Part shown: positions 1 through 64,000 of the stretch, in pieces | How positions within the stretch are numbered: the stretch's first letter is position 1 | Layout: each line of letters begins with the position of its first letter | Source: Lelliottia amnigena | GTDB taxonomy: Bacteria; Pseudomonadota; Gammaproteobacteria; Enterobacterales; Enterobacteriaceae | Length of the DNA: 64,000 nucleotides | Reading direction: 5' to 3' | Assembly: GCA_900635465.1 (NCBI GenBank) | Contig: LR134135.1 | Coordinates: 2,232,001 to 2,296,000, forward strand | Translations under genes and position numbers: made by a program | The notes under the pieces: generated by a model | What the model was told of the DNA's origin: nothing | Database searches by the model: none | What the model saw: only the letters and a program-made list of their open reading frames with translations

Positions 1-415
1 CTGAAAATGGCGTGGACCTGGCTGGATGCCACCTATCGCACCAACGTCTGCTCTGACGCAGATTGCAACGGTAACCGCATGCCGGGGATCGCGCGCAATA
101 TGGGCTATGCATCATTTGGCTGGCAACCGGAAGAAGGCTGGTACGCGGGTTCCGACATCCGTTATATGAGTGACATTATGGCGGATGACGAAAAACAGCG
201 CCAAAGCTCCCTCTTATACTCTTGTGGGCCTGAACACCGGGTATAAATTCAATTACGGCAACTGGGGAATGGACCTCTTTGGACGGGTCGATAATCTGTT
301 CGATAAAGAATATGTCGGATCGGTCATCGTCAATGAGTCTAATGGGCGCTACTACGAACCGGCTCCGGGACGAAACTACGGCGTAGGGTTGTCTGTTTCA
401 TACCGCTTCGAGTGA
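1..415 (+). pseudogene. yncD: TonB-dependent outer-membrane receptor, 3' end, frameshifted (YncD/PqqU)
   Basis: C-terminal part of a TonB-dependent outer-membrane barrel; the gene starts before the window. The YncD family (PqqU) takes up pyrroloquinoline quinone in E. coli. The first frame reads beta-strand-like sequence to about base 195, then the frame changes and continues through VDNLFDKEYVGS and the terminal strand ending SYRFE. Dropping one A from the five-A run near 193-197 joins the two frames (DDENSAKAPSY). The call rests on this C-terminal sequence plus the neighbouring mcbR, curA, mnaT and ydcZ, which are next to yncD in E. coli. The +1 lies in a homopolymer, so it may be a sequencing error. 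Confidence 0.75.
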
Positions 416-421
416 TAAAAC

Positions 422-444
422 CCCGGCAACACAGCGTTGCCGGG
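422..444. terminator. Hairpin between yncD and the chemoreceptor gene
   Basis: Perfect 9-bp stem (CCCGGCAAC / GTTGCCGGG) with a 5-nt loop between two convergent genes. On the minus strand it is followed by GGTTTTA, so it probably ends the chemoreceptor transcript and may act in both directions. Confidence 0.7.
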
Positions 445-450
445 TAGAGA

Positions 451-1989
451 TTAAGCGGCTCTGGCGTTCTGTTCTAAACGGAACGCTGCCACCAGTGATT
501 CCAGCAAACGCGCCTGATCTTCCAGCGCGCCCGCGGCTGAAGATGATGCCCCCACCAACGAGGCGTTCTGTTGCGTCGTGCTATCCAGTTCCATTACGGC
601 CCGGGATATCTGCTCAATGCCTCGGCTCTGCTCCTCAGACGCCGACGAAATTTCGCCCATAATATCGTTCACGCGCGTGACAGAATGCACCACCTGTTCC
701 ATGGTTTGCCCGGCTTTTGTTACCAGATCGCTGCCCGTCGTAATACGCGATACAGACTCGCTAATGAGCAATTCGATATCTTTCGCGGCCTGCGAACTGC
801 GTTGGGAAAGACTGCGAACTTCACTCGCCACAACGGCAAATCCACGGCCCTGTTCCCCGGCTCGCGCGGCTTCGACGGCGGCGTTCAGCGCCAGAATATT
901 GGTCTGGAAGGCAATGCTGTTAATCACGGCAGTAATGTCGGCGATTTTCTTCGAGCTGGTGTTGATATCACTCATGGTGCTGACGACATCGCGCATCACG
1001 CGTCCACCCTGGGTGGCCGTTTGCGACGCTTCCGCCGCCAGTTTGCTGGCGTGGCGCGCATTATCAGCATTGTTTTTCACCGTTGCCGTTAACTCTTCCA
1101 TACTGGCAGCCGTTTCCACGACGGCGGCGGCCTGTTGCTCAGTGCGTGACGAAAGATCGGTATTTCCCTCGGCAATTTCACTGGCGGCCAGCGATACTTG
1201 CGCGACGCTGGTGCGTACTTCGCCAATCATTGCGCGGAGCGTGTCGTTCATGCGCCCCATCGCACCCGTCAATTTGCCGAGCTCATCATCACCCTGAGCA
1301 CGAATAACCGAACTCAGATCGCCGCTGGCAATCAGTTCCGCCAGCTGCAAATTGTGTCTCACTGGATGAGTAATCTGACGCGTCACCCACCATGAAACCA
1401 GGATGCCAAAAAGCACGGCAACGACACCGACAATGGCAGTAATCGTGCTTGAACTGTTGGCGAGCGAATCGTTATGGATTTTGACCAGCGCGATAATTTC
1501 GCGAATAGACGCGCTGCTGTCATCACCTGCCGTTTTAACTTTATCTTCAGCAACTTTTAGCGCTTGCTGCGCTGTGGGATCGTCTTTATTCGCTTTAAGA
1601 CCGGCCATTGCGGTTTGCATTTCGGCAACGCTGCTTTCAAAACGTGCCAGATTGTCGGCGATAGCGTTAATAATGACCCCTTCCTGAGGCGTCCATTTTA
1701 GTTTCTTCGCTTCTGCTGTTATTTCCGCCGCATGTTGGACATAGTTCGCCAGTAATTGACCCGATTTTTCGTCTCCGTTATACAGAAATTTGAGACGATT
1801 AATCTTGGCCTGAAAAACTTCGATATTAATGTTATAAATAAGATTGGTTTGTTGATAGACATCGCGAATTTCTTTAAAGCGTAATACGCTCATGATGGTA
1901 GATACCGCCACCAGCAGCAATACCAGACCAAAACCCGCCGCGAGCTTTCTGCTCATTTTTATATTACGTAATCGTTGGCTGAAACTCAT
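451..1989 (-). CDS. Methyl-accepting chemotaxis protein
   Basis: Membrane chemoreceptor of 512 aa feeding the CheA/CheW pathway. A transmembrane helix lies near residues 15-37, followed by a helical periplasmic ligand domain, a second helix near 185-205, HAMP, and the cytoplasmic coiled coil with the conserved hairpin ([20 protein letters not shown]). The C-terminus ends QNARAA, so the NWETF-type CheR/CheB tether is absent. I start at ATG 1989 because GAGGAGCAGGAAG lies directly upstream; a TTG-initiated extension to 2004 would bury that site. Ligand unknown. It sits between yncD and mcbR, which are adjacent in E. coli, so it is an insertion relative to that order. Confidence 0.93.
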
Positions 1990-2175
1990 CTTCCTGCTCC
2001 TCAAAAGGCAAATGTGCCTGATCCTTTATCGGCAGGATTTTCGGTTAATGCATAGTCATCTGGTCTTATCTGTCACAGAAATGAAATAGCGTTCCCGGTA
2101 AACATTCGTCACCGGGCAAATAATGAAGAGGGGAGATAATTTATATATAAAACTAAAACTGCATTAAATGATTCC

Positions 2176-2845
2176 CTAACTAAAATATTGTTGTAATAAG
2201 AGCGCTGTTGACTCATCAATCAGTTTATCTATCGCTTTTTGACTGGCCACAACATCCCCGCGTTCGAGATGGTCCAGCAGCTGATCGTAACGATAAGGGT
2301 ATTTCGCAATGTCGTGTTCATCTTCATGAAGATAGTTAAAGCATGGCCCAATACGCACCCAAAGTTGCTCAATCATCGACGTCAATGTCGGCATATGGGC
2401 AAACTCGTATAGCCTGAAGCGAAATACGCGATTAGCATGCAACGCACGCTGCGCGTTGCCGTTACGCATCGCTTCATGGAATCGCTCCGCCAGATCGCGT
2501 AACTCTTGTACCTGGCTGGCAGACATATTCTCACACGCTGCCGTCACCGCCATGGTTTCAAGCTGTTTACGAATGGCGTTGATTTCGTTATAGCGTTCGA
2601 GGGTGATTTCTGGCACCAAAAAACGCCTGCGCGGGGGTCGCGTGTAACGCGCCTGCAGAGACCAGTCGCAACAGCGCCTCACGCACCGGAGTGATACTGG
2701 TTCCTAATTTATCAGCAATTTCTTTAGTAATGAGTCTCGCACCGGGTTTAAGTGCGCCAGCTATCAGCGCTCCCTTAAGACTGACCTCCACTTGCATAGT
2801 GAGGCTCAGACGTTGTGCTTTTTCAAGGTTTTCCAAATCAAGCAT
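2176..2845 (-). pseudogene. mcbR: GntR-family regulator McbR, frameshifted
   Basis: FadR-type GntR transcription factor; E. coli McbR (YncC) represses yciR/mcbA-type biofilm and mucoidy genes. The N-terminal winged helix (LKPGARLITKEIADKLGTSI, then TPVREALLRLV) is in one frame. The FCD effector domain (EINAIRKQLE ... EQLWVRIGP ... LLQQYFS) is in another. The break is the six-base A run at 2618-2623 (plus strand): with five A's the junction reads AQAFLVPEIT, giving 222 aa, against about 221 in E. coli. Start at ATG 2845 is backed by AAAGGA upstream. Probably functional if the extra base is a sequencing error. Upstream of yncD-side genes as in E. coli. Confidence 0.85.
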
Positions 2846-3111
2846 GTATTTTTCCTTTTGCTTAAAATAAGCGCTATTCACCGCCCCGTTTGCCCCTAAC
2901 GGTGCTTGCCAGATATATCCTGTATTTTCATGCCTGGTGTTGGGAATATCGCAAAAAAAGCAAGAACTAATTATGATGTTAATTCACATGGCTCAGCTCA
3001 CTCTATCGAGAGAGTGGATGGCTATGCTTGTATTATTAAAGACATTATAGACAAAAATTAAGAATATATTATGGCGGATATTTCCGCCATATAAGCGTCA
3101 AACAAAAATCG

Positions 3112-4149
3112 TTAATTATCGTTGGCGACGCGTATGACCACTTTGCCGAAGTTTTTGCCCTCGAGCAGCCCGATAAATGCCTCAGGTGCATTTTCCAGCC
3201 CTTCTGTCACCTGCTCGCGGTAGTGAATTTTGCCTTCCTGAATCCAGCGCCCCATCTCGGTCTGGAATTCATCAATGCGATCACCGTAGTCCTGAGCGAT
3301 GATAAACCCTTGCACCCGGAGGCGTTTTTTCAGAATTGTCCCCATCAGCAACGGTAAACGATCCGGTCCAGCGGGCAGTTCTGTGGCGTTATAACCGCTG
3401 ACAAGACCACACACGGGCACGCGCGCGGAGGTGTTCAGCAACGGCAGAACCGCATCAAAGACTTTGCCGCCGACGTTTTCGTAATAGACGTCAATACCGT
3501 CAGGACAGGCTTGCGCCAGCTGTTGCGCAAAATCATCCGCGTGATGGTCGAGACAGCGATCGAATCCAAGCACCTCAACGGCATGACGGCATTTCTCCGC
3601 ACCGCCTGCAACGCCGACCACGTGACAGCCTTTAATTTTGCCGATTTGCCCAACGGTTGCGCCGACCGGCCCGGTTGCTGCGGCGACCACCAGCGTCTCG
3701 CCAGATTTAGGCTGACCGATATCCAGCAGCCCCATATAGGCTGTAAAGCCCGGCATACCCAGAATCCCAAGCGCCCACGAGGGATGCGCCAGATTCTCGC
3801 CAAGCTTAACAAGCCCTTTGCCGTCGGACAGATCAAACTCCTGCCAGCCGCTATAACTCAGCACCCATTCACCTTCTTTATAATCGGGGTGCCTGGACTG
3901 TTCCACGCGGCTGACCGTACCGCCCACCATCACCGCGCCGATATCCACTGGTGGAGAATAAGACGGCGCGTCGCTCATACGACCACGCATGTAGGGATCA
4001 AGTGACAGCCAGATGGTGCGCAGCAACAGTTGCCCTTCAGCAGGCGCAGGGACTGGATGTTCGTCTAAGCGAAAATTGTCAGCAACCGGTGCACCGTGCG
4101 GGCGTGACGCTAACACAAGGCGACGGTTTGTTTTTGCAGATTGACTCAT
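3112..4149 (-). CDS. curA: NADPH-dependent curcumin/enone reductase CurA
   Basis: Medium-chain dehydrogenase/reductase without zinc. It reduces the C=C bond of curcumin and related enones with NADPH in the cytosol. The nucleotide-binding motif AATGPVGATVGQIGK lies near residue 155, and the substrate-loop sequence DPYMRGRMSD near residue 50. ATG 4149 has AAGGAG seven bases upstream and gives 345 aa, the same as E. coli CurA; a 36-residue upstream extension in the same frame is not supported. It follows the regulator gene on the same strand and precedes mcbR, the E. coli order. Confidence 0.95.
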   Translation of the reverse strand: MSQSAKTNRRLVLASRPHGAPVADNFRLDEHPVPAPAEGQLLLRTIWLSLDPYMRGRMSDAPSYSPPVDIGAVMVGGTVSRVEQSRHPDYKEGEWVLSYSGWQEFDLSDGKGLVKLGENLAHPSWALGILGMPGFTAYMGLLDIGQPKSGETLVVAAATGPVGATVGQIGKIKGCHVVGVAGGAEKCRHAVEVLGFDRCLDHHADDFAQQLAQACPDGIDVYYENVGGKVFDAVLPLLNTSARVPVCGLVSGYNATELPAGPDRLPLLMGTILKKRLRVQGFIIAQDYGDRIDEFQTEMGRWIQEGKIHYREQVTEGLENAPEAFIGLLEGKNFGKVVIRVANDN

Positions 4150-4214
4150 GGTTCGCTCCTTCTTATACAAATGACCTTTAAGACTAGACCCTGTTTGCGG
4201 CGACTGCCTTAACA

Positions 4215-4790
4215 TTACGAGCCAGATTGATTCAGCCGAACCACCAGATACACGCACGGCTGCTGGCTTTCGTTAATGAACCGGCAGTCGTTGGGCGGGC
4301 CCAGTTCCAGACAATCCCCCGCCTGCATTTCATGGCGGGTATCCCCCTCCTGAAACACCAGTTCGCCCGATTGCAGCCAGATCAACTGCCGCGCCAGCGC
4401 ATACGAAGATGCTGGCATCGGCACATCGCTGCCCGCCGGGAGCTCAACCTGGACCAGATCGATAGGCAAATCGGTACGCGGAGAAACATGACGTCGCAGG
4501 TAATGGCTTTGCGGATCGCGCCAGACCGGTTGATTCGCGAAGCGTAACAGTTTGCCCTCTTGCATTTCAGCGCGGGCAATTAACGTCGACATGCTGATCC
4601 CGAATGCGCCGGAAAGACGGGCCAGAAGCGTGGCCGTCGGGCTGCTATCACTGCGTTCAATCTTGTGGATCATGGCACGCGAGACGCCCGCTCGCTCGGC
4701 GAGTTCGCTAAGTGACCAGCCACGCGATTCGCGTTCAAGGCGAATGCGCGCGCTGATCCGTTGATTCATATCGTCTGGCATAGTATTCAT
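4215..4790 (-). CDS. XRE-family transcriptional regulator with C-terminal cupin
   Basis: DNA-binding regulator of up to 191 aa. An XRE helix-turn-helix covers about residues 12-65 (GWSLSELAERAGVSRAMIHK), followed by a cupin sensor domain near 110-185 (WLQSGELVFQEGD ... AGDCLELGPP). It is divergent from mnaT and upstream of curA. Candidate operators lie in the shared intergenic region. No clear Shine-Dalgarno precedes any of the three possible ATGs (4790, 4781, 4769). A TATAGT -10-like box on the minus strand (4804-4799) would put the transcript start almost at ATG 4790, so translation could be leaderless. E. coli has no gene here between curA and mnaT. Confidence 0.85.
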   Translation of the reverse strand: MNTMPDDMNQRISARIRLERESRGWSLSELAERAGVSRAMIHKIERSDSSPTATLLARLSGAFGISMSTLIARAEMQEGKLLRFANQPVWRDPQSHYLRRHVSPRTDLPIDLVQVELPAGSDVPMPASSYALARQLIWLQSGELVFQEGDTRHEMQAGDCLELGPPNDCRFINESQQPCVYLVVRLNQSGS

Positions 4791-4797
4791 GACGTCA

Positions 4798-4807
4798 TAC
4801 TATAGTG
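4798..4807. promoter_or_regulatory. Candidate operator copy 1 (TACTATAGTG)
   Basis: Nearly palindromic TACTATAGTG, containing the self-complementary octamer ACTATAGT, placed just upstream of the regulator's start. On the minus strand it overlaps a TATAGT -10-like box, which fits autoregulation. Inference from position and symmetry only. Confidence 0.5.
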
Positions 4808-4907
4808 TATGAAATCGATTTCAACGCCCCCTTTCATAACAAAAAAATATGGCTTATGCCGTCGTGTTTCACGGCGCGGTTTGTATAATATTGTGATAAA
4901 ACTGTAC

Positions 4908-4917
4908 CACTATAGTG
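4908..4917. promoter_or_regulatory. Candidate operator copy 2 (CACTATAGTG) before mnaT
   Basis: Perfect 10-bp palindrome CACTATAGTG, 110 bp from copy 1 and 23 bp before the mnaT ATG. A TATAAT-like -10 box lies at 4884-4889, so a protein bound here would sit downstream of the mnaT promoter. Likely bound by the adjacent XRE-cupin regulator (inference). Confidence 0.5.
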
Positions 4918-4939
4918 AACACTCTATTCCGAGGTCCTC

Positions 4940-5455
4940 ATGATCATCCGCCACGCCAATAAAGAAGACTGCGCCGCAATCGGCGAAATTTATAACCATG
5001 CCGTTGTGCACACTGCCGCAATCTGGAATGACACTACCGTTGATACCGAGAACCGCATTGCGTGGTTTGAAGCGCGGACGCTGATGGGCTATCCGGTACT
5101 GGTGAGCGAAGAAAAGGGTGTCATCACGGGCTATGCCTCATTTGGCGACTGGCGGGCATTTGACGGATTCCGACATACGGTTGAACATTCGGTTTACGTT
5201 CACCCCGAGTATCAGGGCAAAGGGATTGGTCGTGAGCTGATGAAAGCGCTGATCGGTGAAGCGCGCAACATCGGTAAACACGTTATGGTGGCGGGAATTG
5301 AGGCACAAAATCACGGCTCGATTCACCTTCACAAGACGCTCGGATTTGTGATTACCGGACAAATGCCGCAGGTCGGGACCAAATTTGGCCGCTGGCTGGA
5401 TCTTACCTTTATGCAGCTCCAGCTTGATGAGCGCAACGACCCGGACGCTATCTGA
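4940..5455 (+). CDS. mnaT: GNAT N-acyltransferase MnaT
   Basis: Acetyl-CoA-dependent N-acyltransferase of 171 aa; the E. coli homologue (YncA, 172 aa) acetylates L-methionine sulfone and sulfoximine and related analogues, a detoxification role. The acetyl-CoA pyrophosphate loop HPEYQGKGIGRELM lies near residues 91-104, and the C-terminal GNAT strand near GFVITGQMPQVG. GAGG lies upstream of ATG 4940. The stop overlaps the ydcZ start by one base (TGATG), so the two are probably translationally coupled. Confidence 0.93.
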   Translation: MIIRHANKEDCAAIGEIYNHAVVHTAAIWNDTTVDTENRIAWFEARTLMGYPVLVSEEKGVITGYASFGDWRAFDGFRHTVEHSVYVHPEYQGKGIGRELMKALIGEARNIGKHVMVAGIEAQNHGSIHLHKTLGFVITGQMPQVGTKFGRWLDLTFMQLQLDERNDPDAI

Positions 5456-5904
5456 TGAATCAATCCCTGACGCTGGTCTTTCTGGTCGCTGCCGGGATCG
5501 GTCTGGTGGTGCAAAATACGTTGATGGTGCGCATCACCCAGTCATCCTCCACCATTTTGATCGCGATGCTGCTGAACTCGCTGGTCGGCATTGTGCTGTT
5601 CGTGAGTATTTTATTACTTAAAAATGGCGTGGCGGGATTCAGCGAACTGGCGTCGACGATTCGCTGGTGGACGTTAATTCCCGGTTTGTTGGGATCGTTT
5701 TTTGTCTTTGCCAGTATCAGCGGCTACCAGTACGTTGGAGCAGCCACGACGATTGCGGTGCTGGTCGCCAGTCAGTTGATTGGCGGGCTGGTGATGGACG
5801 TATTGAAAAGCCAGGGGATCCCCCTGCGTGCGCTGATTGGCCCGATTTGCGGTGCGGTATTGCTGGTGATTGGCGCCTGGCTGGTTGCCCGACGCCAGTT
5901 TTAA
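5455..5904 (+). CDS. ydcZ: DMT-like inner-membrane protein YdcZ (DUF606)
   Basis: Small integral membrane protein of 149 aa, the same length as E. coli YdcZ, with about five hydrophobic helices (near residues 5-25, 35-52, 68-88, 92-112, 125-145). DUF606 proteins belong to the drug/metabolite transporter superfamily as half-size units; substrate unknown. Start codon overlaps the mnaT stop by one base. Confidence 0.92.
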   Translation: MNQSLTLVFLVAAGIGLVVQNTLMVRITQSSSTILIAMLLNSLVGIVLFVSILLLKNGVAGFSELASTIRWWTLIPGLLGSFFVFASISGYQYVGAATTIAVLVASQLIGGLVMDVLKSQGIPLRALIGPICGAVLLVIGAWLVARRQF

Positions 5905-5907
5905 ACC

Positions 5908-6141
5908 TTACAGGATCGTGCCACCTTTGGTGAGCTGTTCCTGCCGCGCTTCGGCATCTTCTTTGTAATGCTTGCCGTGATGAGCAATGGCGTTACGCAG
6001 GCGCTGCTGCTGCGCGTAACGATCTTCGCGGCTCAGTTCCGCGTCCTCGCTCAATTCGACCAACAGTTCATTCATATGCGTAATAACACTTTCTTCCACA
6101 GCGGCATCCACACGCGCCGTCACTGCATCCAGATGTGACAT
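5908..6141 (-). CDS. ydcY: DUF2526 family protein YdcY
   Basis: Small soluble, charged, probably helical protein of 77 aa, the same length as E. coli YdcY, function unknown. Conserved segments include ELSREDRYAQQQRLR and the C-terminus QEQLTKGGTIL. I use ATG 6141, with AAAGGAG seven bases upstream, rather than the in-frame GTG at 6147. It converges on ydcZ with a three-base gap. This is the last gene of the conserved left block; accessory DNA begins after it. Confidence 0.92.
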   Translation of the reverse strand: MSHLDAVTARVDAAVEESVITHMNELLVELSEDAELSREDRYAQQQRLRNAIAHHGKHYKEDAEARQEQLTKGGTIL

Positions 6142-6191
6142 TGTCACTCCTTTTGTCTCTTTCCTCTCCCTCGCGGGAGAGGATTTTTACA

Positions 6192-7790
6192 TTAATTCAG
6201 CTTCGCTTTCGAGAAATCACTGCCCATCAGGCTGACGCTATAACCCGTCACGTTGCTGCGGGTGGCGAAGAACGTTTTGCCGTTCGCCAGCGCAATCCAC
6301 GGCGCTTGCTGATAGAAAATCTCCTGCGCCTGGCCGTAGAGCTTGGCGCGTGCGGCTGGATCGCTGGTCAGCTTCGCTTTTTGCACGAGGTCATTGTATC
6401 CCTTATCGCACCAGCGTGCGGCATTAGAACCGGTTTTGATGCTGTTACAGCCCAGCAGCACATCCGCAAAATTATCCGGATCGCCGTTATCAGACATCCA
6501 GCCAAACAGCGCAGAATCATGCTCGCCTTTACGCATACCGGACAAATATTCGCCCCATTCATAGGAAACAATTTTCGCTTTCACGCCCACTTTTGCCCAG
6601 TCGTTTTGGATCATCTCCGCGATACGGCGCGAGTTTGGGTTATAGGGACGCTGAACCGGCATTGACCACAGCGTCACTTCCGCGCCCTGCTCCAGCCCGG
6701 CCTGCTTCAGCAGCGCTTTCGCTTTCTCTGGATCGTAGCTGTAGTCCTTCAACTCTTTGTCATAGCCCATCATATTTGGCGGAATCGGCGACTTCGCCAC
6801 CGTACCGGAGCCCATAAAGACAGCATTAACGATCGCTTTTTTGTCCGTGGCATAGTTCAGCGCCTGCCGCACCAGCACGTTGTCGAACGGTTTTTTCTCG
6901 GTGTTAAACGCCAGATAGCCGACGTTCAGCGCATCGACAGAGTGCAGCGCCAGATCTTTATTCTTCTTGATCACATCAAATTGCACCGGTGACGGCGCAG
7001 GAATGATCTGGCACTCGTTGGTTTGCAACTTCGCCAGACGCGTTTCGACATTTGGCGTGATGGAGAAAATCAGGTGCTTAGTCGGCACGTCGCCATCCCA
7101 GTAATTGGGGTTCGCGATATAGCGGATCAGTGAATCGACTTTGTACTGTTGCAGCACATATGGACCGGTCCCGACAGGCCAGGTATCCACGTTGTCCGGC
7201 GTGCCTTTTTTCAGCATTACATCCGCATACTCGGCAGACAGAATCGAGGCAAAGTCCATTCCCCAGTCCGCCAGGAACGCCGCATTCGGTTCGGTTAAGA
7301 CAAACTGAACGTGATAATCATCGACCTTTTTCACTTCCTGAATCAGTTTGTCCAGGCCGACGTCGTTAAAGTATTCGTAGTTGCCCTTCGACACATTATG
7401 ATACGGATGCTTAGGGTCTTTCTGACGCATCACCGAGAAAATAACGTCATCGGCGTTAAAATCACGCGTTGGTTTGAAGAATTTATTGCTATTGAATTTC
7501 ACCCCTTTGCGCAAAGCAAAAGTATAGGTTTTACCGTCAGGTGAAATTGTCCAGGATTCAGCCAGAGAAGGAACTGGCGTATTTTTCACCGGGTCAAAGT
7601 TAATCAAGCGGTTATAAAGCACCTGCGAGCTGGCGACGAATGACGGGCCTGAACTGGCAATTTGCGGGTTAAACGACTCCGGTGAGGCTTCAGAGCAATA
7701 AATAAGGGTGTCGCTTTTCGCCGCCCACGCGGCACTTGCCGGTAACAATGTGCTCAGCGCTAATGCGAGCAGTGTTTTCCCTGTAGACAT
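6192..7790 (-). CDS. Periplasmic dipeptide/peptide-binding protein, DppA/SapA-like
   Basis: Family 5 extracellular solute-binding protein of 532 aa, close in length and sequence to DppA (535 aa). A signal peptide covers about residues 1-23 (cleavage near AWA-AK), then YCSEASPESFNPQ and the family motif GTGPYVLQQY. Family members deliver peptides, heme or antimicrobial peptides to an ABC permease. No permease or ATPase gene is adjacent, so it probably shares another system's permease. ATG 7790 is preceded by AAAAGG; the frame runs open to 7838 without a better start. Confidence 0.9.
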   Translation of the reverse strand: MSTGKTLLALALSTLLPASAAWAAKSDTLIYCSEASPESFNPQIASSGPSFVASSQVLYNRLINFDPVKNTPVPSLAESWTISPDGKTYTFALRKGVKFNSNKFFKPTRDFNADDVIFSVMRQKDPKHPYHNVSKGNYEYFNDVGLDKLIQEVKKVDDYHVQFVLTEPNAAFLADWGMDFASILSAEYADVMLKKGTPDNVDTWPVGTGPYVLQQYKVDSLIRYIANPNYWDGDVPTKHLIFSITPNVETRLAKLQTNECQIIPAPSPVQFDVIKKNKDLALHSVDALNVGYLAFNTEKKPFDNVLVRQALNYATDKKAIVNAVFMGSGTVAKSPIPPNMMGYDKELKDYSYDPEKAKALLKQAGLEQGAEVTLWSMPVQRPYNPNSRRIAEMIQNDWAKVGVKAKIVSYEWGEYLSGMRKGEHDSALFGWMSDNGDPDNFADVLLGCNSIKTGSNAARWCDKGYNDLVQKAKLTSDPAARAKLYGQAQEIFYQQAPWIALANGKTFFATRSNVTGYSVSLMGSDFSKAKLN

Positions 7791-8073
7791 GGTTATAAGC
7801 CTTTTCAATTTTATTATATAGAGGGTTAATAACAGCACAGGGAAGTAACAGTGGCAAATAACGAAACACTATCAGGTTATTCTAAAGCAGATAATTTCGC
7901 TGATTTTGTCACCAGCCCCCGCGGATTGATTTGCCTTAAGTGCCATTGTTCGTCAAGCACTACCGTCATTTTCTATGCGCGAAGAAATCGCCCCTTTTGG
8001 CGTCTCTTCGCCCGTTTGCTTGCCATCCAGTTTCGTTAAAGTAGAGGCGTGAAAAAGTCTACAGGACCAAATC

Positions 8074-9456
8074 GTGGCAAAAACACTTTTACGCAGCGGC
8101 AATCTGGATGATTTTCAGGCCGTTGGCGGCGGCGGTCAGGCCGTATTTGAATCAGCATTGCAAATCCGCGAGGCGCTTCGCCTGCGCAAACAACAGGCAA
8201 TAGTCGATTGCCTGGCCATTCCGCAAGTTAACGACGGCGGCGATCGCGTTGACTGGTACTCTCCCGTGGATGGCGCTGTCACCGGCTGGAACGCCGCCGA
8301 CGAAGACGCCCGTTTCCGCGCCCTGCGCTATCTGGAAAATACGATCTCCAGCGTCGAGTCGCTGAGTAAAAAGAGCCTTCAGTCGCCTAAAACGGCGCAG
8401 CAGCTCTTTGGCTCTTTGCTTTCCAAAGCGTTCCAGTTCCCCGGCGAAAATTTCATTTACCTGATCGAGGGCAAGCCGGTTATCGCCTTTTGGGGATTTG
8501 TAAACCTTAATGAGAACGCGCGCGAGGATGTTCTGGATTGCCTGCGCGAATCGCTCGCGCCTGAGCCGATGCCTTCTCCGGTCGAAGAAGAGCCAGAGCC
8601 GGAACAGCTTCCGGTAGTGACCTTTGAAGAGGCCGATGCGCCGCTGATTGCCCCAACGCCTGCGACAGCCGTTGTGCCTGCACCAGTGACCACGGCGGTA
8701 CTTCGTGTTACCGAAGACGATTTGTACGTTGCGCAGCCTGCCAAATTAGCCCCAAATGAACCGACTGCGCCCGCTCAGCCTGAACCGGCAGCCGTAACCA
8801 AAAAGCGCCGCGTTCCACTCTGGACATTGCCTGTTGCAGCGGTGATTGTTGCCGCCGTCGCGGCACCACTGCTGTGGCCGAAAGCGGCACCGTCAGCAGA
8901 ACCTGCCCCAACACCTGCGCCTGCGCCCGTAGCGATCGCGCCAAAACCGGTGCAGCCAGTGGCCGACATCGCCATGAACCTGCCGCTCCACCAGGCCGAA
9001 ATTTTACCCGTTGCCGCGCCTGTCGTGACGCCAGCGCCAGCAGAAGAAGCAGTCATCATCTCAGCCATTCCTAAAGATGCGCTGGTGATGGACGCCATGC
9101 AGGTGAAAACCGGTTCGACCAAATTCCTGAACGGGACCTGGCGCGCACTGCTTGACGTGAAGGACCCGATTACCGGCAAACCACCGTCAATGCGCTATCA
9201 GGTTCAGAACAATAAAGGTACGGCGCGTGTGGTTCACGGCGATAATGTTGTTTGCCGAACGGATATTTTCTCGGGTCTGCACAGCAACGGTGAGCTGATG
9301 ATAAAAAGTCGCGGCAACGCCCGTTGCTCGGATGGTTCACGCTACCCGATGCCAGAGATTGCCTGTAAAGCAGGGACTAACGATGTGGCAGAGTGTACTG
9401 CCCGTTATGATGCCAAAACCGTCGTTCCGCTGACGTTCAAGAAAGCAGGTGCCTGA
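8074..9456 (+). CDS. srfA: SrfA family protein (first gene of srfABC)
   Basis: Protein of 460 aa resembling Salmonella SrfA, named as an SsrB-regulated factor. Residues 1-150 are soluble. A proline/alanine/glutamate-rich linker follows (about 165-245), then a basic KKRR patch and one transmembrane helix near 247-267. A second Pro-Ala linker leads to a C-terminal domain (about 330-460) with several cysteines. This layout suggests a cytoplasmic head, one membrane pass and a periplasmic tail. GTG 8074 has AGGA upstream. The stop is four bases before the srfB ATG. Biochemical function unknown. Confidence 0.85.
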   Translation: MAKTLLRSGNLDDFQAVGGGGQAVFESALQIREALRLRKQQAIVDCLAIPQVNDGGDRVDWYSPVDGAVTGWNAADEDARFRALRYLENTISSVESLSKKSLQSPKTAQQLFGSLLSKAFQFPGENFIYLIEGKPVIAFWGFVNLNENAREDVLDCLRESLAPEPMPSPVEEEPEPEQLPVVTFEEADAPLIAPTPATAVVPAPVTTAVLRVTEDDLYVAQPAKLAPNEPTAPAQPEPAAVTKKRRVPLWTLPVAAVIVAAVAAPLLWPKAAPSAEPAPTPAPAPVAIAPKPVQPVADIAMNLPLHQAEILPVAAPVVTPAPAEEAVIISAIPKDALVMDAMQVKTGSTKFLNGTWRALLDVKDPITGKPPSMRYQVQNNKGTARVVHGDNVVCRTDIFSGLHSNGELMIKSRGNARCSDGSRYPMPEIACKAGTNDVAECTARYDAKTVVPLTFKKAGA

Positions 9457-9460
9457 TTCT

Positions 9461-12442
9461 ATGCTGGTAAATCTTTGCGACTACAAACAAAGCGTCACGC
9501 TGATTGCGAACAGCGGCGTACAGTTTCTCGATTTCGGCCTGACGCCGCAGGACTCGGCCAGCCACGGTCGTTTTGTGCGTAAAACCGCCAACGGTCCCCT
9601 GCTGCGCCTGAATTACGATCTGGTCAATGGCCGCTATACCCTGCCAGGCGCGGGCGGCGGTCATCCTGAAGTCGTAAAACCGGAAAACACAATCCTGCTG
9701 CATCAGTCACTGACGGTGCTCGACGGCGTCTGGTTGCCGGTGCCTTTTTTACGCTTTAACCCGCCGCGTACCTTTGTGGACGGCCCGGACAACTGGGCGC
9801 GCGTTCAGGTGCGCAAGCTGGAAATCCCTGACGGCGCAGGCAATACCCACCGTGTGACCTTTGCGCTCGACAGTCAAATCGCCGAGCACGCCACCCACGG
9901 ATTGTCGCCTGTTGAGAACGATATTCTCAACGGCACCCGTTTTGCGCTGGCGTGGCGTGATGAGGAAGTGCTCAATTTCCTCGATCAGACCTGGATTGAC
10001 GGCTGGTTGCGCGAAGCGTTCACCGGCTATGCCACGGGCGTAGAAAACCGCTCAGATCGCGATCTGCAACAGGCCATGCGCGGCTTTGAGTACCAGGCAC
10101 ACTGGCTCAACCTGATGACTATGCTGGGCGAGCAAATCACCGTCCCTGAAGTCAAATTTGTTACGCATACGCTCAGCACGCCGGCGATCCCCGTCGATTT
10201 GATTCTTGACGTGGGCAACACTCACACCTGCGGCGTGATCATTGAAGATCATGGCGATGCCAACGACGGTTTACGCCAGACAGCCGAGCTGCAGGTGCGC
10301 TCGTTAAGCGAACCTCAGTTCCTGAATGAGCCCCTGTTTACCAGTCGTCTTGAATTTTCTGAAGCGCGTTTTGGCAAACAGCATTTCTCGGTCGAAAGCG
10401 GACGTGAAGATGCGTTCGTCTGGCCGTCTATCGTCCGAGTGGGCGATGAAGCGCGCAAGCTGGCGATGCAACGCCTGGGAACGGAAGGCAACAGCGGAAT
10501 TTCCAGCCCACGCCGCTATCTGTGGGATGAAACGCCGGTGGTTCAGGACTGGCGCTTTAGTCAGATGAACAGCAAAACCCAGCGCGAGCCGCTGGCGACC
10601 GCCTTCCCGCTGATGAACTTAATGAATGATGACGGGCAACCGCTGTTTACCCTGCCTCAGGATGAACGCTTGCCGGTCTTTTCACCGCAATACAGCCGCA
10701 GCACGCTGATGACGCATATGCTGTGTGAATTACTCGCGCAGGCGCTGGGCCAAATCAACAGCGTCGCCACGCGCCTGCGTCTGGGCTTCCCGGCCTCGCC
10801 GCGACAGCTCCGCACGCTGATCCTCACCCTGCCGTCAGCCATGCCAAAGCAAGAGCGTGAAATATTCCGCCGCCGTATGTTTGAAGCTATCGCGATTGTC
10901 TGGAAAGCGATGGGCTGGCACCCGCAGGATGAAGACTTTGCCAGCCGCAAACAGCAGGATAAAAGCGTCATTCCCGTTCCGGAAATTCAAATGGAATGGG
11001 ACGAAGCGAGTTGCGGACAGCTGGTGTGGCTCTATAACGAAGCCATTTCCCATTTTGGCGGCCAGACGGAAGCGTTCTTTGCCTCCCTCGCCCGCCCGGA
11101 TCGCGCGGCCGAAACGAATTCATCGCCAGGCCGCGCGCTGCGCGTTGCCTCGATTGACATTGGCGGCGGCACGACCGATATGGCGATCACCCATTATCAG
11201 CTTGATGATGGCTCCGGCAATAACGTCAAAATCACCCCGCAGTTGCTGTTCCGCGAAGGCTTTAAAGTGGCGGGCGATGACACGCTGCTGGATGTTATTC
11301 AGCGCTACGTCTTGCCTGCGCTGCAAACCCAGTTACAAAAATCCGGAATTGCGGACGCGTCCCTGCTGATGGCGTCGCTGTTTGGCGATTCCGGACGCAT
11401 CGATACGCAGGCGGTATTACGCCAGCAAACGGCATTGCAGCTGTTTATGCCGATTGGCCACGCCATTCTGGCGGCGTGGGAAAGCAGCGATATCGACGAT
11501 CCGCTGGCGGGTTTACACGCCACCTTTGGCGATCTGCTGTCGCAAAAACCGACGCGCAACGTCATGAATTACCTGCAGCAGGCGATTGATCATGCGCTGC
11601 CTGCGGGCTCTGCCGCCTTCGATCTGTTTGCCGTCCCGCTGCACGTGAATTTCCACGAAATGCAGGATGCGATGCTGGCGGGTCAGTTTACGCTGGCCGC
11701 TCCGCTGCACGCCGTTTGCGAAGCGATTTCACATTATACCTGCGATATTTTGCTGATTACCGGACGCCCTGGCTGTCTGCCTGGCGTGCAGGCATTAATT
11801 CGCCACCTGCAACCGGTGCCGGTGAACCGCATCGTCTGGCTGGATAAATACCGCGTCCATGAGTGGTATCCGTTCAGCCAGCAGGGCCGAATTGGCAATC
11901 CAAAATCAACGGCGGCGGTTGGGGCGATGCTGTGCAGCCTTGCGCTCGACCTGCGTTTGCCGCGCTTTAATTTTAAAGCGGCCGATATTGGCGCTTACTC
12001 CACCGTGCGTTATCTGGGCGTGCTGGACAATACGGTCAATACGCTGCGTGAGGAAAACGTCTGGTATCAAAATATCGATCTGGACAAACCTGGCGCGAAA
12101 CTCGACACCAAACTGCACTTCCCGCTGCGCGGCAACGTGACGCTGGGATTCCGTCAGCTGGAAAACGCGCGCTGGCCAGCTACGCCGCTGTATACCCTGA
12201 GCATTAACTCTGCGGAACTGGCGAAAGCCATCGCAGGAGACGGGGTATTGAACGTGCGTCTTAAATTGACCGGCGGAACCAAACAGGAAGGCCCGGAAGC
12301 CTTTGAGCTGAGCGATGCCTGGTTACAGGACGGTACTCCGGTTCCGCCTGATGCATTAACCTTTAAACTGAATACCCTGGCTGACCGCCGTCATAGCGGA
12401 AGTCATTACTGGATCGACAGCGGGAGCGTATATCTGAAATGA
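9461..12442 (+). CDS. srfB: SrfB family protein with actin/Hsp70-type ATPase motifs
   Basis: Large cytoplasmic protein of 993 aa, second gene of srfABC. Two motifs typical of the actin/Hsp70/sugar-kinase ATPase fold are visible: DVGNTHTCGVII near residue 247 (phosphate 1-like) and IDIGGGTTDMAI near residue 564 (phosphate 2-like). An ATP-dependent conformational role is therefore likely, though the substrate is unknown. ATG 9461 is chosen over an in-frame GTG at 9449 because that one overlaps srfA and AGGTG sits upstream of 9461. The stop overlaps srfC by four bases (ATGA), so coupled translation is likely. Confidence 0.85.
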   Translation: MLVNLCDYKQSVTLIANSGVQFLDFGLTPQDSASHGRFVRKTANGPLLRLNYDLVNGRYTLPGAGGGHPEVVKPENTILLHQSLTVLDGVWLPVPFLRFNPPRTFVDGPDNWARVQVRKLEIPDGAGNTHRVTFALDSQIAEHATHGLSPVENDILNGTRFALAWRDEEVLNFLDQTWIDGWLREAFTGYATGVENRSDRDLQQAMRGFEYQAHWLNLMTMLGEQITVPEVKFVTHTLSTPAIPVDLILDVGNTHTCGVIIEDHGDANDGLRQTAELQVRSLSEPQFLNEPLFTSRLEFSEARFGKQHFSVESGREDAFVWPSIVRVGDEARKLAMQRLGTEGNSGISSPRRYLWDETPVVQDWRFSQMNSKTQREPLATAFPLMNLMNDDGQPLFTLPQDERLPVFSPQYSRSTLMTHMLCELLAQALGQINSVATRLRLGFPASPRQLRTLILTLPSAMPKQEREIFRRRMFEAIAIVWKAMGWHPQDEDFASRKQQDKSVIPVPEIQMEWDEASCGQLVWLYNEAISHFGGQTEAFFASLARPDRAAETNSSPGRALRVASIDIGGGTTDMAITHYQLDDGSGNNVKITPQLLFREGFKVAGDDTLLDVIQRYVLPALQTQLQKSGIADASLLMASLFGDSGRIDTQAVLRQQTALQLFMPIGHAILAAWESSDIDDPLAGLHATFGDLLSQKPTRNVMNYLQQAIDHALPAGSAAFDLFAVPLHVNFHEMQDAMLAGQFTLAAPLHAVCEAISHYTCDILLITGRPGCLPGVQALIRHLQPVPVNRIVWLDKYRVHEWYPFSQQGRIGNPKSTAAVGAMLCSLALDLRLPRFNFKAADIGAYSTVRYLGVLDNTVNTLREENVWYQNIDLDKPGAKLDTKLHFPLRGNVTLGFRQLENARWPATPLYTLSINSAELAKAIAGDGVLNVRLKLTGGTKQEGPEAFELSDAWLQDGTPVPPDALTFKLNTLADRRHSGSHYWIDSGSVYLK

Positions 12443-14613
12443 CAGCGAAGACTGCCACCACTCAGGCCTTGATCGGGTGGATCAATGAAACGCGCCTGCA
12501 CGCCCCGATGCTGGATAATGACGCCGACGCGCTGCTGGCCCGACTGACCTCGGTGCAAGCACGTGAACAGGCGCTTGACCGCGCCATCGACGCGCACAGC
12601 AGTATCGGATTGTATGGCCACTCGCAGGCCGCCAAAGCGCACCTCCTGGTGGCGCTGTGCGGAAGCGGCAGCGGACGGCTGGATGTCGCGCCCGGTTTGC
12701 GTACCTTTGACTACTTTTCACACCTGAATCCCGGCCATGCGCTGACCAATATGGCCGTGCGCTTTACCCCGTTCTCACCTGCGGTGACCGACGACGCTTT
12801 CCCTCTCCGTCTGAGTCTGGTCACCGAAGCCGAGCTGGTTCAACTTTTCATTGCGCGCACCACCCTACAGGGCTTGATTCGTCCGGTTGAGAAAGCGGTC
12901 ATTGAAGCGCGCGTGGAAAAATGGCGCGCATTGCGCCAGCCGCAGGCTGTGCCGGGAATGACGGCGCAGGAAGTGGGAGCCATTGCGCGATTCTGGCGAA
13001 GCACTGTGCCGGGATCGGAACAGCAAATGGATGATGCCCTGTGGCACCAGTTTGCGCAGCTCATTCCGTCGCTCGATTTGAGCACGCGCGCCAGCATCTG
13101 GTCGCTGTTATGGGGCGAGCAGCAGGAACTGACGCAGCAGTGGCTGAAGCTCGCGCACGTTCTGCATCAAACCGGTCATGCCAGCGAACTGGCCGCGCCG
13201 CTGAGTCTTTTGGTTGATAATTTTGGCCTGCCGAGCGAAGGATTCCTGACGCGCGGTGAGTTCACCTCTCCTGAAGCGCAGGAGGCGGTGTTGCATCCGC
13301 TCAACGATGGCGAGATGTTGAATGCCATCAGTATTCCCGTCGACGTCCTGGCGTTTTTGACCCGTGAACTGGTCCTCCCGACTGAAAATGGCGTGCTGGA
13401 AAATGTCGATATCATTGATATTCCTGCCCCTTCCGATACCGAATTATCGCCGCTGGCGCAGGCAAAATATGTCTGGCTGCTGGAGCATTATCGCCAGCAA
13501 ATGCAGCCGGATGTGCTGGTGATTTGCAACGCGACCGCACAGCACGAGCAAACCGCCAAAACGGCAAAAGCCCTGCTGAACTGGGTCAAAGATACACAGG
13601 CGGGTGAAGAGTCTGCGCTGCCGGGGCTGGTCTGGGCGATCACTCCGCATGATGCGCGCTTTACCACTAAACAAAATCTGGATGAAGCTGTACAGCAACT
13701 GCTCGGTAAACCGGGCCAGCGCTGGGGGACCTTGCAGGCTCTGGACGCACACAGCATGCAGCGCGTCGTGGAATGGCTGTCACAGGCCACGCTCCCCGCA
13801 CAGCGTCAGTCGCGGCTTCAGGCGTTGAAAACGGCACAACAGCGTGAGCGTCGTGCACTGATGCAAAGCTATCTCACGCCTGCGACAGTGAAACCGGAAG
13901 TGCAGCGCACCCAGGCTGAAGCGATGGTGAGAGCCTTGCAGAACAGCGCAGCACGTCATGGCGAGCTGCTGGAGGGCTTGCTGCCCCCGCTTAAAGCATT
14001 CGAAACGCTTCTGGCTGTTCAACAGCCGCGTGAGGAACAGGTTAATGGCCTGTTCACCGACGTTATCGACCTGTTTGCCGATAATGCCAGCGAAGGCGGT
14101 GATGTTTATCAGACCAAAGATAAAGCCCGTCTGGCGCATCGCGTATGGGTTAATCACCTGCGTCAGTGGAGTCGCAACGACGCGGCGGCCAGCAGACTGG
14201 GCCTGGACATCAACGTGCTGCCGCAGATAGCGGATACGCTAGTGCTGAGCAGCTACCGACTGGATCTTCCGAAGATGCTGCAGGCGATTGTCGAAGCCGA
14301 CAAAAGCAGCGCCGCCCAGCTGCATGCATCTATAGGGAATTTCATCGGCTGGCTAGGTTACGCGCAAACGCCTGAGTCGTCTCGTCCGGCCAGTCGCGTG
14401 CGTAAAGGTCAGGCCATTTTCGTGACGCCCGTGGTCAGCAACACAACGCCAAGACTCACCCGCCTGGGAGAGCAGCCGGTTCATGCTGCGACGATTTATG
14501 TCTATGACTGGCTGGTCGCACTCTACACGCGTGCAATTGAAAATATTGGGTATCAGCATCCACACGACATCACGCCTGCCGCGCGTAAAGCGTTACAGGC
14601 GATTGTAAAATAG
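12439..14613 (+). CDS. srfC: SrfC family protein
   Basis: Cytoplasmic protein of 724 aa, third gene of srfABC, overlapping srfB by ATGA. The early segment GLYGHSQAAKAHLL (about residues 55-70) sits where a P-loop would be but lacks the GxxxxGK[ST] signature, so it is at best a degenerate nucleotide-binding site. Much of the rest is helical (for example around 430-500). Salmonella SrfC is described as a putative virulence effector; mechanism unknown. Strict overlap and order argue that SrfA, SrfB and SrfC form one complex or pathway. Confidence 0.83.
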   Translation: MTAKTATTQALIGWINETRLHAPMLDNDADALLARLTSVQAREQALDRAIDAHSSIGLYGHSQAAKAHLLVALCGSGSGRLDVAPGLRTFDYFSHLNPGHALTNMAVRFTPFSPAVTDDAFPLRLSLVTEAELVQLFIARTTLQGLIRPVEKAVIEARVEKWRALRQPQAVPGMTAQEVGAIARFWRSTVPGSEQQMDDALWHQFAQLIPSLDLSTRASIWSLLWGEQQELTQQWLKLAHVLHQTGHASELAAPLSLLVDNFGLPSEGFLTRGEFTSPEAQEAVLHPLNDGEMLNAISIPVDVLAFLTRELVLPTENGVLENVDIIDIPAPSDTELSPLAQAKYVWLLEHYRQQMQPDVLVICNATAQHEQTAKTAKALLNWVKDTQAGEESALPGLVWAITPHDARFTTKQNLDEAVQQLLGKPGQRWGTLQALDAHSMQRVVEWLSQATLPAQRQSRLQALKTAQQRERRALMQSYLTPATVKPEVQRTQAEAMVRALQNSAARHGELLEGLLPPLKAFETLLAVQQPREEQVNGLFTDVIDLFADNASEGGDVYQTKDKARLAHRVWVNHLRQWSRNDAAASRLGLDINVLPQIADTLVLSSYRLDLPKMLQAIVEADKSSAAQLHASIGNFIGWLGYAQTPESSRPASRVRKGQAIFVTPVVSNTTPRLTRLGEQPVHAATIYVYDWLVALYTRAIENIGYQHPHDITPAARKALQAIVK

Positions 14614-14633
14614 CGCCTGACGCAGGGGGAATG

Positions 14634-15059
14634 ATGACAGATACGCTAAATACGCCAGGGGGGAATTACGTCCCTGTCATGATTCATGAGGGTCTTGCGT
14701 ACGTGAGCGGTCAGCTGCCGCGGCGCGGAGAAACGCTGCTGTACACCGGTAAGGTCGGCGCTGAAGTTGATCTCGCCAGTGCTCAGGAAGCGGCCGCATT
14801 TTGCGCGGACTTATGCCTTGATGCGGTCTCACAAGCCGTGGGGGGCGATGCACACATCGTCCAGGTAGTGAAAGTGGTGGGATACATCGCGTCAGCGCCT
14901 GGATTTATTCAACAGTCGCAGGTGATGAATGGCGCGTCCGATCGGCTTGTTGAACGGCTTGGCGCGCGGGGGCAACATGCCCGCACCTCCGTTGGCGTCG
15001 CCGAGCTGCCGCGCGGCGCGCCCATTGAGCTGGAGATGGTTGTTGCCGTCAGGCAGTGA
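14634..15059 (+). CDS. RidA/YjgF family protein
   Basis: Member of the RidA/YjgF/YER057c family, which forms homotrimers that hydrolyse reactive enamine/imine intermediates; this subgroup is longer than the 128-aa RidA. Recognisable pieces are YVSGQLPR near residue 25, the AAFCADLCLDAVSQA helix, KVVGYIASAPGF and the C-terminal RTSVGVAELPRGAPIELEMV. The arginine of RTSVGVAELP is the family's substrate-binding Arg. Two adjacent ATGs exist (14631, 14634); AGGGGG fits 14634 slightly better. It lies 17 bases after srfC and may be cotranscribed. Confidence 0.88.
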   Translation: MTDTLNTPGGNYVPVMIHEGLAYVSGQLPRRGETLLYTGKVGAEVDLASAQEAAAFCADLCLDAVSQAVGGDAHIVQVVKVVGYIASAPGFIQQSQVMNGASDRLVERLGARGQHARTSVGVAELPRGAPIELEMVVAVRQ

Positions 15060-15454
15060 TTACCCTCGAAAATTGCTTTGACTGAGGCTCTGTAAGGGGC
15101 CTCATTCCTTCCGTTTGTTCATCGCCCCTATGCTGTCTGGTGTGTCACTTTTTCATCTTGATAGTGGATGAATTTTCTGGCGCTCAGGTTCACCGTTTAC
15201 TGCAAGCCTGCCTTCCCCACTGATTCCCGCTGTACGCCGCATGGGTTTTAACCGCTTTACCATGACAAAATTCGGGCATGCCCGCGATCATGAAGATAGC
15301 TCATGTTGTCGTGAAATTTAGTCGCTTCCCCTCACTCATTGGCTCTGGCATAAAAGATGCAATGTTAACGAATTGGCAACATGAAAACGGATTCTCCAAA
15401 TACTGGAACATCCAGCGATAAAGTCAGTTTTTACGTCAGCACTCAGGAAGCGAG
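15060..15454. other. Intergenic region before mesX
   Basis: Holds a hairpin at about 15084-15105 (TGAGGC / GCCTCA, 10-nt loop) that probably ends the RidA-side transcript. The rest has no open frame or recognised element. The mesX promoter should be here; I found no convincing MetJ tandem box or MetR site. Confidence 0.5.
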
Positions 15455-16444
15455 ATGACTATGAATAAAAATTTCACCTTCACAATTAAGCACAGCCGCT
15501 TCGATGAGAATTATAACCCTTCGGAAAACACGCGTATTACGACGAACTTTGCAAATCTGGCGCGAGGCGAAAACCGTCAGGAGAACTTACGCAATACGCT
15601 GGTGATGATCGATAATCGCTTTAATACATTAGCGCATTGGGATAATCCTAAGGGCGATCGTTATTCTGTCGAACTCGACATCATCACCGTTGAGATGAAT
15701 ATTGATGCAGAGGGTAATCACACCCGCTTCCCTGCGATTGAAATACTGAAAACCACTATTCTGGATAAGAAAACGCAGCAGCGTATCGAAGGAATTGTCG
15801 GTAATAACTTCTCCTCCTACGTGCGTGATTATGACTTTAGCGTGGTGCTGTTAGATCACAATAAAGATCGGGCTGAGTTTACCATCCCCGATAACTTTGG
15901 TGATTTGCACGGCAATATCTTTAAATATTTCGCAAATTCAAGTGAATACAGAGCTAACTTTAGCAAGCCGCCGGTGATTTGCCTGAGTGTTTCGAATAAA
16001 AACAGCTATCAGCGTACCGGAAATGAGCATCCTGTTCTGGGCTTTGAATACACGCAAAATGGCGCTTCGCTGACTGAAGAGTATTTCAAAAAGATGGGGC
16101 TGCAGGTTCGCTATTTTATGCCACCAAACAGCGCCGCGCCGTTGGCCTTCTTTTTCTCCGGCGATCTGCTGAATGATTACACGTTTATTGAACTGATTGG
16201 CACCATCAGTACCATGGAGACATTCCAGAAAATCTATCGCCCTGAAATTTACAATGCTAACTCGGTCGCTGGGCAATATTATCAGCCTAACCTGAATAAC
16301 CAGGATCATTCATTGACTAAAATTGTTTACGATCGAGAAGAACGCAGCCAGTTAGCGATTGAGCAGGGGAAATTTACTGAAACACATTTCATCAAACCCT
16401 ATAAAAACATCCTTGAGAAATTTACCGCCCCTTGCGCGCTTTGA
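15455..16444 (+). CDS. mesX: DUF1852 protein, MesX partner of methionine synthase
   Basis: Soluble protein of 329 aa in the DUF1852 family, which is found next to a short MetE-like protein and was reported as MesX, required together with oxygen for MesD-type methionine synthesis in Acinetobacter. Family identity is from overall sequence (N-terminal FTIKHSRFDENYNPSE, a central GFEYTQNGASLTEEYF, and a C-terminal TETHFIKPYKN). AGGAAG lies upstream of ATG 15455. It is followed after 28 bases by the MetE-like gene, so the pair is an operon. Confidence 0.85.
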   Translation: MTMNKNFTFTIKHSRFDENYNPSENTRITTNFANLARGENRQENLRNTLVMIDNRFNTLAHWDNPKGDRYSVELDIITVEMNIDAEGNHTRFPAIEILKTTILDKKTQQRIEGIVGNNFSSYVRDYDFSVVLLDHNKDRAEFTIPDNFGDLHGNIFKYFANSSEYRANFSKPPVICLSVSNKNSYQRTGNEHPVLGFEYTQNGASLTEEYFKKMGLQVRYFMPPNSAAPLAFFFSGDLLNDYTFIELIGTISTMETFQKIYRPEIYNANSVAGQYYQPNLNNQDHSLTKIVYDREERSQLAIEQGKFTETHFIKPYKNILEKFTAPCAL

Positions 16445-16472
16445 TTAATTAAAAATAAAAAGGTCACCTGTT

Positions 16473-17504
16473 ATGAAAACATTGCTCCCAACATCGACGG
16501 CTGGCAGTTTACCCAAACCGTCCTGGCTTGCTCAACCGGAGACCCTGTGGTCTCCGTGGAAACTGCAAAATGAAGAATTAATCACGGGCAAACAGGATGC
16601 TCTGCGTTTATCGCTGGACGATCAGCTGCGCACCGGGATTGATATCGTCAGTGATGGCGAGCAAACCCGCCAGCATTTTGTCACAACCTTTATCGAGCAC
16701 CTCAGCGGCGTGGATTTTGAGAAACGCGAGGTCGTTAAAATCCGCAATCGTTATGATGCCAGCGTTCCAACGGTCGTCGGTGCCGTCGCACGCCAAAAGC
16801 CCGTGTTTGTTGAAGATGCCAAATATTTACGTCAGCTCACCACGCAGCCGATTAAATGGGCGCTGCCTGGGCCGATGACAATGATCGATACGCTGTATGA
16901 TAATCACTATAAAAGTCGCGAGAAACTGGCCTGGGAATTTGCCAAAATTCTCAACCAGGAAGCCAGAGAGTTAGAGGCCGCGGGTGTGGATATTATCCAG
17001 TTTGATGAACCCGCCTTTAACGTGTTCTTTGACGAGGTGAATGACTGGGGAATTGCGGCGTTAGAGCGCGCCATCGAAGGCCTTAAGTGCGAAACGGCTG
17101 TCCATATCTGCTACGGATACGGCATTAAGGCCAATACTGACTGGAAAAAGACGCTGGGGTCTGAGTGGCGACAGTACGAAGAGGCCTTCCCAAAACTGCA
17201 AACCTCTTCTATCGATATCATTTCACTGGAATGTCATAACTCACACGTTCCCATGGATCTGCTTGAGCTGATTCGTGGTAAAAAAGTGATGGTCGGTGCC
17301 ATCGACGTGGCGACCAATACCATTGAGACACCAGAAGAAGTGGCCAGCACGTTACGAAAAGCGCTTCAGTTTGTTGACGCCGACAAACTTTATCCGTCGA
17401 CCAACTGCGGCATGGCGCCCCTTGCTCGTCAGGTTGCCAACGGCAAGCTCAATGCACTGAGTGCCGGTGCTGAAATTATCCGCAGAGAACTGGCGACGAA
17501 ATAA
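16473..17504 (+). CDS. mesD: Folate-independent methionine synthase, MetE C-terminal-like (MesD)
   Basis: 343-aa protein corresponding to the C-terminal catalytic half of cobalamin-independent methionine synthase, without the N-terminal folate-binding half. Core-MetE proteins methylate homocysteine using a donor other than methyltetrahydrofolate. The zinc ligands are visible: H-x-C in VHICYGYG (about 211/213), the Glu in SLECHN (about 254) and the Cys in STNCGMAPL (about 311). The N-terminal LLPTSTAGSLPKPSW is the usual homocysteine-site start. AGGTCACC precedes the ATG. Pairing with MesX points to MesD. Confidence 0.87.
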   Translation: MKTLLPTSTAGSLPKPSWLAQPETLWSPWKLQNEELITGKQDALRLSLDDQLRTGIDIVSDGEQTRQHFVTTFIEHLSGVDFEKREVVKIRNRYDASVPTVVGAVARQKPVFVEDAKYLRQLTTQPIKWALPGPMTMIDTLYDNHYKSREKLAWEFAKILNQEARELEAAGVDIIQFDEPAFNVFFDEVNDWGIAALERAIEGLKCETAVHICYGYGIKANTDWKKTLGSEWRQYEEAFPKLQTSSIDIISLECHNSHVPMDLLELIRGKKVMVGAIDVATNTIETPEEVASTLRKALQFVDADKLYPSTNCGMAPLARQVANGKLNALSAGAEIIRRELATK

Positions 17505-17600
17505 TATCTGAGGCAGCATCGTTAAATTATGGCCGCTTTTGCTGTCAATTCATGTGTCGAATACTATCGACCATAAGCAAAAGCGGACAATTCCCCTCCT

Positions 17601-17620
17601 CCAACCAACCAACCAACCAA
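17601..17620. repeat. Tetranucleotide repeat (CCAA)5
   Basis: Five perfect CCAA units, about 110 bp upstream of the small gene at 17731. Such runs can change length by slippage and alter promoter spacing. No variation can be seen from one sequence. Confidence 0.85.
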
Positions 17621-17730
17621 AAATATATCCCTTCATATCCCAATAAAATATGCATTTTCAGGATTACCTTATGGCGACACCGGCATGAGTCTACCAGGCT
17701 TATCCTTTTTGTTTATAAGGATGTCAGACG

Positions 17731-17928
17731 ATGAAACGCATATTCATGTCGGTTTTCTCCAGCCCAGAGTCGTTACTGCAGGTGATGAGTCAGCAGGAAA
17801 TTATTGAGGCCGTTGAGGACGGTGACCGTATTATTATTGACCAGGACGGTAATGCCTCGGTCAACTTCAAGAGCAATGAGGTGCGGCAAGACTTTCTGCG
17901 CCACGTGAATGCGCTGAAGAGGGCATAA
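17731..17928 (+). CDS. Hypothetical small acidic protein
   Basis: 65-aa soluble protein with no family I recognise. It contains an acidic stretch (EIIEAVEDGDRIIIDQDGNASVNF) with beta-strand character and a helical C-terminus rich in basic residues. AAGGATG lies upstream of ATG 17731; an internal ATG six codons in is an alternative. It ends one base before the next gene, a membrane protein, so the two probably act together. Confidence 0.6.
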   Translation: MKRIFMSVFSSPESLLQVMSQQEIIEAVEDGDRIIIDQDGNASVNFKSNEVRQDFLRHVNALKRA

Positions 17929-17929
17929 T

Positions 17930-18697
17930 ATGGGCACGGCAATATTTATGGTGCTGATGGTGTGTGGGTACTGGTACACCAGTCGCGATCTCTCGACCCG
18001 TTTTAAAATCAAGCGTTCCTTCGGCTGGGATGTCTATTTTCTTGTCGCGCTGTATGGCTGCATTTTCGTGTTGCAGGGCGTGATCGCCACCGGGCTGCTC
18101 TGGTTACTGCTGCTTGGACTCTCATTGGCCGATAATCGGTTCCATTTTACTTCGCAACACTATGCCAACTGGCAAATCGATTTTATGAACTGGAGCTTTC
18201 TGGGTATTCAGGCCCCAGTGATCCTCATGTTGGCCTTTGCGATCATTTTTTGTCTCTATCGTTCAAACTGGGCTGGCAGCGCCAGGCTGGACGGTGAAGG
18301 CAGGAAGCAACTCTATAAACGTCTGGCGCGTTCGAGCGGTATCGAACAGTTGCTTTATCAGTGTATGGAAGAAGGCGAGCTGGCGATGGTGACGCTTAAA
18401 TCGCGGCGAATTTACATCGGGATGATACATACCGCGACGCTGGAATATGAAAAGACGGCGAATATCGTGCTGATCCCGATGCTCAGCGGCTATCGTGATG
18501 GCAAGAAAATGGATATGCGCATTGAACACAATTACAGCAAGTGGTATGCCGAACATGACATAACGCTTGATTCAGAGCCAAGGAGCGCAATGGCGTTTCG
18601 CAGGGTAATAATGCTGGATCAGATTGAAAGCTTTTCGCTGTTTGACCCCGCCAGTGCAAGCGCACTGGACATGGAACAGCGCCCTGACACGATGTGA
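17930..18697 (+). CDS. Hypothetical inner-membrane protein
   Basis: 255-aa protein, not recognised. Hydrophobic helices lie near residues 1-14, 30-66 (probably two spans) and 86-106. A soluble, probably cytoplasmic domain (about 115-255) follows with basic segments (EGRKQLYKRLAR) and beta-rich stretches. The soluble part contains EYEKTANIVLIPMLSGYRDG. Immediately downstream of the 65-aa gene; together they form a two-gene unit with mesXD upstream and the convergent GH28 gene downstream. Confidence 0.7.
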   Translation: MGTAIFMVLMVCGYWYTSRDLSTRFKIKRSFGWDVYFLVALYGCIFVLQGVIATGLLWLLLLGLSLADNRFHFTSQHYANWQIDFMNWSFLGIQAPVILMLAFAIIFCLYRSNWAGSARLDGEGRKQLYKRLARSSGIEQLLYQCMEEGELAMVTLKSRRIYIGMIHTATLEYEKTANIVLIPMLSGYRDGKKMDMRIEHNYSKWYAEHDITLDSEPRSAMAFRRVIMLDQIESFSLFDPASASALDMEQRPDTM

Positions 18698-18770
18698 GGG
18701 TGCGGTTTTAAGCAGGACAGACTGCACGCAATAGCAGGTCTCATTGGTGCAGTCTTCCGTCAACGTCACG

Positions 18771-20153
18771 TTATTCTTGAACGATGGCGCCAGCATCTTT
18801 CTTAATTTTCGGTTCTTCTTTTACGGTCAGATTAAGTCCTTTGGTCTCGAGTTCGGCATGACGAATACGCAGACCCTGGGCTGCCTCAATATTCACATTC
18901 GTAAAGTGGAAACCACTGAGCGGTGCTTCCGGCGTTCCAATAATATAGGCGGCCGCTTTGCTATCGCCGGTGGAAGTTAAATTTTCCACGGTGATATTAC
19001 TGAAGTGCGGCGTTTTATATTTTTCGAAGGGCTGTTTGGGATCGCTGTCCGGTGGATAAATTTGCTCGCCGAGCGTAAAACCGCCCTCCTGGAGCAATTT
19101 ATCGACCTCAGCTTCAACAATAGGCGCAGCTTTATAATAAGCGGAAAATACCAGCGGTACTTCGACGTTGTGCATTTTGGTGTTGCGGTAAATAATATTT
19201 TTTACCTCGCCGCCCTTCCCGCGCGGACTTTTTATTCGAATACCGTACATCGATCCTTCAAAGGTATTATTTTCCACCAGTACGTTATTCACGCCACCCG
19301 CACTTTCACTGCCAATAGAAATTCCGCGGCCCTGCTTGAGGGTATTATTGGCAATATAGATGTTATCTACCACCCCATCAGGGAAGCGCGGATCGGCTTT
19401 TTCAGCTTTGATGGCGATATGATCGTCATTGCAATCGATATAGTTATTGGTGATACGAATATTCTGGCTGTCGATAGGATCGATAGCGTCCGTATTTGGC
19501 GCATGCCACGGAGAAAGAATTCGCGTACCGTTAATATCAACATCGTGCGCATAGCGAGTCACGACGTGGAAGCTGGGTGAATGGGTTAAGGTGACGCCAT
19601 CGATCAGGACGTTATGTGAGCGCGTGATGTAAATCAGCCGCGGACGATCGGTACCGCCTTTTTTACCGGTCGCGCGGATGTTTTCTCTCCAGCGCTCCCA
19701 CCACACTGCGCCCTGACCGTCGATAGTTCCTTCCCCGACAATAGCGACGTTTTGCGCGTCTGCGACGCTGATAAACGGTAGCCAGCCGTTTTCCGCTTCG
19801 GCAAATTTAGTTTTCTCATCTGCACGATACGCAGCGACCTCGGTTGAAGCCACCAGCGTGGCGTCCTTTTCCAGTTTTAGCTGAATGTTATTTTTCAGGA
19901 ACAGCGGATTGGTTAAGAAATTGCCCTTCGGCACCAGAACTGTGCCCCCACCCGCAGCAGCGCAATCATCAATGGCTTTTTGAATGGCGTCGGTGTTCAG
20001 CGCAATTTGCAGCCGATGGCCTTCGGCACCGTATTGAGTGATATTACAAACTTTATCTGGAAACTTCACTGAACTTGCCGCCTGTGCGAGGTGAAAAGGT
20101 AATATGCCGACAGCGGCCGCTGCGACCCACAAAGGTAGAGTACGAGTGGACAT
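18771..20153 (-). CDS. Glycoside hydrolase family 28 (polygalacturonase-like), exported
   Basis: 460-aa right-handed beta-helix enzyme with a signal peptide (about residues 1-25, cleavage near AQA-AS). GH28 enzymes hydrolyse galacturonan or rhamnogalacturonan by inversion. The catalytic set is visible: NTD (220-222), DD (243-244) and RIK (306-308). The usual GHG motif is GRG (275-277), replacing the conserved His, which suggests altered substrate specificity or weaker activity. Location is periplasmic or secreted. No pectin transport genes are nearby; the following gene on the same strand is a chemoreceptor. Confidence 0.92.
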   Translation of the reverse strand: MSTRTLPLWVAAAAVGILPFHLAQAASSVKFPDKVCNITQYGAEGHRLQIALNTDAIQKAIDDCAAAGGGTVLVPKGNFLTNPLFLKNNIQLKLEKDATLVASTEVAAYRADEKTKFAEAENGWLPFISVADAQNVAIVGEGTIDGQGAVWWERWRENIRATGKKGGTDRPRLIYITRSHNVLIDGVTLTHSPSFHVVTRYAHDVDINGTRILSPWHAPNTDAIDPIDSQNIRITNNYIDCNDDHIAIKAEKADPRFPDGVVDNIYIANNTLKQGRGISIGSESAGGVNNVLVENNTFEGSMYGIRIKSPRGKGGEVKNIIYRNTKMHNVEVPLVFSAYYKAAPIVEAEVDKLLQEGGFTLGEQIYPPDSDPKQPFEKYKTPHFSNITVENLTSTGDSKAAAYIIGTPEAPLSGFHFTNVNIEAAQGLRIRHAELETKGLNLTVKEEPKIKKDAGAIVQE

Positions 20154-20452
20154 AACGATATCCTTTCATCATTTTGGTTTGTAGTTTTGTAAAAATAGCA
20201 CCGGTGTTTCTTTTTATTGAGTGTGACGATCACGGTTTACGGCATGTTGTTAATTTGCCTGAATATAGTGATGCATTTTTGGGCGGATGTATGAAGGAGG
20301 GTTCTGTGACTACGCTATTTCTCTGCCGATCGGAAAATGGGTAGCGTCCAGGCCTGAATCATTTCAAAACGGTATGACGTAGAAAGAAATAGCCTGCCGC
20401 AGTTCATTGGCAGGCTAACCGATACTTTTTTTCAACACTTATGGCAACTGAA
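20154..20452. other. Intergenic region upstream of the GH28 gene
   Basis: About 300 bp between the GH28 start and the chemoreceptor stop. It should contain the GH28 promoter (minus strand). A weak hairpin from GGCAGG-type sequence near 20394-20416 follows the chemoreceptor stop region. No open frame or recognised element. Confidence 0.4.
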
Positions 20453-22102
20453 TTAGAACGCCTGCCAGTCCTTTTCGGAACCGCGCGGCTCTATAGGTTT
20501 GCCTTGTATCACAGCGGACGAAACCTGAGGGCGCAGAGGTGGGTTGTTCATTTCTGAATCCCGCAACACAAAGACGCGAATACTCTCGATCAGGATGCGC
20601 GCCTGCTCTTTTAGTGAGCCACTGGCGGCCGAGGATTCTTCAACCAAAGAGGCATTCTGCTGCGTCGTAGTGTCAATCTGGCCCATCGTAATGTTGATCT
20701 GGGTGATACCTTCGCTTTGTTCGTGGCTGGCGCGTGCAATTTCATCCACTAACGTATGGACGCTCGAGACGGTATCGACGATCTCCTGCATACCGTTATC
20801 AGCCTGTGAGACCAGCCCGCGACCGTCGGCAATTTTGCTGACCGAGGCGCTGATAATGTCGCGGATCTCTTTGGCTGACGCCGAACTTCTTTGCGCCAGC
20901 GTTCTGACCTCTCCGGCCACAACGGCAAATCCACGCCCCTGCTCCCCGGCCCTGGCGGCCTCAACGGCAGCGTTCAACGCCAGAATATTGGTCTGGAAGG
21001 CGATACCCTCAATAACGGCAATAATATCGCCCATCTTTTCAGCACCTTTATGAATCGCTTCCATGGCTGCTGAAACTTCATGCATACGATCGCTGTTGAT
21101 TTTGACAACCTGACCGGTTTCCGTGAACAACTCATTTACGCGACGGACGTTATCAGCGGTACTTTTGATGGTGGACGTTAGCTGCTCCAGCGTCGCAGCC
21201 GTTTCGACCACGCCAGCCGCCTGTTCTTCCGTACGAGAAGCCAGATCCTGGTTACCTGCGTCAATTTGATCCGCGGCAACAGAGATACTTTCCGCGCCAT
21301 GTCTCACCTTAAGTACCGTTGACCCCAGCTCAGACACCATCTCTTTCAACGCACTCATCAGCTGACCCAGCTCATCCGTCGAGTGGACGTTAACGTCTGT
21401 CGTCAGATCACCTTGCGCTGCCCGGGTGGCTACCGTCACGGCTTCTTTCAGCGGGCGCGTAATACTGCGAGTGATATACCAGGCAATTAACGATCCCAAT
21501 ACGATGCCGAAGAGCACAGACAGCACAATCACCATCTCAGTGAGATGCGACGCTTTTTTTATGCTGGCGTGGGTGTCGTTGATGATCTCGTTTTGCAGTT
21601 CAAGAAGAGAGTGCAGCGTTTTATTATATTCCTGCGTGACAGGCATAAACCGGGTGGATATGAATTCACTCATGTTTTCATATTTTCCCTGCTCAGCCAT
21701 CTCGAGCCCCTCTTTCCGCAAGACAAGATATTTCCCTCGCGTTTCCTGAATGGCACGGAAAAACGCTTTCCCCTTTTCAAATCGCAAAAGCGGCTGGAGA
21801 GTGGATTGCACTTCCGAGGTTCTCGCCGTGTCATTTTTAATATTGTTGAGAATTTTCTCTCGTAATTTCGGGTCCTGTGTTGCCATTGCGGCGATGGTAT
21901 TTCCGCTATTTCGGTCAACCAGGGTAATCCATTCTTGTACCAGCCGTTCCTTCTGTAAATCCTGATAGATCATAGTATTAACGCTAGTGCTGTTCGACTG
22001 CGTTAATTGCCATGACATCATCCCCATGATAAACATCATAAATAGTACAAGAAAAAAACCTACACTCAGGCGGGTTCCAATACGCATGTTGCTAATTTTC
22101 AT
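20453..22102 (-). CDS. Methyl-accepting chemotaxis protein with CheR/CheB tether
   Basis: Chemoreceptor of 549 aa. Transmembrane helix near residues 12-35, four-helix periplasmic domain (TarH-like), second helix near 190-212, HAMP, and the conserved hairpin [20 protein letters not shown]. It ends DWQAF, matching the xWxxF pentapeptide that recruits CheR and CheB, which the receptor at 451-1989 lacks. Start at ATG 22102 is set by GGGAGAG upstream; the frame continues to 22138 without better support. Ligand unknown. Its position beside a GH28 glycosidase leaves plant sugars as one possibility. Confidence 0.93.
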   Translation of the reverse strand: MKISNMRIGTRLSVGFFLVLFMMFIMGMMSWQLTQSNSTSVNTMIYQDLQKERLVQEWITLVDRNSGNTIAAMATQDPKLREKILNNIKNDTARTSEVQSTLQPLLRFEKGKAFFRAIQETRGKYLVLRKEGLEMAEQGKYENMSEFISTRFMPVTQEYNKTLHSLLELQNEIINDTHASIKKASHLTEMVIVLSVLFGIVLGSLIAWYITRSITRPLKEAVTVATRAAQGDLTTDVNVHSTDELGQLMSALKEMVSELGSTVLKVRHGAESISVAADQIDAGNQDLASRTEEQAAGVVETAATLEQLTSTIKSTADNVRRVNELFTETGQVVKINSDRMHEVSAAMEAIHKGAEKMGDIIAVIEGIAFQTNILALNAAVEAARAGEQGRGFAVVAGEVRTLAQRSSASAKEIRDIISASVSKIADGRGLVSQADNGMQEIVDTVSSVHTLVDEIARASHEQSEGITQINITMGQIDTTTQQNASLVEESSAASGSLKEQARILIESIRVFVLRDSEMNNPPLRPQVSSAVIQGKPIEPRGSEKDWQAF

Positions 22103-22465
22103 AACTCTCCCTTTTATAATAACTCCAATGATCATCATGGAAATTAAGAGGTACGCTTAATGCCGATGAATCATTAGAAAGCCTTACGTTAATATCGGAG
22201 AAAATAGATTTTTCTTCAGCGCTAAATCAAAAACGGCTGAAATTAACAAAATGAACGTAGAGGGATCAGAGCTAATATCTCTGGCTTGCGCATGGGCAAA
22301 AGGATTTTAACGCAAGCTTGAAGGGATCATTCGAAGAGATAGCTAAAGATAGAATGTGTTAGACATATTATCGTCTGGACGGCTTTTCATGTACAAGGCA
22401 ACGCTACACTGCGCCGGCCAGCGTTCGTCGAGCTGTAGTGTCGGCGCAAAACCGTGAAAGCGTGT
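22103..22465. other. Intergenic region between chemoreceptor and ortT
   Basis: About 360 bp, AT-rich near the receptor promoter and containing a GC-rich stretch at about 22405-22450 (GCGCCGGCC). No gene or recognised element seen. Confidence 0.4.
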
Positions 22466-22639
22466 TTAGAATAGGGAGATAAGCAACGCGACGGGGAAAC
22501 TCATAGGCCAGGTCGAACCGACCAGGACGGCGCTAAGAAAGCGAATCCGCTTACGGTCTTTGGACAAAAACCAGGTGATGAGCGCACACAGTGCCGCCAT
22601 GACTGCGTAAAAGACCAACATTTTTTGATACAACGTCAT
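22466..22639 (-). CDS. ortT: Orphan membrane toxin OrtT (GhoT family)
   Basis: 57-aa two-helix inner-membrane protein of the GhoT/OrtT family, whose members damage the membrane and lower ATP, and which has no antitoxin partner in E. coli (OrtT, formerly YdcX). Family signatures are ITWFLSKDRKRIRFLSA and STWPMSFPVALLISLF. ATG 22639 has AAGGTG six bases upstream and gives exactly the E. coli length; the longer frame from 22648 would cover that site. In E. coli ortT lies between patD and ydcY; here accessory DNA separates it from both. Confidence 0.9.
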   Translation of the reverse strand: MTLYQKMLVFYAVMAALCALITWFLSKDRKRIRFLSAVLVGSTWPMSFPVALLISLF

Positions 22640-22686
22640 TTTGTGCACCTTATCTAAAAATAACCGCGCGCAATATGCGTCATATG

Positions 22687-22700
22687 TTGATACAGATCAA
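22687..22700. promoter_or_regulatory. FNR-type box (TTGATACAGATCAA)
   Basis: Perfect match to the FNR consensus TTGAT-N4-ATCAA, 47 bp upstream of the ortT start and about 260 bp before yeaR. The CRP consensus (TGTGA-N6-TCACA) does not fit. Position suggests oxygen-dependent control of ortT, or of a distal yeaR promoter. Confidence 0.7.
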
Positions 22701-22879
22701 GTTTTAATGTTACGGGTTATCCACTATAACTTTATGGATAATAACAATAGAGTAATCAGCGCTACATCTTCAGGGCGTTTATTCCCCCTTCCCCCCTTTA
22801 TCTCGACGTTTCTCAACGAGTCCGACAATCATAAAGGAAGTTTGAACTGTCAATAAAGAGGGGGGTTACTACCCCTTTA

Positions 22880-22902
22880 AAGTTGCATAATAAGTGCATC
22901 TT
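22880..22902. promoter_or_regulatory. NsrR-like operator before yeaR
   Basis: Two 11-bp half sites (AAGTTGCATAA and AAGTGCATCTT) separated by one base form an inverted repeat matching at 8 of 11 positions. This is the NsrR arrangement, and E. coli yeaR-yoaG is repressed by NsrR and activated by NarL. A TACCCCT heptamer at 22869-22875 could be a NarL half site. Confidence 0.6.
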
Positions 22903-22962
22903 TTGCAAAATGATGCCATCAAGGTCGTGCTCTACTAGTCCCAAGATTTAGAGGGAGTTAAT

Positions 22963-23289
22963 ATGCTACGCATTCCGTCGAGTTGTATTCATACTCGTTC
23001 CACCCCTTTCTGGAACAAAGACACCGCCCCTGCTGGCATTTTCCAACGCCATCTTGATCAAGGTACCCGTCCGGGCGTTTATCCCCGCTTATCGGTGAGC
23101 AAGGGCGCGGTGCGTTATTTGGGCTATGCTGACGATGTCACCCCGCACCCTGATAGCGAACTCATCATTGAGGCTGGTCACTTCGGTGTATTTCCCCCCG
23201 AAAAATGGCATCACATTGAAATGATGAGTGACGATACCGTCTTCAGCGTCGATTTCTTTGTCGAACCCGAGGTTTTGAAATCTTTCTGA
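22963..23289 (+). CDS. yeaR: YeaR family protein (DUF1971), copy 1
   Basis: 108-aa cupin-like DUF1971 protein. E. coli YeaR (119 aa) is induced by nitrate, nitrite and nitric oxide; its biochemical role is unsettled. Visible family motifs: STPFWNKDTAPAGIF, GTRPGVYPRLSV, EAGHFGVFPPEKWHHIE and VFSVDFFVEPE. AGGGAG precedes the ATG. The downstream gene at 23318 is a second, divergent copy, then yoaG. The operator candidates upstream suggest the known NsrR/NarL control. Confidence 0.92.
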   Translation: MLRIPSSCIHTRSTPFWNKDTAPAGIFQRHLDQGTRPGVYPRLSVSKGAVRYLGYADDVTPHPDSELIIEAGHFGVFPPEKWHHIEMMSDDTVFSVDFFVEPEVLKSF

Positions 23290-23317
23290 ACTTCTGAACG
23301 TTTATAAGGAAAAACCT

Positions 23318-23671
23318 ATGCTTAGTATTCCTGAAAATTATGTTCACACCCGCGCGACGCCATTCTGGAATAAAGATTCTGCGCCAAAGGCCCTTTTCAC
23401 TCACCACAACACGAAGGCGGGCGTCTATGGCCGCCTCTCTGTCATGCAGGGTGCGGTGAAATACTTTGGCTTTCCGGATGCCGACGCAACAGAGCCCGAT
23501 CTGGAACTCGTTATTGAAGCGGGTTCATTTGGCATTTCGCCACCCGAAAAATGGCACCGCATTGAGCTGCTGACCGACGATACCTACTTCAGCATTGATT
23601 TCTTCGCCGATCCACAGGCAAACCTCGAAGGCGCGGGGCTGGGCAAAGTCGTTAACACACATAAGGGGTAA
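23318..23671 (+). CDS. YeaR family protein (DUF1971), copy 2
   Basis: 117-aa paralogue of the preceding protein, with matching motifs (ATPFWNKDSAPKALF, AGVYGRLSVMQGAVKYFGF, EAGSFGISPPEKWHRIELL, FSIDFF). It starts 28 bases after copy 1 with AAGGA upstream and is followed four bases later by yoaG. Its C-terminus (GLGKVVNTHKG) is longer than copy 1 and resembles E. coli YeaR (QRKVIHNGK-type end). So copy 2 may be the one corresponding to E. coli yeaR. Confidence 0.92.
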   Translation: MLSIPENYVHTRATPFWNKDSAPKALFTHHNTKAGVYGRLSVMQGAVKYFGFPDADATEPDLELVIEAGSFGISPPEKWHRIELLTDDTYFSIDFFADPQANLEGAGLGKVVNTHKG

Positions 23672-23675
23672 TAGA

Positions 23676-23858
23676 ATGGGCAAAGCAACGTATACCGTCA
23701 CCGTGACCAATAACAGCAACGGTGTATCGGTAGATTATGAGACGCAAGCCCCGATGGAGCTTTTGATTCCGGATGTCGCAGCAGACGTGGTGAAGGATCT
23801 GGTGAATACCGTTCGCGGCTATGATACTGAAAACGAGCACGATGTGTGCGGTTGGTAG
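23676..23858 (+). CDS. yoaG: YoaG family protein
   Basis: 60-aa protein, the same length as E. coli YoaG, a small domain-swapped dimer cotranscribed with yeaR and induced by nitrosative stress. Recognisable from MGKATYTVTVTNNSNGVSV and the C-terminus YDTENEHDVCGW. The start at ATG 23676 lies four bases after the second yeaR copy, with AAGGGG upstream. Confidence 0.93.
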   Translation: MGKATYTVTVTNNSNGVSVDYETQAPMELLIPDVAADVVKDLVNTVRGYDTENEHDVCGW

Positions 23859-24223
23859 GAGAATCGCCGGATGACGTAACATCATCCGGCATATGCTAAA
23901 TCTTTCAGAACCCTTGACGACATCATCAGTATTCCATTTGCAATAATCTTCTCCAAACCTTCGCGGTACGAATTTATCTCTCCCTGCCCTTGGCCTTTGG
24001 GTATCCATTTCTGTTAGGGAGACATCTATCATTAGAGCTGATTAGTACTTGCTGCCCATTATACGGATTGCATTACACAATTTTTCACAATGGAGATCTG
24101 TATAAATAAACGGCAACTCAAAACGTCAGTATCGATCAGACTCTAAGATAGTGCTATAGTCGTTCTCTTTAAAATTTTACTGATTTTGTTCATATTACCT
24201 CACGGGAACAACGGGGTCACACG
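23859..24223. other. Intergenic region between yoaG and the acyltransferase gene
   Basis: Opens with a perfect hairpin at 23866-23890 (GCCGGATGA / TCATCCGGC, 7-nt loop), a probable end of the yeaR-yoaG transcript or a REP-like unit. The remaining sequence turns AT-rich toward the acyltransferase gene and must hold its promoter. No open frame supported. Confidence 0.55.
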
Positions 24224-24805
24224 ATGCTGTTTAGCTCATCAATTTTCATATTTATATTTTTACCTATATCTTTTATAGGGTATTTTTTTCTTAATAATCG
24301 TAGGCTAATATCTGCAGGAAAGTGCTGGCTTGTTGCATGTAGCCTTTTTTTCTATGGTTACTGGGATGTTAGTTATCTCCCACTACTTCTTGGCTCAATT
24401 TTCTTTAATTTTATGATTGGTAGTGCTGTTTCTCCATTCACAAAAGGTGTTCGCCTTGGTATCTCGAGAGGTACATTATTAGGTATCGCCATTAGTATTA
24501 ATCTGGCTTTCTTAGGTTATTATAAGTACACGAATTTTTTCATTGAAAATATAAACAGCCTAACAGATATAGAGCTAACCTTTAGAAATATAATCCTTCC
24601 CCTTGGAATTAGTTTCTATACTTTTACGCAAATTGCTTTTCTCGTTGATAGCTATCGTGGAAAAGTCCAAGAGTACGATTTTATAAATTATGCTCTTTTC
24701 GTAACTTTCTTTCCACATCTAATTGCCGGGCCGATACTCCATCACAAAGAGATGACACCTGATTTTGAGAGTGTAGGTATTCATCAATATAGTCTAAGTA
24801 TTTAG
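24224..24805 (+). pseudogene. MBOAT O-acyltransferase, 5' part, split by prophage
   Basis: N-terminal 177 codons of an AlgI/DltB-like membrane-bound O-acyltransferase, with five or more hydrophobic helices and the family segment PLGISFYTFTQIAFLVDSYRG. Host coding sequence runs to 24755 (HHKEM); the remaining codons to the stop at 24805 come from the prophage. The 3' part resumes at 41321. Joining 24224-24755 to 41321-42270 gives 1482 bases, an uninterrupted 493-aa protein. MBOAT proteins transfer acyl groups across the membrane to polysaccharides; the SGNH partner follows the 3' part. Confidence 0.88.
24743..24755. repeat. attL core (CACAAAGAGATGA)
   Basis: Thirteen-base direct repeat identical to 41308-41320, lying inside the MBOAT coding sequence (codons for His-Lys-Glu-Met). 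It marks the left prophage end. Confidence 0.9.
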
Positions 24806-25003
24806 CAAGACCTTACCGCAGCCAATTTCGGTACAAATGTACTTATCCGAGATGTCTGCGGTAATTTTTTGCCCCAAGGGTGCCCCATCACATAAACTTT
24901 GCGTAGCTGTTTCCAGTTTCTCAATTCATCGCTTTACGCATGCCAACTTCATCAGCATTATCACCACCGATCCGTTGTATGACTTAAAGGTGCGCACCGC
25001 TTC

Positions 25004-25321
25004 TTACACCGGACAATTCTCATCTCTGATCCGGTTGATGGTGAATGTAATCACTCCGTGCACCACGACATCTTCCAGCGATTCACCTTCTACCGCTTCA
25101 CCATCTTCAGTAATTAATGACTTCCCCATTACCTTCGCGAAGTGGTTTCGTCCGTCAAACGTGGCCAAAACTACCACACCAGGAATAACTGGCAGCGCGA
25201 AATTGATCACCGCCCAACCTCTATCCGTTTCGATAACCTTGCAGTTCATATCTACGCCGCAAAGCTTATCTACCGTCAGACGATCTTCCTCATAGTCTTT
25301 TGCCGGTGAAGGGAATCCCAT
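25004..25321 (-). CDS. UmuD-like small phage protein, no catalytic Ser motif
   Basis: 105-aa protein beginning GFPSPAKDYEEDRL, as UmuD does just after its cleavage site, and ending in a strand resembling the UmuD C-terminus (VEGESLEDVVVHGVI). The segment VVVLATFDGRNHFAKVMG aligns with the UmuD stretch that carries the catalytic lysine. The SGDSM serine motif is absent and the protein is shorter than UmuD. It may be a non-catalytic UmuD-like partner. It overlaps the upstream gene by one base and shares its LexA box. Distant similarity, by eye only. Confidence 0.55.
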   Translation of the reverse strand: MGFPSPAKDYEEDRLTVDKLCGVDMNCKVIETDRGWAVINFALPVIPGVVVLATFDGRNHFAKVMGKSLITEDGEAVEGESLEDVVVHGVITFTINRIRDENCPV

Positions 25322-25560
25322 TAGAATATCCTCCCCATGTTACGGAGCATCCAGTATCGGTTATCGCTCTGGTCTGGAGTCTTGTCAGCAAAGTCATTCT
25401 GATAACGCTCAATCCACTCGTTCGCATCTTTCCGGCTGAAGTGCCAGTTCAGGATTCCAAGCTCGCGAACAAAGTCATCCGTGCGAAGGCACAGGTATCC
25501 TTTGGGGTTACGCTGTATGGCCGCATTGAAAGCAGCGTTGATGTCCCGTAGGCGTGGCAT
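25321..25560 (-). CDS. Hypothetical SOS-linked phage protein
   Basis: 79-aa protein, not recognised. It is rich in basic and aromatic residues (RDINAAFNAAIQRNPKGY, WHFSRKDANEWIERYQNDF) and predicted mainly helical. First gene of a two-gene unit; its stop overlaps the next start (TAATG). A consensus LexA box lies 19 bp upstream of its ATG, so it should be induced by DNA damage. Confidence 0.6.
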   Translation of the reverse strand: MPRLRDINAAFNAAIQRNPKGYLCLRTDDFVRELGILNWHFSRKDANEWIERYQNDFADKTPDQSDNRYWMLRNMGRIF

Positions 25561-25578
25561 GAAGACCTCACAAATAAA

Positions 25579-25594
25579 CTGTATATATATACAG
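25579..25594. promoter_or_regulatory. LexA (SOS) box CTGTATATATATACAG
   Basis: Perfect 16-bp palindrome equal to the ideal LexA operator CTG-N10-CAG with alternating TA. It sits between the minus-strand pair ending upstream at 25560 and gtrA starting at 25673, so it could affect either direction; it is closer to the pair. Confidence 0.85.
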
Positions 25595-25672
25595 TATCGT
25601 CAATTATAAGGGTCGATCAAGTATCTATCGGATGCTAAACTTCAGACCTTTCCGAATTCACTGATTTCTAAC

Positions 25673-26035
25673 ATGTTAAAGTTATTCGCCAAGTACACAT
25701 CGATCGGCATCATCAACACACTCATTCACTGGGTCGTGTTTGCGATCTGCATTTATGTCTTCCACAGCTCACAGGCGCTGGCTAACTTCGCAGGATTCGT
25801 ATTTGCAGTAAGCTTCAGCTTTTTCGCTAACGCCAGATTCACGTTTAAGGCTCGCACAACCACGATGCGCTACATGCTTTATGTGGGGTTCATGGGGGCG
25901 CTTAGTGCCGTTGTTGGATGGGAAGCCGACAGGGTTTCTCTCGCGCCGATAGTGACGCTGGTAGTGTTCTCAGCGATTAGTCTGGTATGCGGATTCATTT
26001 ATTCAAAATACATCGTATTTAGGGATGCTAAATGA
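25673..26035 (+). CDS. gtrA: GtrA flippase-like protein (O-antigen glucosylation)
   Basis: 120-aa membrane protein of the GtrA family with four hydrophobic helices (about 10-30, 36-55, 65-85, 90-112). In serotype-converting phages GtrA flips undecaprenyl-phosphate-glucose to the periplasmic face. Signature segments are [13 protein letters not shown] and FANARFTF. It overlaps gtrB by four bases (ATGA) and heads a three-gene gtr cassette at the left prophage end, as in P22- and Sf-type phages. Confidence 0.93.
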
Positions 26036-26949
26036 AAATCTCTCTTGTCGTTCCTGTCTTCAACGAAGAAGATGCGATCCCTATCTTCTATAAAACGGTC
26101 CGAGAATTCGAAGGGCTAAAAGAACACGATATAGAAATAGTCTTCATCAATGACGGCAGCAAAGACGCTACTGAGTCGATAATCAACGCACTTGCCGTAG
26201 CTGACCCATTAGTAATTCCTTTGTCGTTTACCCGTAATTTCGGTAAAGAACCCGCTCTTTTCGCTGGCCTTGACCGTGCGACCGGTAATGCTGTTATACC
26301 GATCGATGTTGACCTGCAGGACCCAATTGAGGTCATCCCGCACCTGATTGAAAAGTGGCAGGCTGGCGCGGATATGGTCCTGGCAAAACGCACTGACCGT
26401 TCGACAGATGGGCACCTAAAACGTAAATCTGCCGAATGGTTCTATAAGCTGCACAACAAAATCAGCAATCCCAAAATTGAAGAGAACGTGGGCGACTTTC
26501 GCCTGATGTCTCGCGCTATCGTGGAAAACATTAAGCTTCTGCCAGAACGCAACCTTTTTATGAAAGGCATATTAAGCTGGGTTGGCGGTAAAACTGACGT
26601 TGTTGAGTACGCGCGAGCTGAACGCGTGGCTGGCGATTCGAAATTCAATGGCTGGAAACTCTGGAACCTTGCACTTGAAGGGATAACGAGCTTCTCAACT
26701 GTGCCATTACGCATGTGGACATACATCGGACTGGCTGTCGCCGGGATGTCATTCTTTTACGGCGCCTGGATGATTGTGGACACTCTGGCTTTCGGAAATC
26801 CCGTCCGCGGCTACCCTTCGCTGCTCGTGTCAATCCTGTTTCTCGGTGGCGTACAGTTGATTGGCATCGGCGTACTCGGCGAGTACATCGGAAGAATTTA
26901 CACAGAAGTCAAAAAAAGACCTCGCTATGTTTTAAAAAAGGAAGGCTAA
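26032..26949 (+). CDS. gtrB: Bactoprenol glucosyltransferase GtrB
   Basis: 305-aa family 2 glycosyltransferase that makes undecaprenyl-phosphate-glucose from UDP-glucose at the cytoplasmic face. N-terminal GT-A domain with [22 protein letters not shown] and the metal-binding DVDLQDP motif (about residues 94-100); two C-terminal transmembrane helices (about 230-255 and 265-290) as in GtrB. The start overlaps gtrA by ATGA; gtr follows after three bases. Confidence 0.94.
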
Positions 26950-26952
26950 AGG

Positions 26953-28290
26953 ATGCATTACTTTAAAAGATATCCATCGGCGATGGCATTCGGCATAGTA
27001 TTTATATTAATGCTGATTCCATCTATGTTTACACCGATGCAATCTGACGATTATTCATATGCGCTAATGGGTGCGTCTGTAAAGGACCATTACTCACATT
27101 ACATACATTGGTCTGGTCGGCTCGTGGCAGATTATGTAAGCGGAACAATGCTCGCTTACTTTCCTCATTGGCTGTATGAAATAATCAATGCGGCCGGAGT
27201 GTCTGCTTTAATTTTAGCTATTGCTCAATTACCTAAATATATTATTGGTAGTGAAGATTCAAAATCAAGCTTCTTTGGGCCTATCATAATCTTCTTGCTG
27301 TACTGGATAGCAAACCCAAATCTTGGCCAAACATCATTCTGGATCGTCGGATCAGCTAACTACATGTGGACAAACTTGTTCATATGCATTTATTTTATGA
27401 CTTTATTTAGCCTTCTCCGCGCCAAAAGTTCTTCCAAGCACTATGCAATGGTTGCAGTAATTGGGCTGATTGCTGGATGTTCAAATGAAAATACAGCAAT
27501 GGTAACCATATTGATTACTGCATTTGCTATTTTTCTTGAAAAGGATGGGAACAGGAAGCTGCTTATCACAGGGCTGCTTTCGTTAACTGTAGGGGCTGCG
27601 ATTTTACTACTTGCACCGGGCAATGCTGTACGTGCGACCAGGTTCAAATCATGGTATAGCAAAAGTTTCCCCAATAGATTCGACATCCATTTCTACGAGC
27701 GACTTCCTGATTTAATGGGTTCGTTCTGGCAGGTATATATAGCAATTATAGTTTTGCTAATCGCTGGCACCGTCGGAAAGTACATTAAAGACAAAACGAA
27801 GCTTTACAGCCTGGTCTTTTTTGCAGGCGCTCTTGCTGCTAACTGTGCGTTCTTATTTGCACCAGGCATCCCAGCACGCTCAAACAACGGCGCATTAATC
27901 CTGACTTTGATCAGCATGTCGTTCATTATTTCCTCATCTATTAGACACAGCAGCTGGCAAAACAAAGCTGCCTTGTCATCAGTTTTATTAATGTGCTTGT
28001 TCTATTTCATACCTTCATATCTTTTCCTTACAAACACATGGATTGTAGGAGACAGGCAGGCACAAATTAGAAATGAAATAATCAAAATAATCTGGACAAT
28101 GGAGTTAAGAATTTTAATATTCCTGATTTCGAGTTTACTAAGCTATCTAAGAAACTGGACGCATTTGATTTATACCATAGTTTTGCGTTCGCAAAATATC
28201 ATGGCGCAGATAAAATTGGTCTTTTCAAAGTTGGGTTTGACTATTCACCCGCATACTTCTCCACCCCTCTGGATATCAACATCAAACTAA
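26953..28290 (+). CDS. Serotype-specific glucosyltransferase (Gtr), C-terminus frameshifted
   Basis: Polytopic membrane protein (about 10-11 hydrophobic helices) in the position of the serotype-specific gtr(type) gene, whose product moves glucose from the bactoprenol carrier to O-antigen. The periplasmic acidic motif after the first helix is MQSDDYSYA. The visible frame ends at 28290 in unconvincing residues. From about 28090 the -1 frame gives a well-formed hydrophilic tail to 28604, so one base is probably missing near 28076-28092 (CAAAATAAT). Corrected length about 550 aa. The particular acceptor sugar cannot be read from sequence. Confidence 0.8.
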   Translation: MHYFKRYPSAMAFGIVFILMLIPSMFTPMQSDDYSYALMGASVKDHYSHYIHWSGRLVADYVSGTMLAYFPHWLYEIINAAGVSALILAIAQLPKYIIGSEDSKSSFFGPIIIFLLYWIANPNLGQTSFWIVGSANYMWTNLFICIYFMTLFSLLRAKSSSKHYAMVAVIGLIAGCSNENTAMVTILITAFAIFLEKDGNRKLLITGLLSLTVGAAILLLAPGNAVRATRFKSWYSKSFPNRFDIHFYERLPDLMGSFWQVYIAIIVLLIAGTVGKYIKDKTKLYSLVFFAGALAANCAFLFAPGIPARSNNGALILTLISMSFIISSSIRHSSWQNKAALSSVLLMCLFYFIPSYLFLTNTWIVGDRQAQIRNEIIKIIWTMELRILIFLISSLLSYLRNWTHLIYTIVLRSQNIMAQIKLVFSKLGLTIHPHTSPPLWISTSN

Positions 28291-28604
28291 CGAGCGATCT
28301 GACTCTTAAATCAGCGTATTTTGGAGATGATGGGTATGGGATTGGCCCTCATGTTATCTTTGAGTTCAATAAGCCGCTTTATCCTGCTCTAAAAAATAAT
28401 GAAATGATCACAATTCATATTGTTAGCAAATCAGGGAAAACTGTTAACTGTGATGTTGGCTCCAATCCAGTGAATATAGATGGCAGACTCTTCTCTTCAA
28501 AAAGCCTTGAAGGGGTATCAAAAGATGACATCGAAAGAATAATTATTGGGATTTATAATAGAGAAACAAAGAAAGCAAACATCATAAAAACGATAAGTAT
28601 GTAA
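28083..28604 (+). pseudogene. Displaced C-terminal tail of the Gtr protein
   Basis: Continuous reading frame, -1 relative to the preceding gene, coding for a soluble beta-rich segment (LDAFDLYHSFAFAKYHGADK ... INIKLTSDL ... ISM stop). It has stops just upstream (TAG, TGA near 28070), so it is not an independent gene from its start. Best read as the periplasmic C-terminal domain of the glucosyltransferase cut off by a one-base deletion. A short internal ATG frame at 28404 is part of it. Confidence 0.7.
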
Positions 28605-28609
28605 AAGAA

Positions 28610-28637
28610 GGCGGCGCAAGCCGCCTTAGTTTTGTTT
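28610..28637. terminator. Terminator between gtr and tailspike
   Basis: GGCGGC-GCAA-GCCGCC stem at 28610-28625, followed on the plus strand by TTAGTTTTGTTT. Placed between convergent genes; ends the gtr transcript and perhaps the tailspike one. Confidence 0.8.
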
Positions 28638-28717
28638 AGCTAAATGACACTTTCATCCAGTCGGTCCCAACAACATTTGTATTGCCTGTCGTGAGGCGAA
28701 TCCAGCCGTAAGTCAGG

Positions 28718-30607
28718 TTAGCCGCTGCCGTGGCTGAGTTCCTTACCATATCGCCCTGACGCCAAACGGCCTACCGTTGGCACAGTTGCGGCCAGAGTCA
28801 TGCCATTAATATTCTCACCCTTAACAAGATACAACCCAGCTGCACCCATCAATGTTGTGTAGTTTGCCACCCCAAAGAAATTAGATCCTGGCAAAACCAC
28901 ATTCGAACCAGTGAATGTAATTGGTGAAGTAGCCGAATACTCTATGCAGCGCGCTGCGCCTGATGCACCCGGTATATTAACGAGGTATGTGTTATTTCGC
29001 TGCTCAAGCCCACCAACTAATAATGCATCTCTGAACCATAGGCCGAATAGATTTGAGCCTACGGCAGGCGAGAACGTAGTGATTTTTAGAGAAATGTCGC
29101 AGTTATTAGCACCGCCAATGAGAACCCCGGTATCCTGGACGTTGGTCATGTTCAAATCAAGCGAACACTGACGGATTGCAACCCTCTGTCCGACGCGAGC
29201 GCCAACTATGCACCCATTTACAACACCGGTAATTTTAGTCCTGATTGAATCTTCAAAAAATAGAGCGACAGCCGATAATGTATCGCCAACAAAATTTATG
29301 CTGCAATTGCTTGTGCCTTCCACTCGAACAGCTCCGGAGCCGCGGAGGTTGGCTTTGAGAATGTGGCAACTTTGAATTTTTGGCGGATTTACAACACCAC
29401 CGTAGTACATAGCGATGCCGCCCGTTCCGCCGTTGATTACATCGACGCTGTATACGATAAAGTCTCGTACGACAAAGTCATTGCCTGCATTCGGCTCAAT
29501 ATCAAGGCCACCCGGCTGCAGCTCACCACCGACAACACCACCAATATTCTCTGAATACATGTAGCTAATGCTGCCGCGAATACAGGCAATAACCGACACT
29601 AAATTCCTACCGTCCTGCGTGGAGTTTCTGCCGATAACTGTTCCGATATTAATATCGTTAGGCTGCTTGGTCCCCTCTGTGACAGGGTCTCCGCGACTGA
29701 TATATAACCCGTCGCCTCGGATCTCATTAGCTTCGAAATACGGGATGTTGATTTTCGATGCCCCAGTGATTGAGACGTTGAAAATGTGCTGCCTGTCGAA
29801 CTGGTTTGCTCTGTTGCCATCCCCGCGATAGTAAAGGGTAAGACCAGTTACCGTGCTGTTAATTATTAAGCCATTCCATGCCCCGAATTTATTGCTTTGT
29901 GCCGTGGTATTTTCCGTTAAAAGGTGCTTACCCTTGAAGTAAATTGTCGTCCCTTCCCACCCTGTCCCCGTAAGCTCAACTCCTGCAAACTTATATGTCC
30001 CTGAATCAAAAACAATAAATTTACCTTTGTTCGCATTCAGAAATGTCGATACTTGCGCAGAAACGTCTGATCCATCATTCGAAATTCCGGCGTCAGCAGT
30101 GGCATATACAATATTACTTCTACGCTTGCTCAGCTCACTTCCGACAGTCCCTGCCTCATAGGATACTGCAAAATCATAACCAGAAAGCCCCGCGCCGGAT
30201 GTTTTAGCTAAATCCTTTCTCAGTACGTCTGCAACATCGACAGGCTGCCATTTACCGGGCCCGGTACCGCCAGAAGATCCCGGAGTTGAACCTGATGTTA
30301 CTGTTTTTGGTAGCGATGAAAGGTCATCCCACCGATACCATAACCCGGTTGATGTATCCTGAAGAAGATCACCAGGATTCATAACCGTTCCGCCAGCCTG
30401 GAATGAACCCTTTAGGTTCCAGCCAAGGCTGTAGATTTGCTCCAGTACAAGCTGCTTAAGGCCCTCAATCGTGTAATGCTCAGTGCCGAATCGGTCGATA
30501 TATTTCAGTGCAAGCGATGTAACGAACTCGTCAATTTTCCCAGCATTGAATTTCAAATCGCGCGGGGATTCACTCGGGACAGTGTCTTGAGTTGGGATGG
30601 TAGCCAT
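28718..30607 (-). CDS. Phage tailspike / tail fibre protein
   Basis: Receptor-binding tail protein of 629 aa as read. N-terminal adaptor region (IPTQDTVPSESPRDLKFNAG ... YTIEGLKQLVLEQI), a Gly/Ser-rich linker (about 105-125), then a beta-helix-type repeat region of asparagine- and glycine-rich strands, as in polysaccharide-degrading spikes. ATG 30607 has GGAAAA upstream. The last residues (GRLASGRYGKEL) are out of frame: removing one T from a three-base run (28764-28766, plus strand AAA) gives RWRQGDMVRNS, then a tail ending DWMKVSFS at 28636. Likely a homopolymer error or late mutation. Confidence 0.85.
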   Translation of the reverse strand: MATIPTQDTVPSESPRDLKFNAGKIDEFVTSLALKYIDRFGTEHYTIEGLKQLVLEQIYSLGWNLKGSFQAGGTVMNPGDLLQDTSTGLWYRWDDLSSLPKTVTSGSTPGSSGGTGPGKWQPVDVADVLRKDLAKTSGAGLSGYDFAVSYEAGTVGSELSKRRSNIVYATADAGISNDGSDVSAQVSTFLNANKGKFIVFDSGTYKFAGVELTGTGWEGTTIYFKGKHLLTENTTAQSNKFGAWNGLIINSTVTGLTLYYRGDGNRANQFDRQHIFNVSITGASKINIPYFEANEIRGDGLYISRGDPVTEGTKQPNDINIGTVIGRNSTQDGRNLVSVIACIRGSISYMYSENIGGVVGGELQPGGLDIEPNAGNDFVVRDFIVYSVDVINGGTGGIAMYYGGVVNPPKIQSCHILKANLRGSGAVRVEGTSNCSINFVGDTLSAVALFFEDSIRTKITGVVNGCIVGARVGQRVAIRQCSLDLNMTNVQDTGVLIGGANNCDISLKITTFSPAVGSNLFGLWFRDALLVGGLEQRNNTYLVNIPGASGAARCIEYSATSPITFTGSNVVLPGSNFFGVANYTTLMGAAGLYLVKGENINGMTLAATVPTVGRLASGRYGKELSHGSG

Positions 30608-30664
30608 ATTTTTTCCATAAAAAAACCAGCGCATTGGCCGGGTTGAGATTGGTGGATTGGTCTT

Positions 30665-31423
30665 TTAGTAGATATTGTCGCTGTACTCCGCTACGGTCAG
30701 AGATACTGTGTTATCGGGGTTTGGTTTAATGCTGTTGACAGTCCAAAGCTGGCTGTCCATTTCCTCAACTGTTGCGATGAGATATCGCGATGGGAGCTGC
30801 ACTGTATCTCCGTTCCAGATATTGAGCTGAATGTTGGGTATTGCGGCGGTGAATCCGTACTTCGTTTCGCTGCGGGCCGTCGCCGGATAACGCAGTGTGG
30901 GATTGCCAAGGCTGTCGGTGACCAGCACATACATCGAACCAGTAAACGTGATCGGCTCACTTGTGTCGAAGTTATTCCCTGCCCGACCAGTAATGTAGCC
31001 CTGCTGCTGGTTGCTGTCGTAGATGTCTGGCATCTGAATGACGCTACCCACCTGGATAATCCCGTCTTCAAACACTTTGGCGCTCATCTTCACCCGCGAG
31101 TAGATAAGGCGTTTCGTTTCCCGCACCGCACGATCACGCGCCTGGTACTCATCACGGAAGCCAACTATCTCCAGTTTGTTCGGGTTCTCCGCTTCCTGCT
31201 CGACGATAGCGCCGTTCAGCACGCGGTAATTGATGTACGTCTTGTTGTTTGTCGTCGGATGAACGTAGGACACCTGAACGCCGTCATAACCTCCAGGCAG
31301 CGTAGCTTCGTATGAGATTTTGTATTCATCGGTCTTCATATTGGCCCGGTTGAATACCGCCGCCGGGTAGTCAACCTTCTGATCGCGCGTGAACGTCAGA
31401 ACCCCGTCATCCCAATACGCCAT
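30665..31423 (-). CDS. C-terminal fragment of a phage tail (tip/host-specificity type) protein
   Basis: 252-aa fragment rich in beta-strand motifs (GGYDGVQVSYVHPTTNNKTY, VGSVIQMPDIYD, LWTVNSIKPNPDNTVSLTV), typical of the C-terminal part of tail-tip proteins. It has no plausible own start: its upstream sequence is the first codons of terminase large subunit in another frame. This marks the right side of a deletion junction near 31410. Whether it is expressed is doubtful. Exact family uncertain. Confidence 0.6.
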   Translation of the reverse strand: MAYWDDGVLTFTRDQKVDYPAAVFNRANMKTDEYKISYEATLPGGYDGVQVSYVHPTTNNKTYINYRVLNGAIVEQEAENPNKLEIVGFRDEYQARDRAVRETKRLIYSRVKMSAKVFEDGIIQVGSVIQMPDIYDSNQQQGYITGRAGNNFDTSEPITFTGSMYVLVTDSLGNPTLRYPATARSETKYGFTAAIPNIQLNIWNGDTVQLPSRYLIATVEEMDSQLWTVNSIKPNPDNTVSLTVAEYSDNIY

Positions 31424-31505
31424 TACCCTCTTTGTCGGTGATCCAGTAGAGATTGTTCAGTCGCCAGTCTTTGTCGGCCAGCAGCTTGATGTGCTCAGGT
31501 TTCAT
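31407..31505 (-). pseudogene. Terminase large subunit, N-terminal stub
   Basis: 32-codon frame beginning at ATG 31505 and overlapping the small-subunit stop (TAATG). It reads MKPEHIKLLADKDW then RLNNLYWITDKEG, the usual start of a phage terminase large subunit, and hits a stop after about six unrelated codons. The rest of the gene has been deleted and replaced by the tail-protein fragment. Confidence 0.75.
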
Positions 31506-32107
31506 TACGCCCCCTGAGACAGTGAATCCATAAGGTCCGAAAGTTGCTTAACGGAGTTGTCGCCTTCCGGCCCGTCGATATCGTAGGCCTGACGTTCAAG
31601 CCCGATCAGATTCTTCAGCGCGTCGCTCAGTGCCTTAACCGACTTAACGCGCTCCGGCATGCTGATGACCTTGTGGTAAATCTCGTTGGGCTTGTCCTGG
31701 CCTTTGTCGTCTGGGTCGAACATCAACTCTCCGAGCTTCTCCAGCGCGGCCACGTCTGCGCACTCTGCGCCCAACTCATCAAATAGTGCATTGGTTATCT
31801 GCCGAGCGCGCTTAATGTCGCCGCGATGCTCCATACGGACATTGGCGATTACCTCAGCCGTCGCCTCGATGAGTACGCGTTCGTTAAAAGTGACTTCACT
31901 GCGTACCTGTTTGCGTACCTCGGCTTTGCGTACCAGATCATCGGCACGCTCTTTAACTTTAGCCTTGAGATCGCGGGACCAGTCATCCCGTTTAGCGCGC
32001 TTACGGATAGCGCCTTCGCTGATACCATGTTGTGCCGCAATTTCACGAAGAGACATCACTCCGGCCCGGTATGCCGTCTCGATGGCCTCCCAGTCGGGTG
32101 ATTTCAC
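31505..32107 (-). CDS. Phage terminase small subunit
   Basis: 200-aa DNA-recognition subunit of the packaging motor. N-terminal helix-turn-helix (WEAIETAYRAGVMSLREIAA, HGISEGAIRKRAKRDDW, residues 6-43), a basic helical middle and an acidic C-terminus. It is complete, but its partner large subunit is reduced to a 32-codon stub, so packaging by this prophage alone is impossible. Start at ATG 32107. Confidence 0.88.
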   Translation of the reverse strand: MKSPDWEAIETAYRAGVMSLREIAAQHGISEGAIRKRAKRDDWSRDLKAKVKERADDLVRKAEVRKQVRSEVTFNERVLIEATAEVIANVRMEHRGDIKRARQITNALFDELGAECADVAALEKLGELMFDPDDKGQDKPNEIYHKVISMPERVKSVKALSDALKNLIGLERQAYDIDGPEGDNSVKQLSDLMDSLSQGA

Positions 32108-32184
32108 TGGTTATCCTTTGTTTAAGTTTATGGAGATTTTGCCGTTATAAATCTTACAGATTTCAATTTTGAGGTGAGTATTAA

Positions 32185-32619
32185 ATGGACTGGTTACTTG
32201 CAACATTGTTTTTTTCGCTTATTGCGTTGATTTTCCGCTCAACGTTCACACATGGCATCGCGGGAAGGTTTCTCTATGTAGATAAAAGAACCAAAGACGT
32301 AACTCTACATATGGCAATTTTTGGGACACCAAGAAATAAAAAAGGAGTACATAAACTCACGACATCATTTATTAATGCACTTAAAAAACTGAAGAAAAAA
32401 GGTTATGCAAGTGTATCAATGGAGAGCCATCTGATCGATTCAAAGAGACTAGCTATGCTGCATCGACTGGCCCAAAAGGATGGCTACACCATTGTAAATG
32501 TACGCCACTTCCCTACACCAAGGTGGCAGCGGTTTTTTATTCCTGTATCAATGGCTGTATTACGGTTTAAGATCGTAAAAGTGAAGCCGCAAACTTGCTC
32601 TTTAACCATCATTTTGTGA
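32185..32619 (+). CDS. Hypothetical protein with N-terminal membrane anchor (phage cargo)
   Basis: 144-aa protein, not recognised. One N-terminal hydrophobic helix (about residues 3-18), then a basic domain with the run LKKLKKKGYASVSMESH and an alpha/beta pattern up to VNVRHFPTPRW. Opposite in strand to the late phage genes and AT-richer, which marks it as a later cargo insertion. GAGGTG upstream of the ATG. Confidence 0.55.
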   Translation: MDWLLATLFFSLIALIFRSTFTHGIAGRFLYVDKRTKDVTLHMAIFGTPRNKKGVHKLTTSFINALKKLKKKGYASVSMESHLIDSKRLAMLHRLAQKDGYTIVNVRHFPTPRWQRFFIPVSMAVLRFKIVKVKPQTCSLTIIL

Positions 32620-32715
32620 TGTTATCAATGCTGTAAAAGATGCCGTTGCTAGCGTGGCATTTAACTCGATGAGGTACACGCGACAGAACATCTCTTGCTT
32701 GTCGGTGAGTGCCAT
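32602..32715 (-). pseudogene. Remnant of a second terminase small subunit
   Basis: 37-codon frame whose first 20 residues (ALTDKQEMFCRVYLIELNAT) match the usual N-terminus of a different terminase small-subunit family; it then decays. It lies between the two cargo genes, so cargo insertion or recombination probably broke it. Seen by eye only. Confidence 0.5.
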
Positions 32716-32735
32716 AGATTACCTTAGGGATATAT

Positions 32736-33212
32736 ATGTTTGACTTACAACATTACAGAACACTGACCACGCAGAGTGGGCAAGATGAAAAGATTGTTTC
32801 CTTGATAAACTCTCAGGATGACATTGGCGTTTACCTGAGGGCCCACTTATTGATTGAGCAAACTTTAGAGGCATGGTTAATTTGCTCTACTAACAACAGA
32901 GACTTTTTAGCTGGTTTTGGCGAGAATCTTAGCCTTGACTTTGCAGCCAAAGCTCAACTAGCCATGAATTTTGGGATGAGTCGAGAACTAGTTAAATTCG
33001 TTAAAAAGTTCAATAATTTTCGAAATAAAAGATCGCATCAGATAGAAAACTCGGAAATAACAATCAGTGAAATTGATACTCTCGAAGGATTAATGCAGCA
33101 GAACTACCCTTCTGAACTAGTGCCAATAAGAGATTTCCGCCTAGGTGTCTACATTGGTGAACCTAGAGTTGTTCGATTTAATGAATCAGAACACTACTTC
33201 GAGATAAGTTGA
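32736..33212 (+). CDS. HEPN-like protein (phage cargo)
   Basis: 158-aa mainly helical protein. It contains RNKRSH at residues 96-101, fitting the HEPN ribonuclease motif R-N-x3-H, after a helix (VKFVKKFNNF) in the expected place. An upstream helix (VYLRAHLLIEQTLEAWL) fits the first HEPN helices. HEPN proteins act as RNases in toxin-antitoxin and abortive-infection systems; this one has no paired MNT nucleotidyltransferase. The C-terminal part (FRLGVYIGEPRVVRFN) is beta-rich. Opposite in strand to the phage late genes and AT-rich, so probably cargo. Function is inferred from one motif. Confidence 0.5.
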   Translation: MFDLQHYRTLTTQSGQDEKIVSLINSQDDIGVYLRAHLLIEQTLEAWLICSTNNRDFLAGFGENLSLDFAAKAQLAMNFGMSRELVKFVKKFNNFRNKRSHQIENSEITISEIDTLEGLMQQNYPSELVPIRDFRLGVYIGEPRVVRFNESEHYFEIS

Positions 33213-33288
33213 TTATGTTATATGCAATGTTTTCAATGCGGTCTCACTTCGAAGCGGAGCAATTAAGTTCAAGGCCATAAATATAGCC

Positions 33289-33480
33289 TTACGTTTTGCC
33301 ATCTTCTACTGGCACAAAGTGGAACTGCTCAACGCTGTCAGGCCGGAAGTAACGCCATTCACCTGTGTCGGTCGCCAGCGCTACGAAACCGTTAACGATC
33401 TCAGGCTGGCTGCGCTTCATCAGGCCTGTGAAGGTTTCTTTCGATGTGGTGGTGATCGTGATTTGGTAGATATCGGACAT
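33289..33480 (-). CDS. Hypothetical phage protein
   Basis: 63-aa protein, not recognised. Beta-rich (IYQITITTTSKETFTGLM, WRYFRPDSVEQFHFVP), possibly a small barrel. AGAGG precedes the ATG closely. Lies between the terminase region and the lysis cassette. Confidence 0.6.
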   Translation of the reverse strand: MSDIYQITITTTSKETFTGLMKRSQPEIVNGFVALATDTGEWRYFRPDSVEQFHFVPVEDGKT

Positions 33481-33573
33481 TGAGAACCTCTTTATCCGCG
33501 ATCGGGGATATTTTTGTTTTATCCCTTTGCGGGGATATTTCCATTACGATGAGCCTACCCATGGTGATGGCAA

Positions 33574-33595
33574 TAAAAAACCGCCCGGAGGCGGT
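33574..33595 (-). terminator. Terminator downstream of the 71-aa gene
   Basis: ACCGCC-loop-GGCGGT stem followed on the minus strand by TTTTTTATTG, a canonical intrinsic terminator just after the gene ending at 33611. Confidence 0.85.
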
Positions 33596-33610
33596 CAGTT
33601 TTCGCTGTAG

Positions 33611-33826
33611 TTAGGCTCTTCTGTTTGAGCCTTGAAGGAAACCTAACAATTCTGGCACTGAAATATCATCCAGATTACGCTGTAAAAAATGGCTTTCGGT
33701 TTTAGTTTGCCCATCAACGGCGGTCTCGTGAACAAACCGGATACCAATTCTATGTATCTCTACAAAGAAATTACCACCCTTAAAATATTTGCTTCCTGCT
33801 TCATAGACTTCGCTAACAGTAACCAT
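33611..33826 (-). CDS. Hypothetical phage protein
   Basis: 71-aa protein, not recognised. Contains EIHRIGIRFVHETAVDG (beta) and a helical C-terminus PELLGFLQGSNRRA. It is followed by a strong terminator, which supports it as a real transcription unit. Confidence 0.55.
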   Translation of the reverse strand: MVTVSEVYEAGSKYFKGGNFFVEIHRIGIRFVHETAVDGQTKTESHFLQRNLDDISVPELLGFLQGSNRRA

Positions 33827-33905
33827 TTATCCACTTTGCCTCATATCGACCTGTAGTATCAGAATCCTATCACCGACTCCATAAAAACAGGTAAATTGTG
33901 TGGCA

Positions 33906-34229
33906 TTATTGAGTGGCTCTTGATGACTCTATTTGCCGGATTGCCGCCTTATCCAGATTGCACTGACCCAGCGCCGTATAAAGCTGAGCGTTTAACTCCA
34001 GACTTGCCTGCCACGTGAAAGGATTTACCATTCCGGGGGTCGGAGTGTCTGAGGTCAGGTCAGCGCTTATCGGCACCACCGGGGTTGGAACGTAAACTGT
34101 GTGCGTATTCCCGCAGGCTGTCAGCAGCGGCAGCAGGAACAAGCTGCTTAGCACACGGATCGCCTTCAAGCGCCTGCCTGATGTAGACAATGCGCGTTTC
34201 GCCTTTCTGGGCCAGTTCGTTCTTAGCAT
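33906..34229 (-). CDS. Rz1-like outer-membrane spanin lipoprotein
   Basis: Frame embedded out of phase in Rz. It has a hydrophobic signal followed by the lipobox LTAC (SSLFLLPLLTAC), then a proline-rich segment (VYVPTPVVPISADL), the hallmark of Rz1. Lipidated Rz1 joins inner-membrane Rz to fuse the membranes at the end of lysis. The true start is probably just before the hydrophobic run, perhaps a GTG (VLSSLF); the listed start is the longest frame. Confidence 0.75.
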   Translation of the reverse strand: MLRTNWPRKAKRALSTSGRRLKAIRVLSSLFLLPLLTACGNTHTVYVPTPVVPISADLTSDTPTPGMVNPFTWQASLELNAQLYTALGQCNLDKAAIRQIESSRATQ

Positions 34230-34445
34230 TCTGGGTAGCCTGTGAGATGTCGCGGATGATGTTCATCGTGGTGATCACGTTGTTAGTGATCGCCTCCGAT
34301 GTGTCTGCTCTGACTGTCGCTTTATCGCGCTGGACTTTGTAGATGATGGCATTGTCGCGGTAGTGGTTCACGAGAACGCCAGCACACCGATTACCGCCAC
34401 TACAATCAGCTGCAGCCAGTAGCGCTTTGCCAGTGCGCTAATCAC
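34060..34445 (-). pseudogene. Rz-like inner-membrane spanin, frameshifted
   Basis: Begins with GTG 34445 overlapping the endolysin stop. An N-terminal transmembrane helix (WLQLIVVAVIGVLAF) is followed by a stop, and the spanin coiled-coil body (NHYRDNAIIYKVQRDKA) continues in another frame. Adding one T to the run at 34375-34376 (plus strand AA) restores FLVNHYRDN. Rz anchors in the inner membrane and binds Rz1. A one-base homopolymer loss, possibly sequencing error. Confidence 0.75.
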
Positions 34446-34882
34446 GACAGGAACAGAGCGCGCTCTGCCTCACGCCGACGGGTCAGCCCATTCAGGACTT
34501 TGCCACCGGCTTTATTCCAGCGCGGGAATTCGTCGGCAGCGCCAGCGTAATCACCTGCGTTGAGTTTGCGCAGCAGAGTCGATGTGGATAGTGACCGGGC
34601 GCCGAGGTTATACGTGAACGACACCAGGGCATCAAATTGCCCCTGAGTAAGCCCAACTTTAACCAGGCGAGACACGTCGCTTTCGTAACTGACCATTCCT
34701 GTCTTCAGCAGGCGTTCTGCCGTCTCCTGCTTAATGGTCATTCCGGCGCGGATTGGTTTCGCATCCACAGGCTGAGTCCAGCCATAGCCGATCGTCCAGA
34801 CGCCTACGCTGTCCTGGTAGGCGGTGAGTTTGCAACCTTCGAACTCTTTGATCAGGGCAATACCTTTATCACTGGTTTGCAT
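34442..34882 (-). CDS. Phage endolysin, GH24 lysozyme
   Basis: 146-aa muramidase. The catalytic Glu lies in IKEFEGCKL (about residue 15), followed by AYQDSVGVWTIGYG, carrying the catalytic Asp/Thr region. C-terminal segments FTYNLGA and RWNKAGGKVLNGLTRRREAER are typical of phage R-type lysozymes. No signal or SAR helix is seen, so release should need the holin. ATG 34882 is chosen because GGGGGTGG lies upstream; the frame extends to 34894. Confidence 0.93.
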   Translation of the reverse strand: MQTSDKGIALIKEFEGCKLTAYQDSVGVWTIGYGWTQPVDAKPIRAGMTIKQETAERLLKTGMVSYESDVSRLVKVGLTQGQFDALVSFTYNLGARSLSTSTLLRKLNAGDYAGAADEFPRWNKAGGKVLNGLTRRREAERALFLS

Positions 34883-35210
34883 CACCACCCCCAAAGCGAG
34901 AATTAAACACCCTGGAAGCCATAACCTTAACCTGCTCTACGCCAACAAATCCGAGCGCGCCGCCGAAAGCAATCGACAGAGACTGTGGAAGGTTGAAGTA
35001 ATCAAGAGCTGACACAGCGGTAAGGGTCAGAGCCCCACATATGGCTCCTTCAAGAAGCATTTTCTTCCAGCCGCCACCACCGTAAGCAATTCGCAATGCG
35101 GCCATGGCAACCGATAGCAATACGGCACCCATCGGCGTTTCGCCACGCCACCAACTGTGGAGTAGTTCGATAAACTCCGTCCAGGAGTGGGGATCGTTAT
35201 GCATTTTCAT
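34869..35210 (-). CDS. Phage holin
   Basis: 113-aa membrane protein with three hydrophobic segments (about residues 27-43, 52-68, 78-95), a short soluble N-terminus (HNDPHSWTEFIELL) and a polar C-terminus. It resembles the lambda-family class III holins and lies just before the endolysin, with 14-base overlap. GGAGG is well placed before ATG 35210. It forms holes that release the endolysin. Confidence 0.88.
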   Translation of the reverse strand: MKMHNDPHSWTEFIELLHSWWRGETPMGAVLLSVAMAALRIAYGGGGWKKMLLEGAICGALTLTAVSALDYFNLPQSLSIAFGGALGFVGVEQVKVMASRVFNSRFGGGDANQ

Positions 35211-35321
35211 AGTCTCTAACCTCCGGCTTAAAAGCGGGGGGCTGTGTGTTTAAAAGGGTCAGGCCCTCGGGACGATTTAACAAGAAGGCATGTCGAGGAT
35301 GGTTCCCGGGGACTGAAAATG

Positions 35322-35343
35322 AAAAAGGCTGCTTAAAGCAGCC
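35322..35343 (-). terminator. Terminator after the 166-aa membrane protein
   Basis: GGCTGC-TTAAA-GCAGCC stem followed on the minus strand by TTTTTCATTTTC. It separates the cargo gene ending at 35373 from the lysis cassette. Confidence 0.75.
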
Positions 35344-35372
35344 TCCAAAGATTTTTTAACGAAGATTCATTA

Positions 35373-35873
35373 TTACTTGCGTACCTTTGTACTTGTATAA
35401 CCAGATCGTTGAGTTGTTACACGGGAGGATGTGTGGGTGTCGCCACATTCAACGCAAGCAAAGGTGTCGGTAATGTTATAACGCTCTTCAGTCCAGGATT
35501 CATGAAGAATAATTTGCTTACCTACATCAGGGCCATGACCACCCACCTTCCCCATATTTTTTATGTTCTTACGCGGGATTGCTGAAATAAATTCCTTGTT
35601 TGAATCAACCCGTTGCACTGCGAACTCTGTATTGCAGGACTTACAACGAGAATCAGCGGACAGAAAGTGATAGATGATTTTTTTTGCAGGAACCAAAGCA
35701 GCACCTGTAAAGGCTATCAAACTGGAAATACGTAGAAATGAGTCTTTGGGAAGAAAGTTAATCGCTATAAAACCAATAACAAATGCGGAAATGACACCAA
35801 AAATCCACGATTTAATATTTACAGAATTTTGAATTTTCATCTGCGAACTAGAAAGATTTTTATCCATATACAT
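35373..35873 (-). CDS. Hypothetical membrane protein with zinc-ribbon (phage cargo)
   Basis: 166-aa protein, not recognised. Two hydrophobic helices (about residues 23-41 and 47-66), then a soluble domain with two Cys pairs (CKSC and CVEC) spaced as in a zinc ribbon, and a basic Thr/Ser-rich C-terminus. It is flanked by its own terminator and lies between antiterminator Q and the lysis genes, a usual place for cargo. Start among M1, M3 and M12 is uncertain. Confidence 0.6.
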   Translation of the reverse strand: MYMDKNLSSSQMKIQNSVNIKSWIFGVISAFVIGFIAINFLPKDSFLRISSLIAFTGAALVPAKKIIYHFLSADSRCKSCNTEFAVQRVDSNKEFISAIPRKNIKNMGKVGGHGPDVGKQIILHESWTEERYNITDTFACVECGDTHTSSRVTTQRSGYTSTKVRK

Positions 35874-35894
35874 CCCAACGAAAATGGGTGAAAC

Positions 35895-36140
35895 TCATCC
35901 ATCAAGCAAGGATGCAAAAAAGCACATACCAAAACCCGATAGCACCAGAAGTATTATCGGAAGAGGAATGGAAATGTTTAGTACGCATGAGAGAAAACTC
36001 AGCCAGAAATGAGTAGTATTGGGTTGCGCGACAATGTTGCTTCTGAAACCTTCGGTTTTCAAGCTGCGGAATTGGTTCACCCGAATGGACTCTAACCCGC
36101 TAACATCCAATATGAGTTTTGGTGTTTTGTCGCTTAGCAT
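35895..36140 (-). CDS. Possible small membrane protein
   Basis: 81-aa frame with a hydrophobic C-terminal half (LSFLSCVLNISIPLPIILLVLSGFGMCFF). No clear ribosome-binding site precedes ATG 36140. It lies 22 bases before the 166-aa membrane protein on the same strand, which is the main reason to keep it. May not be a gene. Confidence 0.3.
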   Translation of the reverse strand: MLSDKTPKLILDVSGLESIRVNQFRSLKTEGFRSNIVAQPNTTHFWLSFLSCVLNISIPLPIILLVLSGFGMCFFASLLDG

Positions 36141-36205
36141 CTGGAAAATGCACAGCGTTCAAAAACACTTAAAATTCAGCCTCTTTAAAACGAAAAGGAA
36201 TCCAC

Positions 36206-36490
36206 GTGAAAAGTCTCATGATTTCCACTTCACTGCTCTTAATCTCCGCGGGATGTTTAGCCTCGGATGAAACAGGCAAATATGAGCAAGGCGACTGCAT
36301 CACAGCCACCGATACTGGCTACAGTTGGTTTGGCGAATTTGCAAAAGTAGAAGCCTACTCAAGAATCAAGGGATTTGCTGGCCCACAGTACATCCTTTAC
36401 TTCCCAACTTATAAGGCAGATGCCGTAGTTTTTGACCCTGAGATCGAGGGGCACACGATAAAGGTGGCAAACAGCCTTTGCCGCCCCTAA
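36206..36490 (+). CDS. Hypothetical exported protein (phage cargo)
   Basis: 94-aa protein with an N-terminal signal peptide (about residues 1-20, SLMISTSLLLISAGCLA). The SAGC at the end could be a weak lipobox, but Ser at -3 is unusual, so ordinary cleavage after CLA is as likely. The mature part has three more Cys-flanked beta segments. GTG 36206 has AAGGAA upstream. Followed by a hairpin at about 36499-36520. Possibly a surface or superinfection-related cargo gene; function unknown. Confidence 0.6.
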   Translation: MKSLMISTSLLLISAGCLASDETGKYEQGDCITATDTGYSWFGEFAKVEAYSRIKGFAGPQYILYFPTYKADAVVFDPEIEGHTIKVANSLCRP

Positions 36491-36579
36491 AACGACAAAG
36501 CCCCGGCGTTAACCGAGGCTCTTAATTTGGTCGTCAACCAAAACTATGGCGACGATATCAGATTTACATGAAATGTATG

Positions 36580-37272
36580 CTATTTAATTGACTTTTGCAA
36601 TACCCCGCTGCGAAAAGTCGCCTTTTGTTGTGATCGTGTTCTCACAGTGCAGAGAAGAGAATCGCCATCAAGCAGCTTAAAGATGGTGCACATGGCCCGC
36701 CAGTAATCGGCGTAGTTATGGCACCAGTTATCAGGTTTAACGCCGCACAGCGCGGCCAGGTCTTGATGCTGATAAACCTCGCGCCCTGCCAGCTCTGCTT
36801 TCACATCCTGAGACGCTAGCCAGATAAGTTTCTTCAGGCGCTCCATCGTCTTGCTGGCCACCTTCTTCGCGCCGAACTGCTGCCGGAACTCTGCCCACGC
36901 CCACTGGGTGATCGCCACCTGGTGTTCGAATCGGATGTTCTCGCTGTAGTTCCAGAGTAGCCATGCTTTCTGGTGCTCTTCCAGCGAAAGGACAGCGCGG
37001 CGCCACGATGCGGTACCGAACTCTAACGGGCTGACCAGTGCTATGGATGATCCCTTGGCACGGGACTGGCCGCCGCTCATCGCCGGTCCATCAGGGTTAA
37101 CTTTCCGGCCGGTGACCGGATCGGTGACTTTCTTCCGGCCCCGGCTGCGCGCCGTCGCAGTGAATTGCGCATTCTCGGCGAAAGCTACCAGCTGCCCTTT
37201 CGTCGCCCCGCTGAGGTCTGCGGTCGCCACAATGAGCTGCTGACGTACGTATTCCAGTTGCTGACTGTTCAT
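36580..37272 (-). CDS. Phage antitermination protein Q-like
   Basis: 230-aa protein. The N-terminus (MNSQQLEYVRQQLIVATADL then SGATKGQL) matches the 82/21-type Q antiterminator family rather than lambda Q. Q loads onto RNA polymerase at the late promoter to allow transcription of lysis and structural genes. It lies upstream of the lysis cassette on the same strand, as expected. Overlaps the preceding 38-aa gene by four bases (ATGA). Confidence 0.78.
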   Translation of the reverse strand: MNSQQLEYVRQQLIVATADLSGATKGQLVAFAENAQFTATARSRGRKKVTDPVTGRKVNPDGPAMSGGQSRAKGSSIALVSPLEFGTASWRRAVLSLEEHQKAWLLWNYSENIRFEHQVAITQWAWAEFRQQFGAKKVASKTMERLKKLIWLASQDVKAELAGREVYQHQDLAALCGVKPDNWCHNYADYWRAMCTIFKLLDGDSLLCTVRTRSQQKATFRSGVLQKSIK

Positions 37273-37385
37273 GCAGCTTCCTTCTGTGACTGATTGGTTT
37301 TGGTCTGGCTGTGCTTTGCTACTGGCGGCATGCTGGCGCGCTTAACGCTTTCTGCCTGGTACCGGAGGAAGTCGGCGTGGCTCAT
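37269..37385 (-). CDS. Small phage protein between NinG-like gene and Q
   Basis: 38-aa frame (MSHADFLRYQAESVKR...) with a perfect AGGAGG four bases before its ATG 37385. It overlaps the NinG-like stop and the Q start by ATGA on both sides, so it belongs to a coupled three-gene unit. Not recognised. Confidence 0.7.
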   Translation of the reverse strand: MSHADFLRYQAESVKRASMPPVAKHSQTKTNQSQKEAA

Positions 37386-37753
37386 GCAGCCTCCTGATGT
37401 TTCATTGCGCGAAGGTCTGCCCGGGCCTTAGCGCGGATGCCATCCAACTCCTCGCGGGTATAACGGTGGTTTTCGTTATTGGACTCCAGCGCCAGCACGC
37501 GCTCTTCGCCGATCAGTTCGACCAGAGCGGCACGGTACGCCTCGATGTTTCCGGATTTGTGGACGTTGCACGCGGAGCATTGAAGCCACAAATTATCGGG
37601 ATTGAAGCGCAGTTGTGGCGCGGCGGCCGTGGTGCGGTAATGCCCTGCATGCCAGGCAAAAGCGGTCTTTGTTCCGCATGAGATGCAGACATGCCCGGCA
37701 GCCAGGAGCATTTCACGGCGCCAGTCGTTAAAGGCACGCTGAGTCATCTGCAC
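37382..37753 (-). CDS. NinG-like recombination protein, N-terminally truncated
   Basis: 123-aa protein matching the C-terminal part of NinG (Rap), a lambda-family structure-specific endonuclease of about 200 aa. Visible: CISCGT, WHAGHYRT, LRFNPDNLWLQC, then SACNVHKSGN and YTREELDGI, with HNH-like Cys/His ligands. The N-terminal third is missing; the frame stays open upstream to about 37800, beyond which the plus-strand zinc-ribbon gene begins. This suggests a deletion or insertion boundary there. Confidence 0.75.
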   Translation of the reverse strand: MQMTQRAFNDWRREMLLAAGHVCISCGTKTAFAWHAGHYRTTAAAPQLRFNPDNLWLQCSACNVHKSGNIEAYRAALVELIGEERVLALESNNENHRYTREELDGIRAKARADLRAMKHQEAA

Positions 37754-37869
37754 CCAGTGACGGATCGGTTTGAGGAATAAGCAGGGAATGAAATGAGACA
37801 GTCGGCACGGAAATATTGATGATAAGCCTATATTTTCATGCTTCTTTCAATATTATTAGGGAGTATCTA

Positions 37870-38049
37870 ATGCCAGCAGGAATACCAAGCTCATGTCCAA
37901 AATGCGGTTCTGGTCGAGTAGGAAAAGAATACATTCTGGGATCTCAGACTGGAGACTGGATATGCGGTAATTGTGGGGAAACGGACCAAATTGAGCGAAA
38001 AGCATATCCTCAGCATCAGAGAGAAGAACCCGCAAAAAAAGACGAGTGA
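37870..38049 (+). CDS. Small zinc-ribbon protein (phage)
   Basis: 59-aa protein with two Cys pairs, CPKCG (residues 9-13) and CGNCG (residues 34-38), a typical zinc ribbon, followed by a charged C-terminal tail. GGGAG precedes ATG 37870. Function unknown. First plus-strand gene of the right-hand prophage block. Confidence 0.7.
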   Translation: MPAGIPSSCPKCGSGRVGKEYILGSQTGDWICGNCGETDQIERKAYPQHQREEPAKKDE

Positions 38050-38069
38050 ACTGCTAAATTGCTATTTCA

Positions 38070-38095
38070 AACCCGCCAAGTGCGGGTTTTTTATT
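38070..38095 (+). terminator. Terminator after zinc-ribbon gene
   Basis: AACCCGC-CAAGT-GCGGGTT stem followed by TTTTATT, a canonical intrinsic terminator 20 bp after the zinc-ribbon stop. Confidence 0.9.
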
Positions 38096-38141
38096 GGATC
38101 AGAGATAGATACGCACCCAGCGTGCGGCATGAGGAGGGAGT

Positions 38142-38477
38142 GTGAAGCTTTACGAATCGAAGAAATCGCAGTTCACCAGAAACCTGATTCGACGGCGCCA
38201 CGCTGAATGGTCAGAAAAGACCTTCGGCAATGTCGGCCCCATCGAACCTCTAAAGCACCTTTCCAAAGAGGCTCTGGAAGCTGCTGCCGATCCTGACGAC
38301 CTCAGTGAGTGGGCTGATATGCAGTTCTTACTATGGGACGCGCAGCGGCGCGCTGGTATCACTGATGAGCAGATCACTGCGGCGCTCGAAGAAAAACTGA
38401 AAGTGAATATGGCTCGCCAGTGGCCGGAACCGAAAGACGGGGAACCGCGTCTGCACATCAAACCACGACGCAACTGA
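38142..38477 (+). CDS. DUF550 (dATP/dGTP pyrophosphohydrolase-like) protein, short
   Basis: 111-aa protein with the C-terminal signature of phage DUF550 proteins (PDDLSEWADMQFLLWDAQRR then AGITDEQI). Homologues are MazG-like dATP/dGTP diphosphohydrolases. The acidic metal-binding EWADM is present. The family is often longer at the N-terminus, so this may be a shortened form. GTG 38142 has GAGGGAG upstream. Confidence 0.72.
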   Translation: MKLYESKKSQFTRNLIRRRHAEWSEKTFGNVGPIEPLKHLSKEALEAAADPDDLSEWADMQFLLWDAQRRAGITDEQITAALEEKLKVNMARQWPEPKDGEPRLHIKPRRN

Positions 38478-38537
38478 TAGCCGGTTCTGACGAGCTGGCT
38501 ATTGGGTGCGAAAGCACTGCCTCGTAAACCCCATTTA

Positions 38538-38562
38538 GCCCTCCCCGTGAGGGCATTTTTTT
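38538..38562 (+). terminator. Terminator after the DUF550 gene
   Basis: GCCCTC-CCCGT-GAGGGC stem followed by ATTTTTTTA. Confidence 0.9.
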
Positions 38563-38573
38563 AAGGTGAAATC

Positions 38574-38777
38574 ATGAGCGAAAAAGTGAAAAGCGATTAC
38601 TACTCAGAAGAAAATTATTCATCCCGTCAGAACGGTTTTGAAGAAGCCGCAAAACCACTGATTAAGTGGCTGGCTGAAAGTGCTCACCCTCACCACACGG
38701 TTATCGTGACAAGCACCAGTGCAGAGCCATTCCAGGGTGAGCACGTAGTAAAAACAGAAGAATTCCTGAAAGACTAA
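38574..38777 (+). CDS. Hypothetical phage early protein
   Basis: 67-aa protein of a kind common in the early right arm of enterobacterial lambdoid phages (KVKSDYYSEENYSSRQNGFE, then HHTVIVTSTSAE). Mixed helix/strand, acidic ends. AAGGTG upstream of the ATG. No known function. Confidence 0.7.
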   Translation: MSEKVKSDYYSEENYSSRQNGFEEAAKPLIKWLAESAHPHHTVIVTSTSAEPFQGEHVVKTEEFLKD

Positions 38778-38840
38778 CCCTGCCGCTATTTCCTGATGTG
38801 ACGGCCGCCTGACAAGCGGCTTCTTTTTTGGGAGTAAATC

Positions 38841-38957
38841 ATGCAATCCAATCCTATGAACTGGCTCATCATCGCACTTATCGCGCTGGGCGCTCTCATC
38901 TCATTTCTACATGAACCGGCAGGTGTGCAATGGCTAAGTTTGCTGTGGGCGCATTAG
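38841..38957 (+). CDS. Small membrane protein (phage)
   Basis: 38-aa frame with one transmembrane helix (NWLIIALIALGALISFL). GGGAG lies seven bases before ATG 38841. It overlaps the next gene (38930) by 28 bases in another frame, common in compact early phage operons. Confidence 0.6.
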   Translation: MQSNPMNWLIIALIALGALISFLHEPAGVQWLSLLWAH

Positions 38958-39130
38958 TCCAGCTTAAGACTGGCGGCATACATGGATACGTTGAGAGCCA
39001 GATAGAACCGGATAGCGATCACCCGAAATACTGGTGCCGATGGGATGACGGTAGCTACTCGGTACACAACGAAAACGAACTTCGCTCGGCTACTGTGAAC
39101 GAGCCTCGTGTGTATAAGAAATTAGCGTAA
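38930..39130 (+). CDS. Hypothetical phage protein
   Basis: 66-aa beta-rich protein (FAVGALVQLKTGGIHGYV, then YWCRWDDGSYSVHNENEL), resembling small SH3-like barrels. Overlaps the small membrane protein. A frequent early gene of enterobacterial prophages; function unknown. Confidence 0.68.
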   Translation: MAKFAVGALVQLKTGGIHGYVESQIEPDSDHPKYWCRWDDGSYSVHNENELRSATVNEPRVYKKLA

Positions 39131-39140
39131 GGAGATCTAA

Positions 39141-39656
39141 ATGGATAAGCCAATCATTGGCCAGTTTGTACCTATTGGTAGCTTCAATCGCGGAGCTTCC
39201 CCTTTTAATGTTTTAACGAAAGAACCGAGTTTTTACATGTCGCCAGCATGGGAAGGTGTTAGAGAGGGGGGTGAGAAATACCACGTAATATCGGCTGCAT
39301 GGAAATTTGAGCCAGTAGAATGGGATGGCGAGGGGTTGCCTCCAGTTGGCAGTAATGTAGAGGCTAGATTTGAGGGTGAGTGGGTAGAGGTCACTGTTGC
39401 GTACAATGATTGCCCAGAATCTCAGAGTGACGAGTCGGTATGGAATGAAGCTCTGGTATTTAACCGCATCACAACCAGACCTTTCTGGGCGGATGAGTTA
39501 CGCCCTATCCGCTCAGAAGCAGATAAGAAGCGCGATGCTGCGGTTGAATCCATGTTTTATACTTTGCCACTAGATGTAATGCTGGGGAAGGATGTCCGCG
39601 AAGCGATTTACGACGCCATCGCCGCAGGGAAAATCCCACACATCCGCATCGACTAG
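39141..39656 (+). CDS. Hypothetical phage protein
   Basis: 171-aa soluble acidic protein, not recognised. Contains PVGSNVEARFEGEWVEVTVA in its middle and a C-terminal helix (DVREAIYDAIAAGKIPHIRI) shared by several phage early proteins. AAGGAG precedes the ATG. Followed by a terminator at 39657-39682. Confidence 0.68.
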   Translation: MDKPIIGQFVPIGSFNRGASPFNVLTKEPSFYMSPAWEGVREGGEKYHVISAAWKFEPVEWDGEGLPPVGSNVEARFEGEWVEVTVAYNDCPESQSDESVWNEALVFNRITTRPFWADELRPIRSEADKKRDAAVESMFYTLPLDVMLGKDVREAIYDAIAAGKIPHIRID

Positions 39657-39682
39657 CCGCCCACCGAGGCGGTTTTTTATTG
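39657..39682 (+). terminator. Terminator before xis
   Basis: CCGCC-CACCGA-GGCGG stem followed by TTTTTTATT, directly after the stop of the 171-aa gene. Confidence 0.85.
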
Positions 39683-39696
39683 CCTGGAGATAGCCA

Positions 39697-39951
39697 ATGA
39701 GCGAAACAACTTACCTTGTTATTAACCCAGGGAAATGGGTTTCTGAGGATAGCCTAATGGCACTCAAGGGTATCAAGAAAGGAACACTTAAAAAGGCTCG
39801 TGAGAATACCTTTCTGGAGGGTAAGCACTACAAGCATGTGTCATATGACTGCGAGCCATGGGACAACAGCCCCTGTTTCTACAACCTCGATGAAATTGAT
39901 AAATGGATTGAGAGCCAGGCGTTAGCGAAATCACGCTTCAAATCTGCTTAA
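39697..39951 (+). CDS. xis: Excisionase (Xis)
   Basis: 84-aa recombination directionality factor of the enterobacterial excisionase family: LVINPGKWVSEDSLMALKGI then KKGTLKKAR forms the winged helix that bends attachment-site DNA, followed by EGKHYKHVSYD and a C-terminal helix. It lies 31 bases before int on the same strand. Its integrity suggests that excision remains possible. Confidence 0.85.
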   Translation: MSETTYLVINPGKWVSEDSLMALKGIKKGTLKKARENTFLEGKHYKHVSYDCEPWDNSPCFYNLDEIDKWIESQALAKSRFKSA

Positions 39952-39982
39952 ATACTATCCCATTTAACTGAGGAGCAAGGAA

Positions 39983-41260
39983 ATGTCATATCCAACTGGA
40001 GTGGAATGCCATGGCGGAAAACTGCGAATATGGTTCATGTATCTTGGGGTGCGAGTCAGAGAGAATTTAGGCGTGGAAGATACGCCAAAAAACAGGCGTG
40101 TAGCCGGGGAGTTGAGGTCTTCAGTCTGCTACGCAATAAAAACAGGTGTCTTTAATTACGGGGATAGGTTTCCGCAGTCGGTAAACCTGAAACGCTTTGG
40201 TCACGCCAGGCGGGATATCACTTTCGGCGAGCTTTGTGACAAATGGATTGAGCTGAAGGAAGTTGAGATATGCAGGAATACGATGCAGCGCTACATATCG
40301 GCATTATCCGTTCTGAAGGAGGTGATCGGACGCGACTGCATGGCAAGCAGGATAACCGTCGAGTTCGTGCTTGAACTCAGGAGAACGCTTCTAATGGGAA
40401 CTCAGATTTTAAAGCCCAACCACAAGGTCGCCAGTGAAGGTCGGTCAGTATCTACGGTGAAGAGCTATATGACCAGGCTCAACGGGGTTTTGAATTTTGC
40501 TGAGCATAGTGGGTATATAGAATCCAATCCGATGGAAAAAATGCAGCCCTTGAGGATGTCCAGAGTCGAACCCGATCCGCTAACCAAAGACGAATTTTCC
40601 CGCGTCATTTCTGCATGCAAGAACAGACAGGATGCGAACATCTGGTCGCTGGCTGTGTATACCGGGATGCGGCACGGTGAGTTGTGCGCGTTGGCATGGG
40701 AAGATATCGACCTGGTAAAAGGCACAATCACAGTCAGGAGAAACTTCACTCAGGTTGGCGAGTACACATTGCCAAAAACTGAGTCTGGCACTAACCGCGT
40801 CATCACGCTGATTGACCCGGCGTTAGAGATATTGCGCGATCAGGCCGAACTTACCAGGCTTGGGAAAAAGCAAAAGGTTACAGTGGTGCTGAGAGAGTAT
40901 AAAAGGAAGGAGTCGCATGATTGCACTTTCGTGTTTGATCCATCAAAGAATATGCTGAACGGACTTCATGGGATCTCTTACTGTGTGGGGGCTTTGGGAA
41001 GAAACTGGACTCAGGCATTAAGACGAGCTGGGGTGCGACACCGTAATGCCTATCAGTCCAGGCATACTTTTGCATGCTGGTTTTTAACCGCAGGAGCAAA
41101 CCCTAGCTTCATTGCATCGCAAATGGGGCACGCGAATGCCCAGATGCTTTATCAGGTTTACGGGAAATGGATGAGTGATAATGACAACGAACAACTGGAG
41201 CTTTTAAACAGAAAAATAGGCGTTATTGCCCCACTGATGCCCCAAGTGAAATCTGCGTAG
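39983..41260 (+). CDS. int: Tyrosine-recombinase integrase
   Basis: 425-aa phage integrase. Residues 1-70 form the arm-binding domain, about 75-190 the core-binding SAM-like domain, and about 200-410 the catalytic domain. Catalytic residues: Arg in TGMRHGEL (about 230), the Y-x-x-R-H box in YQSRHTFACW (about 357-361), and the nucleophile Tyr in YQVYGKWM (about 391). The gene ends 48 bp before the attR core, the usual int-att arrangement, and appears complete. Confidence 0.95.
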   Translation: MSYPTGVECHGGKLRIWFMYLGVRVRENLGVEDTPKNRRVAGELRSSVCYAIKTGVFNYGDRFPQSVNLKRFGHARRDITFGELCDKWIELKEVEICRNTMQRYISALSVLKEVIGRDCMASRITVEFVLELRRTLLMGTQILKPNHKVASEGRSVSTVKSYMTRLNGVLNFAEHSGYIESNPMEKMQPLRMSRVEPDPLTKDEFSRVISACKNRQDANIWSLAVYTGMRHGELCALAWEDIDLVKGTITVRRNFTQVGEYTLPKTESGTNRVITLIDPALEILRDQAELTRLGKKQKVTVVLREYKRKESHDCTFVFDPSKNMLNGLHGISYCVGALGRNWTQALRRAGVRHRNAYQSRHTFACWFLTAGANPSFIASQMGHANAQMLYQVYGKWMSDNDNEQLELLNRKIGVIAPLMPQVKSA

Positions 41261-41307
41261 TGATAATATTCTTGTAAATCAATACGGTTACAACACTGTT
41301 TCTTCAC

Positions 41308-41320
41308 CACAAAGAGATGA
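41308..41320. repeat. attR core (CACAAAGAGATGA)
   Basis: Identical 13-base copy of attL, 16,565 bp away. The MBOAT reading frame resumes at once (ATGACTCAGTTC). Confidence 0.9.
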
Positions 41321-42270
41321 TGACTCAGTTCAGGTCAAAATGGACATGGGCCATTCGTTATAAAAACGTATTTATGGGTTTATTCATCTTTAGCATTGGT
41401 TTATTTAAGAAAGTTATAATTGCTGATAATTTCGCAATCTATGCAGATGCTGGTTTTGCTCCTGGTGCACAGCATGATTTCGTTAGTTCATGGGTCACGA
41501 GTTTATCATATACGTTTCAACTTTATTTCGACTTCAGCGGCTACTGCGATATGGCTATAGGCGCAGCACTTCTCTTTAACATATGGCTGCCCCTAAATTT
41601 CAATTCCCCCTATAAATCCCTTGATATACAGGATTTCTGGAGGCGGTGGCATATTACTCTAGGTCGTTATCTTCGTGACTATATATACATACCGCTAGGT
41701 GGTAACCGCTGTTCTAATATGCGTGTGCATATAAATCTTTTTGTGACATTTGTTCTGGGCGGCCTCTGGCATGGGGCAAGTTGGATGTTTGTCATTTGGG
41801 GAGCATTGCACGGAGGCGCTTTAGTAATTCACCGTTGTTGGAAAAAACTTGGGTGCAATATGCCCTCACCGTTAGCCTGGCTGATAACATTCTTTTTTGT
41901 GAACATTACATGGGTGTTTTTCCGTGCTCACTCTCTTGAGGATGCAAAGAAAATACTGTCCGGAATGATTGATTTTGGCTCGTTAAACGCAATAACAATG
42001 ACACAAGCACCTACAACGATGATCGAATGGAGCGGGACACTCGGAGATACGCTTGCAAATTATCTACCTGTACCCGTCGTGGAAAATTTTATCTGCCTGA
42101 TACTTATATCATTTGCTTTCATTATTACTTCCTTTAAAAATGCCTACGAGTTAACAATTATAAAAGGTTCATATATTGCAAAAACGATTTGGATGACACT
42201 TCTTTTTATCATTGCAATGTTTGCGACTATCCAATCTACAAGCACAGTATTTCTGTACTTTAACTTCTGA
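41321..42270 (+). pseudogene. MBOAT O-acyltransferase, 3' part, split by prophage
   Basis: C-terminal 316 codons of the acyltransferase whose 5' part ends at 24755. It contains the MBOAT signatures: FDFSGYCDMAIG, DFWRRWHITLGRYLRDYIYI and the catalytic-His segment GLWHGASWMFVIWGALHG. Seven or more hydrophobic helices. An ATG overlapping attR (41317) might allow internal initiation, but no good ribosome-binding site is seen. Intact, the protein would acylate an extracellular or lipid-linked polysaccharide together with the adjacent SGNH protein. AT-rich compared with host genes. Confidence 0.88.
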
Positions 42271-42278
42271 GGAAAACG

Positions 42279-43436
42279 ATGAAAAAGTTCATTATTATTT
42301 TTTTAATTGCATCGTTTACAGGCTTGTCTACAGCACCTATTGTCAACATTTCAAATGACATTAGAGGCCCTAAGAATTTAAATCACCAAGGTATATCATG
42401 GTTTAATCGGGCCAATTTATTCAATATAGACTTTACTCTTCCATACCTTGGGTTTATCTACTACACGCTTGGTCTTTCCATCTCTCCTGAGAATACAATA
42501 ATTGGAAAAAAAGGATGGTTGTTTCTTGGCGAGCGTCATGCCTATGTAATTTCAGAATCAAGAGGCCAAAAAACTTTTAAACGCACAAAAATACAGGGAT
42601 TCGCAAACGCAAGGAGTCGCTGGGACCAGATGGTTAAAGAACAAGGTGGTATCGGATATTTTGTTAGCGTAGCACCGAATTCGCACACCATATATCGCGA
42701 AATGATGCCTGAGTGGGCCGCAAAAGCAAATACAAGTCCAAATATCAATTACCTGTTGCATCAAGCAAAGGATGATAAAACACTTGCCGACCTCAGTGAG
42801 TTAATCATGTCGCATAAGATCTCCTCACGGACGCCTCTATATTATAAGACTGATACACACTGGAATGAATTAGGTGCATGGTATGGCTATCAGGCCTTAA
42901 AGAATAAAATCAGCATGACAGATTCGTCTCTAAAGTGGGTGGACTATAGCAACATTCGCTTTAAATATTATGAGAGAAATGGTGGTGACTTAAGTCGCTT
43001 CTTACGGATTGCGCCTTTTATTAAAGATACTGAGGTTGCAGTTGAAATAAAGCCGAACTCGAAGCTGCACATTACTGACTGGGAAGGTAAAACTATCAGG
43101 GATGGTGACATCTCAGACCGTCAAGAAAATATGACACATGATCTGATCATAAATTCATCGAACGCTCTTAATAATAAAAAAGTACTATGGTTAAGAGATT
43201 CATTTGGCATGGCACTTTATCCTTATATGAATGCAACATTCTCTACAATTATGCAAAAACACTATAAGGAAGCCTTAGAAGACCCCTGCCAGCTTAAGAG
43301 GGTGATTCGTGAATTCAAGCCAGATTTGGTTATAACAACAGTGGTAGAGCGGAATTCGCTATCAACGTTCTTCGGCAATTACCCCGATAAGAATAGCGTG
43401 GTTTTAGAGCAAAAAAAGTTGTCCTGTAAAGGTTAA
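42279..43436 (+). CDS. AlgX/AlgJ-like SGNH O-acetyltransferase
   Basis: 385-aa exported protein with an N-terminal signal or anchor (about residues 3-20). SGNH-fold motifs typical of AlgJ/AlgX: the DxHW block TDTHWNELGAWYGY (about 193-206) and the nucleophile block WLRDSFGMALYPYM (about 308-321). Such proteins complete polysaccharide acetylation in the periplasm, taking the acyl group supplied by the MBOAT partner. Eight bases after the MBOAT stop, so cotranscribed; the prophage probably leaves it without its normal promoter. Confidence 0.87.
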   Translation: MKKFIIIFLIASFTGLSTAPIVNISNDIRGPKNLNHQGISWFNRANLFNIDFTLPYLGFIYYTLGLSISPENTIIGKKGWLFLGERHAYVISESRGQKTFKRTKIQGFANARSRWDQMVKEQGGIGYFVSVAPNSHTIYREMMPEWAAKANTSPNINYLLHQAKDDKTLADLSELIMSHKISSRTPLYYKTDTHWNELGAWYGYQALKNKISMTDSSLKWVDYSNIRFKYYERNGGDLSRFLRIAPFIKDTEVAVEIKPNSKLHITDWEGKTIRDGDISDRQENMTHDLIINSSNALNNKKVLWLRDSFGMALYPYMNATFSTIMQKHYKEALEDPCQLKRVIREFKPDLVITTVVERNSLSTFFGNYPDKNSVVLEQKKLSCKG

Positions 43437-43468
43437 ACGGCACTAACAATACTCTTTATATTTAAATT

Positions 43469-43504
43469 AAGGTGGCTTCAATAAGTCAACATTGCAGCCA
43501 CCTT
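43469..43504. terminator. Inverted repeat between SGNH gene and patD
   Basis: AAGGTGGC and GCCACCTT arms with a 20-base spacer, flanked by A- and T-rich sequence, between convergent genes. Long loop, so a moderate candidate for a two-way terminator. Confidence 0.5.
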
Positions 43505-43510
43505 AAACGT

Positions 43511-44935
43511 CTAGTGTTTAATCATTACATGCCTGACGACGGTATAATCTTCAAGGCCGTACACCGACATATCCTTGCCGTAACCCGAGAGTTTCATCCC
43601 GCCGTGCGGCATTTCGCTGACCAGCATAAAGTGGGTATTCACCCAGGTGCAGCCGTATTGCAGATGAGCACTCATGCGATGCGCGCGCCCCACATCCTGA
43701 GTCCAGACTGACGACGCCAGCCCATAGTGCGAGTCATTCGCCCAGGCCAGAACCTGCTCTTCATCGTCGAACTCGGTCATGCTGACAACGGGACCAAACA
43801 CTTCACGCTGGACAATCGCATCTTCCTGTTTCGCCCCGGCCAGCAGCGTTGGCTGGAAGAAATACCCCCTTCCCTCGACTTTATTGCCGCCCGTCACCAC
43901 GTTGACATGGCCGAGTGCTTTCGCGTCGTCAACGGCTTTACAGACGCGCTCCAGATGCGCCGCTGAGCTTAACGGCCCCAGTTCGGTCGACTCATCATCC
44001 GGTGCACCGGTTTTCAGCGTGGCGACCGCTGCGCCCAGTTTTTCGACTAACTGCGGATAAATGCCTTTTTGCGCGTAAATGCGGCATGCGGCGGTGCAAT
44101 CCTGACCCGCATTGTAAAACCCGAAAGTACGCACCCCTTCGACAACGGCATCGATGTCGGCATCATCAAACACGATGACCGGTGCTTTGCCACCCAGCTC
44201 CATATGCGTGCGTTTGATGGAAGAGGCGGTATGACTAATGATGTGTTCACCGGTGGCGATCGAACCGGTCAGAGAAACCATGCGCACTTTTTCATGTCCC
44301 GTGAGCGGATCGCCGACGGTTTTCCCGCGGCCAAAAAGCACGTTTAACACGCCTGCCGGGAAAATGTCTTTGGCCAGTTCTGCCAGCTTCAGCGCCGTCA
44401 GCGGCGTGATTTCAGAGGGTTTAATGACCACACAGTTGCCTGCCGCAAGCGCGGGGGCCAGTTTCCACGCGGCCATCATCAGTGGATAGTTCCAGGGTGC
44501 AATAGAGGCCACCACCCCCACCGGATCGCGACGAATCATGGACGTGTGCCCTTCCAGATACTCTCCCGCCGCCAGCCCGTTCAGACAACGCGCCGCGCCA
44601 GCAAAGAATCGGAATACATCCACGACGGCCGGGATTTCATCGCTGATGACGCAGTGCAGCGGCTTGCCGCAGTTTTTCGACTCTAGACGCGCAAAGGTTT
44701 CGGCATTTTCTTCAATCACGTCAGCCAGCTTCAGCAGACATTCAGCTCGCGCTTTAGGCGTTGTATGCCCCCATTCGGAAAAGGCACGATCGGCAGCTCT
44801 GACGGCGGCATCAACCTGAGCCGCAGACGCCTCGGCAATCTCCAGTAGCACTTCGGCCGTCGCAGGATTATAGACAGGCTGTTTTTCACCTTCTCCGTTG
44901 ACCAGTTCACCATTAATCAGCAGTTGATTTTGCAT
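43511..44935 (-). CDS. patD: Gamma-aminobutyraldehyde dehydrogenase PatD
   Basis: 474-aa NAD-dependent aldehyde dehydrogenase, same length as E. coli PatD (YdcW), oxidising 4-aminobutyraldehyde to GABA in putrescine degradation. Rossmann glycine motif [10 protein letters not shown] (about 225), catalytic Glu in [10 protein letters not shown] (about 246), catalytic Cys in [12 protein letters not shown] (about 280). Last gene of the ydcSTUV-patD transport and degradation unit; the ydcV stop lies 24 bases upstream. Confidence 0.95.
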
Positions 44936-44959
44936 AGTCTTGTCCTGTTGAAATCGAAG

Positions 44960-45767
44960 TTATTTGCCGCTCTCGGCGACATTTTCGCCGTCGCGGGTAA
45001 GCCACCAGGCTCCCAGAATTGGAATGGTTGTCACCAGCATGACCAAAAGCGCAACCACATTGGTGACGGGCACATCGCGCGGGCGGCTGAGTTGATTCAG
45101 CAGCCACAGCGGCAGCGTACGTTCGTGTCCCGCCGTAAACGTCGTGACGATGATTTCATCGAACGACAGCGCAAATGCCAGCATTCCTCCAGCCAGCAGC
45201 GCCGAGCCCAGATTGGGCATCACCACGTAGCGAAAGGTTTGCCAGCCGTCTGCGCCCAGATCCATTGACGCTTCCACCAGGCTCCAGGAGGTGCGCCGGA
45301 AACGTGCAATCACGTTGTTGAATACCACGACCACACAGAAAGTGGCATGACCGGTGACAATGGTGAAAAATCCCGGCTCCAGATTGATGGTTTTAAATGC
45401 CGTCAACAACGCCAGTCCAGTGATAATCCCCGGCAGTGCAATCGGCAATAACAGCAGCAGCGAGATGGCGTTTTTGCCAAAAAATTCACTACGCCACAGC
45501 GCTGCTGCCGCCAGCGTACCCAGCACCAGCGCAATAGCAGTGGATAATGCCGCAATTTGAAGTGACAACGTCACAGAATCGATAATGTCTCCACGCGACG
45601 CTGCCACGCTAAACCACTTCAGCGTGAGCCCTTTCGGTGGAAAACTGAATGCGGCGTCTTCGGTATTAAAGGCATAGATGGCAATAATCAGCAGCGGGAA
45701 GTGCAGAAATATCACCCCGCCCCCAGGTGGCTATTTTCAGGAACAACGGCGCGCGTTCAGAGTGCAT
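44960..45767 (-). pseudogene. ydcV: ABC permease YdcV, frameshifted near the N-terminus
   Basis: Second inner-membrane permease of the YdcSTUV polyamine-type ABC importer. Most of the protein is intact ([30 protein letters not shown], and the EAA loop [20 protein letters not shown]). The expected start, ATG 45767 (MHSERAPLF), is in another frame. Reducing the five-base C run at 45720-45724 (plus strand) to four joins them and gives 268 aa, near E. coli's 264. It overlaps the ydcU stop by 11 bases. Without the correction, translation would need an internal start at 45715. Confidence 0.88.
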
Positions 45768-46701
45768 CGAATGCTCCCAGACGTTTCACGAACGCCAGAT
45801 AGAGTGAGATAAGCACAATAGGCACTAAGGTGAACGCCGCCGCCATCGGCATATTGCCAATCGCGCCCTGCTGGGAATAGACCATGTTGCCGATAAAATA
45901 CCCCGGTGGGCCAACCAGCTGCGGAACGATAAAATCCCCCAACGTCAGCGAGAAGGTAAAAATGGAGCCCGCCGCAATACCCGGGATTGCGAGAGGTAAA
46001 ACCACATAGCGGAAAGTCTGACGGGGACGTGCGCCCAGATCGGCGGAGGCCTGCAACAGCGAGGGCGGTAAACGCTCCAGCGCCGCTTGTACAGGCAGGA
46101 TCATAAAGGGCAGCCAGATATAGACGAACACCAGAAACCGCCCAAGACCGGATGTCGAAAGCGTATTTCCACCAATCGCCGGCAGCGTCAGTACCGACAT
46201 CAGCACCGGCTCCAGCCCCATATAGCCAAGAAACCATTGCGCGACGCCATCTTTCGCCAGCAGCAATGTCCACGCGTAGGCTTTAACGATATAGCTCGCC
46301 CACATCGGCAGCATGACCGCGATATAAAAGAACGCTTTCCATTTCCCACGGGTGTAACGCGCCATGTACCACGCCATCGGGAACGCCAGAATCGCGCTGG
46401 CAATCGTGACGGCAATCGCCATCAGCAAGGTGCGCAGAATGATGTCGTAATTGGCGGGGTTAAAAAGTGCCAGGATGTTCGCGAAAGTGAGATCGGGCGT
46501 CACCGACATGGTGAAGTCGTCGAAAGTATAAAATCCCTGCCACAACAGCGTCAGCAACGATCCCATATACACGATGCCGAACCACATCAGCGGACCAAGC
46601 AGCAATAAAAACAGGCCGAGCGACGGTTTGCGCCACAGCAGCGCGGTCATGCGGCTAACGGGACCACGCGAGGAACGGGTGTGCAAGGCGCTCATTTCCA
46701 T
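45757..46701 (-). CDS. ydcU: ABC permease YdcU
   Basis: 314-aa inner-membrane permease (E. coli 313), six helices, with the EAA motif ASADLGARPRQTFRYVVLPL (about 205-225) that contacts the ATPase. Start at ATG 46701, one base after the ydcT stop (TGAGATGG); the long upstream frame to 46776 lies inside ydcT. Partners: ydcV, ydcT, ydcS. Confidence 0.92.
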   Translation of the reverse strand: MEMSALHTRSSRGPVSRMTALLWRKPSLGLFLLLLGPLMWFGIVYMGSLLTLLWQGFYTFDDFTMSVTPDLTFANILALFNPANYDIILRTLLMAIAVTIASAILAFPMAWYMARYTRGKWKAFFYIAVMLPMWASYIVKAYAWTLLLAKDGVAQWFLGYMGLEPVLMSVLTLPAIGGNTLSTSGLGRFLVFVYIWLPFMILPVQAALERLPPSLLQASADLGARPRQTFRYVVLPLAIPGIAAGSIFTFSLTLGDFIVPQLVGPPGYFIGNMVYSQQGAIGNMPMAAAFTLVPIVLISLYLAFVKRLGAFDAL

Positions 46702-46702
46702 C

Positions 46703-47717
46703 TCACCGTTCCTCTTGCAGCGGCACCATTGCCTGACGCGACCAGGATGCCTGCACCTGTTGCCCAGGCTCAACACCAGCCGGTAAATCAGCGCCGCTCA
46801 AGTTGGCCTGACTCACCAGCAGTTTTTGCGCCATCCGTCAGGCGCAGCTCAAAACGGGTTGCTGCCCCCTGGTACTGCACCGCCTGCACGATGCCCTGTA
46901 CCTGGACTTCACCGCTCTCATTGAGACGAATATGTTCAGGGCGCAGCGAATACATGCCTTCCATGCCGCAAATCTGGCGCGCAACAGCGCTATCAAAAAC
47001 GTTAGAGGTGCCGACAAAACTGGCGACAAAGGGCGTGCGCGGGCGCATATACAGTTCACGCGGGGTATCGACCTGTTCAATGCGGCCGTTATTGAATACG
47101 GCGACGCGATCGGACATCGACAGTGCTTCACCCTGATCGTGGGTGACGAAAATAAACGTGATGCCCAGCTCCTGCTGGAGCTTTTTCAGCTCAAACTGCA
47201 TTTGCTCGCGCAGTTTCAAATCCAACGCGCCAAGCGGCTCATCAAGCAAAAGCACCCGAGGTTCATTCACCAGCGCACGCGCAATCGCGACGCGCTGACG
47301 CTGACCACCCGAGAGCTGAGAGGGTTTGCGTTTTTCGGCAAAACCTAAACCGACCTTTTCAAGCGCCTCGCGAGCCTGAATCTGACGCTGCTTTTTATCG
47401 ACGCCTTTCACCATCAAGCCGTAAGCCACGTTTTCGATTATCGACATATGCGGGAACAGCGCGTAATCCTGAAACACCGTGTTAACGTCGCGCTCCCACG
47501 GCGGGAGCTCGCTTGCCTCTTTGCCAAAGATTTTGATCGCCCCGCCACTGAGCTGTTCAAAACCGGCAATCAGCCGCAAACAGGTGGTTTTACCGGAGCC
47601 CGAAGGCCCCAGCATGGAGAAGAACTCGCCGTCACGAATGCCGATGGTGACACCATCCACCGCCCGTACATCACCGTAAAAACGGGACACATCGCTAAAC
47701 TCTACTGCGTACGTCAT
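46703..47717 (-). pseudogene. ydcT: ABC transporter ATPase YdcT, frameshifted near the 3' end
   Basis: Cytoplasmic ATPase of the importer. Walker A GPSGSGKTT (about 38-46), signature LSGGQRQRVA (about 137), Walker B RVLLLDEPLGALD (about 155-168), followed by the TOBE-type C-terminal domain. At GAKTAGES the frame breaks; taking one T out of the five-T run 46823-46827 (plus strand) restores GAKLLVSQANL and a stop at 46703-46705. The corrected protein is 337 aa, exactly E. coli's length. Only about the last 40 residues are affected. Confidence 0.92.
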
Positions 47718-47734
47718 GTTCTGCTCCAGGGCGA

Positions 47735-48880
47735 TTAACGGCCACCCATAATGGCGATGTAATCTTGCGTCCAGCGGCTGTACGGCACGAATTTTCCGCC
47801 TTCCGCGATCGGCGTTTTCCAGAACATGATTTTGTCGAAATAGTTATAGCCGTTGGTTTCGCAGCCTTTATCACCCAGCAATGTACTGGCTTTGCAGCCT
47901 TCGGCCACAACCGGCAGAGAGCCAAACCAGGCGGCCAGATCGCCCTGAAGTTTTGGCGTGAGCGACCAGTTCATCCACTTATAAGCGCACATCGGATGTT
48001 TGGCCTCTGCGTGCAGCATGGTGGTGTCTGCCCAGCCGGTTACGCCCTCTTTCGGAAAAACGGTCGCCACGGGCTGATTGTCCGCCTTCAGGGCATTGGC
48101 CTGATAGGGCCACGCGCTTGATGCCACCACACCCTCATTTTTGAAGTCGCTCATCTGCACGGTGGTGTCGTGCCAGTAGCGGTGAATCAGCGCGTGCTGA
48201 TCGCGCAGCACTTTCAGTACCGCCGCGTATTGCGCTTCAGTGAGCTGGTACGGGTCGGTAATGCCTAATTCTGGCTGCGTGGCTTTCACAAACAGCGCGG
48301 CATCGGCGATGTAAATCGGCCCGTCATAAGCCTGAACGCGCCCTTTGTTGGATTTTCCGTCCGGAAGATTTTGCTCTTTAAAAACAACGGCCCAGCTATC
48401 AGGCGGTGTCGGGAAGGTTTTGGTGTTGTACATCAGCAGGTTGGGTCCCCACTGATAAGGCGTTCCGTAGACTTTTCCGTCGACGTTAAACCACTCGCCT
48501 TTAACGAGGCGGGGATCGAGCGTTTTCCAGTTAGGGATCAAATCGGGGTTAATGGGCTGAACGCGTTTACCCATAATCAGGCGCAATGAGGCATCACCGG
48601 AGGCCGTGACCAGGTCATAACCGCCCTTTGCCATCAGGCTGACCATTTCATCGGAGGTCGCGGCCGTTTTCACATTCACCGCACAACCGGTCTCTTTTTC
48701 AAACTGCGTGACCCAGTCGTAGTTTTTATCCGTCTGACCACGTTCGATGTATCCCGGCCAGGCGATGATATCCAGTCTTCCCTCGCCTTTACCGATCTCT
48801 TTCGGTGGCTCTGCGGCTTGCACGGTCATGATCGTCATGCCGAGCGCACACAGGCTGCTGCGGGCAAATTTTATGCTCAT
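47735..48880 (-). CDS. ydcS: Periplasmic binding protein YdcS
   Basis: 381-aa solute-binding protein of the spermidine/putrescine PotD-like family, equal to E. coli YdcS in length. Signal peptide about residues 1-22 (cleavage after VQA), then DIIAWPGYIERGQTD and the ligand-site region YGTPYQWGPNLLMYN. E. coli YdcS also has reported polyhydroxybutyrate synthase activity. First gene of ydcSTUV-patD, 17 bases before ydcT; the 290-bp gap to ydcR should hold the operon promoter. Confidence 0.94.
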   Translation of the reverse strand: MSIKFARSSLCALGMTIMTVQAAEPPKEIGKGEGRLDIIAWPGYIERGQTDKNYDWVTQFEKETGCAVNVKTAATSDEMVSLMAKGGYDLVTASGDASLRLIMGKRVQPINPDLIPNWKTLDPRLVKGEWFNVDGKVYGTPYQWGPNLLMYNTKTFPTPPDSWAVVFKEQNLPDGKSNKGRVQAYDGPIYIADAALFVKATQPELGITDPYQLTEAQYAAVLKVLRDQHALIHRYWHDTTVQMSDFKNEGVVASSAWPYQANALKADNQPVATVFPKEGVTGWADTTMLHAEAKHPMCAYKWMNWSLTPKLQGDLAAWFGSLPVVAEGCKASTLLGDKGCETNGYNYFDKIMFWKTPIAEGGKFVPYSRWTQDYIAIMGGR

Positions 48881-49166
48881 TCGTAGTACTCCTGTCGCAA
48901 TGAAAATTTGGCGGCAGCCGTGCCGTAAAATTATCTCCCTTCATAAACGTAGACCGCGCAAATGCGCTGCACCTGCTGGCCTGGGGAAATTTCATCAGGT
49001 TGTGACCGAGGGCGCATTCCCTGTTAACTGGATTATAGACAAGGAGTTAGCGGCGGGTGACGGTATGCAGATTTCCTATGACAGACGTTTGGGAATAAAC
49101 CCAACGCCTGCCACAGAATAAGAATTGTTTATTTCAGCGGGGAGGTTTGAAAATACGATCCGGGTG

Positions 49167-50576
49167 TTATTTCAGCATACCGTTAATTAAGTGCGCCAGC
49201 TGGATGACGGCGTGTTCTTCACGCTCACCCCATTCCCAGGACGTATTAAAACGGAAAAAGGGTGTCCAGGCATCTGAGGTTGAAAACATTTTGCCCGGCG
49301 CAATGCTGATATGGTGCGCCAGCGCCTGCTCACTTAATTTCCCGGCGTCTAACGGCGCGGGCAATTCCAGCCACAAAAAATAGCCGCTGTCGCTGTGATG
49401 AATTTTGACGTCGGCAGGCATATGGCGCAAAAGCGATTGCCACGCCTGTTGTTTGCGCTCGGCAAGCGTGCGCCGCAAGCGACGGAGATGGGCGTCGTAA
49501 CGCTTGGTGGCAAGATAATCCACCAGCGCAAGCTGCATCGGTGAACTGGTCGAGAGCGTGCTCATCAGCTGTAACTGCTGAATGCGACGCGCATGTTTCC
49601 CGGCTGCTACCCAGCCAATGCGAAATCCCGCCACCAGGCATTTGGAGAACGACGAGCAGTGCAGCGTCATGTCATGGCGATCCCACGCTTTTGCGGGCAG
49701 CGGCTTTTCGCGACCAAAGTAGAGCTCGCTGTAGACGTCATCCTCAATAAGCGTGACGTTGTGCTTCGTCAGCAACGCGACAAGCTGAGATTTTTTCTGC
49801 GCACTGAGCGTGAAACCGAGCGGATTTTGACAGTTTGTCATCAGCCAGCAGGCCTTAACGGGATAATCGTTTAGCGCCTGTTCAAGGGCGTTCAGATCAA
49901 TCCCCTCACGCACGTCAGTGGCAATCGACAACGCTTTCAGCTTGAGGCGTTCAAGCGCCTGAAGCGCACCATAGAAACAGGGGTTTTCAACGATCACCCA
50001 GTCGCCTGGCTCAGTCACCGCTTGCAAACTCAGATTGAGCGCTTCCAGTGCGCCGGCGGTGATGACGATCTCTTCGGGGGAAATGTTCATGCCCTGCTGG
50101 GCGTAACGGCGCGCAATGGCATGGCGCAGATCGACATTGCCCGGCGGCAGATTTTCAATCACGCTCATTGCCGTCGCGGTTTTGCTGACGTTGGCAAGCG
50201 ATCGATTAAGCTGCTGAAGCGGGAAAAGGCGCGGATCGGGAAAAGCAGAAGCAAAGGGAATGACTGAAGGGTCGCGACTGGCCTGAAGAACATCAAAAAT
50301 ATAGGTGTTGATGTCAACGACTTCATCGCGCATCACCTGCGCCGGAGGCGCAGGCTGCTGCTTAACGGGCCGCGGGGCAACATAGTACCCCGACTGCGGG
50401 CGAGCAACGATTCGCCCCTGGCTTTCCAGCGTTTGATACGCATGACCCACGGTCATGAAACTCATGCCGCTGCTGGCAACTTGCTCACGCAACGACGGCA
50501 GTTTATCTCCTGGCAACCACACGCCAAGTTCGATTTGCGAAATGATTTGCTGCGCCAGGCGCTGGTATTTTTTCAT
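49167..50576 (-). CDS. ydcR: MocR/GntR-family regulator YdcR
   Basis: 469-aa fusion of an N-terminal GntR winged helix (PGDKLPSLREQVASSGMSFM, about 25-45) and an aminotransferase-like domain that binds pyridoxal phosphate. The PLP lysine lies in SSFSKCLVAGFR (about 300); the NCQNPLG segment (about 240) is the fold-type I cofactor region. MocR proteins use PLP chemistry to sense metabolites. ATG 50576 has GGAGAG upstream and fits E. coli's 468 aa. Same strand and order as E. coli, so probably controls ydcSTUV-patD. Confidence 0.94.
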   Translation of the reverse strand: MKKYQRLAQQIISQIELGVWLPGDKLPSLREQVASSGMSFMTVGHAYQTLESQGRIVARPQSGYYVAPRPVKQQPAPPAQVMRDEVVDINTYIFDVLQASRDPSVIPFASAFPDPRLFPLQQLNRSLANVSKTATAMSVIENLPPGNVDLRHAIARRYAQQGMNISPEEIVITAGALEALNLSLQAVTEPGDWVIVENPCFYGALQALERLKLKALSIATDVREGIDLNALEQALNDYPVKACWLMTNCQNPLGFTLSAQKKSQLVALLTKHNVTLIEDDVYSELYFGREKPLPAKAWDRHDMTLHCSSFSKCLVAGFRIGWVAAGKHARRIQQLQLMSTLSTSSPMQLALVDYLATKRYDAHLRRLRRTLAERKQQAWQSLLRHMPADVKIHHSDSGYFLWLELPAPLDAGKLSEQALAHHISIAPGKMFSTSDAWTPFFRFNTSWEWGEREEHAVIQLAHLINGMLK

Positions 50577-50699
50577 CGGTCTCTCCTCGCTGCACACCAT
50601 AGTATATCAGCAAGAGAAAAAAGGCAGATTTTATGAACTGTTATAGTTATCTACAGACGGTTCTGAAACGACTTGATGATCGAATACGTTAAGCGTTTA

Positions 50700-50888
50700 T
50701 TACTTGCGATAATCCAGTGACGCCTGTTGGGTATGCATCGCCGCAGCTAAATGATCCAACGTCACCATAGACGATTTGCAGAAAATGCATTTCGCGCCAT
50801 GTGGATTTTTTTCTGACACGTCAAAAATTGAGGTGCGGTATTGCGAGCCGTGACAGCACGGACAACGGAAATGGATATAAGAAATCAT
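50700..50888 (-). CDS. Small zinc-ribbon protein, YnfU-like
   Basis: 62-aa protein with Cys pairs CPCC (9-12) and CIFC (34-37) around FDVSEKNPHGAK, a zinc-ribbon type common in small enterobacterial stress proteins such as YnfU (resemblance by memory only). A degraded relative lies at 59642-59890. GAGAATC precedes the ATG. Function unknown. Confidence 0.6.
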   Translation of the reverse strand: MISYIHFRCPCCHGSQYRTSIFDVSEKNPHGAKCIFCKSSMVTLDHLAAAMHTQQASLDYRK

Positions 50889-51307
50889 ATGATTCTCCTG
50901 TACGTAAAAACGTAAATAGCTAATGGGCCTTTATGGCAATAGAGGTCTGAGACAAAACTAATCAGAGTGTAGGAGAAAGACCCAAGAGGCTGCGGAGAGG
51001 CACAACGTGATGAGAAATGCTTAGATGCTACGTCAGATATTTTTTTGGAATTCAAACCGAAGAATCATTAACGCACGTTGCAGAAAAGAACGCAAGCCAT
51101 TTTATGCATAAACGTCATAAAAAAGGATTTTTTTATACTTCATGAGTCACTTCCCTCGCCCGCTATCAGCCACCTGGCGACTATATCAGATTAGTAAAGA
51201 TTCTCACTTTCGCAAACTGTTATACCTAAATATCGCTTTTCTGACTCTGATAGTTCCCTTTTCCGCCCTATACCATAACAGCACACCGATTGACATTGAG
51301 GCTGTGC
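50889..51307. other. Intergenic region upstream of cioA
   Basis: About 420 bp, AT-rich, holding the promoters of the zinc-ribbon gene (minus) and cioA (plus). No perfect FNR or ArcA box was noticed. A plus-strand frame from 51142 runs into cioA in another frame and is not supported as a gene. Confidence 0.45.
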
Positions 51308-52714
51308 ATGTTTGGTTTAGATGCTTTTCATTTAGCGCGAATACAGTTTGCGTTTACCGTATCGTTTCACATTATTTTCCCGGCGATCACCATTGGTCTT
51401 GCCAGCTATCTGGCCGTACTGGAAGGTCTTTGGTTAAAAACCAAAAATCCGGTATGGCGATCGCTCTACCACTTCTGGTCAAAAGTTTTTGCCGTCAACT
51501 TTGGGATGGGCGTGGTGTCCGGGCTGGTGATGGCCTATCAGTTCGGTACCAACTGGAGCGGATTTTCACAGTTCGCGGGCAGCATTACCGGCCCGCTGCT
51601 CACGTATGAAGTGTTAACCGCATTCTTCCTCGAAGCAGGATTCCTGGGCGTGATGCTGTTTGGCTGGAATAAAGTCGGTCCTGGACTGCATTTCTTCTCG
51701 ACCTGCATGGTGGCGCTGGGAACGATAATATCTACCTTCTGGATCCTGGCGTCGAACAGCTGGATGCAAACCCCGCAGGGCTATGAAATCGTCAACGGTG
51801 TCGTGGTGCCGGTGGACTGGTTTGCCGTGGTGTTCAACCCCTCGTTCCCCTATCGACTACTGCACATGTCCATCGCGGCGTTTTTGAGCAGCGCGCTGTT
51901 TGTCGGTGCATCGGCGGCCTGGCATTTGTTACGCGGTAACAACACGCCCGCCATTCGGCATATGTTTTCGATGGCTTTGTGGATGACGCTGATTGTCGCG
52001 CCCATCCAGGCGATGGTCGGCGATATGCACGGCCTGAACACCTTAAAACACCAGCCGGCCAAAATTGCGGCCATCGAAGGCCACTGGGAAAATCCCCCTG
52101 GCGAACCCACGCCGCTGCTGCTGTTTGGCTGGCCTGATATGGAACAGGAACGCACTCGCTATGGCCTGGAAATCCCCGCGCTTGGTAGCCTGATCCTGAC
52201 GCACAGTCTGGACAAGCAGGTTCCGGCGCTCAAGGATTTCCCAAAAGAAGATCGCCCCAATTCCACCATCGTTTTCTGGTCATTCCGCATTATGGCGGGG
52301 CTCGGAATGTTGATGCTGTTGCTGGGCGCTGTCGCATTATGGCTGCGTTATAAACAGCGTGTTTATACCTCTCGTCCGTTCCTGTGGTTTGCCCTGCTGA
52401 TGGGTCCTTCTGGGCTTATCGCGATTCTGGCCGGCTGGGTAACGACCGAAGTGGGCCGCCAACCGTGGGTGGTTTACGGACTGCAACGCACCAAAGACGC
52501 GGTCTCTGCGCATGGCGATTTGCATATGAGTGTGAGCCTGCTGGCCTTTTTCGTGGTGTACACCTCGGTGTTTGGCGTGGGTTACAGCTATATGGTGCGT
52601 CTTATCAAGAAAGGCCCGCAGGAAGATGAAACGTTTGCCACCGAGCATGATGGCCGTCCCGCGCGTCCGCTGTCTGCCGCCAGTACAGAATTTGTAACTA
52701 AGGAGAAACCATAA
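51308..52714 (+). CDS. cioA: Cytochrome bd-type quinol oxidase subunit I (CIO type)
   Basis: 468-aa membrane protein, heme-bearing subunit of a cytochrome bd oxidase that reduces O2 with ubiquinol. His in DAFHLARIQFAFTV (about 8) and in FHIIFP (about 21) lie where heme ligands occur; GRQPWVVYG (about 385) is the conserved QPW block. The Q loop is short, as in cyanide-insensitive (CIO) oxidases, unlike E. coli CydA. ATG 51308 is chosen for GAGG upstream. Overlaps cioB by one base. Confidence 0.9.
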   Translation: MFGLDAFHLARIQFAFTVSFHIIFPAITIGLASYLAVLEGLWLKTKNPVWRSLYHFWSKVFAVNFGMGVVSGLVMAYQFGTNWSGFSQFAGSITGPLLTYEVLTAFFLEAGFLGVMLFGWNKVGPGLHFFSTCMVALGTIISTFWILASNSWMQTPQGYEIVNGVVVPVDWFAVVFNPSFPYRLLHMSIAAFLSSALFVGASAAWHLLRGNNTPAIRHMFSMALWMTLIVAPIQAMVGDMHGLNTLKHQPAKIAAIEGHWENPPGEPTPLLLFGWPDMEQERTRYGLEIPALGSLILTHSLDKQVPALKDFPKEDRPNSTIVFWSFRIMAGLGMLMLLLGAVALWLRYKQRVYTSRPFLWFALLMGPSGLIAILAGWVTTEVGRQPWVVYGLQRTKDAVSAHGDLHMSVSLLAFFVVYTSVFGVGYSYMVRLIKKGPQEDETFATEHDGRPARPLSAASTEFVTKEKP

Positions 52715-53724
52715 TGGGGCTCGACCTTTCCGTTATTTGGTTCGTGATCATCGTATTCGCCACGCTGATGTATATCGTGATGGACGGTTTCGATTTAGGG
52801 ATCGGTATTTTGTTCCCTACTACGCAGGACGCGGATGACCGCGACGTGATGGTCAACAGCGTCGCCCCCGTCTGGGACGGGAACGAAACCTGGCTGGTGC
52901 TGGGCGGCGCAGCGTTGTTCGGCGCATTTCCGCTGGCCTATGCGGTGATTATCGACGCCCTCACCATTCCGCTGACCCTGATGCTGATTGGCCTGATATT
53001 CCGCGGCGTCGCCTTCGAGTTTCGCTTTAAAGCGACACCCGCGCATCGGCCCTTCTGGGATAAAGCGTTTATTGGCGGCTCGATTCTCGCCACCTTTAGC
53101 CAGGGCGTGGTTGTCGGTGCGGTCATTAATGGTTTCTCCGTCACGGGACGCGCTTACAGCGGCGGGCCATTTGACTGGTTTACGCTGTTCAACCTGTTCT
53201 GCGGCGTGGGATTGACGGTCGCTTACGCCCTGTTGGGTGCCACCTGGCTGGTGATGAAAAGTGAAAACCCGCTGCAGGCCAGAATGCGTCGAGTGTCAAA
53301 ACGGCTCCTGCTGGCGCTTCTAGGGATCATCGCGGTCATCAGCCTGTGGACGCCGGTGGCGCATCAGAGTATTGCCGATCGCTGGTTTAGCGTGCCGAAC
53401 CTGTACTTCTTGATGCCGGTTCCACTGCTGGTGCTCGTTCTGAGCGGCGGATTATGGAAAACCCTGAACAACGCGAACAGCCACAATACGCCGTTTGTAC
53501 TCACGTTAGGGCTGATTTTCCTCGGGTTCAGCGGGCTGGGGATCAGCATTTGGCCGTATATCATTCCGCCGTCGATAACGCTGTGGCAAGCCGCTGCACC
53601 CCCGCAAAGCCAGGGCTTTATGCTGGTCGGGGCGCTGCTGATTATCCCTATCATCCTGGTCTATACATTCTGGAGCTATTACGTGTTCCGCGGCAAAGTT
53701 CAACATGGGGAGGGTTATCACTGA
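52714..53724 (+). CDS. cioB: Cytochrome bd-type quinol oxidase subunit II (CIO type)
   Basis: 336-aa partner subunit with eight to nine helices. The N-terminal block YIVMDGFDLGIGILF and VWDGNETWLVLGGAALFGAFP are the CydB family signatures. Overlaps cioA upstream and the small DUF2474 gene downstream by one base each (TAATG, TGATG), so three products are made from one operon. Confidence 0.92.
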   Translation: MGLDLSVIWFVIIVFATLMYIVMDGFDLGIGILFPTTQDADDRDVMVNSVAPVWDGNETWLVLGGAALFGAFPLAYAVIIDALTIPLTLMLIGLIFRGVAFEFRFKATPAHRPFWDKAFIGGSILATFSQGVVVGAVINGFSVTGRAYSGGPFDWFTLFNLFCGVGLTVAYALLGATWLVMKSENPLQARMRRVSKRLLLALLGIIAVISLWTPVAHQSIADRWFSVPNLYFLMPVPLLVLVLSGGLWKTLNNANSHNTPFVLTLGLIFLGFSGLGISIWPYIIPPSITLWQAAAPPQSQGFMLVGALLIIPIILVYTFWSYYVFRGKVQHGEGYH

Positions 53725-53852
53725 TGCAACAACCTGTCTGGAAACGCCTGATGTGGCTGGTCATTCTCTGGGGCGGCAGCGTGCTGGCTCTGGCTGCGGT
53801 GGGTATGATCTTCCGCGTGCTGATGACTGCCGCAGGTTTTAAATCGCATTAA
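53724..53852 (+). CDS. Small membrane subunit, DUF2474 (CydX-like role)
   Basis: 42-aa single-helix protein (RLMWLVILWGGSVLALAAVG) directly coupled to cioB. Small proteins of this kind (DUF2474) follow CIO-type oxidases as CydX follows CydAB, where it stabilises heme in the complex. The assignment comes from size, helix and position. Confidence 0.8.
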   Translation: MQQPVWKRLMWLVILWGGSVLALAAVGMIFRVLMTAAGFKSH

Positions 53853-53976
53853 TCTCCACTAAACCGGGTAGCGTAACGTCTGCCCGGAACCCTCCTCGCA
53901 CTTTCAGATAAACACCGAAGACAACCCGCGCGCTATCGTTAAAAATATTCACAGTAATGATAGTTTGAGAAGAAAC

Positions 53977-54390
53977 ATGAAAAAGTTCGTTGCAGTAGGT
54001 CTGTTTTCGCTGGCACTGTCTGGCTGCGTGAATCCCGGTAAAGCCTCCGTTCAGCCGGAACAACTTCAGGGTCACCGATTTATGCTGGAGAGTGTCAACG
54101 GTGTTGCAGTCAAACCCAGCGCCGTACCGCCAGAAATGAGCATTGGCGATAAAATGGCGATTTCAGGTGTGATGTGCAACCGCTTTACCGGTGAAGGGAA
54201 ATTGTCGGAAGGCGAACTCACAGTCAAAACGTTAGCGATGACGCGTAAGCTTTGCGCCGACCCTGCACTCAATGAACTGGACAGTACGATCGGCGATATG
54301 CTGCGCAAAGGCGCGCAGGTTGATCTGACAGAAGATCAGTTAACGCTGGCAACAGCAGAACAGACGTTAATGTTCAAACGTGCTGATTAA
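53977..54390 (+). CDS. hslJ: Heat-shock lipoprotein HslJ (META domain)
   Basis: 137-aa outer-membrane lipoprotein with lipobox LSGC (residues 14-17) and a META domain (GHRFMLESVNGV ... ISGVMCNRFTGEG). E. coli HslJ (140 aa) is heat-inducible and linked to novobiocin resistance. ATG 53977 has GAGAAG upstream; the frame opens at 53965. Converges on ydbJ with no gap, the same neighbourhood as E. coli hslJ-ydbJ-ydbK. Confidence 0.92.
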   Translation: MKKFVAVGLFSLALSGCVNPGKASVQPEQLQGHRFMLESVNGVAVKPSAVPPEMSIGDKMAISGVMCNRFTGEGKLSEGELTVKTLAMTRKLCADPALNELDSTIGDMLRKGAQVDLTEDQLTLATAEQTLMFKRAD

Positions 54391-54657
54391 TCAGTAAGCT
54401 CCACATGTGCCAACGGCAAGCGATTGTTCACTGCAGCGTTTGCCGTTGGGTAGCGCGCACATGCCAATGGCTGAACCATCAAGCTGACGTGCGGCAGATA
54501 GCGAACCGCCCACCATGGCACAATTAGCCTGTCCGGAACTGGACATCGCTGCTTTCATACCTGGCTTAACATGTGCTGCTGTCGCCTGCTGAACCGGCTC
54601 ATTGCTGCATGCTGACAGCAACAACGCCGCACACCCAACCCAAAACGCTGCGCGCAT
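54391..54657 (-). CDS. ydbJ: DUF333 lipoprotein YdbJ
   Basis: 88-aa lipoprotein, same length as E. coli YdbJ, with lipobox LSAC (about residues 14-17) and the DUF333 core (GQANCAMVGGSL ... GMCALPNGKRCSE). DUF333 proteins have conserved Cys pairs; function unknown. ATG 54657 has GGGGAAGAGAG upstream; the frame continues 36 codons further without support. Confidence 0.9.
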   Translation of the reverse strand: MRAAFWVGCAALLLSACSNEPVQQATAAHVKPGMKAAMSSSGQANCAMVGGSLSAARQLDGSAIGMCALPNGKRCSEQSLAVGTCGAY

Positions 54658-54925
54658 TCTCTCTTCCCCATTTAAATTGCGAAACCTATGCATCATAGGC
54701 ATCACACGCCGCGCCGTCGAGAGCAACAGCGTGCATTTATGCACTCCTGAAACATTTTCTGTCACTTTTTATGACCTAAGTTTGATCTGCTCATTGCTGC
54801 GGTGAATAACAAGGACACAAAAGCGAAAATCGCAAATGCTGACCTTTGCTAAAATAAGGGAATAATTATCAGGACTCGTCGCCGTTTCACGGGTCCCTCT
54901 TTTTTGCGCAATGTAAGGGTGTCAC

Positions 54926-57900
54926 ATGATCACTATTGACGGTAATGGCGCGGCCGCGTCCGTCGCGTTTCGCACCAGTGAAGTTATCGCCATTTACCCT
55001 ATTACACCGAGTTCGACGATGGCGGAACAGGCAGATGCCTGGGCGGGCAACGGGCTTAAAAACGTCTGGGGTGATGTCCCTCGGGTCGTGGAAATGCAAT
55101 CGGAAGCCGGCGCTATCGGCGCTGTACACGGCGCGTTGCAAACCGGCGCGCTGTCTACGTCGTTTACCTCTTCCCAGGGTTTGCTGTTAATGATCCCCAC
55201 GCTGTATAAGCTGGCTGGACAGTTAACCCCGTTTGTTTTACACGTCGCCGCACGTACCGTGGCGACCCATGCCCTGTCGATTTTTGGCGATCACTCTGAT
55301 GTGATGGCCATTCGTCAGACGGGCTGTGCGATGCTTTGCGCCAGCAACGTGCAGGAAGCGCAGGACTTTGCGTTGATTTCTCACGTGGCAACGCTCAAAA
55401 GCCGCGTGCCGTTTATTCATTTCTTTGACGGTTTCCGTACCTCGCACGAAATCAATAAAATCGTGCCGCTGGCTGACAGCACGATTCTTGAGTTGATGCC
55501 GCAGGCGGAAATTGATGCCCATCGCGCACGGGCGCTCAATCCAGAGCATCCGGTTATTCGCGGCACGTCAGCGAATCCGGATACCTATTTCCAGTCTCGC
55601 GAGGCAACAAATCCCTGGTATAACGCGGTTTACGACCACGTCGAACAGGCGATGGATGATTTCTCCGCCGCGACGGGACGTGACTACAAACCCTTTGAAT
55701 ATTACGGACATCCGCAGGCTGAGCGCGTTATCGTTCTCATGGGCTCCGCGATCGGCACGTGTGAAGAAGTGGTCGATGAACTGCTTTCTCGCGGCGAAAA
55801 AGTCGGTGTGTTGAAAGTGCGCCTGTATCGCCCATTCTCGGCGAAGCATTTGCTGTCCGTTCTGCCAGAAAGCGTGCGTTCTGTTGCCGTACTTGACCGC
55901 ACCAAAGAGCCCGGCGCGCATGCGGAACCGCTGTATCTGGACGTCATGACGGCGCTGGCCGAGGCATTCAACAGCGGTGAACGCGAAATGCTGCCGCGTG
56001 TGATTGGCGGCCGCTATGGCCTTTCCTCAAAAGAATTTGGTCCCGACTGCGTGATGGCCGTATTCAACGAGCTAAACGCCGCGAAGCCAAAACCGCGCTT
56101 TACCGTCGGCATTTATGACGACGTCACAAACCTTTCTCTGCCGCTCCCTGAAGAGGCGTTGCCATCGAAAGCGAAGCTCGAAGCGCTATTTTATGGTCTG
56201 GGTAGCGACGGTAGCGTCTCGGCAACGAAGAACAACATCAAGATTATTGGTAACTCGACGCCGTGGTATGCGCAGGGGTATTTCGTTTATGACTCCAAAA
56301 AAGCAGGCGGTCTGACCGTTTCGCATCTGCGCGTCAGCGAGCAGCCGATCCGTTCGGCCTATCTGGTTTCGCAAGCCGATTTTGTCGGCTGCCATCAGCT
56401 GCAATTTATTGATAAATACCAGATGGCAGAGCGTCTGAAACCTGGCGGTATTTTCCTGATCAACACCCCGTACAACGCCGATGAAGTCTGGTCACGTTTA
56501 CCGCGCGAAGTGCAAGCGGTACTAAATCAGAAAAAAGTCCGCCTTTACACCATCAATGCGGCAAAAATTGCCCGCGAATGTGGCCTGGCAGCACGTATTA
56601 ATACCGTTATGCAGATGGCGTTTTTCCATCTGGACCCATATTCTGCCGGGTGATAGCGCACTGGCGGCATTGCAGGGCGCGATTGCCAAAAGCTATAGCA
56701 GTAAGGGCCAGGACCTGGTCGAGCGCAACTGGCAAGCCCTGGCGCTGGCGCGTGAATCCATTTCTGAGATCCCACTGCAGCCAGTCAATGACGAAAGCCC
56801 AAATCGACCGCCGGTCGTGTCCGATGCCGCACCTGATTTTTGTGAAGACAGTGACTGCGGCGATGCTGGCGGGACTGGGCGATGCCCTGCCCGTTTCTGC
56901 GCTGCCACCAGATGGCACCTGGCCGGTTGGAACGACGCGCTGGGAAAAACGCAATATCGCTGAAGCGATCCCCATCTGGAAAGAGGAGCTTTGCACCCAG
57001 TGTAACCACTGCGTTGCGGCCTGCCCGCACTCAGCTATTCGCGCCAAAGTTGTTTCGCCAGACGAGATGGAAAACGCCCCTTCCAGCCTGCATTCACTCG
57101 ATGTGAAATCCCGGGATATGCGTGGACAAAAATACGTCCTGCAGGTCGCACCGGAAGACTGCACCGGCTGTAATTTGTGTGTCGAAGTGTGCCCGGCCAA
57201 AGATCGTCAAAATCCAGAGATTAAAGCCATCAATATGATGTCGCGCCTGGAACATGTGGAAGAAGAAAAAGTGAATTACGATTTCTTCCTCGACCTGCCG
57301 GAAATAGATCGTAGCAAGCTGGAACGTATTGATATCCGTACGTCGCAGCTCATTACGCCGTTATTTGAATATTCCGGAGCCTGCTCGGGCTGCGGCGAAA
57401 CACCTTATATTAAGTTGCTCACCCAACTGTATGGCGACCGCATGCTAATCGCTAACGCCACCGGATGTTCCTCTATTTACGGCGGCAATTTACCTTCTAC
57501 GCCATATACCACCGATGCCAATGGCCGTGGTCCGGCATGGGCGAACTCGCTGTTTGAAGATAACGCAGAGTTTGGTTTGGGCTTTCGTTTGACGGTCGAT
57601 CAGCATCGCGCTCGCGTCATGCGTTTGCTGGAGCAGTTTGCCGATAAGATCCCAGAGGCGCTGAACACCGCGCTGCACAGCGACGCCACGCCTGAAGTCC
57701 GTCGTGACCAAGTCGCCGAACTGCGACAACATCTGGCTGGCGTCGAGGGCGCTGAACAGCTCTTAACCGACGCCGACGCGCTGGTGGAGAAATCAATCTG
57801 GCTGATTGGCGGTGATGGCTGGGCCTACGATATCGGCTTTGGTGGTCTGGATCATGTTCTGAGTCTGACCGAAAACGTCAATATTCTGGTGCTTGATACG

Positions 57901-58452
57901 CAGTGTTATTCCAATACGGGCGGACAAGCGTCCAAAGCAACGCCGCTGGGCGCAGTGACCAAATTTGGCGAACACGGCAAACGCAAAGCGCGCAAAGATT
58001 TGGGTGTAAGCATGATGATGTACGGCCATGTTTATGTTGCGCAGATTTCACTGGGCGCGCAGCTTAATCAGACCGTGAAAGCCATTCAGGAAGCGGAAGC
58101 GTATCCAGGCCCTTCTCTGATTATTGCCTACAGTCCTTGCGAAGAGCACGGTTACGATCTGGCGCTGAGCCACGATCAGATGCGCCAGCTCACCGCCACA
58201 GGCTTCTGGCCGCTGTATCGCTTCGACCCGCGCCGTGCGGATGAAGGCAAACTGCCGCTGGCGCTGGACTCACGTCCGCCATCAGATGCACTTGCCGAAA
58301 CCTTGCTCCAGGAACAGCGTTTCCGTCGACTGAATGCTCAGCAGCCTGAGGTGGCCGAGCAGCTTTGGAAAGATGCGGCGGCGGATCTGCAAAAACGCTA
58401 CGACTTCCTGGCGCAGATGGCCGGAAAAACAGAAAAATCCGCAAGCGAGTAA
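54926..58452 (+). pseudogene. ydbK: Pyruvate:ferredoxin/flavodoxin oxidoreductase YdbK, two +1 frameshifts
   Basis: Thiamine-diphosphate iron-sulfur enzyme oxidising pyruvate to acetyl-CoA and reducing flavodoxin/ferredoxin. Domains: pyruvate-binding domain (IAIYPITPSSTMAEQ), gamma domain (about 420-620), two 4Fe-4S clusters (CTQCNHCVAACP and CTGCNLCVEVCP, about 690 and 745), TPP domain (GGDGWAYDIGFGGLDH). Two extra bases break it: a G at 56632-56633 and a T in 56837-56841. Removing both gives 1174 aa, E. coli's length exactly. Both lie between the pyruvate and cluster domains. Follows ydbJ divergently. Confidence 0.92.
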
Positions 58453-58460
58453 TAAAAAAA

Positions 58461-58484
58461 AGCCCGGAGTATCAACTCCGGGCT
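58461..58484. terminator. Terminator after ydbK
   Basis: Perfect 10-bp stem AGCCCGGAGT / ACTCCGGGCT with a 4-nt loop, 9 bases after the ydbK stop and preceded by AAAAAAA; minus-strand side has TTTTTTT. Confidence 0.88.
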
Positions 58485-58943
58485 TATCCAAATAATAAAG
58501 TGAGTGTTTGTATTTCAAAAAAACACACTCACCTGTAAACGGATAAAGAATCTTAAGGCATATAACGAGGCGAAGTCTACCGCCCTCAGCCACGAATGAA
58601 TAATTTTTATTTATTATTCATTGGCATAACCCATTCACGGCATTTATCGCACGCCAGATAATAGCAAACGACTAACAGCATAAGAAATTCATAATAGATA
58701 TATAAGTCATTATAAATTTACTTTATAAAAAACAGAAGTCCTTCACATCTGGTCAGAATGAAATACGGGATGCGTGTGAAAAAATCGCGGGTATTAATAT
58801 GTCAGCCAGACACGATAAGTCAGCCCGTGCACTCTATCTTATTACTGCGCTTAATGATTCAGGATCATAATTTACCCTTGCGCTGATACGCCTACCTGAT
58901 AGATGATAAATCTCCTGTTTTGAGCGGTAAGGGAGAACGCATC
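58485..58943. other. AT-rich intergenic region before the KTSC gene
   Basis: About 460 bp, strongly AT-rich, no supported open frame. E. coli has ompN near ydbK; no porin sequence is present here. Likely holds the KTSC promoter. Confidence 0.45.
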
Positions 58944-59153
58944 ATGGTCCATCACCCGGTTAGATCGTCTCGTATTGCCTCTATTGCCTACGATGAGCGT
59001 AGCGCTACGCTTGAGATTCGCTTTATCGATCGCCGGACGCTTCAATATCAGCGTGTGCCAGCCCGAATCTATAACGACTTTTTGCAGGTGGTGTCCAAAG
59101 GGCGATTCTACGACGGTGTGGTTAAAGGAAAGTTTACCGAAGTTAACGTGTAG
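58944..59153 (+). CDS. KTSC domain protein
   Basis: 69-aa KTSC-domain protein: SSRIASIAYDERSATLEIRF, YQRVPARIYNDFLQVVSKG and KFTEVNV are the family's strands. The domain occurs alone or fused to lysyl-tRNA synthetase-like proteins; function not established. ATG 58944 has AAGGGAG upstream, and the GTG-like upstream frame is not supported. The next gene is convergent, nine bases away. Confidence 0.82.
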   Translation: MVHHPVRSSRIASIAYDERSATLEIRFIDRRTLQYQRVPARIYNDFLQVVSKGRFYDGVVKGKFTEVNV

Positions 59154-59162
59154 TGACAGCGT

Positions 59163-59594
59163 TTATTGCTGAGGAGGTCTTTTCACTGCCCGAAACGAAA
59201 GAAAACCCACAATGCCATCACTGGCCCCATCATTTGGATGATTCACGCCATCCGTCACGTCTATTTCTGTAAAATCAAAAGGGCTAACCCCTTCAATGCA
59301 GGCGACATTCACGCCATATTGATCGGGATTCGAACGGCGTTGGTGAAAAGTATAAATTCCGCAGACAGCGCAAAAAAAGTGTCGGGCCTCTTGCGTGTTA
59401 AAACGATACTCCGTTAGTTGGTCTTCGCCTTGAATAATCTTGATTCCCGATAAAGACGCTGTAACCACCACCGCGCCACGCATTCGACAAAAAGAGCAGT
59501 TACACCGCCGGGCGGTATTAAAACCATCCGCCAGTTCAACCGTAAATTTCACCCCACCGCAATGGCATTGTGCATTCAGATTTTGTGACATCAT
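59163..59594 (-). CDS. GFA-family protein (glutathione-dependent formaldehyde-activating-like)
   Basis: 143-aa zinc-binding protein of the GFA/CENP-V fold. Ligands: CHCGGV (about 11-16), CNCSFCRMRG (about 32-41) and CAVCGIY (about 75-81), the expected spacing. Family members bind zinc and glutathione adducts; substrate unknown. Start ATG at 59594 or 59591. Followed upstream by a degraded zinc-ribbon gene. Confidence 0.85.
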   Translation of the reverse strand: MMSQNLNAQCHCGGVKFTVELADGFNTARRCNCSFCRMRGAVVVTASLSGIKIIQGEDQLTEYRFNTQEARHFFCAVCGIYTFHQRRSNPDQYGVNVACIEGVSPFDFTEIDVTDGVNHPNDGASDGIVGFLSFRAVKRPPQQ

Positions 59595-59641
59595 CAGCCC
59601 TCTTTACGATAAATAAAACATGAGGCCAATAAGGCCTCAGG

Positions 59642-59890
59642 TTACGCTACGGGTTTTGGCCATCGTCTGCGCTTGAGTTTCTGAATACAAGACGACGATG
59701 TCATTCTGGTTCCGCATAATGAACACACGGCTCCGTGAGGTTGGTTCTGTTCAGCGCTAAAACAGGTAAAGAAGAATTTTTGCTCGAACAAACCGGGCAC
59801 TGAAAGTGAATGTTGGGGATATCCCCTCCAATCAAGTGAATGGAGCAACCACCATAACGCAAATTTACACGCAGAAGGGATATATCGTCT
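59642..59890 (-). pseudogene. Degraded small zinc-ribbon gene, relative of 50700-50888
   Basis: Two frames that together read FQCPVCSS and then KFFFTCFSAEQN-QPHGAVCSLCGTRM. If one A is added to the five-A run near 59790 the joined sequence aligns without gaps to the CPCC...CIFC protein at 50700-50888 over 33 residues, including PHGA-x-C. No clear start codon was found. Likely a decayed duplicate or sequencing-damaged gene. Confidence 0.4.
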
Positions 59891-60113
59891 GCAAACGGAG
59901 TGCAACGTCGCCGTCATGGTAAAGGTGCTGATAGTTTTCCCCGCCGCACATTTCATGTCCATTCTTCGTCCATCGCGCTGATAGCCTGTCCATATCTAGG
60001 GCAGCAAATAACAGTGCTCCGCTTGAAAAAGGTGAAGATGCCCCACTTAACCGAAGTTATGGTTACGGTTAAGTGGAGTCTTTCGGGATAGTTTACGCAA
60101 CCGAGAACTTATA

Positions 60114-61673
60114 TCAGGCCAGCTTAAATACAGAGACCGTGGTTTTAAGCACCTCAGACTGATCCCGAAGCGATTTAGCCGCTGCTGAAGCTTCTTCAAC
60201 GAGTGAGGCATTCTGCTGGGTAACAGTATCCATCTGAGCAACAGCCTGATTTATCTGTTCGATTCCACGGCTTTGTTCATTGGTTGAAAGTGCAATCTCA
60301 GACATCAGCTCTGAAACTTGTTTCACTGAACCAATAATCCTCTCCATACTTTTACCTGTCTGTTCAACACGTTCACTTCCAATTAACACTTGTTTACCAG
60401 AAAGCTCAATAAGTTCTTTGATCTCTTTTGCTGCCGTCGATGACCGCTGAGCGAGGTTTCGTACTTCACTTGCTACAACAGCAAAGCCGCGCCCCTGCTC
60501 ACCTGCTCGCGCAGCTTCAACGGCAGCGTTGAGCGCCAGAATATTAGTCTGGAAGGCTATAGCCTCAATGAGACCAATAATTGAGCCTATTTCTCAGAAA
60601 CTCGTTTTAATCTCTTTCATTGAGGATACGGCTGTACCCACAATAATATTGGCTTCTTGCGCAACATTACGCATATTTCCTGCAAGGTTATCGGCCTGGC
60701 GGGTATTGTCAGAAGTGTGTTTGACCGTTGACGTCAGTTCTTCCATGCTGGCTGCTGTCTCGCCAAGCGAGGCCGCCTGCGCCTCCGTTCTTGCAGAAAG
60801 ATCGGTATTGCCTGCTGCAATCTCTTCGGAAGCAGAAGCCACACTTTGGCTTGAATGACGTACCTGCGATATTATTCCGGTAAGAGCAAGACGCATTTCT
60901 TCCAGAGAAGCGAGCATTTCTCCAATTCATCTTTTGAACCCGTATCGAGAGGAAGATGCAATTCTCCGGCGGCCATTTTCTGGCAATGTTGTTTTGCCGA
61001 ATCAAGTCGGGAAAGAAGACGACGCCTGATTAAAATAAAGATGGTGATCATCACCACGGTAAAAATCAATGCAAAAACCAGTAATATTCAAGATGCTGTT
61101 AAAGAAACTTTTTTGTGCCTCCTGATTAAGTTTTTTTGCATAACTTCACGGAAAGAAAGCAATTTATCCAGGGTAATTTCGAACTCACGATCAAGAGAAG
61201 GCACCGTGGTAGCCATCAGTAGGTTGAAACGGGCGTTATCTTTATCCTTTACTGCGCCAATGAGAGGCGTCAAGCCCTCATCAAGGTAACGTGTCCAGGC
61301 TTTTTTATAAGGCTCCGACAAACGCGTCTTCTCCTGCAATATGAGTAGCCGACTCATAGTGTTGGAAGGCGGCAACTGCTTTCTCTCTCACGCTCAAGGC
61401 ACTGTTGAGTGATGATTCCGCTTTTACGTTATCCCCAAGGGACATATAAATCATTGCTTCAGACAGTTTCACACGCAATGTTCTACTGTGATTGATAGGG
61501 TCAATCACCGAAAGAACCACTCGGATTTCCTTGTTTACCCGATCGAGGGAATCATTACTCCGTGTTAGTGACCAAAGATTGGAAGCTGAACTAACGAGGA
61601 AAATACCCAATAAAAATATTAATACGATTAAAGAAAAACGTCTTACAGACACAATGCTCACCTTGTTTAACAT
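60114..61673 (-). pseudogene. Methyl-accepting chemotaxis protein, multiply broken
   Basis: Remnants of one chemoreceptor in the right order: transmembrane start (about 61673, SLIVLIFLLGIFLV), periplasmic domain, second helix (FTVVMITIFILI), HAMP, signalling hairpin and C-terminal coiled coil. At least four one-base changes (near 61338, 61130, 61090, 60920) and one in-frame TGA at 60594-60596 separate them. Some lie in homopolymers but the TGA does not, so this gene is probably truly inactive. It ends SVFKLA without a CheR/CheB tether. Confidence 0.85.
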
Positions 61674-62026
61674 GGCAGTTAGATAGAACATTTCAGCTCA
61701 TCAAGTTTTGTTCTGATAGTAGTTATCGGCGCCTGAAAGACAATGTTGAGCCTTAAATTAAATAACGTTTGAAACATGAGCTTAAAATTCATTTTACAAT
61801 ATGCTTCCTGTAAAATAGAAGATAATACATACAGTTTTCCGCCCATGAACTGGACAAAAAAACAACAAACCTCTTGATGTTCAATGTTTACTCTTTCAAT
61901 GGCAGGAAAAATATAAGTATTAATTAATCCAACTTATTCTCCTTTAGTGAAATGCAATTCTCAATGTTCTGCTTAGAATTTCTTCTGGCACTTTCTTGAA
62001 ATCAGCCGAATGTTTTTACAGGATAT
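61674..62026. other. AT-rich intergenic region
   Basis: About 350 bp upstream of the broken chemoreceptor, without a supported open frame or recognised element. AT content suggests H-NS binding, which cannot be shown here. Confidence 0.4.
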
Positions 62027-62269
62027 TTACGTTGTTGGCACGCCCAGTTTTTGCACTATTTTTTCTGGCCTGAGAGTAAGCAGCAGTTGATTTGTTTCAG
62101 CCAACGCAACAAGCTTTGATAAGGACAACTTTTGGAGAACTAGAGACAACTCCGCATCGATTCCAGAGAAGATGGTAGGTTCATCGCAATTGGAAATCCG
62201 TTGAATAAGAAGAAGATACGATAGATTGAGATAATGAATTTCTTTGACACACAGAGAAGCGGAGTACAT
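62027..62269 (-). CDS. Short FlhD-like protein
   Basis: 80-aa protein resembling the N-terminal two thirds of FlhD, the flagellar master regulator (116 aa). Shared features: LNLSYLLLIQRI near residues 15-26, a central SLVLQKLSLSKLVALAETNQLL corresponding to FlhD's LAETNQL segment, then an early end. It lacks the C-terminal part and no flhC is adjacent, so it may be a free-standing modulator or antagonist of FlhDC. AAAGG precedes ATG 62269. Confidence 0.6.
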   Translation of the reverse strand: MYSASLCVKEIHYLNLSYLLLIQRISNCDEPTIFSGIDAELSLVLQKLSLSKLVALAETNQLLLTLRPEKIVQKLGVPTT

Positions 62270-63088
62270 TAATATAACCTTTAATAAATACGTATGGGTC
62301 CTTCCATAGTTACGTTAAAAATGGTAGGCGACAGCAAAAAAACGCCGGATTATCATTTACAGCATGACAGTTAAGTGATTATCTGGCTTGTTTTTACAGA
62401 AAAAACACATAACATTATAATGATTAAATAAGATTCAACGATGTCATGTTTTTGCTCAGAATGTCACAGTGATCAACCCTTGATAGTGAAAGGGCTTGGA
62501 CCAATGAAAAATGGACATATTGTCAGATTTTTCTGGCAGGGTAATTTGCATTAAGGATGATTAACTTTATCAAGCGATACCAAAAGCTAAGGATATCGTT
62601 CGCTGCGTTGACTGATACCCATTGATAAATAGTGGAGACTTTGCGCTACCGATATATTCTTTATAACTTACAAAACACGTTATTCAAGTATGTTACAACA
62701 AAAACCTTAAGACAAACTTAATATCAATAATTTTATATTTTGGCAGATATATTATCTGCTCTGGTTTTACAATTATGAACAGTAAAAAAAAGAAAAACTT
62801 CAACAAGATAGCCATTAATTGTAATTTGCCCACTCTTAATTATGAACAAATCCGATTAGTTAATGAGTCCTGAATACCAGCTAAATACTCTTACCAATGG
62901 CCTTCAGCTATCAATATCCCTGGATGAAATTTAGGTTAAAGGCTGATAAATGCGTTATTAAATGCATTCAAGACGGTCAAGCCTGCGTGTGTCGCAAATG
63001 AGTATTGAGAGAATAAAATTGCCCAGATCCAGTCAAGCAGCTCACCAGGCTACTGAAGGTGTCCAGGCAAGCGGTGACCCGTCTCTGC
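62270..63088. other. Long AT-rich region without genes
   Basis: About 820 bp between the FlhD-like gene and the GGDEF gene. Very AT-rich; no open frame over 60 codons is supported. A short hairpin (CCCTT-GATAGTG-AAAGGG) lies near 62475-62492. Otherwise nothing recognised. Confidence 0.5.
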
Positions 63089-64000
63089 TTATATCCCCTT
63101 TCGTCGCTTTGCCGAGTACATCACCTCGTCGCTTTCTTTAAGCATCTCCCCAAGTGAAGGATATCGGCCCCCACCACTGTGCAACATTCCATAGGAATAA
63201 TTAATATTGTAGGGTTTACCAGACTCTTTGTTGTACACGTTCACACTATTTCGCAGATCGTGCAAAAAAGAATCAGCATGAGCCTGATGAGTAATGAGAA
63301 CGGCGAATTCATCCCCCTCCAATACGCCCTGCAATATCTTCGCGACCAAGATGTTGGTACAACAGCGCTGAGAATACTTTCAACACCTCATCACCTTCGG
63401 CGTGTCCCCAGAGATCGTTGATAGGTTTGAATTTATCAAGATCAAAAAAGATAAGGCTGAATGCCGCATTCTCTTTATCAAGAGTCAGGAATCTTTTTTC
63501 GCCCGTCGTGAAAAAACCACGACGATTAGATATGCCTGTCAGGCTATCGGTCATTGCCATGCCAATCACCTTGAATTCATCCTCTACAATAAAGGCTAAA
63601 TCGCGGAGTGAGGCAATATCATCGTCGTTAAAGCCACGTGGTTTGGTATTAATCAGACACAGCGCACCAGCGACCTGTCCATCAGGCAGATGGACAGGAT
63701 AACCGGCGTAGAAACGTATGTAAGGCTCACCAATAACCAGAGGGTTATCATGAAAACGTTCATCCTTAACGGCGTCGTTAACAATAAAGGGGCCCTCCTA
63801 TAAAATGACATGACCACAAAAGGAGATTTTGCGCGGAGTTTCACGAATACCTAATCCTTCACACGCCAGCAACCACTGGCGATCGCGATCAAGCAGGCTT
63901 ATCAATACAACAGGTACCTGAAAAATTTTCTTTGCGATGCGGGTTAAACGATCAAAACGTTTATCCGCACCTTTATCAAGAAGGTCTGCCAGATAGAGGG
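63089..64000 (-). pseudogene. GAF-GGDEF diguanylate cyclase, broken, partial at the window edge
   Basis: Signalling protein that would make cyclic di-GMP. The N-terminal GAF sensor begins before the window edge (reads RFDRLTRIAKKIFQVPVVLI, DRQWLLACEGL), followed by DSLTGISNRRGFF, FDLDKFKPIND and GGDEF. Two lesions: an in-frame TAG at 63798-63800 (plausibly CAG originally) in the GAF, and one extra base in the five-C run 63313-63317 (plus strand), which breaks RIGG-DEF. Without the latter, GGDEF is complete. The TAG is a substitution, so this is probably a genuine pseudogene. Confidence 0.85.

What the first reader, a model, noticed from the sequence alone, without database searches (positions are those of the whole stretch)
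24224..42270. Prophage splits an MBOAT acyltransferase; precise excision would restore a 493-codon frame
The 13-bp repeats at 24743 and 41308 lie inside coding sequence. Deleting one repeat plus the intervening DNA gives 1482 bases, exactly in frame, through HHKEM-MTQF. Integrase, excisionase and both att cores look intact while structural genes are gone. This makes the element a possible on/off switch for surface-polysaccharide acylation, in the manner of active lysogeny. In-gene attachment sites in an MBOAT/SGNH pair are, to my knowledge, not a common textbook case.
Basis: partly seen in the sequence, partly recalled or inferred. Interest (0 to 1): 0.78.

Follow-up and report, generated by a model that had tools for sequence, protein, structure and literature searches.

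The report
Prophage lodged in another phage's gene
A decayed bacterial virus sits inside a surface-sugar acyltransferase gene, and that gene itself looks like cargo left by an earlier virus, so one virus seems to have broken another's surface-coat gene while bringing its own; whether the gene can be switched back on is not shown.

Summary
A 16.5-kb defective prophage splits an MBOAT gene at an exact 13-bp repeat that occurs only twice in the 4.47-Mb genome, at these junctions. Aligned separately, the halves abut in natural uninterrupted homologues, and a viral contig carries the exact core in an unbroken gene. Integrase and excisionase look complete.

The reading changes. The MBOAT/AlgX-like pair is probably relic phage cargo: 15 of 17 viral contigs holding it have tail genes nearby, as do phage JBD44 and two E. 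coli prophages. Its 126-bp leader matches a phage copy end to end. The closest sister genome lacks the pair. The inserted prophage carries gtrA-gtrB-DUF6056 in the same slot.

Best reading: prophage B integrated into the conversion gene left by prophage A, probably replacing acylation with glycosylation. The on/off switch is unproven: no excised allele was seen, no repressor was recognised, and the split left part apparently occurs in other strains. Prophage-in-prophage is known; an attB inside a phage-borne conversion gene appears to be a new variant, seen once.

The parts
23859..43510 (.). Whole insertion relative to the closest sister genome G042, where the matched flanks lie 52 bp apart
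24098..24223 (+). Relic phage cassette leader upstream of MBOAT, with a degenerate LexA-like box at 24098
   Evidence: aligns end to end with L061 (score 91, best of 300 shuffles 36) and L145 (57, best shuffle 34)
24224..24805 (+). MBOAT N-terminal part; ORF runs past the core into about 16 phage-derived codons
24743..24755 (+). attL core, CACAAAGAGATGA
24756..41307 (.). Defective prophage B between the two cores
25004..25321 (-). UmuD-like protein
   Evidence: phrog_3469 E 1.4e-42
25321..25560 (-). Small phage protein beside UmuD-like, function unknown
   Evidence: phrog_3893
25579..25594 (+). Palindromic LexA-like box CTGTATATATATACAG
   Evidence: motif recalled
25673..26035 (+). GtrA-type flippase
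   Evidence: PF04138
26032..26949 (+). GtrB-type glycosyltransferase
   Evidence: PF00535; phage DNA matches annotated bactoprenol glucosyl transferase and bactoprenol-linked glucose translocase
26953..28290 (+). DUF6056 membrane protein, probable serotype-specific Gtr (role inferred from position)
   Evidence: PF19528 E 3.6e-58
28718..30634 (-). Tail spike
   Evidence: PF18668
30665..31423 (-). C-terminal fragment of tail protein J
   Evidence: phrog_469 positions 643-892 of 903
31505..32107 (-). Terminase small subunit
   Evidence: phrog_1206
33906..35210 (-). Lysis genes: spanin 33906-34229, endolysin 34442-34894, holin 34869-35210
36580..37753 (-). Q antiterminator 36580-37272 and NinG 37382-37753
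39697..39951 (+). Excisionase (DUF1233)
39983..41260 (+). Tyrosine integrase with Arm-DNA-bind_2 domain, full length
41308..41320 (+). attR core, CACAAAGAGATGA
41317..42270 (+). MBOAT C-terminal part
42279..43436 (+). AlgX/DHHW-type SGNH partner
   Evidence: PF16822 and PF14286
43437..43510 (.). Probable relic attR arm of an earlier prophage at the patD 3' end (moderate evidence)
   Evidence: scores 26 and 24 against the two arms with an integrase beside patD; 25 other genus rows score 10-19

Best explanation
An earlier prophage A entered between a small ORF and patD and brought an MBOAT/AlgX-like acylation module in its serotype-conversion slot. Most of A was deleted, leaving the leader, MBOAT, its SGNH partner and probably an attR arm. 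Prophage B, whose own slot holds gtrA-gtrB-DUF6056, then integrated through its integrase at a 13-bp core inside the MBOAT frame, and it too has lost most structural and regulatory genes. Expected effect: loss of A's surface-polysaccharide acylation and gain of B's glycosylation. Shown by sequence: the split, the cores, phage context of close relatives, the phage-like leader, the sister locus without the pair. Inferred: that A was a full prophage at patD, the order of events, enzyme activities and substrate. Reversible excision is possible but not shown.
For: Core at both junctions and nowhere else in the genome. Natural uninterrupted homologues contiguous at the site, and L061 has the exact core. 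Of 17 IMG/VR contigs with MBOAT, 15 have a tail gene beside or near the module: 6 of 7 by PHROGs, 4 of 4 more by PHROGs, and 5 of 8 by BLASTP to the window's own tail spike (of its 3 misses, L070 and L075 are among the positives; L077 had no test by PHROGs). These are not all independent: L064 is JBD44 itself and L063, L065 and L066 resemble it. JBD44 and two E. coli genomes show the same module. Leader 24098-24223 matches two of 17 upstream regions tested, L061 (phage) and G054, above every shuffle. Sister G042 has neither pair nor prophage. G030 has about 32 kb at the same junction, a prophage whose SRAP/UmuD-like end and xis-int end are oriented as expected for A; G051 also has an integrase there.
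Against: No integrase, tail or head gene of A remains. The left edge 23859-24097 matched no phage arm. The attR-arm similarity is modest, and I picked the four arms by eye from 30 rows; only two of them have an integrase beside patD in the DNA fetched. Fifteen of 17 upstream regions tested did not match the leader above shuffles, nor did the window's own gtrA upstream (score 34, best shuffle 38). Two of the 17 viral contigs, L068 and L077, showed no tail neighbour. MBOATs about 60% identical stand beside non-tail genes (L149, L150, L151), though L151 has an integrase nearby. None of 33 related-integrase loci flanked MBOAT, SGNH or gtr genes, but most held only about 1.5 kb of flank, so this target is seen once.
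Confidence: 0.78

Rival explanations
1. Active lysogeny: the element is a regulated, reversible switch that excises precisely to turn acylation on.
For: Complete integrase and excisionase, matching cores, in-frame length. No excess amino-acid change in the split halves relative to intact P0001, P0002 as outgroup: left 4 window-derived, 1 P0001-derived, 2 unresolved; right 1, 3 and 9. The cryptic Rac prophage excises with RpoS-induced xisR and changes TtcA (PMC4632033, abstract and passages).
Against: No excised allele listed; split left part in a cluster of 16 sequences on 5 contigs; no CI-type repressor among 25 ORFs tested; the gene looks like phage cargo. The numbers fit a recent insertion equally well.
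Confidence: 0.12
2. Ordinary in-gene prophage insertion into a horizontally acquired but non-phage acyltransferase island.
For: AlgI/AlgX-type pairs stand beside non-tail genes in L149 and L150; no structural gene of A remains; low G+C fits any acquired island.
Against: The closest copy with wide context (L061) is in a phage slot, and the leader matches it with a LexA-like box; the sister site lacks the pair and is used by related prophages in G030 and G051.
Confidence: 0.18
3. The split arose by homologous recombination or assembly error rather than integrase action.
For: Only 13 exact bases are shared.
Against: Integrase ends 47 bases from one core; the core is unique to the two junctions; the same split left protein occurs on other contigs.
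Confidence: 0.02

Closest known systems
Prophages integrating into prophages in STEC/EPEC (Nakamura et al. 2021, PMC8112680)
   Same: A phage integrates by its integrase into a defective resident prophage, near that prophage's cargo genes; all host prophages there were defective (abstract, passages and Discussion seen).
   Different: There the attB sequences apparently came from host chromosomes and are linked to effector clusters; here the attB lies inside the reading frame of a conversion gene and the resident is reduced to that module.
Rac prophage of E. coli at ttcA (PMC4632033, abstract and passages)
   Same: Cryptic prophage with integrase and excisionase whose insertion changes a coding gene; integrase family appears related (window integrase 55.5% to a phage record annotated intR).
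   Different: Rac leaves a working TtcA variant; here the frame is cut in the middle. Excision is measured for Rac, not here.
P22-like and Shigella serotype-converting phages with gtrABC
   Same: gtr cassette near an att end, order GtrA-GtrB-specific Gtr (layout of those phages recalled).
   Different: Defective prophage; specific gene is DUF6056 of unknown specificity; integrated in another conversion gene.
Pseudomonas phage JBD44 MBOAT/partner module (NC_030929 gp41, gp40)
   Same: MBOAT 66-68% identical to the window's parts, with an SGNH-like partner, between endolysin and a tail-family protein, integrase nearby.
   Different: Intact in a viable temperate phage; no second phage inserted.
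AlgI/AlgX and PatA/PatB acetylation pairs
   Same: MBOAT plus SGNH-type partner (reviews PMC9487903 and PMC9558356, passages).
   Different: I saw no polysaccharide operon nearby; substrate unknown; phage-associated.

Membership tests
Prophage-in-prophage | Resident DNA is of prophage origin | tested here: inconclusive
   Module context and leader say yes; no structural gene of A left
Prophage-in-prophage | Inner element bounded by att cores with its own integrase | tested here: met
Active lysogeny | In-gene insertion whose precise excision keeps the frame | tested here: met
   Lengths and homologue alignment; halves not joined
Active lysogeny | Regulated excision restoring function without killing the host | not testable with these tools
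   No reads or bench data
Rac-type integrase/excisionase module | Arm-DNA-bind_2 integrase with adjacent DUF1233 excisionase | tested here: met
   that IntR and YdaQ bear these domains is recalled
Serotype-converting gtr phage | Three-gene GtrA-GtrB-Gtr cassette near an att end | tested here: met
Serotype-converting gtr phage | Glycosylation of O-antigen | not testable with these tools
   Specificity of the DUF6056 protein unknown
MBOAT/SGNH O-acylation pair | PF03062 MBOAT followed by AlgX/DHHW-type SGNH protein | tested here: met
   MBOAT in two pieces; the left piece alone scores 24.9 bits, below the 27-bit cut-off, the right piece 81.9
MBOAT/SGNH O-acylation pair | Acyl transfer to a surface polysaccharide | not testable with these tools
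   No substrate evidence

The most novel reading that the evidence does not exclude
Some temperate phages have evolved integrases whose attB is the invariant motif of rival phages' conversion genes, so that lysogeny silences the resident's surface modification and replaces it with the newcomer's, reversibly if Int/Xis still act.
Probability: 0.15. Interest if true: 0.78.

Novelty: new variant of a known kind. Interest (0 to 1): 0.5.

Why it matters
It would place competition between temperate phages over the bacterial surface at the level of integration-site choice: a newcomer would destroy the resident's surface-modifying gene and supply its own in one recombination step. It also points to MBOAT/AlgX-type pairs as recurrent phage conversion modules in the slot of gtr cassettes. 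In the held open-access library no paper held MBOAT, phage and lysogenic conversion together (0 papers); 13 held MBOAT and prophage, of which I looked at passages of two and only listings of the rest. 'Integrated into another prophage' gave one paper, 'nested prophage' none; searches for in-gene insertion into acetyltransferase genes or for cassette replacement were seen as listings, apart from passages of two papers from them. The library lacks most subscription papers.

Tried and rejected
Megablast of 24000-25500 against plasmids gave nothing. L076's break is a 5-bp deletion relative to L073, not an insertion. Left edge 23859-24223 against G030's attL arm: score 28, best shuffle 38, no signal. 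Bases after SGNH against L061: no signal. A scan for a 16-bp attB-like pattern in viral contigs gave 65 hits; I recognised one, the L061 contig, and did not examine the other 64. Arm-site repeats near the cores: nothing useful. Searching 394 genomes of the order for P0002 at 1e-150 found only this genome. Kapi1 phage paper (PMC8787464, passages): its O-antigen-modifying gene was not identified; not used further.

Selection to declare: I chose the 12 homologues from the 120 that one search listed; the four attR arms by eye from the 30 rows, where the 25 control rows include a few with short insertions; L062 was too short to test.
Full report
Observation. The two 13-bp repeats are exact and lie inside a broken reading frame. 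The 13-mer is found exactly twice in the whole 4,471,442-base genome, and 100 shuffles of the window gave none. The left part matches the MBOAT Pfam profile to position 106 and the right part from 105. I aligned the two parts as separate rows with 12 natural uninterrupted homologues chosen from the 120 listed. They abut without gap at LHHKEMM, within a stretch invariant in 12 of 12 homologues. The best homologue, P0001, is 96% identical over the right part and 93% over the left. A contig of the same genus, G054, holds an unbroken frame through the site up to the contig end.

The inserted element. Between the cores lie a UmuD-like gene, gtrA, gtrB, a DUF6056 membrane protein, tail spike, a C-terminal piece of tail J, small terminase, lysis genes, Q, NinG, excisionase and integrase. 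Among 25 distinct ORFs tested none matched a large terminase, portal, capsid, CI-type repressor or replication family. The integrase is full length. Its closest relatives in the protein search are 94%, then 73%, 73% and 65% identical. Among 33 related-integrase loci none flanked MBOAT, SGNH or gtr genes, most with only about 1.5 kb of flank. So the target is observed once.

The broken gene is probably phage cargo. A search of IMG/VR with an intact homologue returned 17 contigs. L061, 82-87% identical to the window's parts, has the order SRAP, UmuD-like, MBOAT, SGNH, a small ORF, tail spike, tail protein. This is the slot that holds gtrA-gtrB-DUF6056 in the window's prophage. A tail gene beside or near the module was found in 15 of 17 contigs; the exceptions are L068, whose neighbour matched a family of unknown function, and L077, a 4.7-kb contig. 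In L067 and L075 the tail gene is some kilobases away rather than adjacent. The set is not fully independent: L064 is phage JBD44 and L063, L065 and L066 look like its relatives. JBD44 is a viable temperate phage that carries the module between endolysin and a tail-family protein, and it is reported to use O-antigen as receptor (PMC9112912, passages). Two of 5,426 E. coli genomes gave a DNA match to the left end of the island, and both have S24/HumD, MBOAT, AlgX-related and tailspike genes in a row at the same chromosomal place, their MBOATs differing at 5 of 1482 bases, so probably one lineage.

Relic evidence in the window itself. The 126 bases before the MBOAT start align end to end with the leader of L061 (score 91; best of 300 shuffles 36) and with G054's copy (57; best 34). 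The other 15 of 17 upstream regions tested did not exceed their shuffles, nor did the window's own gtrA upstream (34; best 38). The leader begins with a degenerate LexA-like box; intact ones stand at 25579 before the window's gtr cassette, in L061 and in G054's contig (motif recalled). In the closest sister by flank identity, G042, the matched flanks lie 52 bp apart, with no MBOAT. G030 has about 32 kb there, a prophage whose SRAP/UmuD-like end and xis-int end point as expected for prophage A; G051 also has an integrase beside patD. The 74 bases between SGNH and patD score 26 and 24 against those two arms, 25 and 19 against two more without an integrase nearby, and 10-19 against 25 other genus rows. 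Summed over the four arms, chosen by eye, 8 of 2000 shuffles reached the score. I treat this as moderate evidence.

Mechanism. Shown: split frame, att cores, complete int and xis, sister without the pair, phage context of close relatives. Inferred: prophage A came first and decayed to its module; B used a conserved motif of that module as attB; B then decayed; the surface modification changed from acylation to glycosylation. Active lysogeny is not excluded. No excess protein change is seen in the split copy, but that equally fits a recent insertion. The interrupted left protein belongs to a 90% cluster of 16 sequences on 5 contigs, the longest 4,505,532 bases, different from this genome. An excised allele could be hidden in the P0001 cluster.

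Comparison. Prophages inside prophages are established in E. coli, with attB sequences apparently of chromosomal origin near effector clusters and all host prophages defective (PMC8112680: abstract, passages, Discussion). Rac shows that a cryptic prophage with a related kind of integrase can excise under RpoS control and change the protein it sits in (PMC4632033: abstract, passages). The new element here is an attB inside a phage-borne conversion gene, with an alternative conversion cassette in the incoming phage. I rate it a new variant of a known kind, with one observed case.

Noticed in passing
L061-L067, L069-L076: MBOAT plus a following partner gene recurs with tail genes nearby in viral contigs, JBD44 and E. 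coli prophages, as an apparent alternative to gtr cassettes.
   Followed up: partly
L140, about 8946-14228: In G012 the same inter-gene junction holds a 13.6-kb insertion that includes what look like small double-glycine-type peptides and a peptidase-containing ABC transporter, a possible microcin locus (by eye).
   Followed up: no
L152 (G311), 7426-13695: A strongly reduced prophage keeps MBOAT, a following gene, a tail spike, a tail J piece and an integrase-like fragment; the conversion module may persist as prophages decay.
   Followed up: no
L070, 7299-12747: Two MBOAT genes, each with a following gene, stand in tandem in one viral contig.
   Followed up: no
L151 (G444), 2575-6416; L149 (G286), 9567-11414: A 60%-identical MBOAT/SGNH pair lies beside an integrase piece in G444, and in G286 the neighbour matches a phage O-antigen acetylase family.
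   Followed up: no
G000:C1:2322998-2324254, outside the window: A second related integrase (47%) with one internal TGA lies about 27 kb beyond the window.
   Followed up: no
22963-23671: Two neighbouring small ORFs of one family, apparently a local duplication: a G030 copy is 91% like the first and 58% like the second.
   Followed up: no
32185-32619, 35373-35873, 36206-36490: ORFs inside the prophage without Pfam or PHROGs match.
   Followed up: partly
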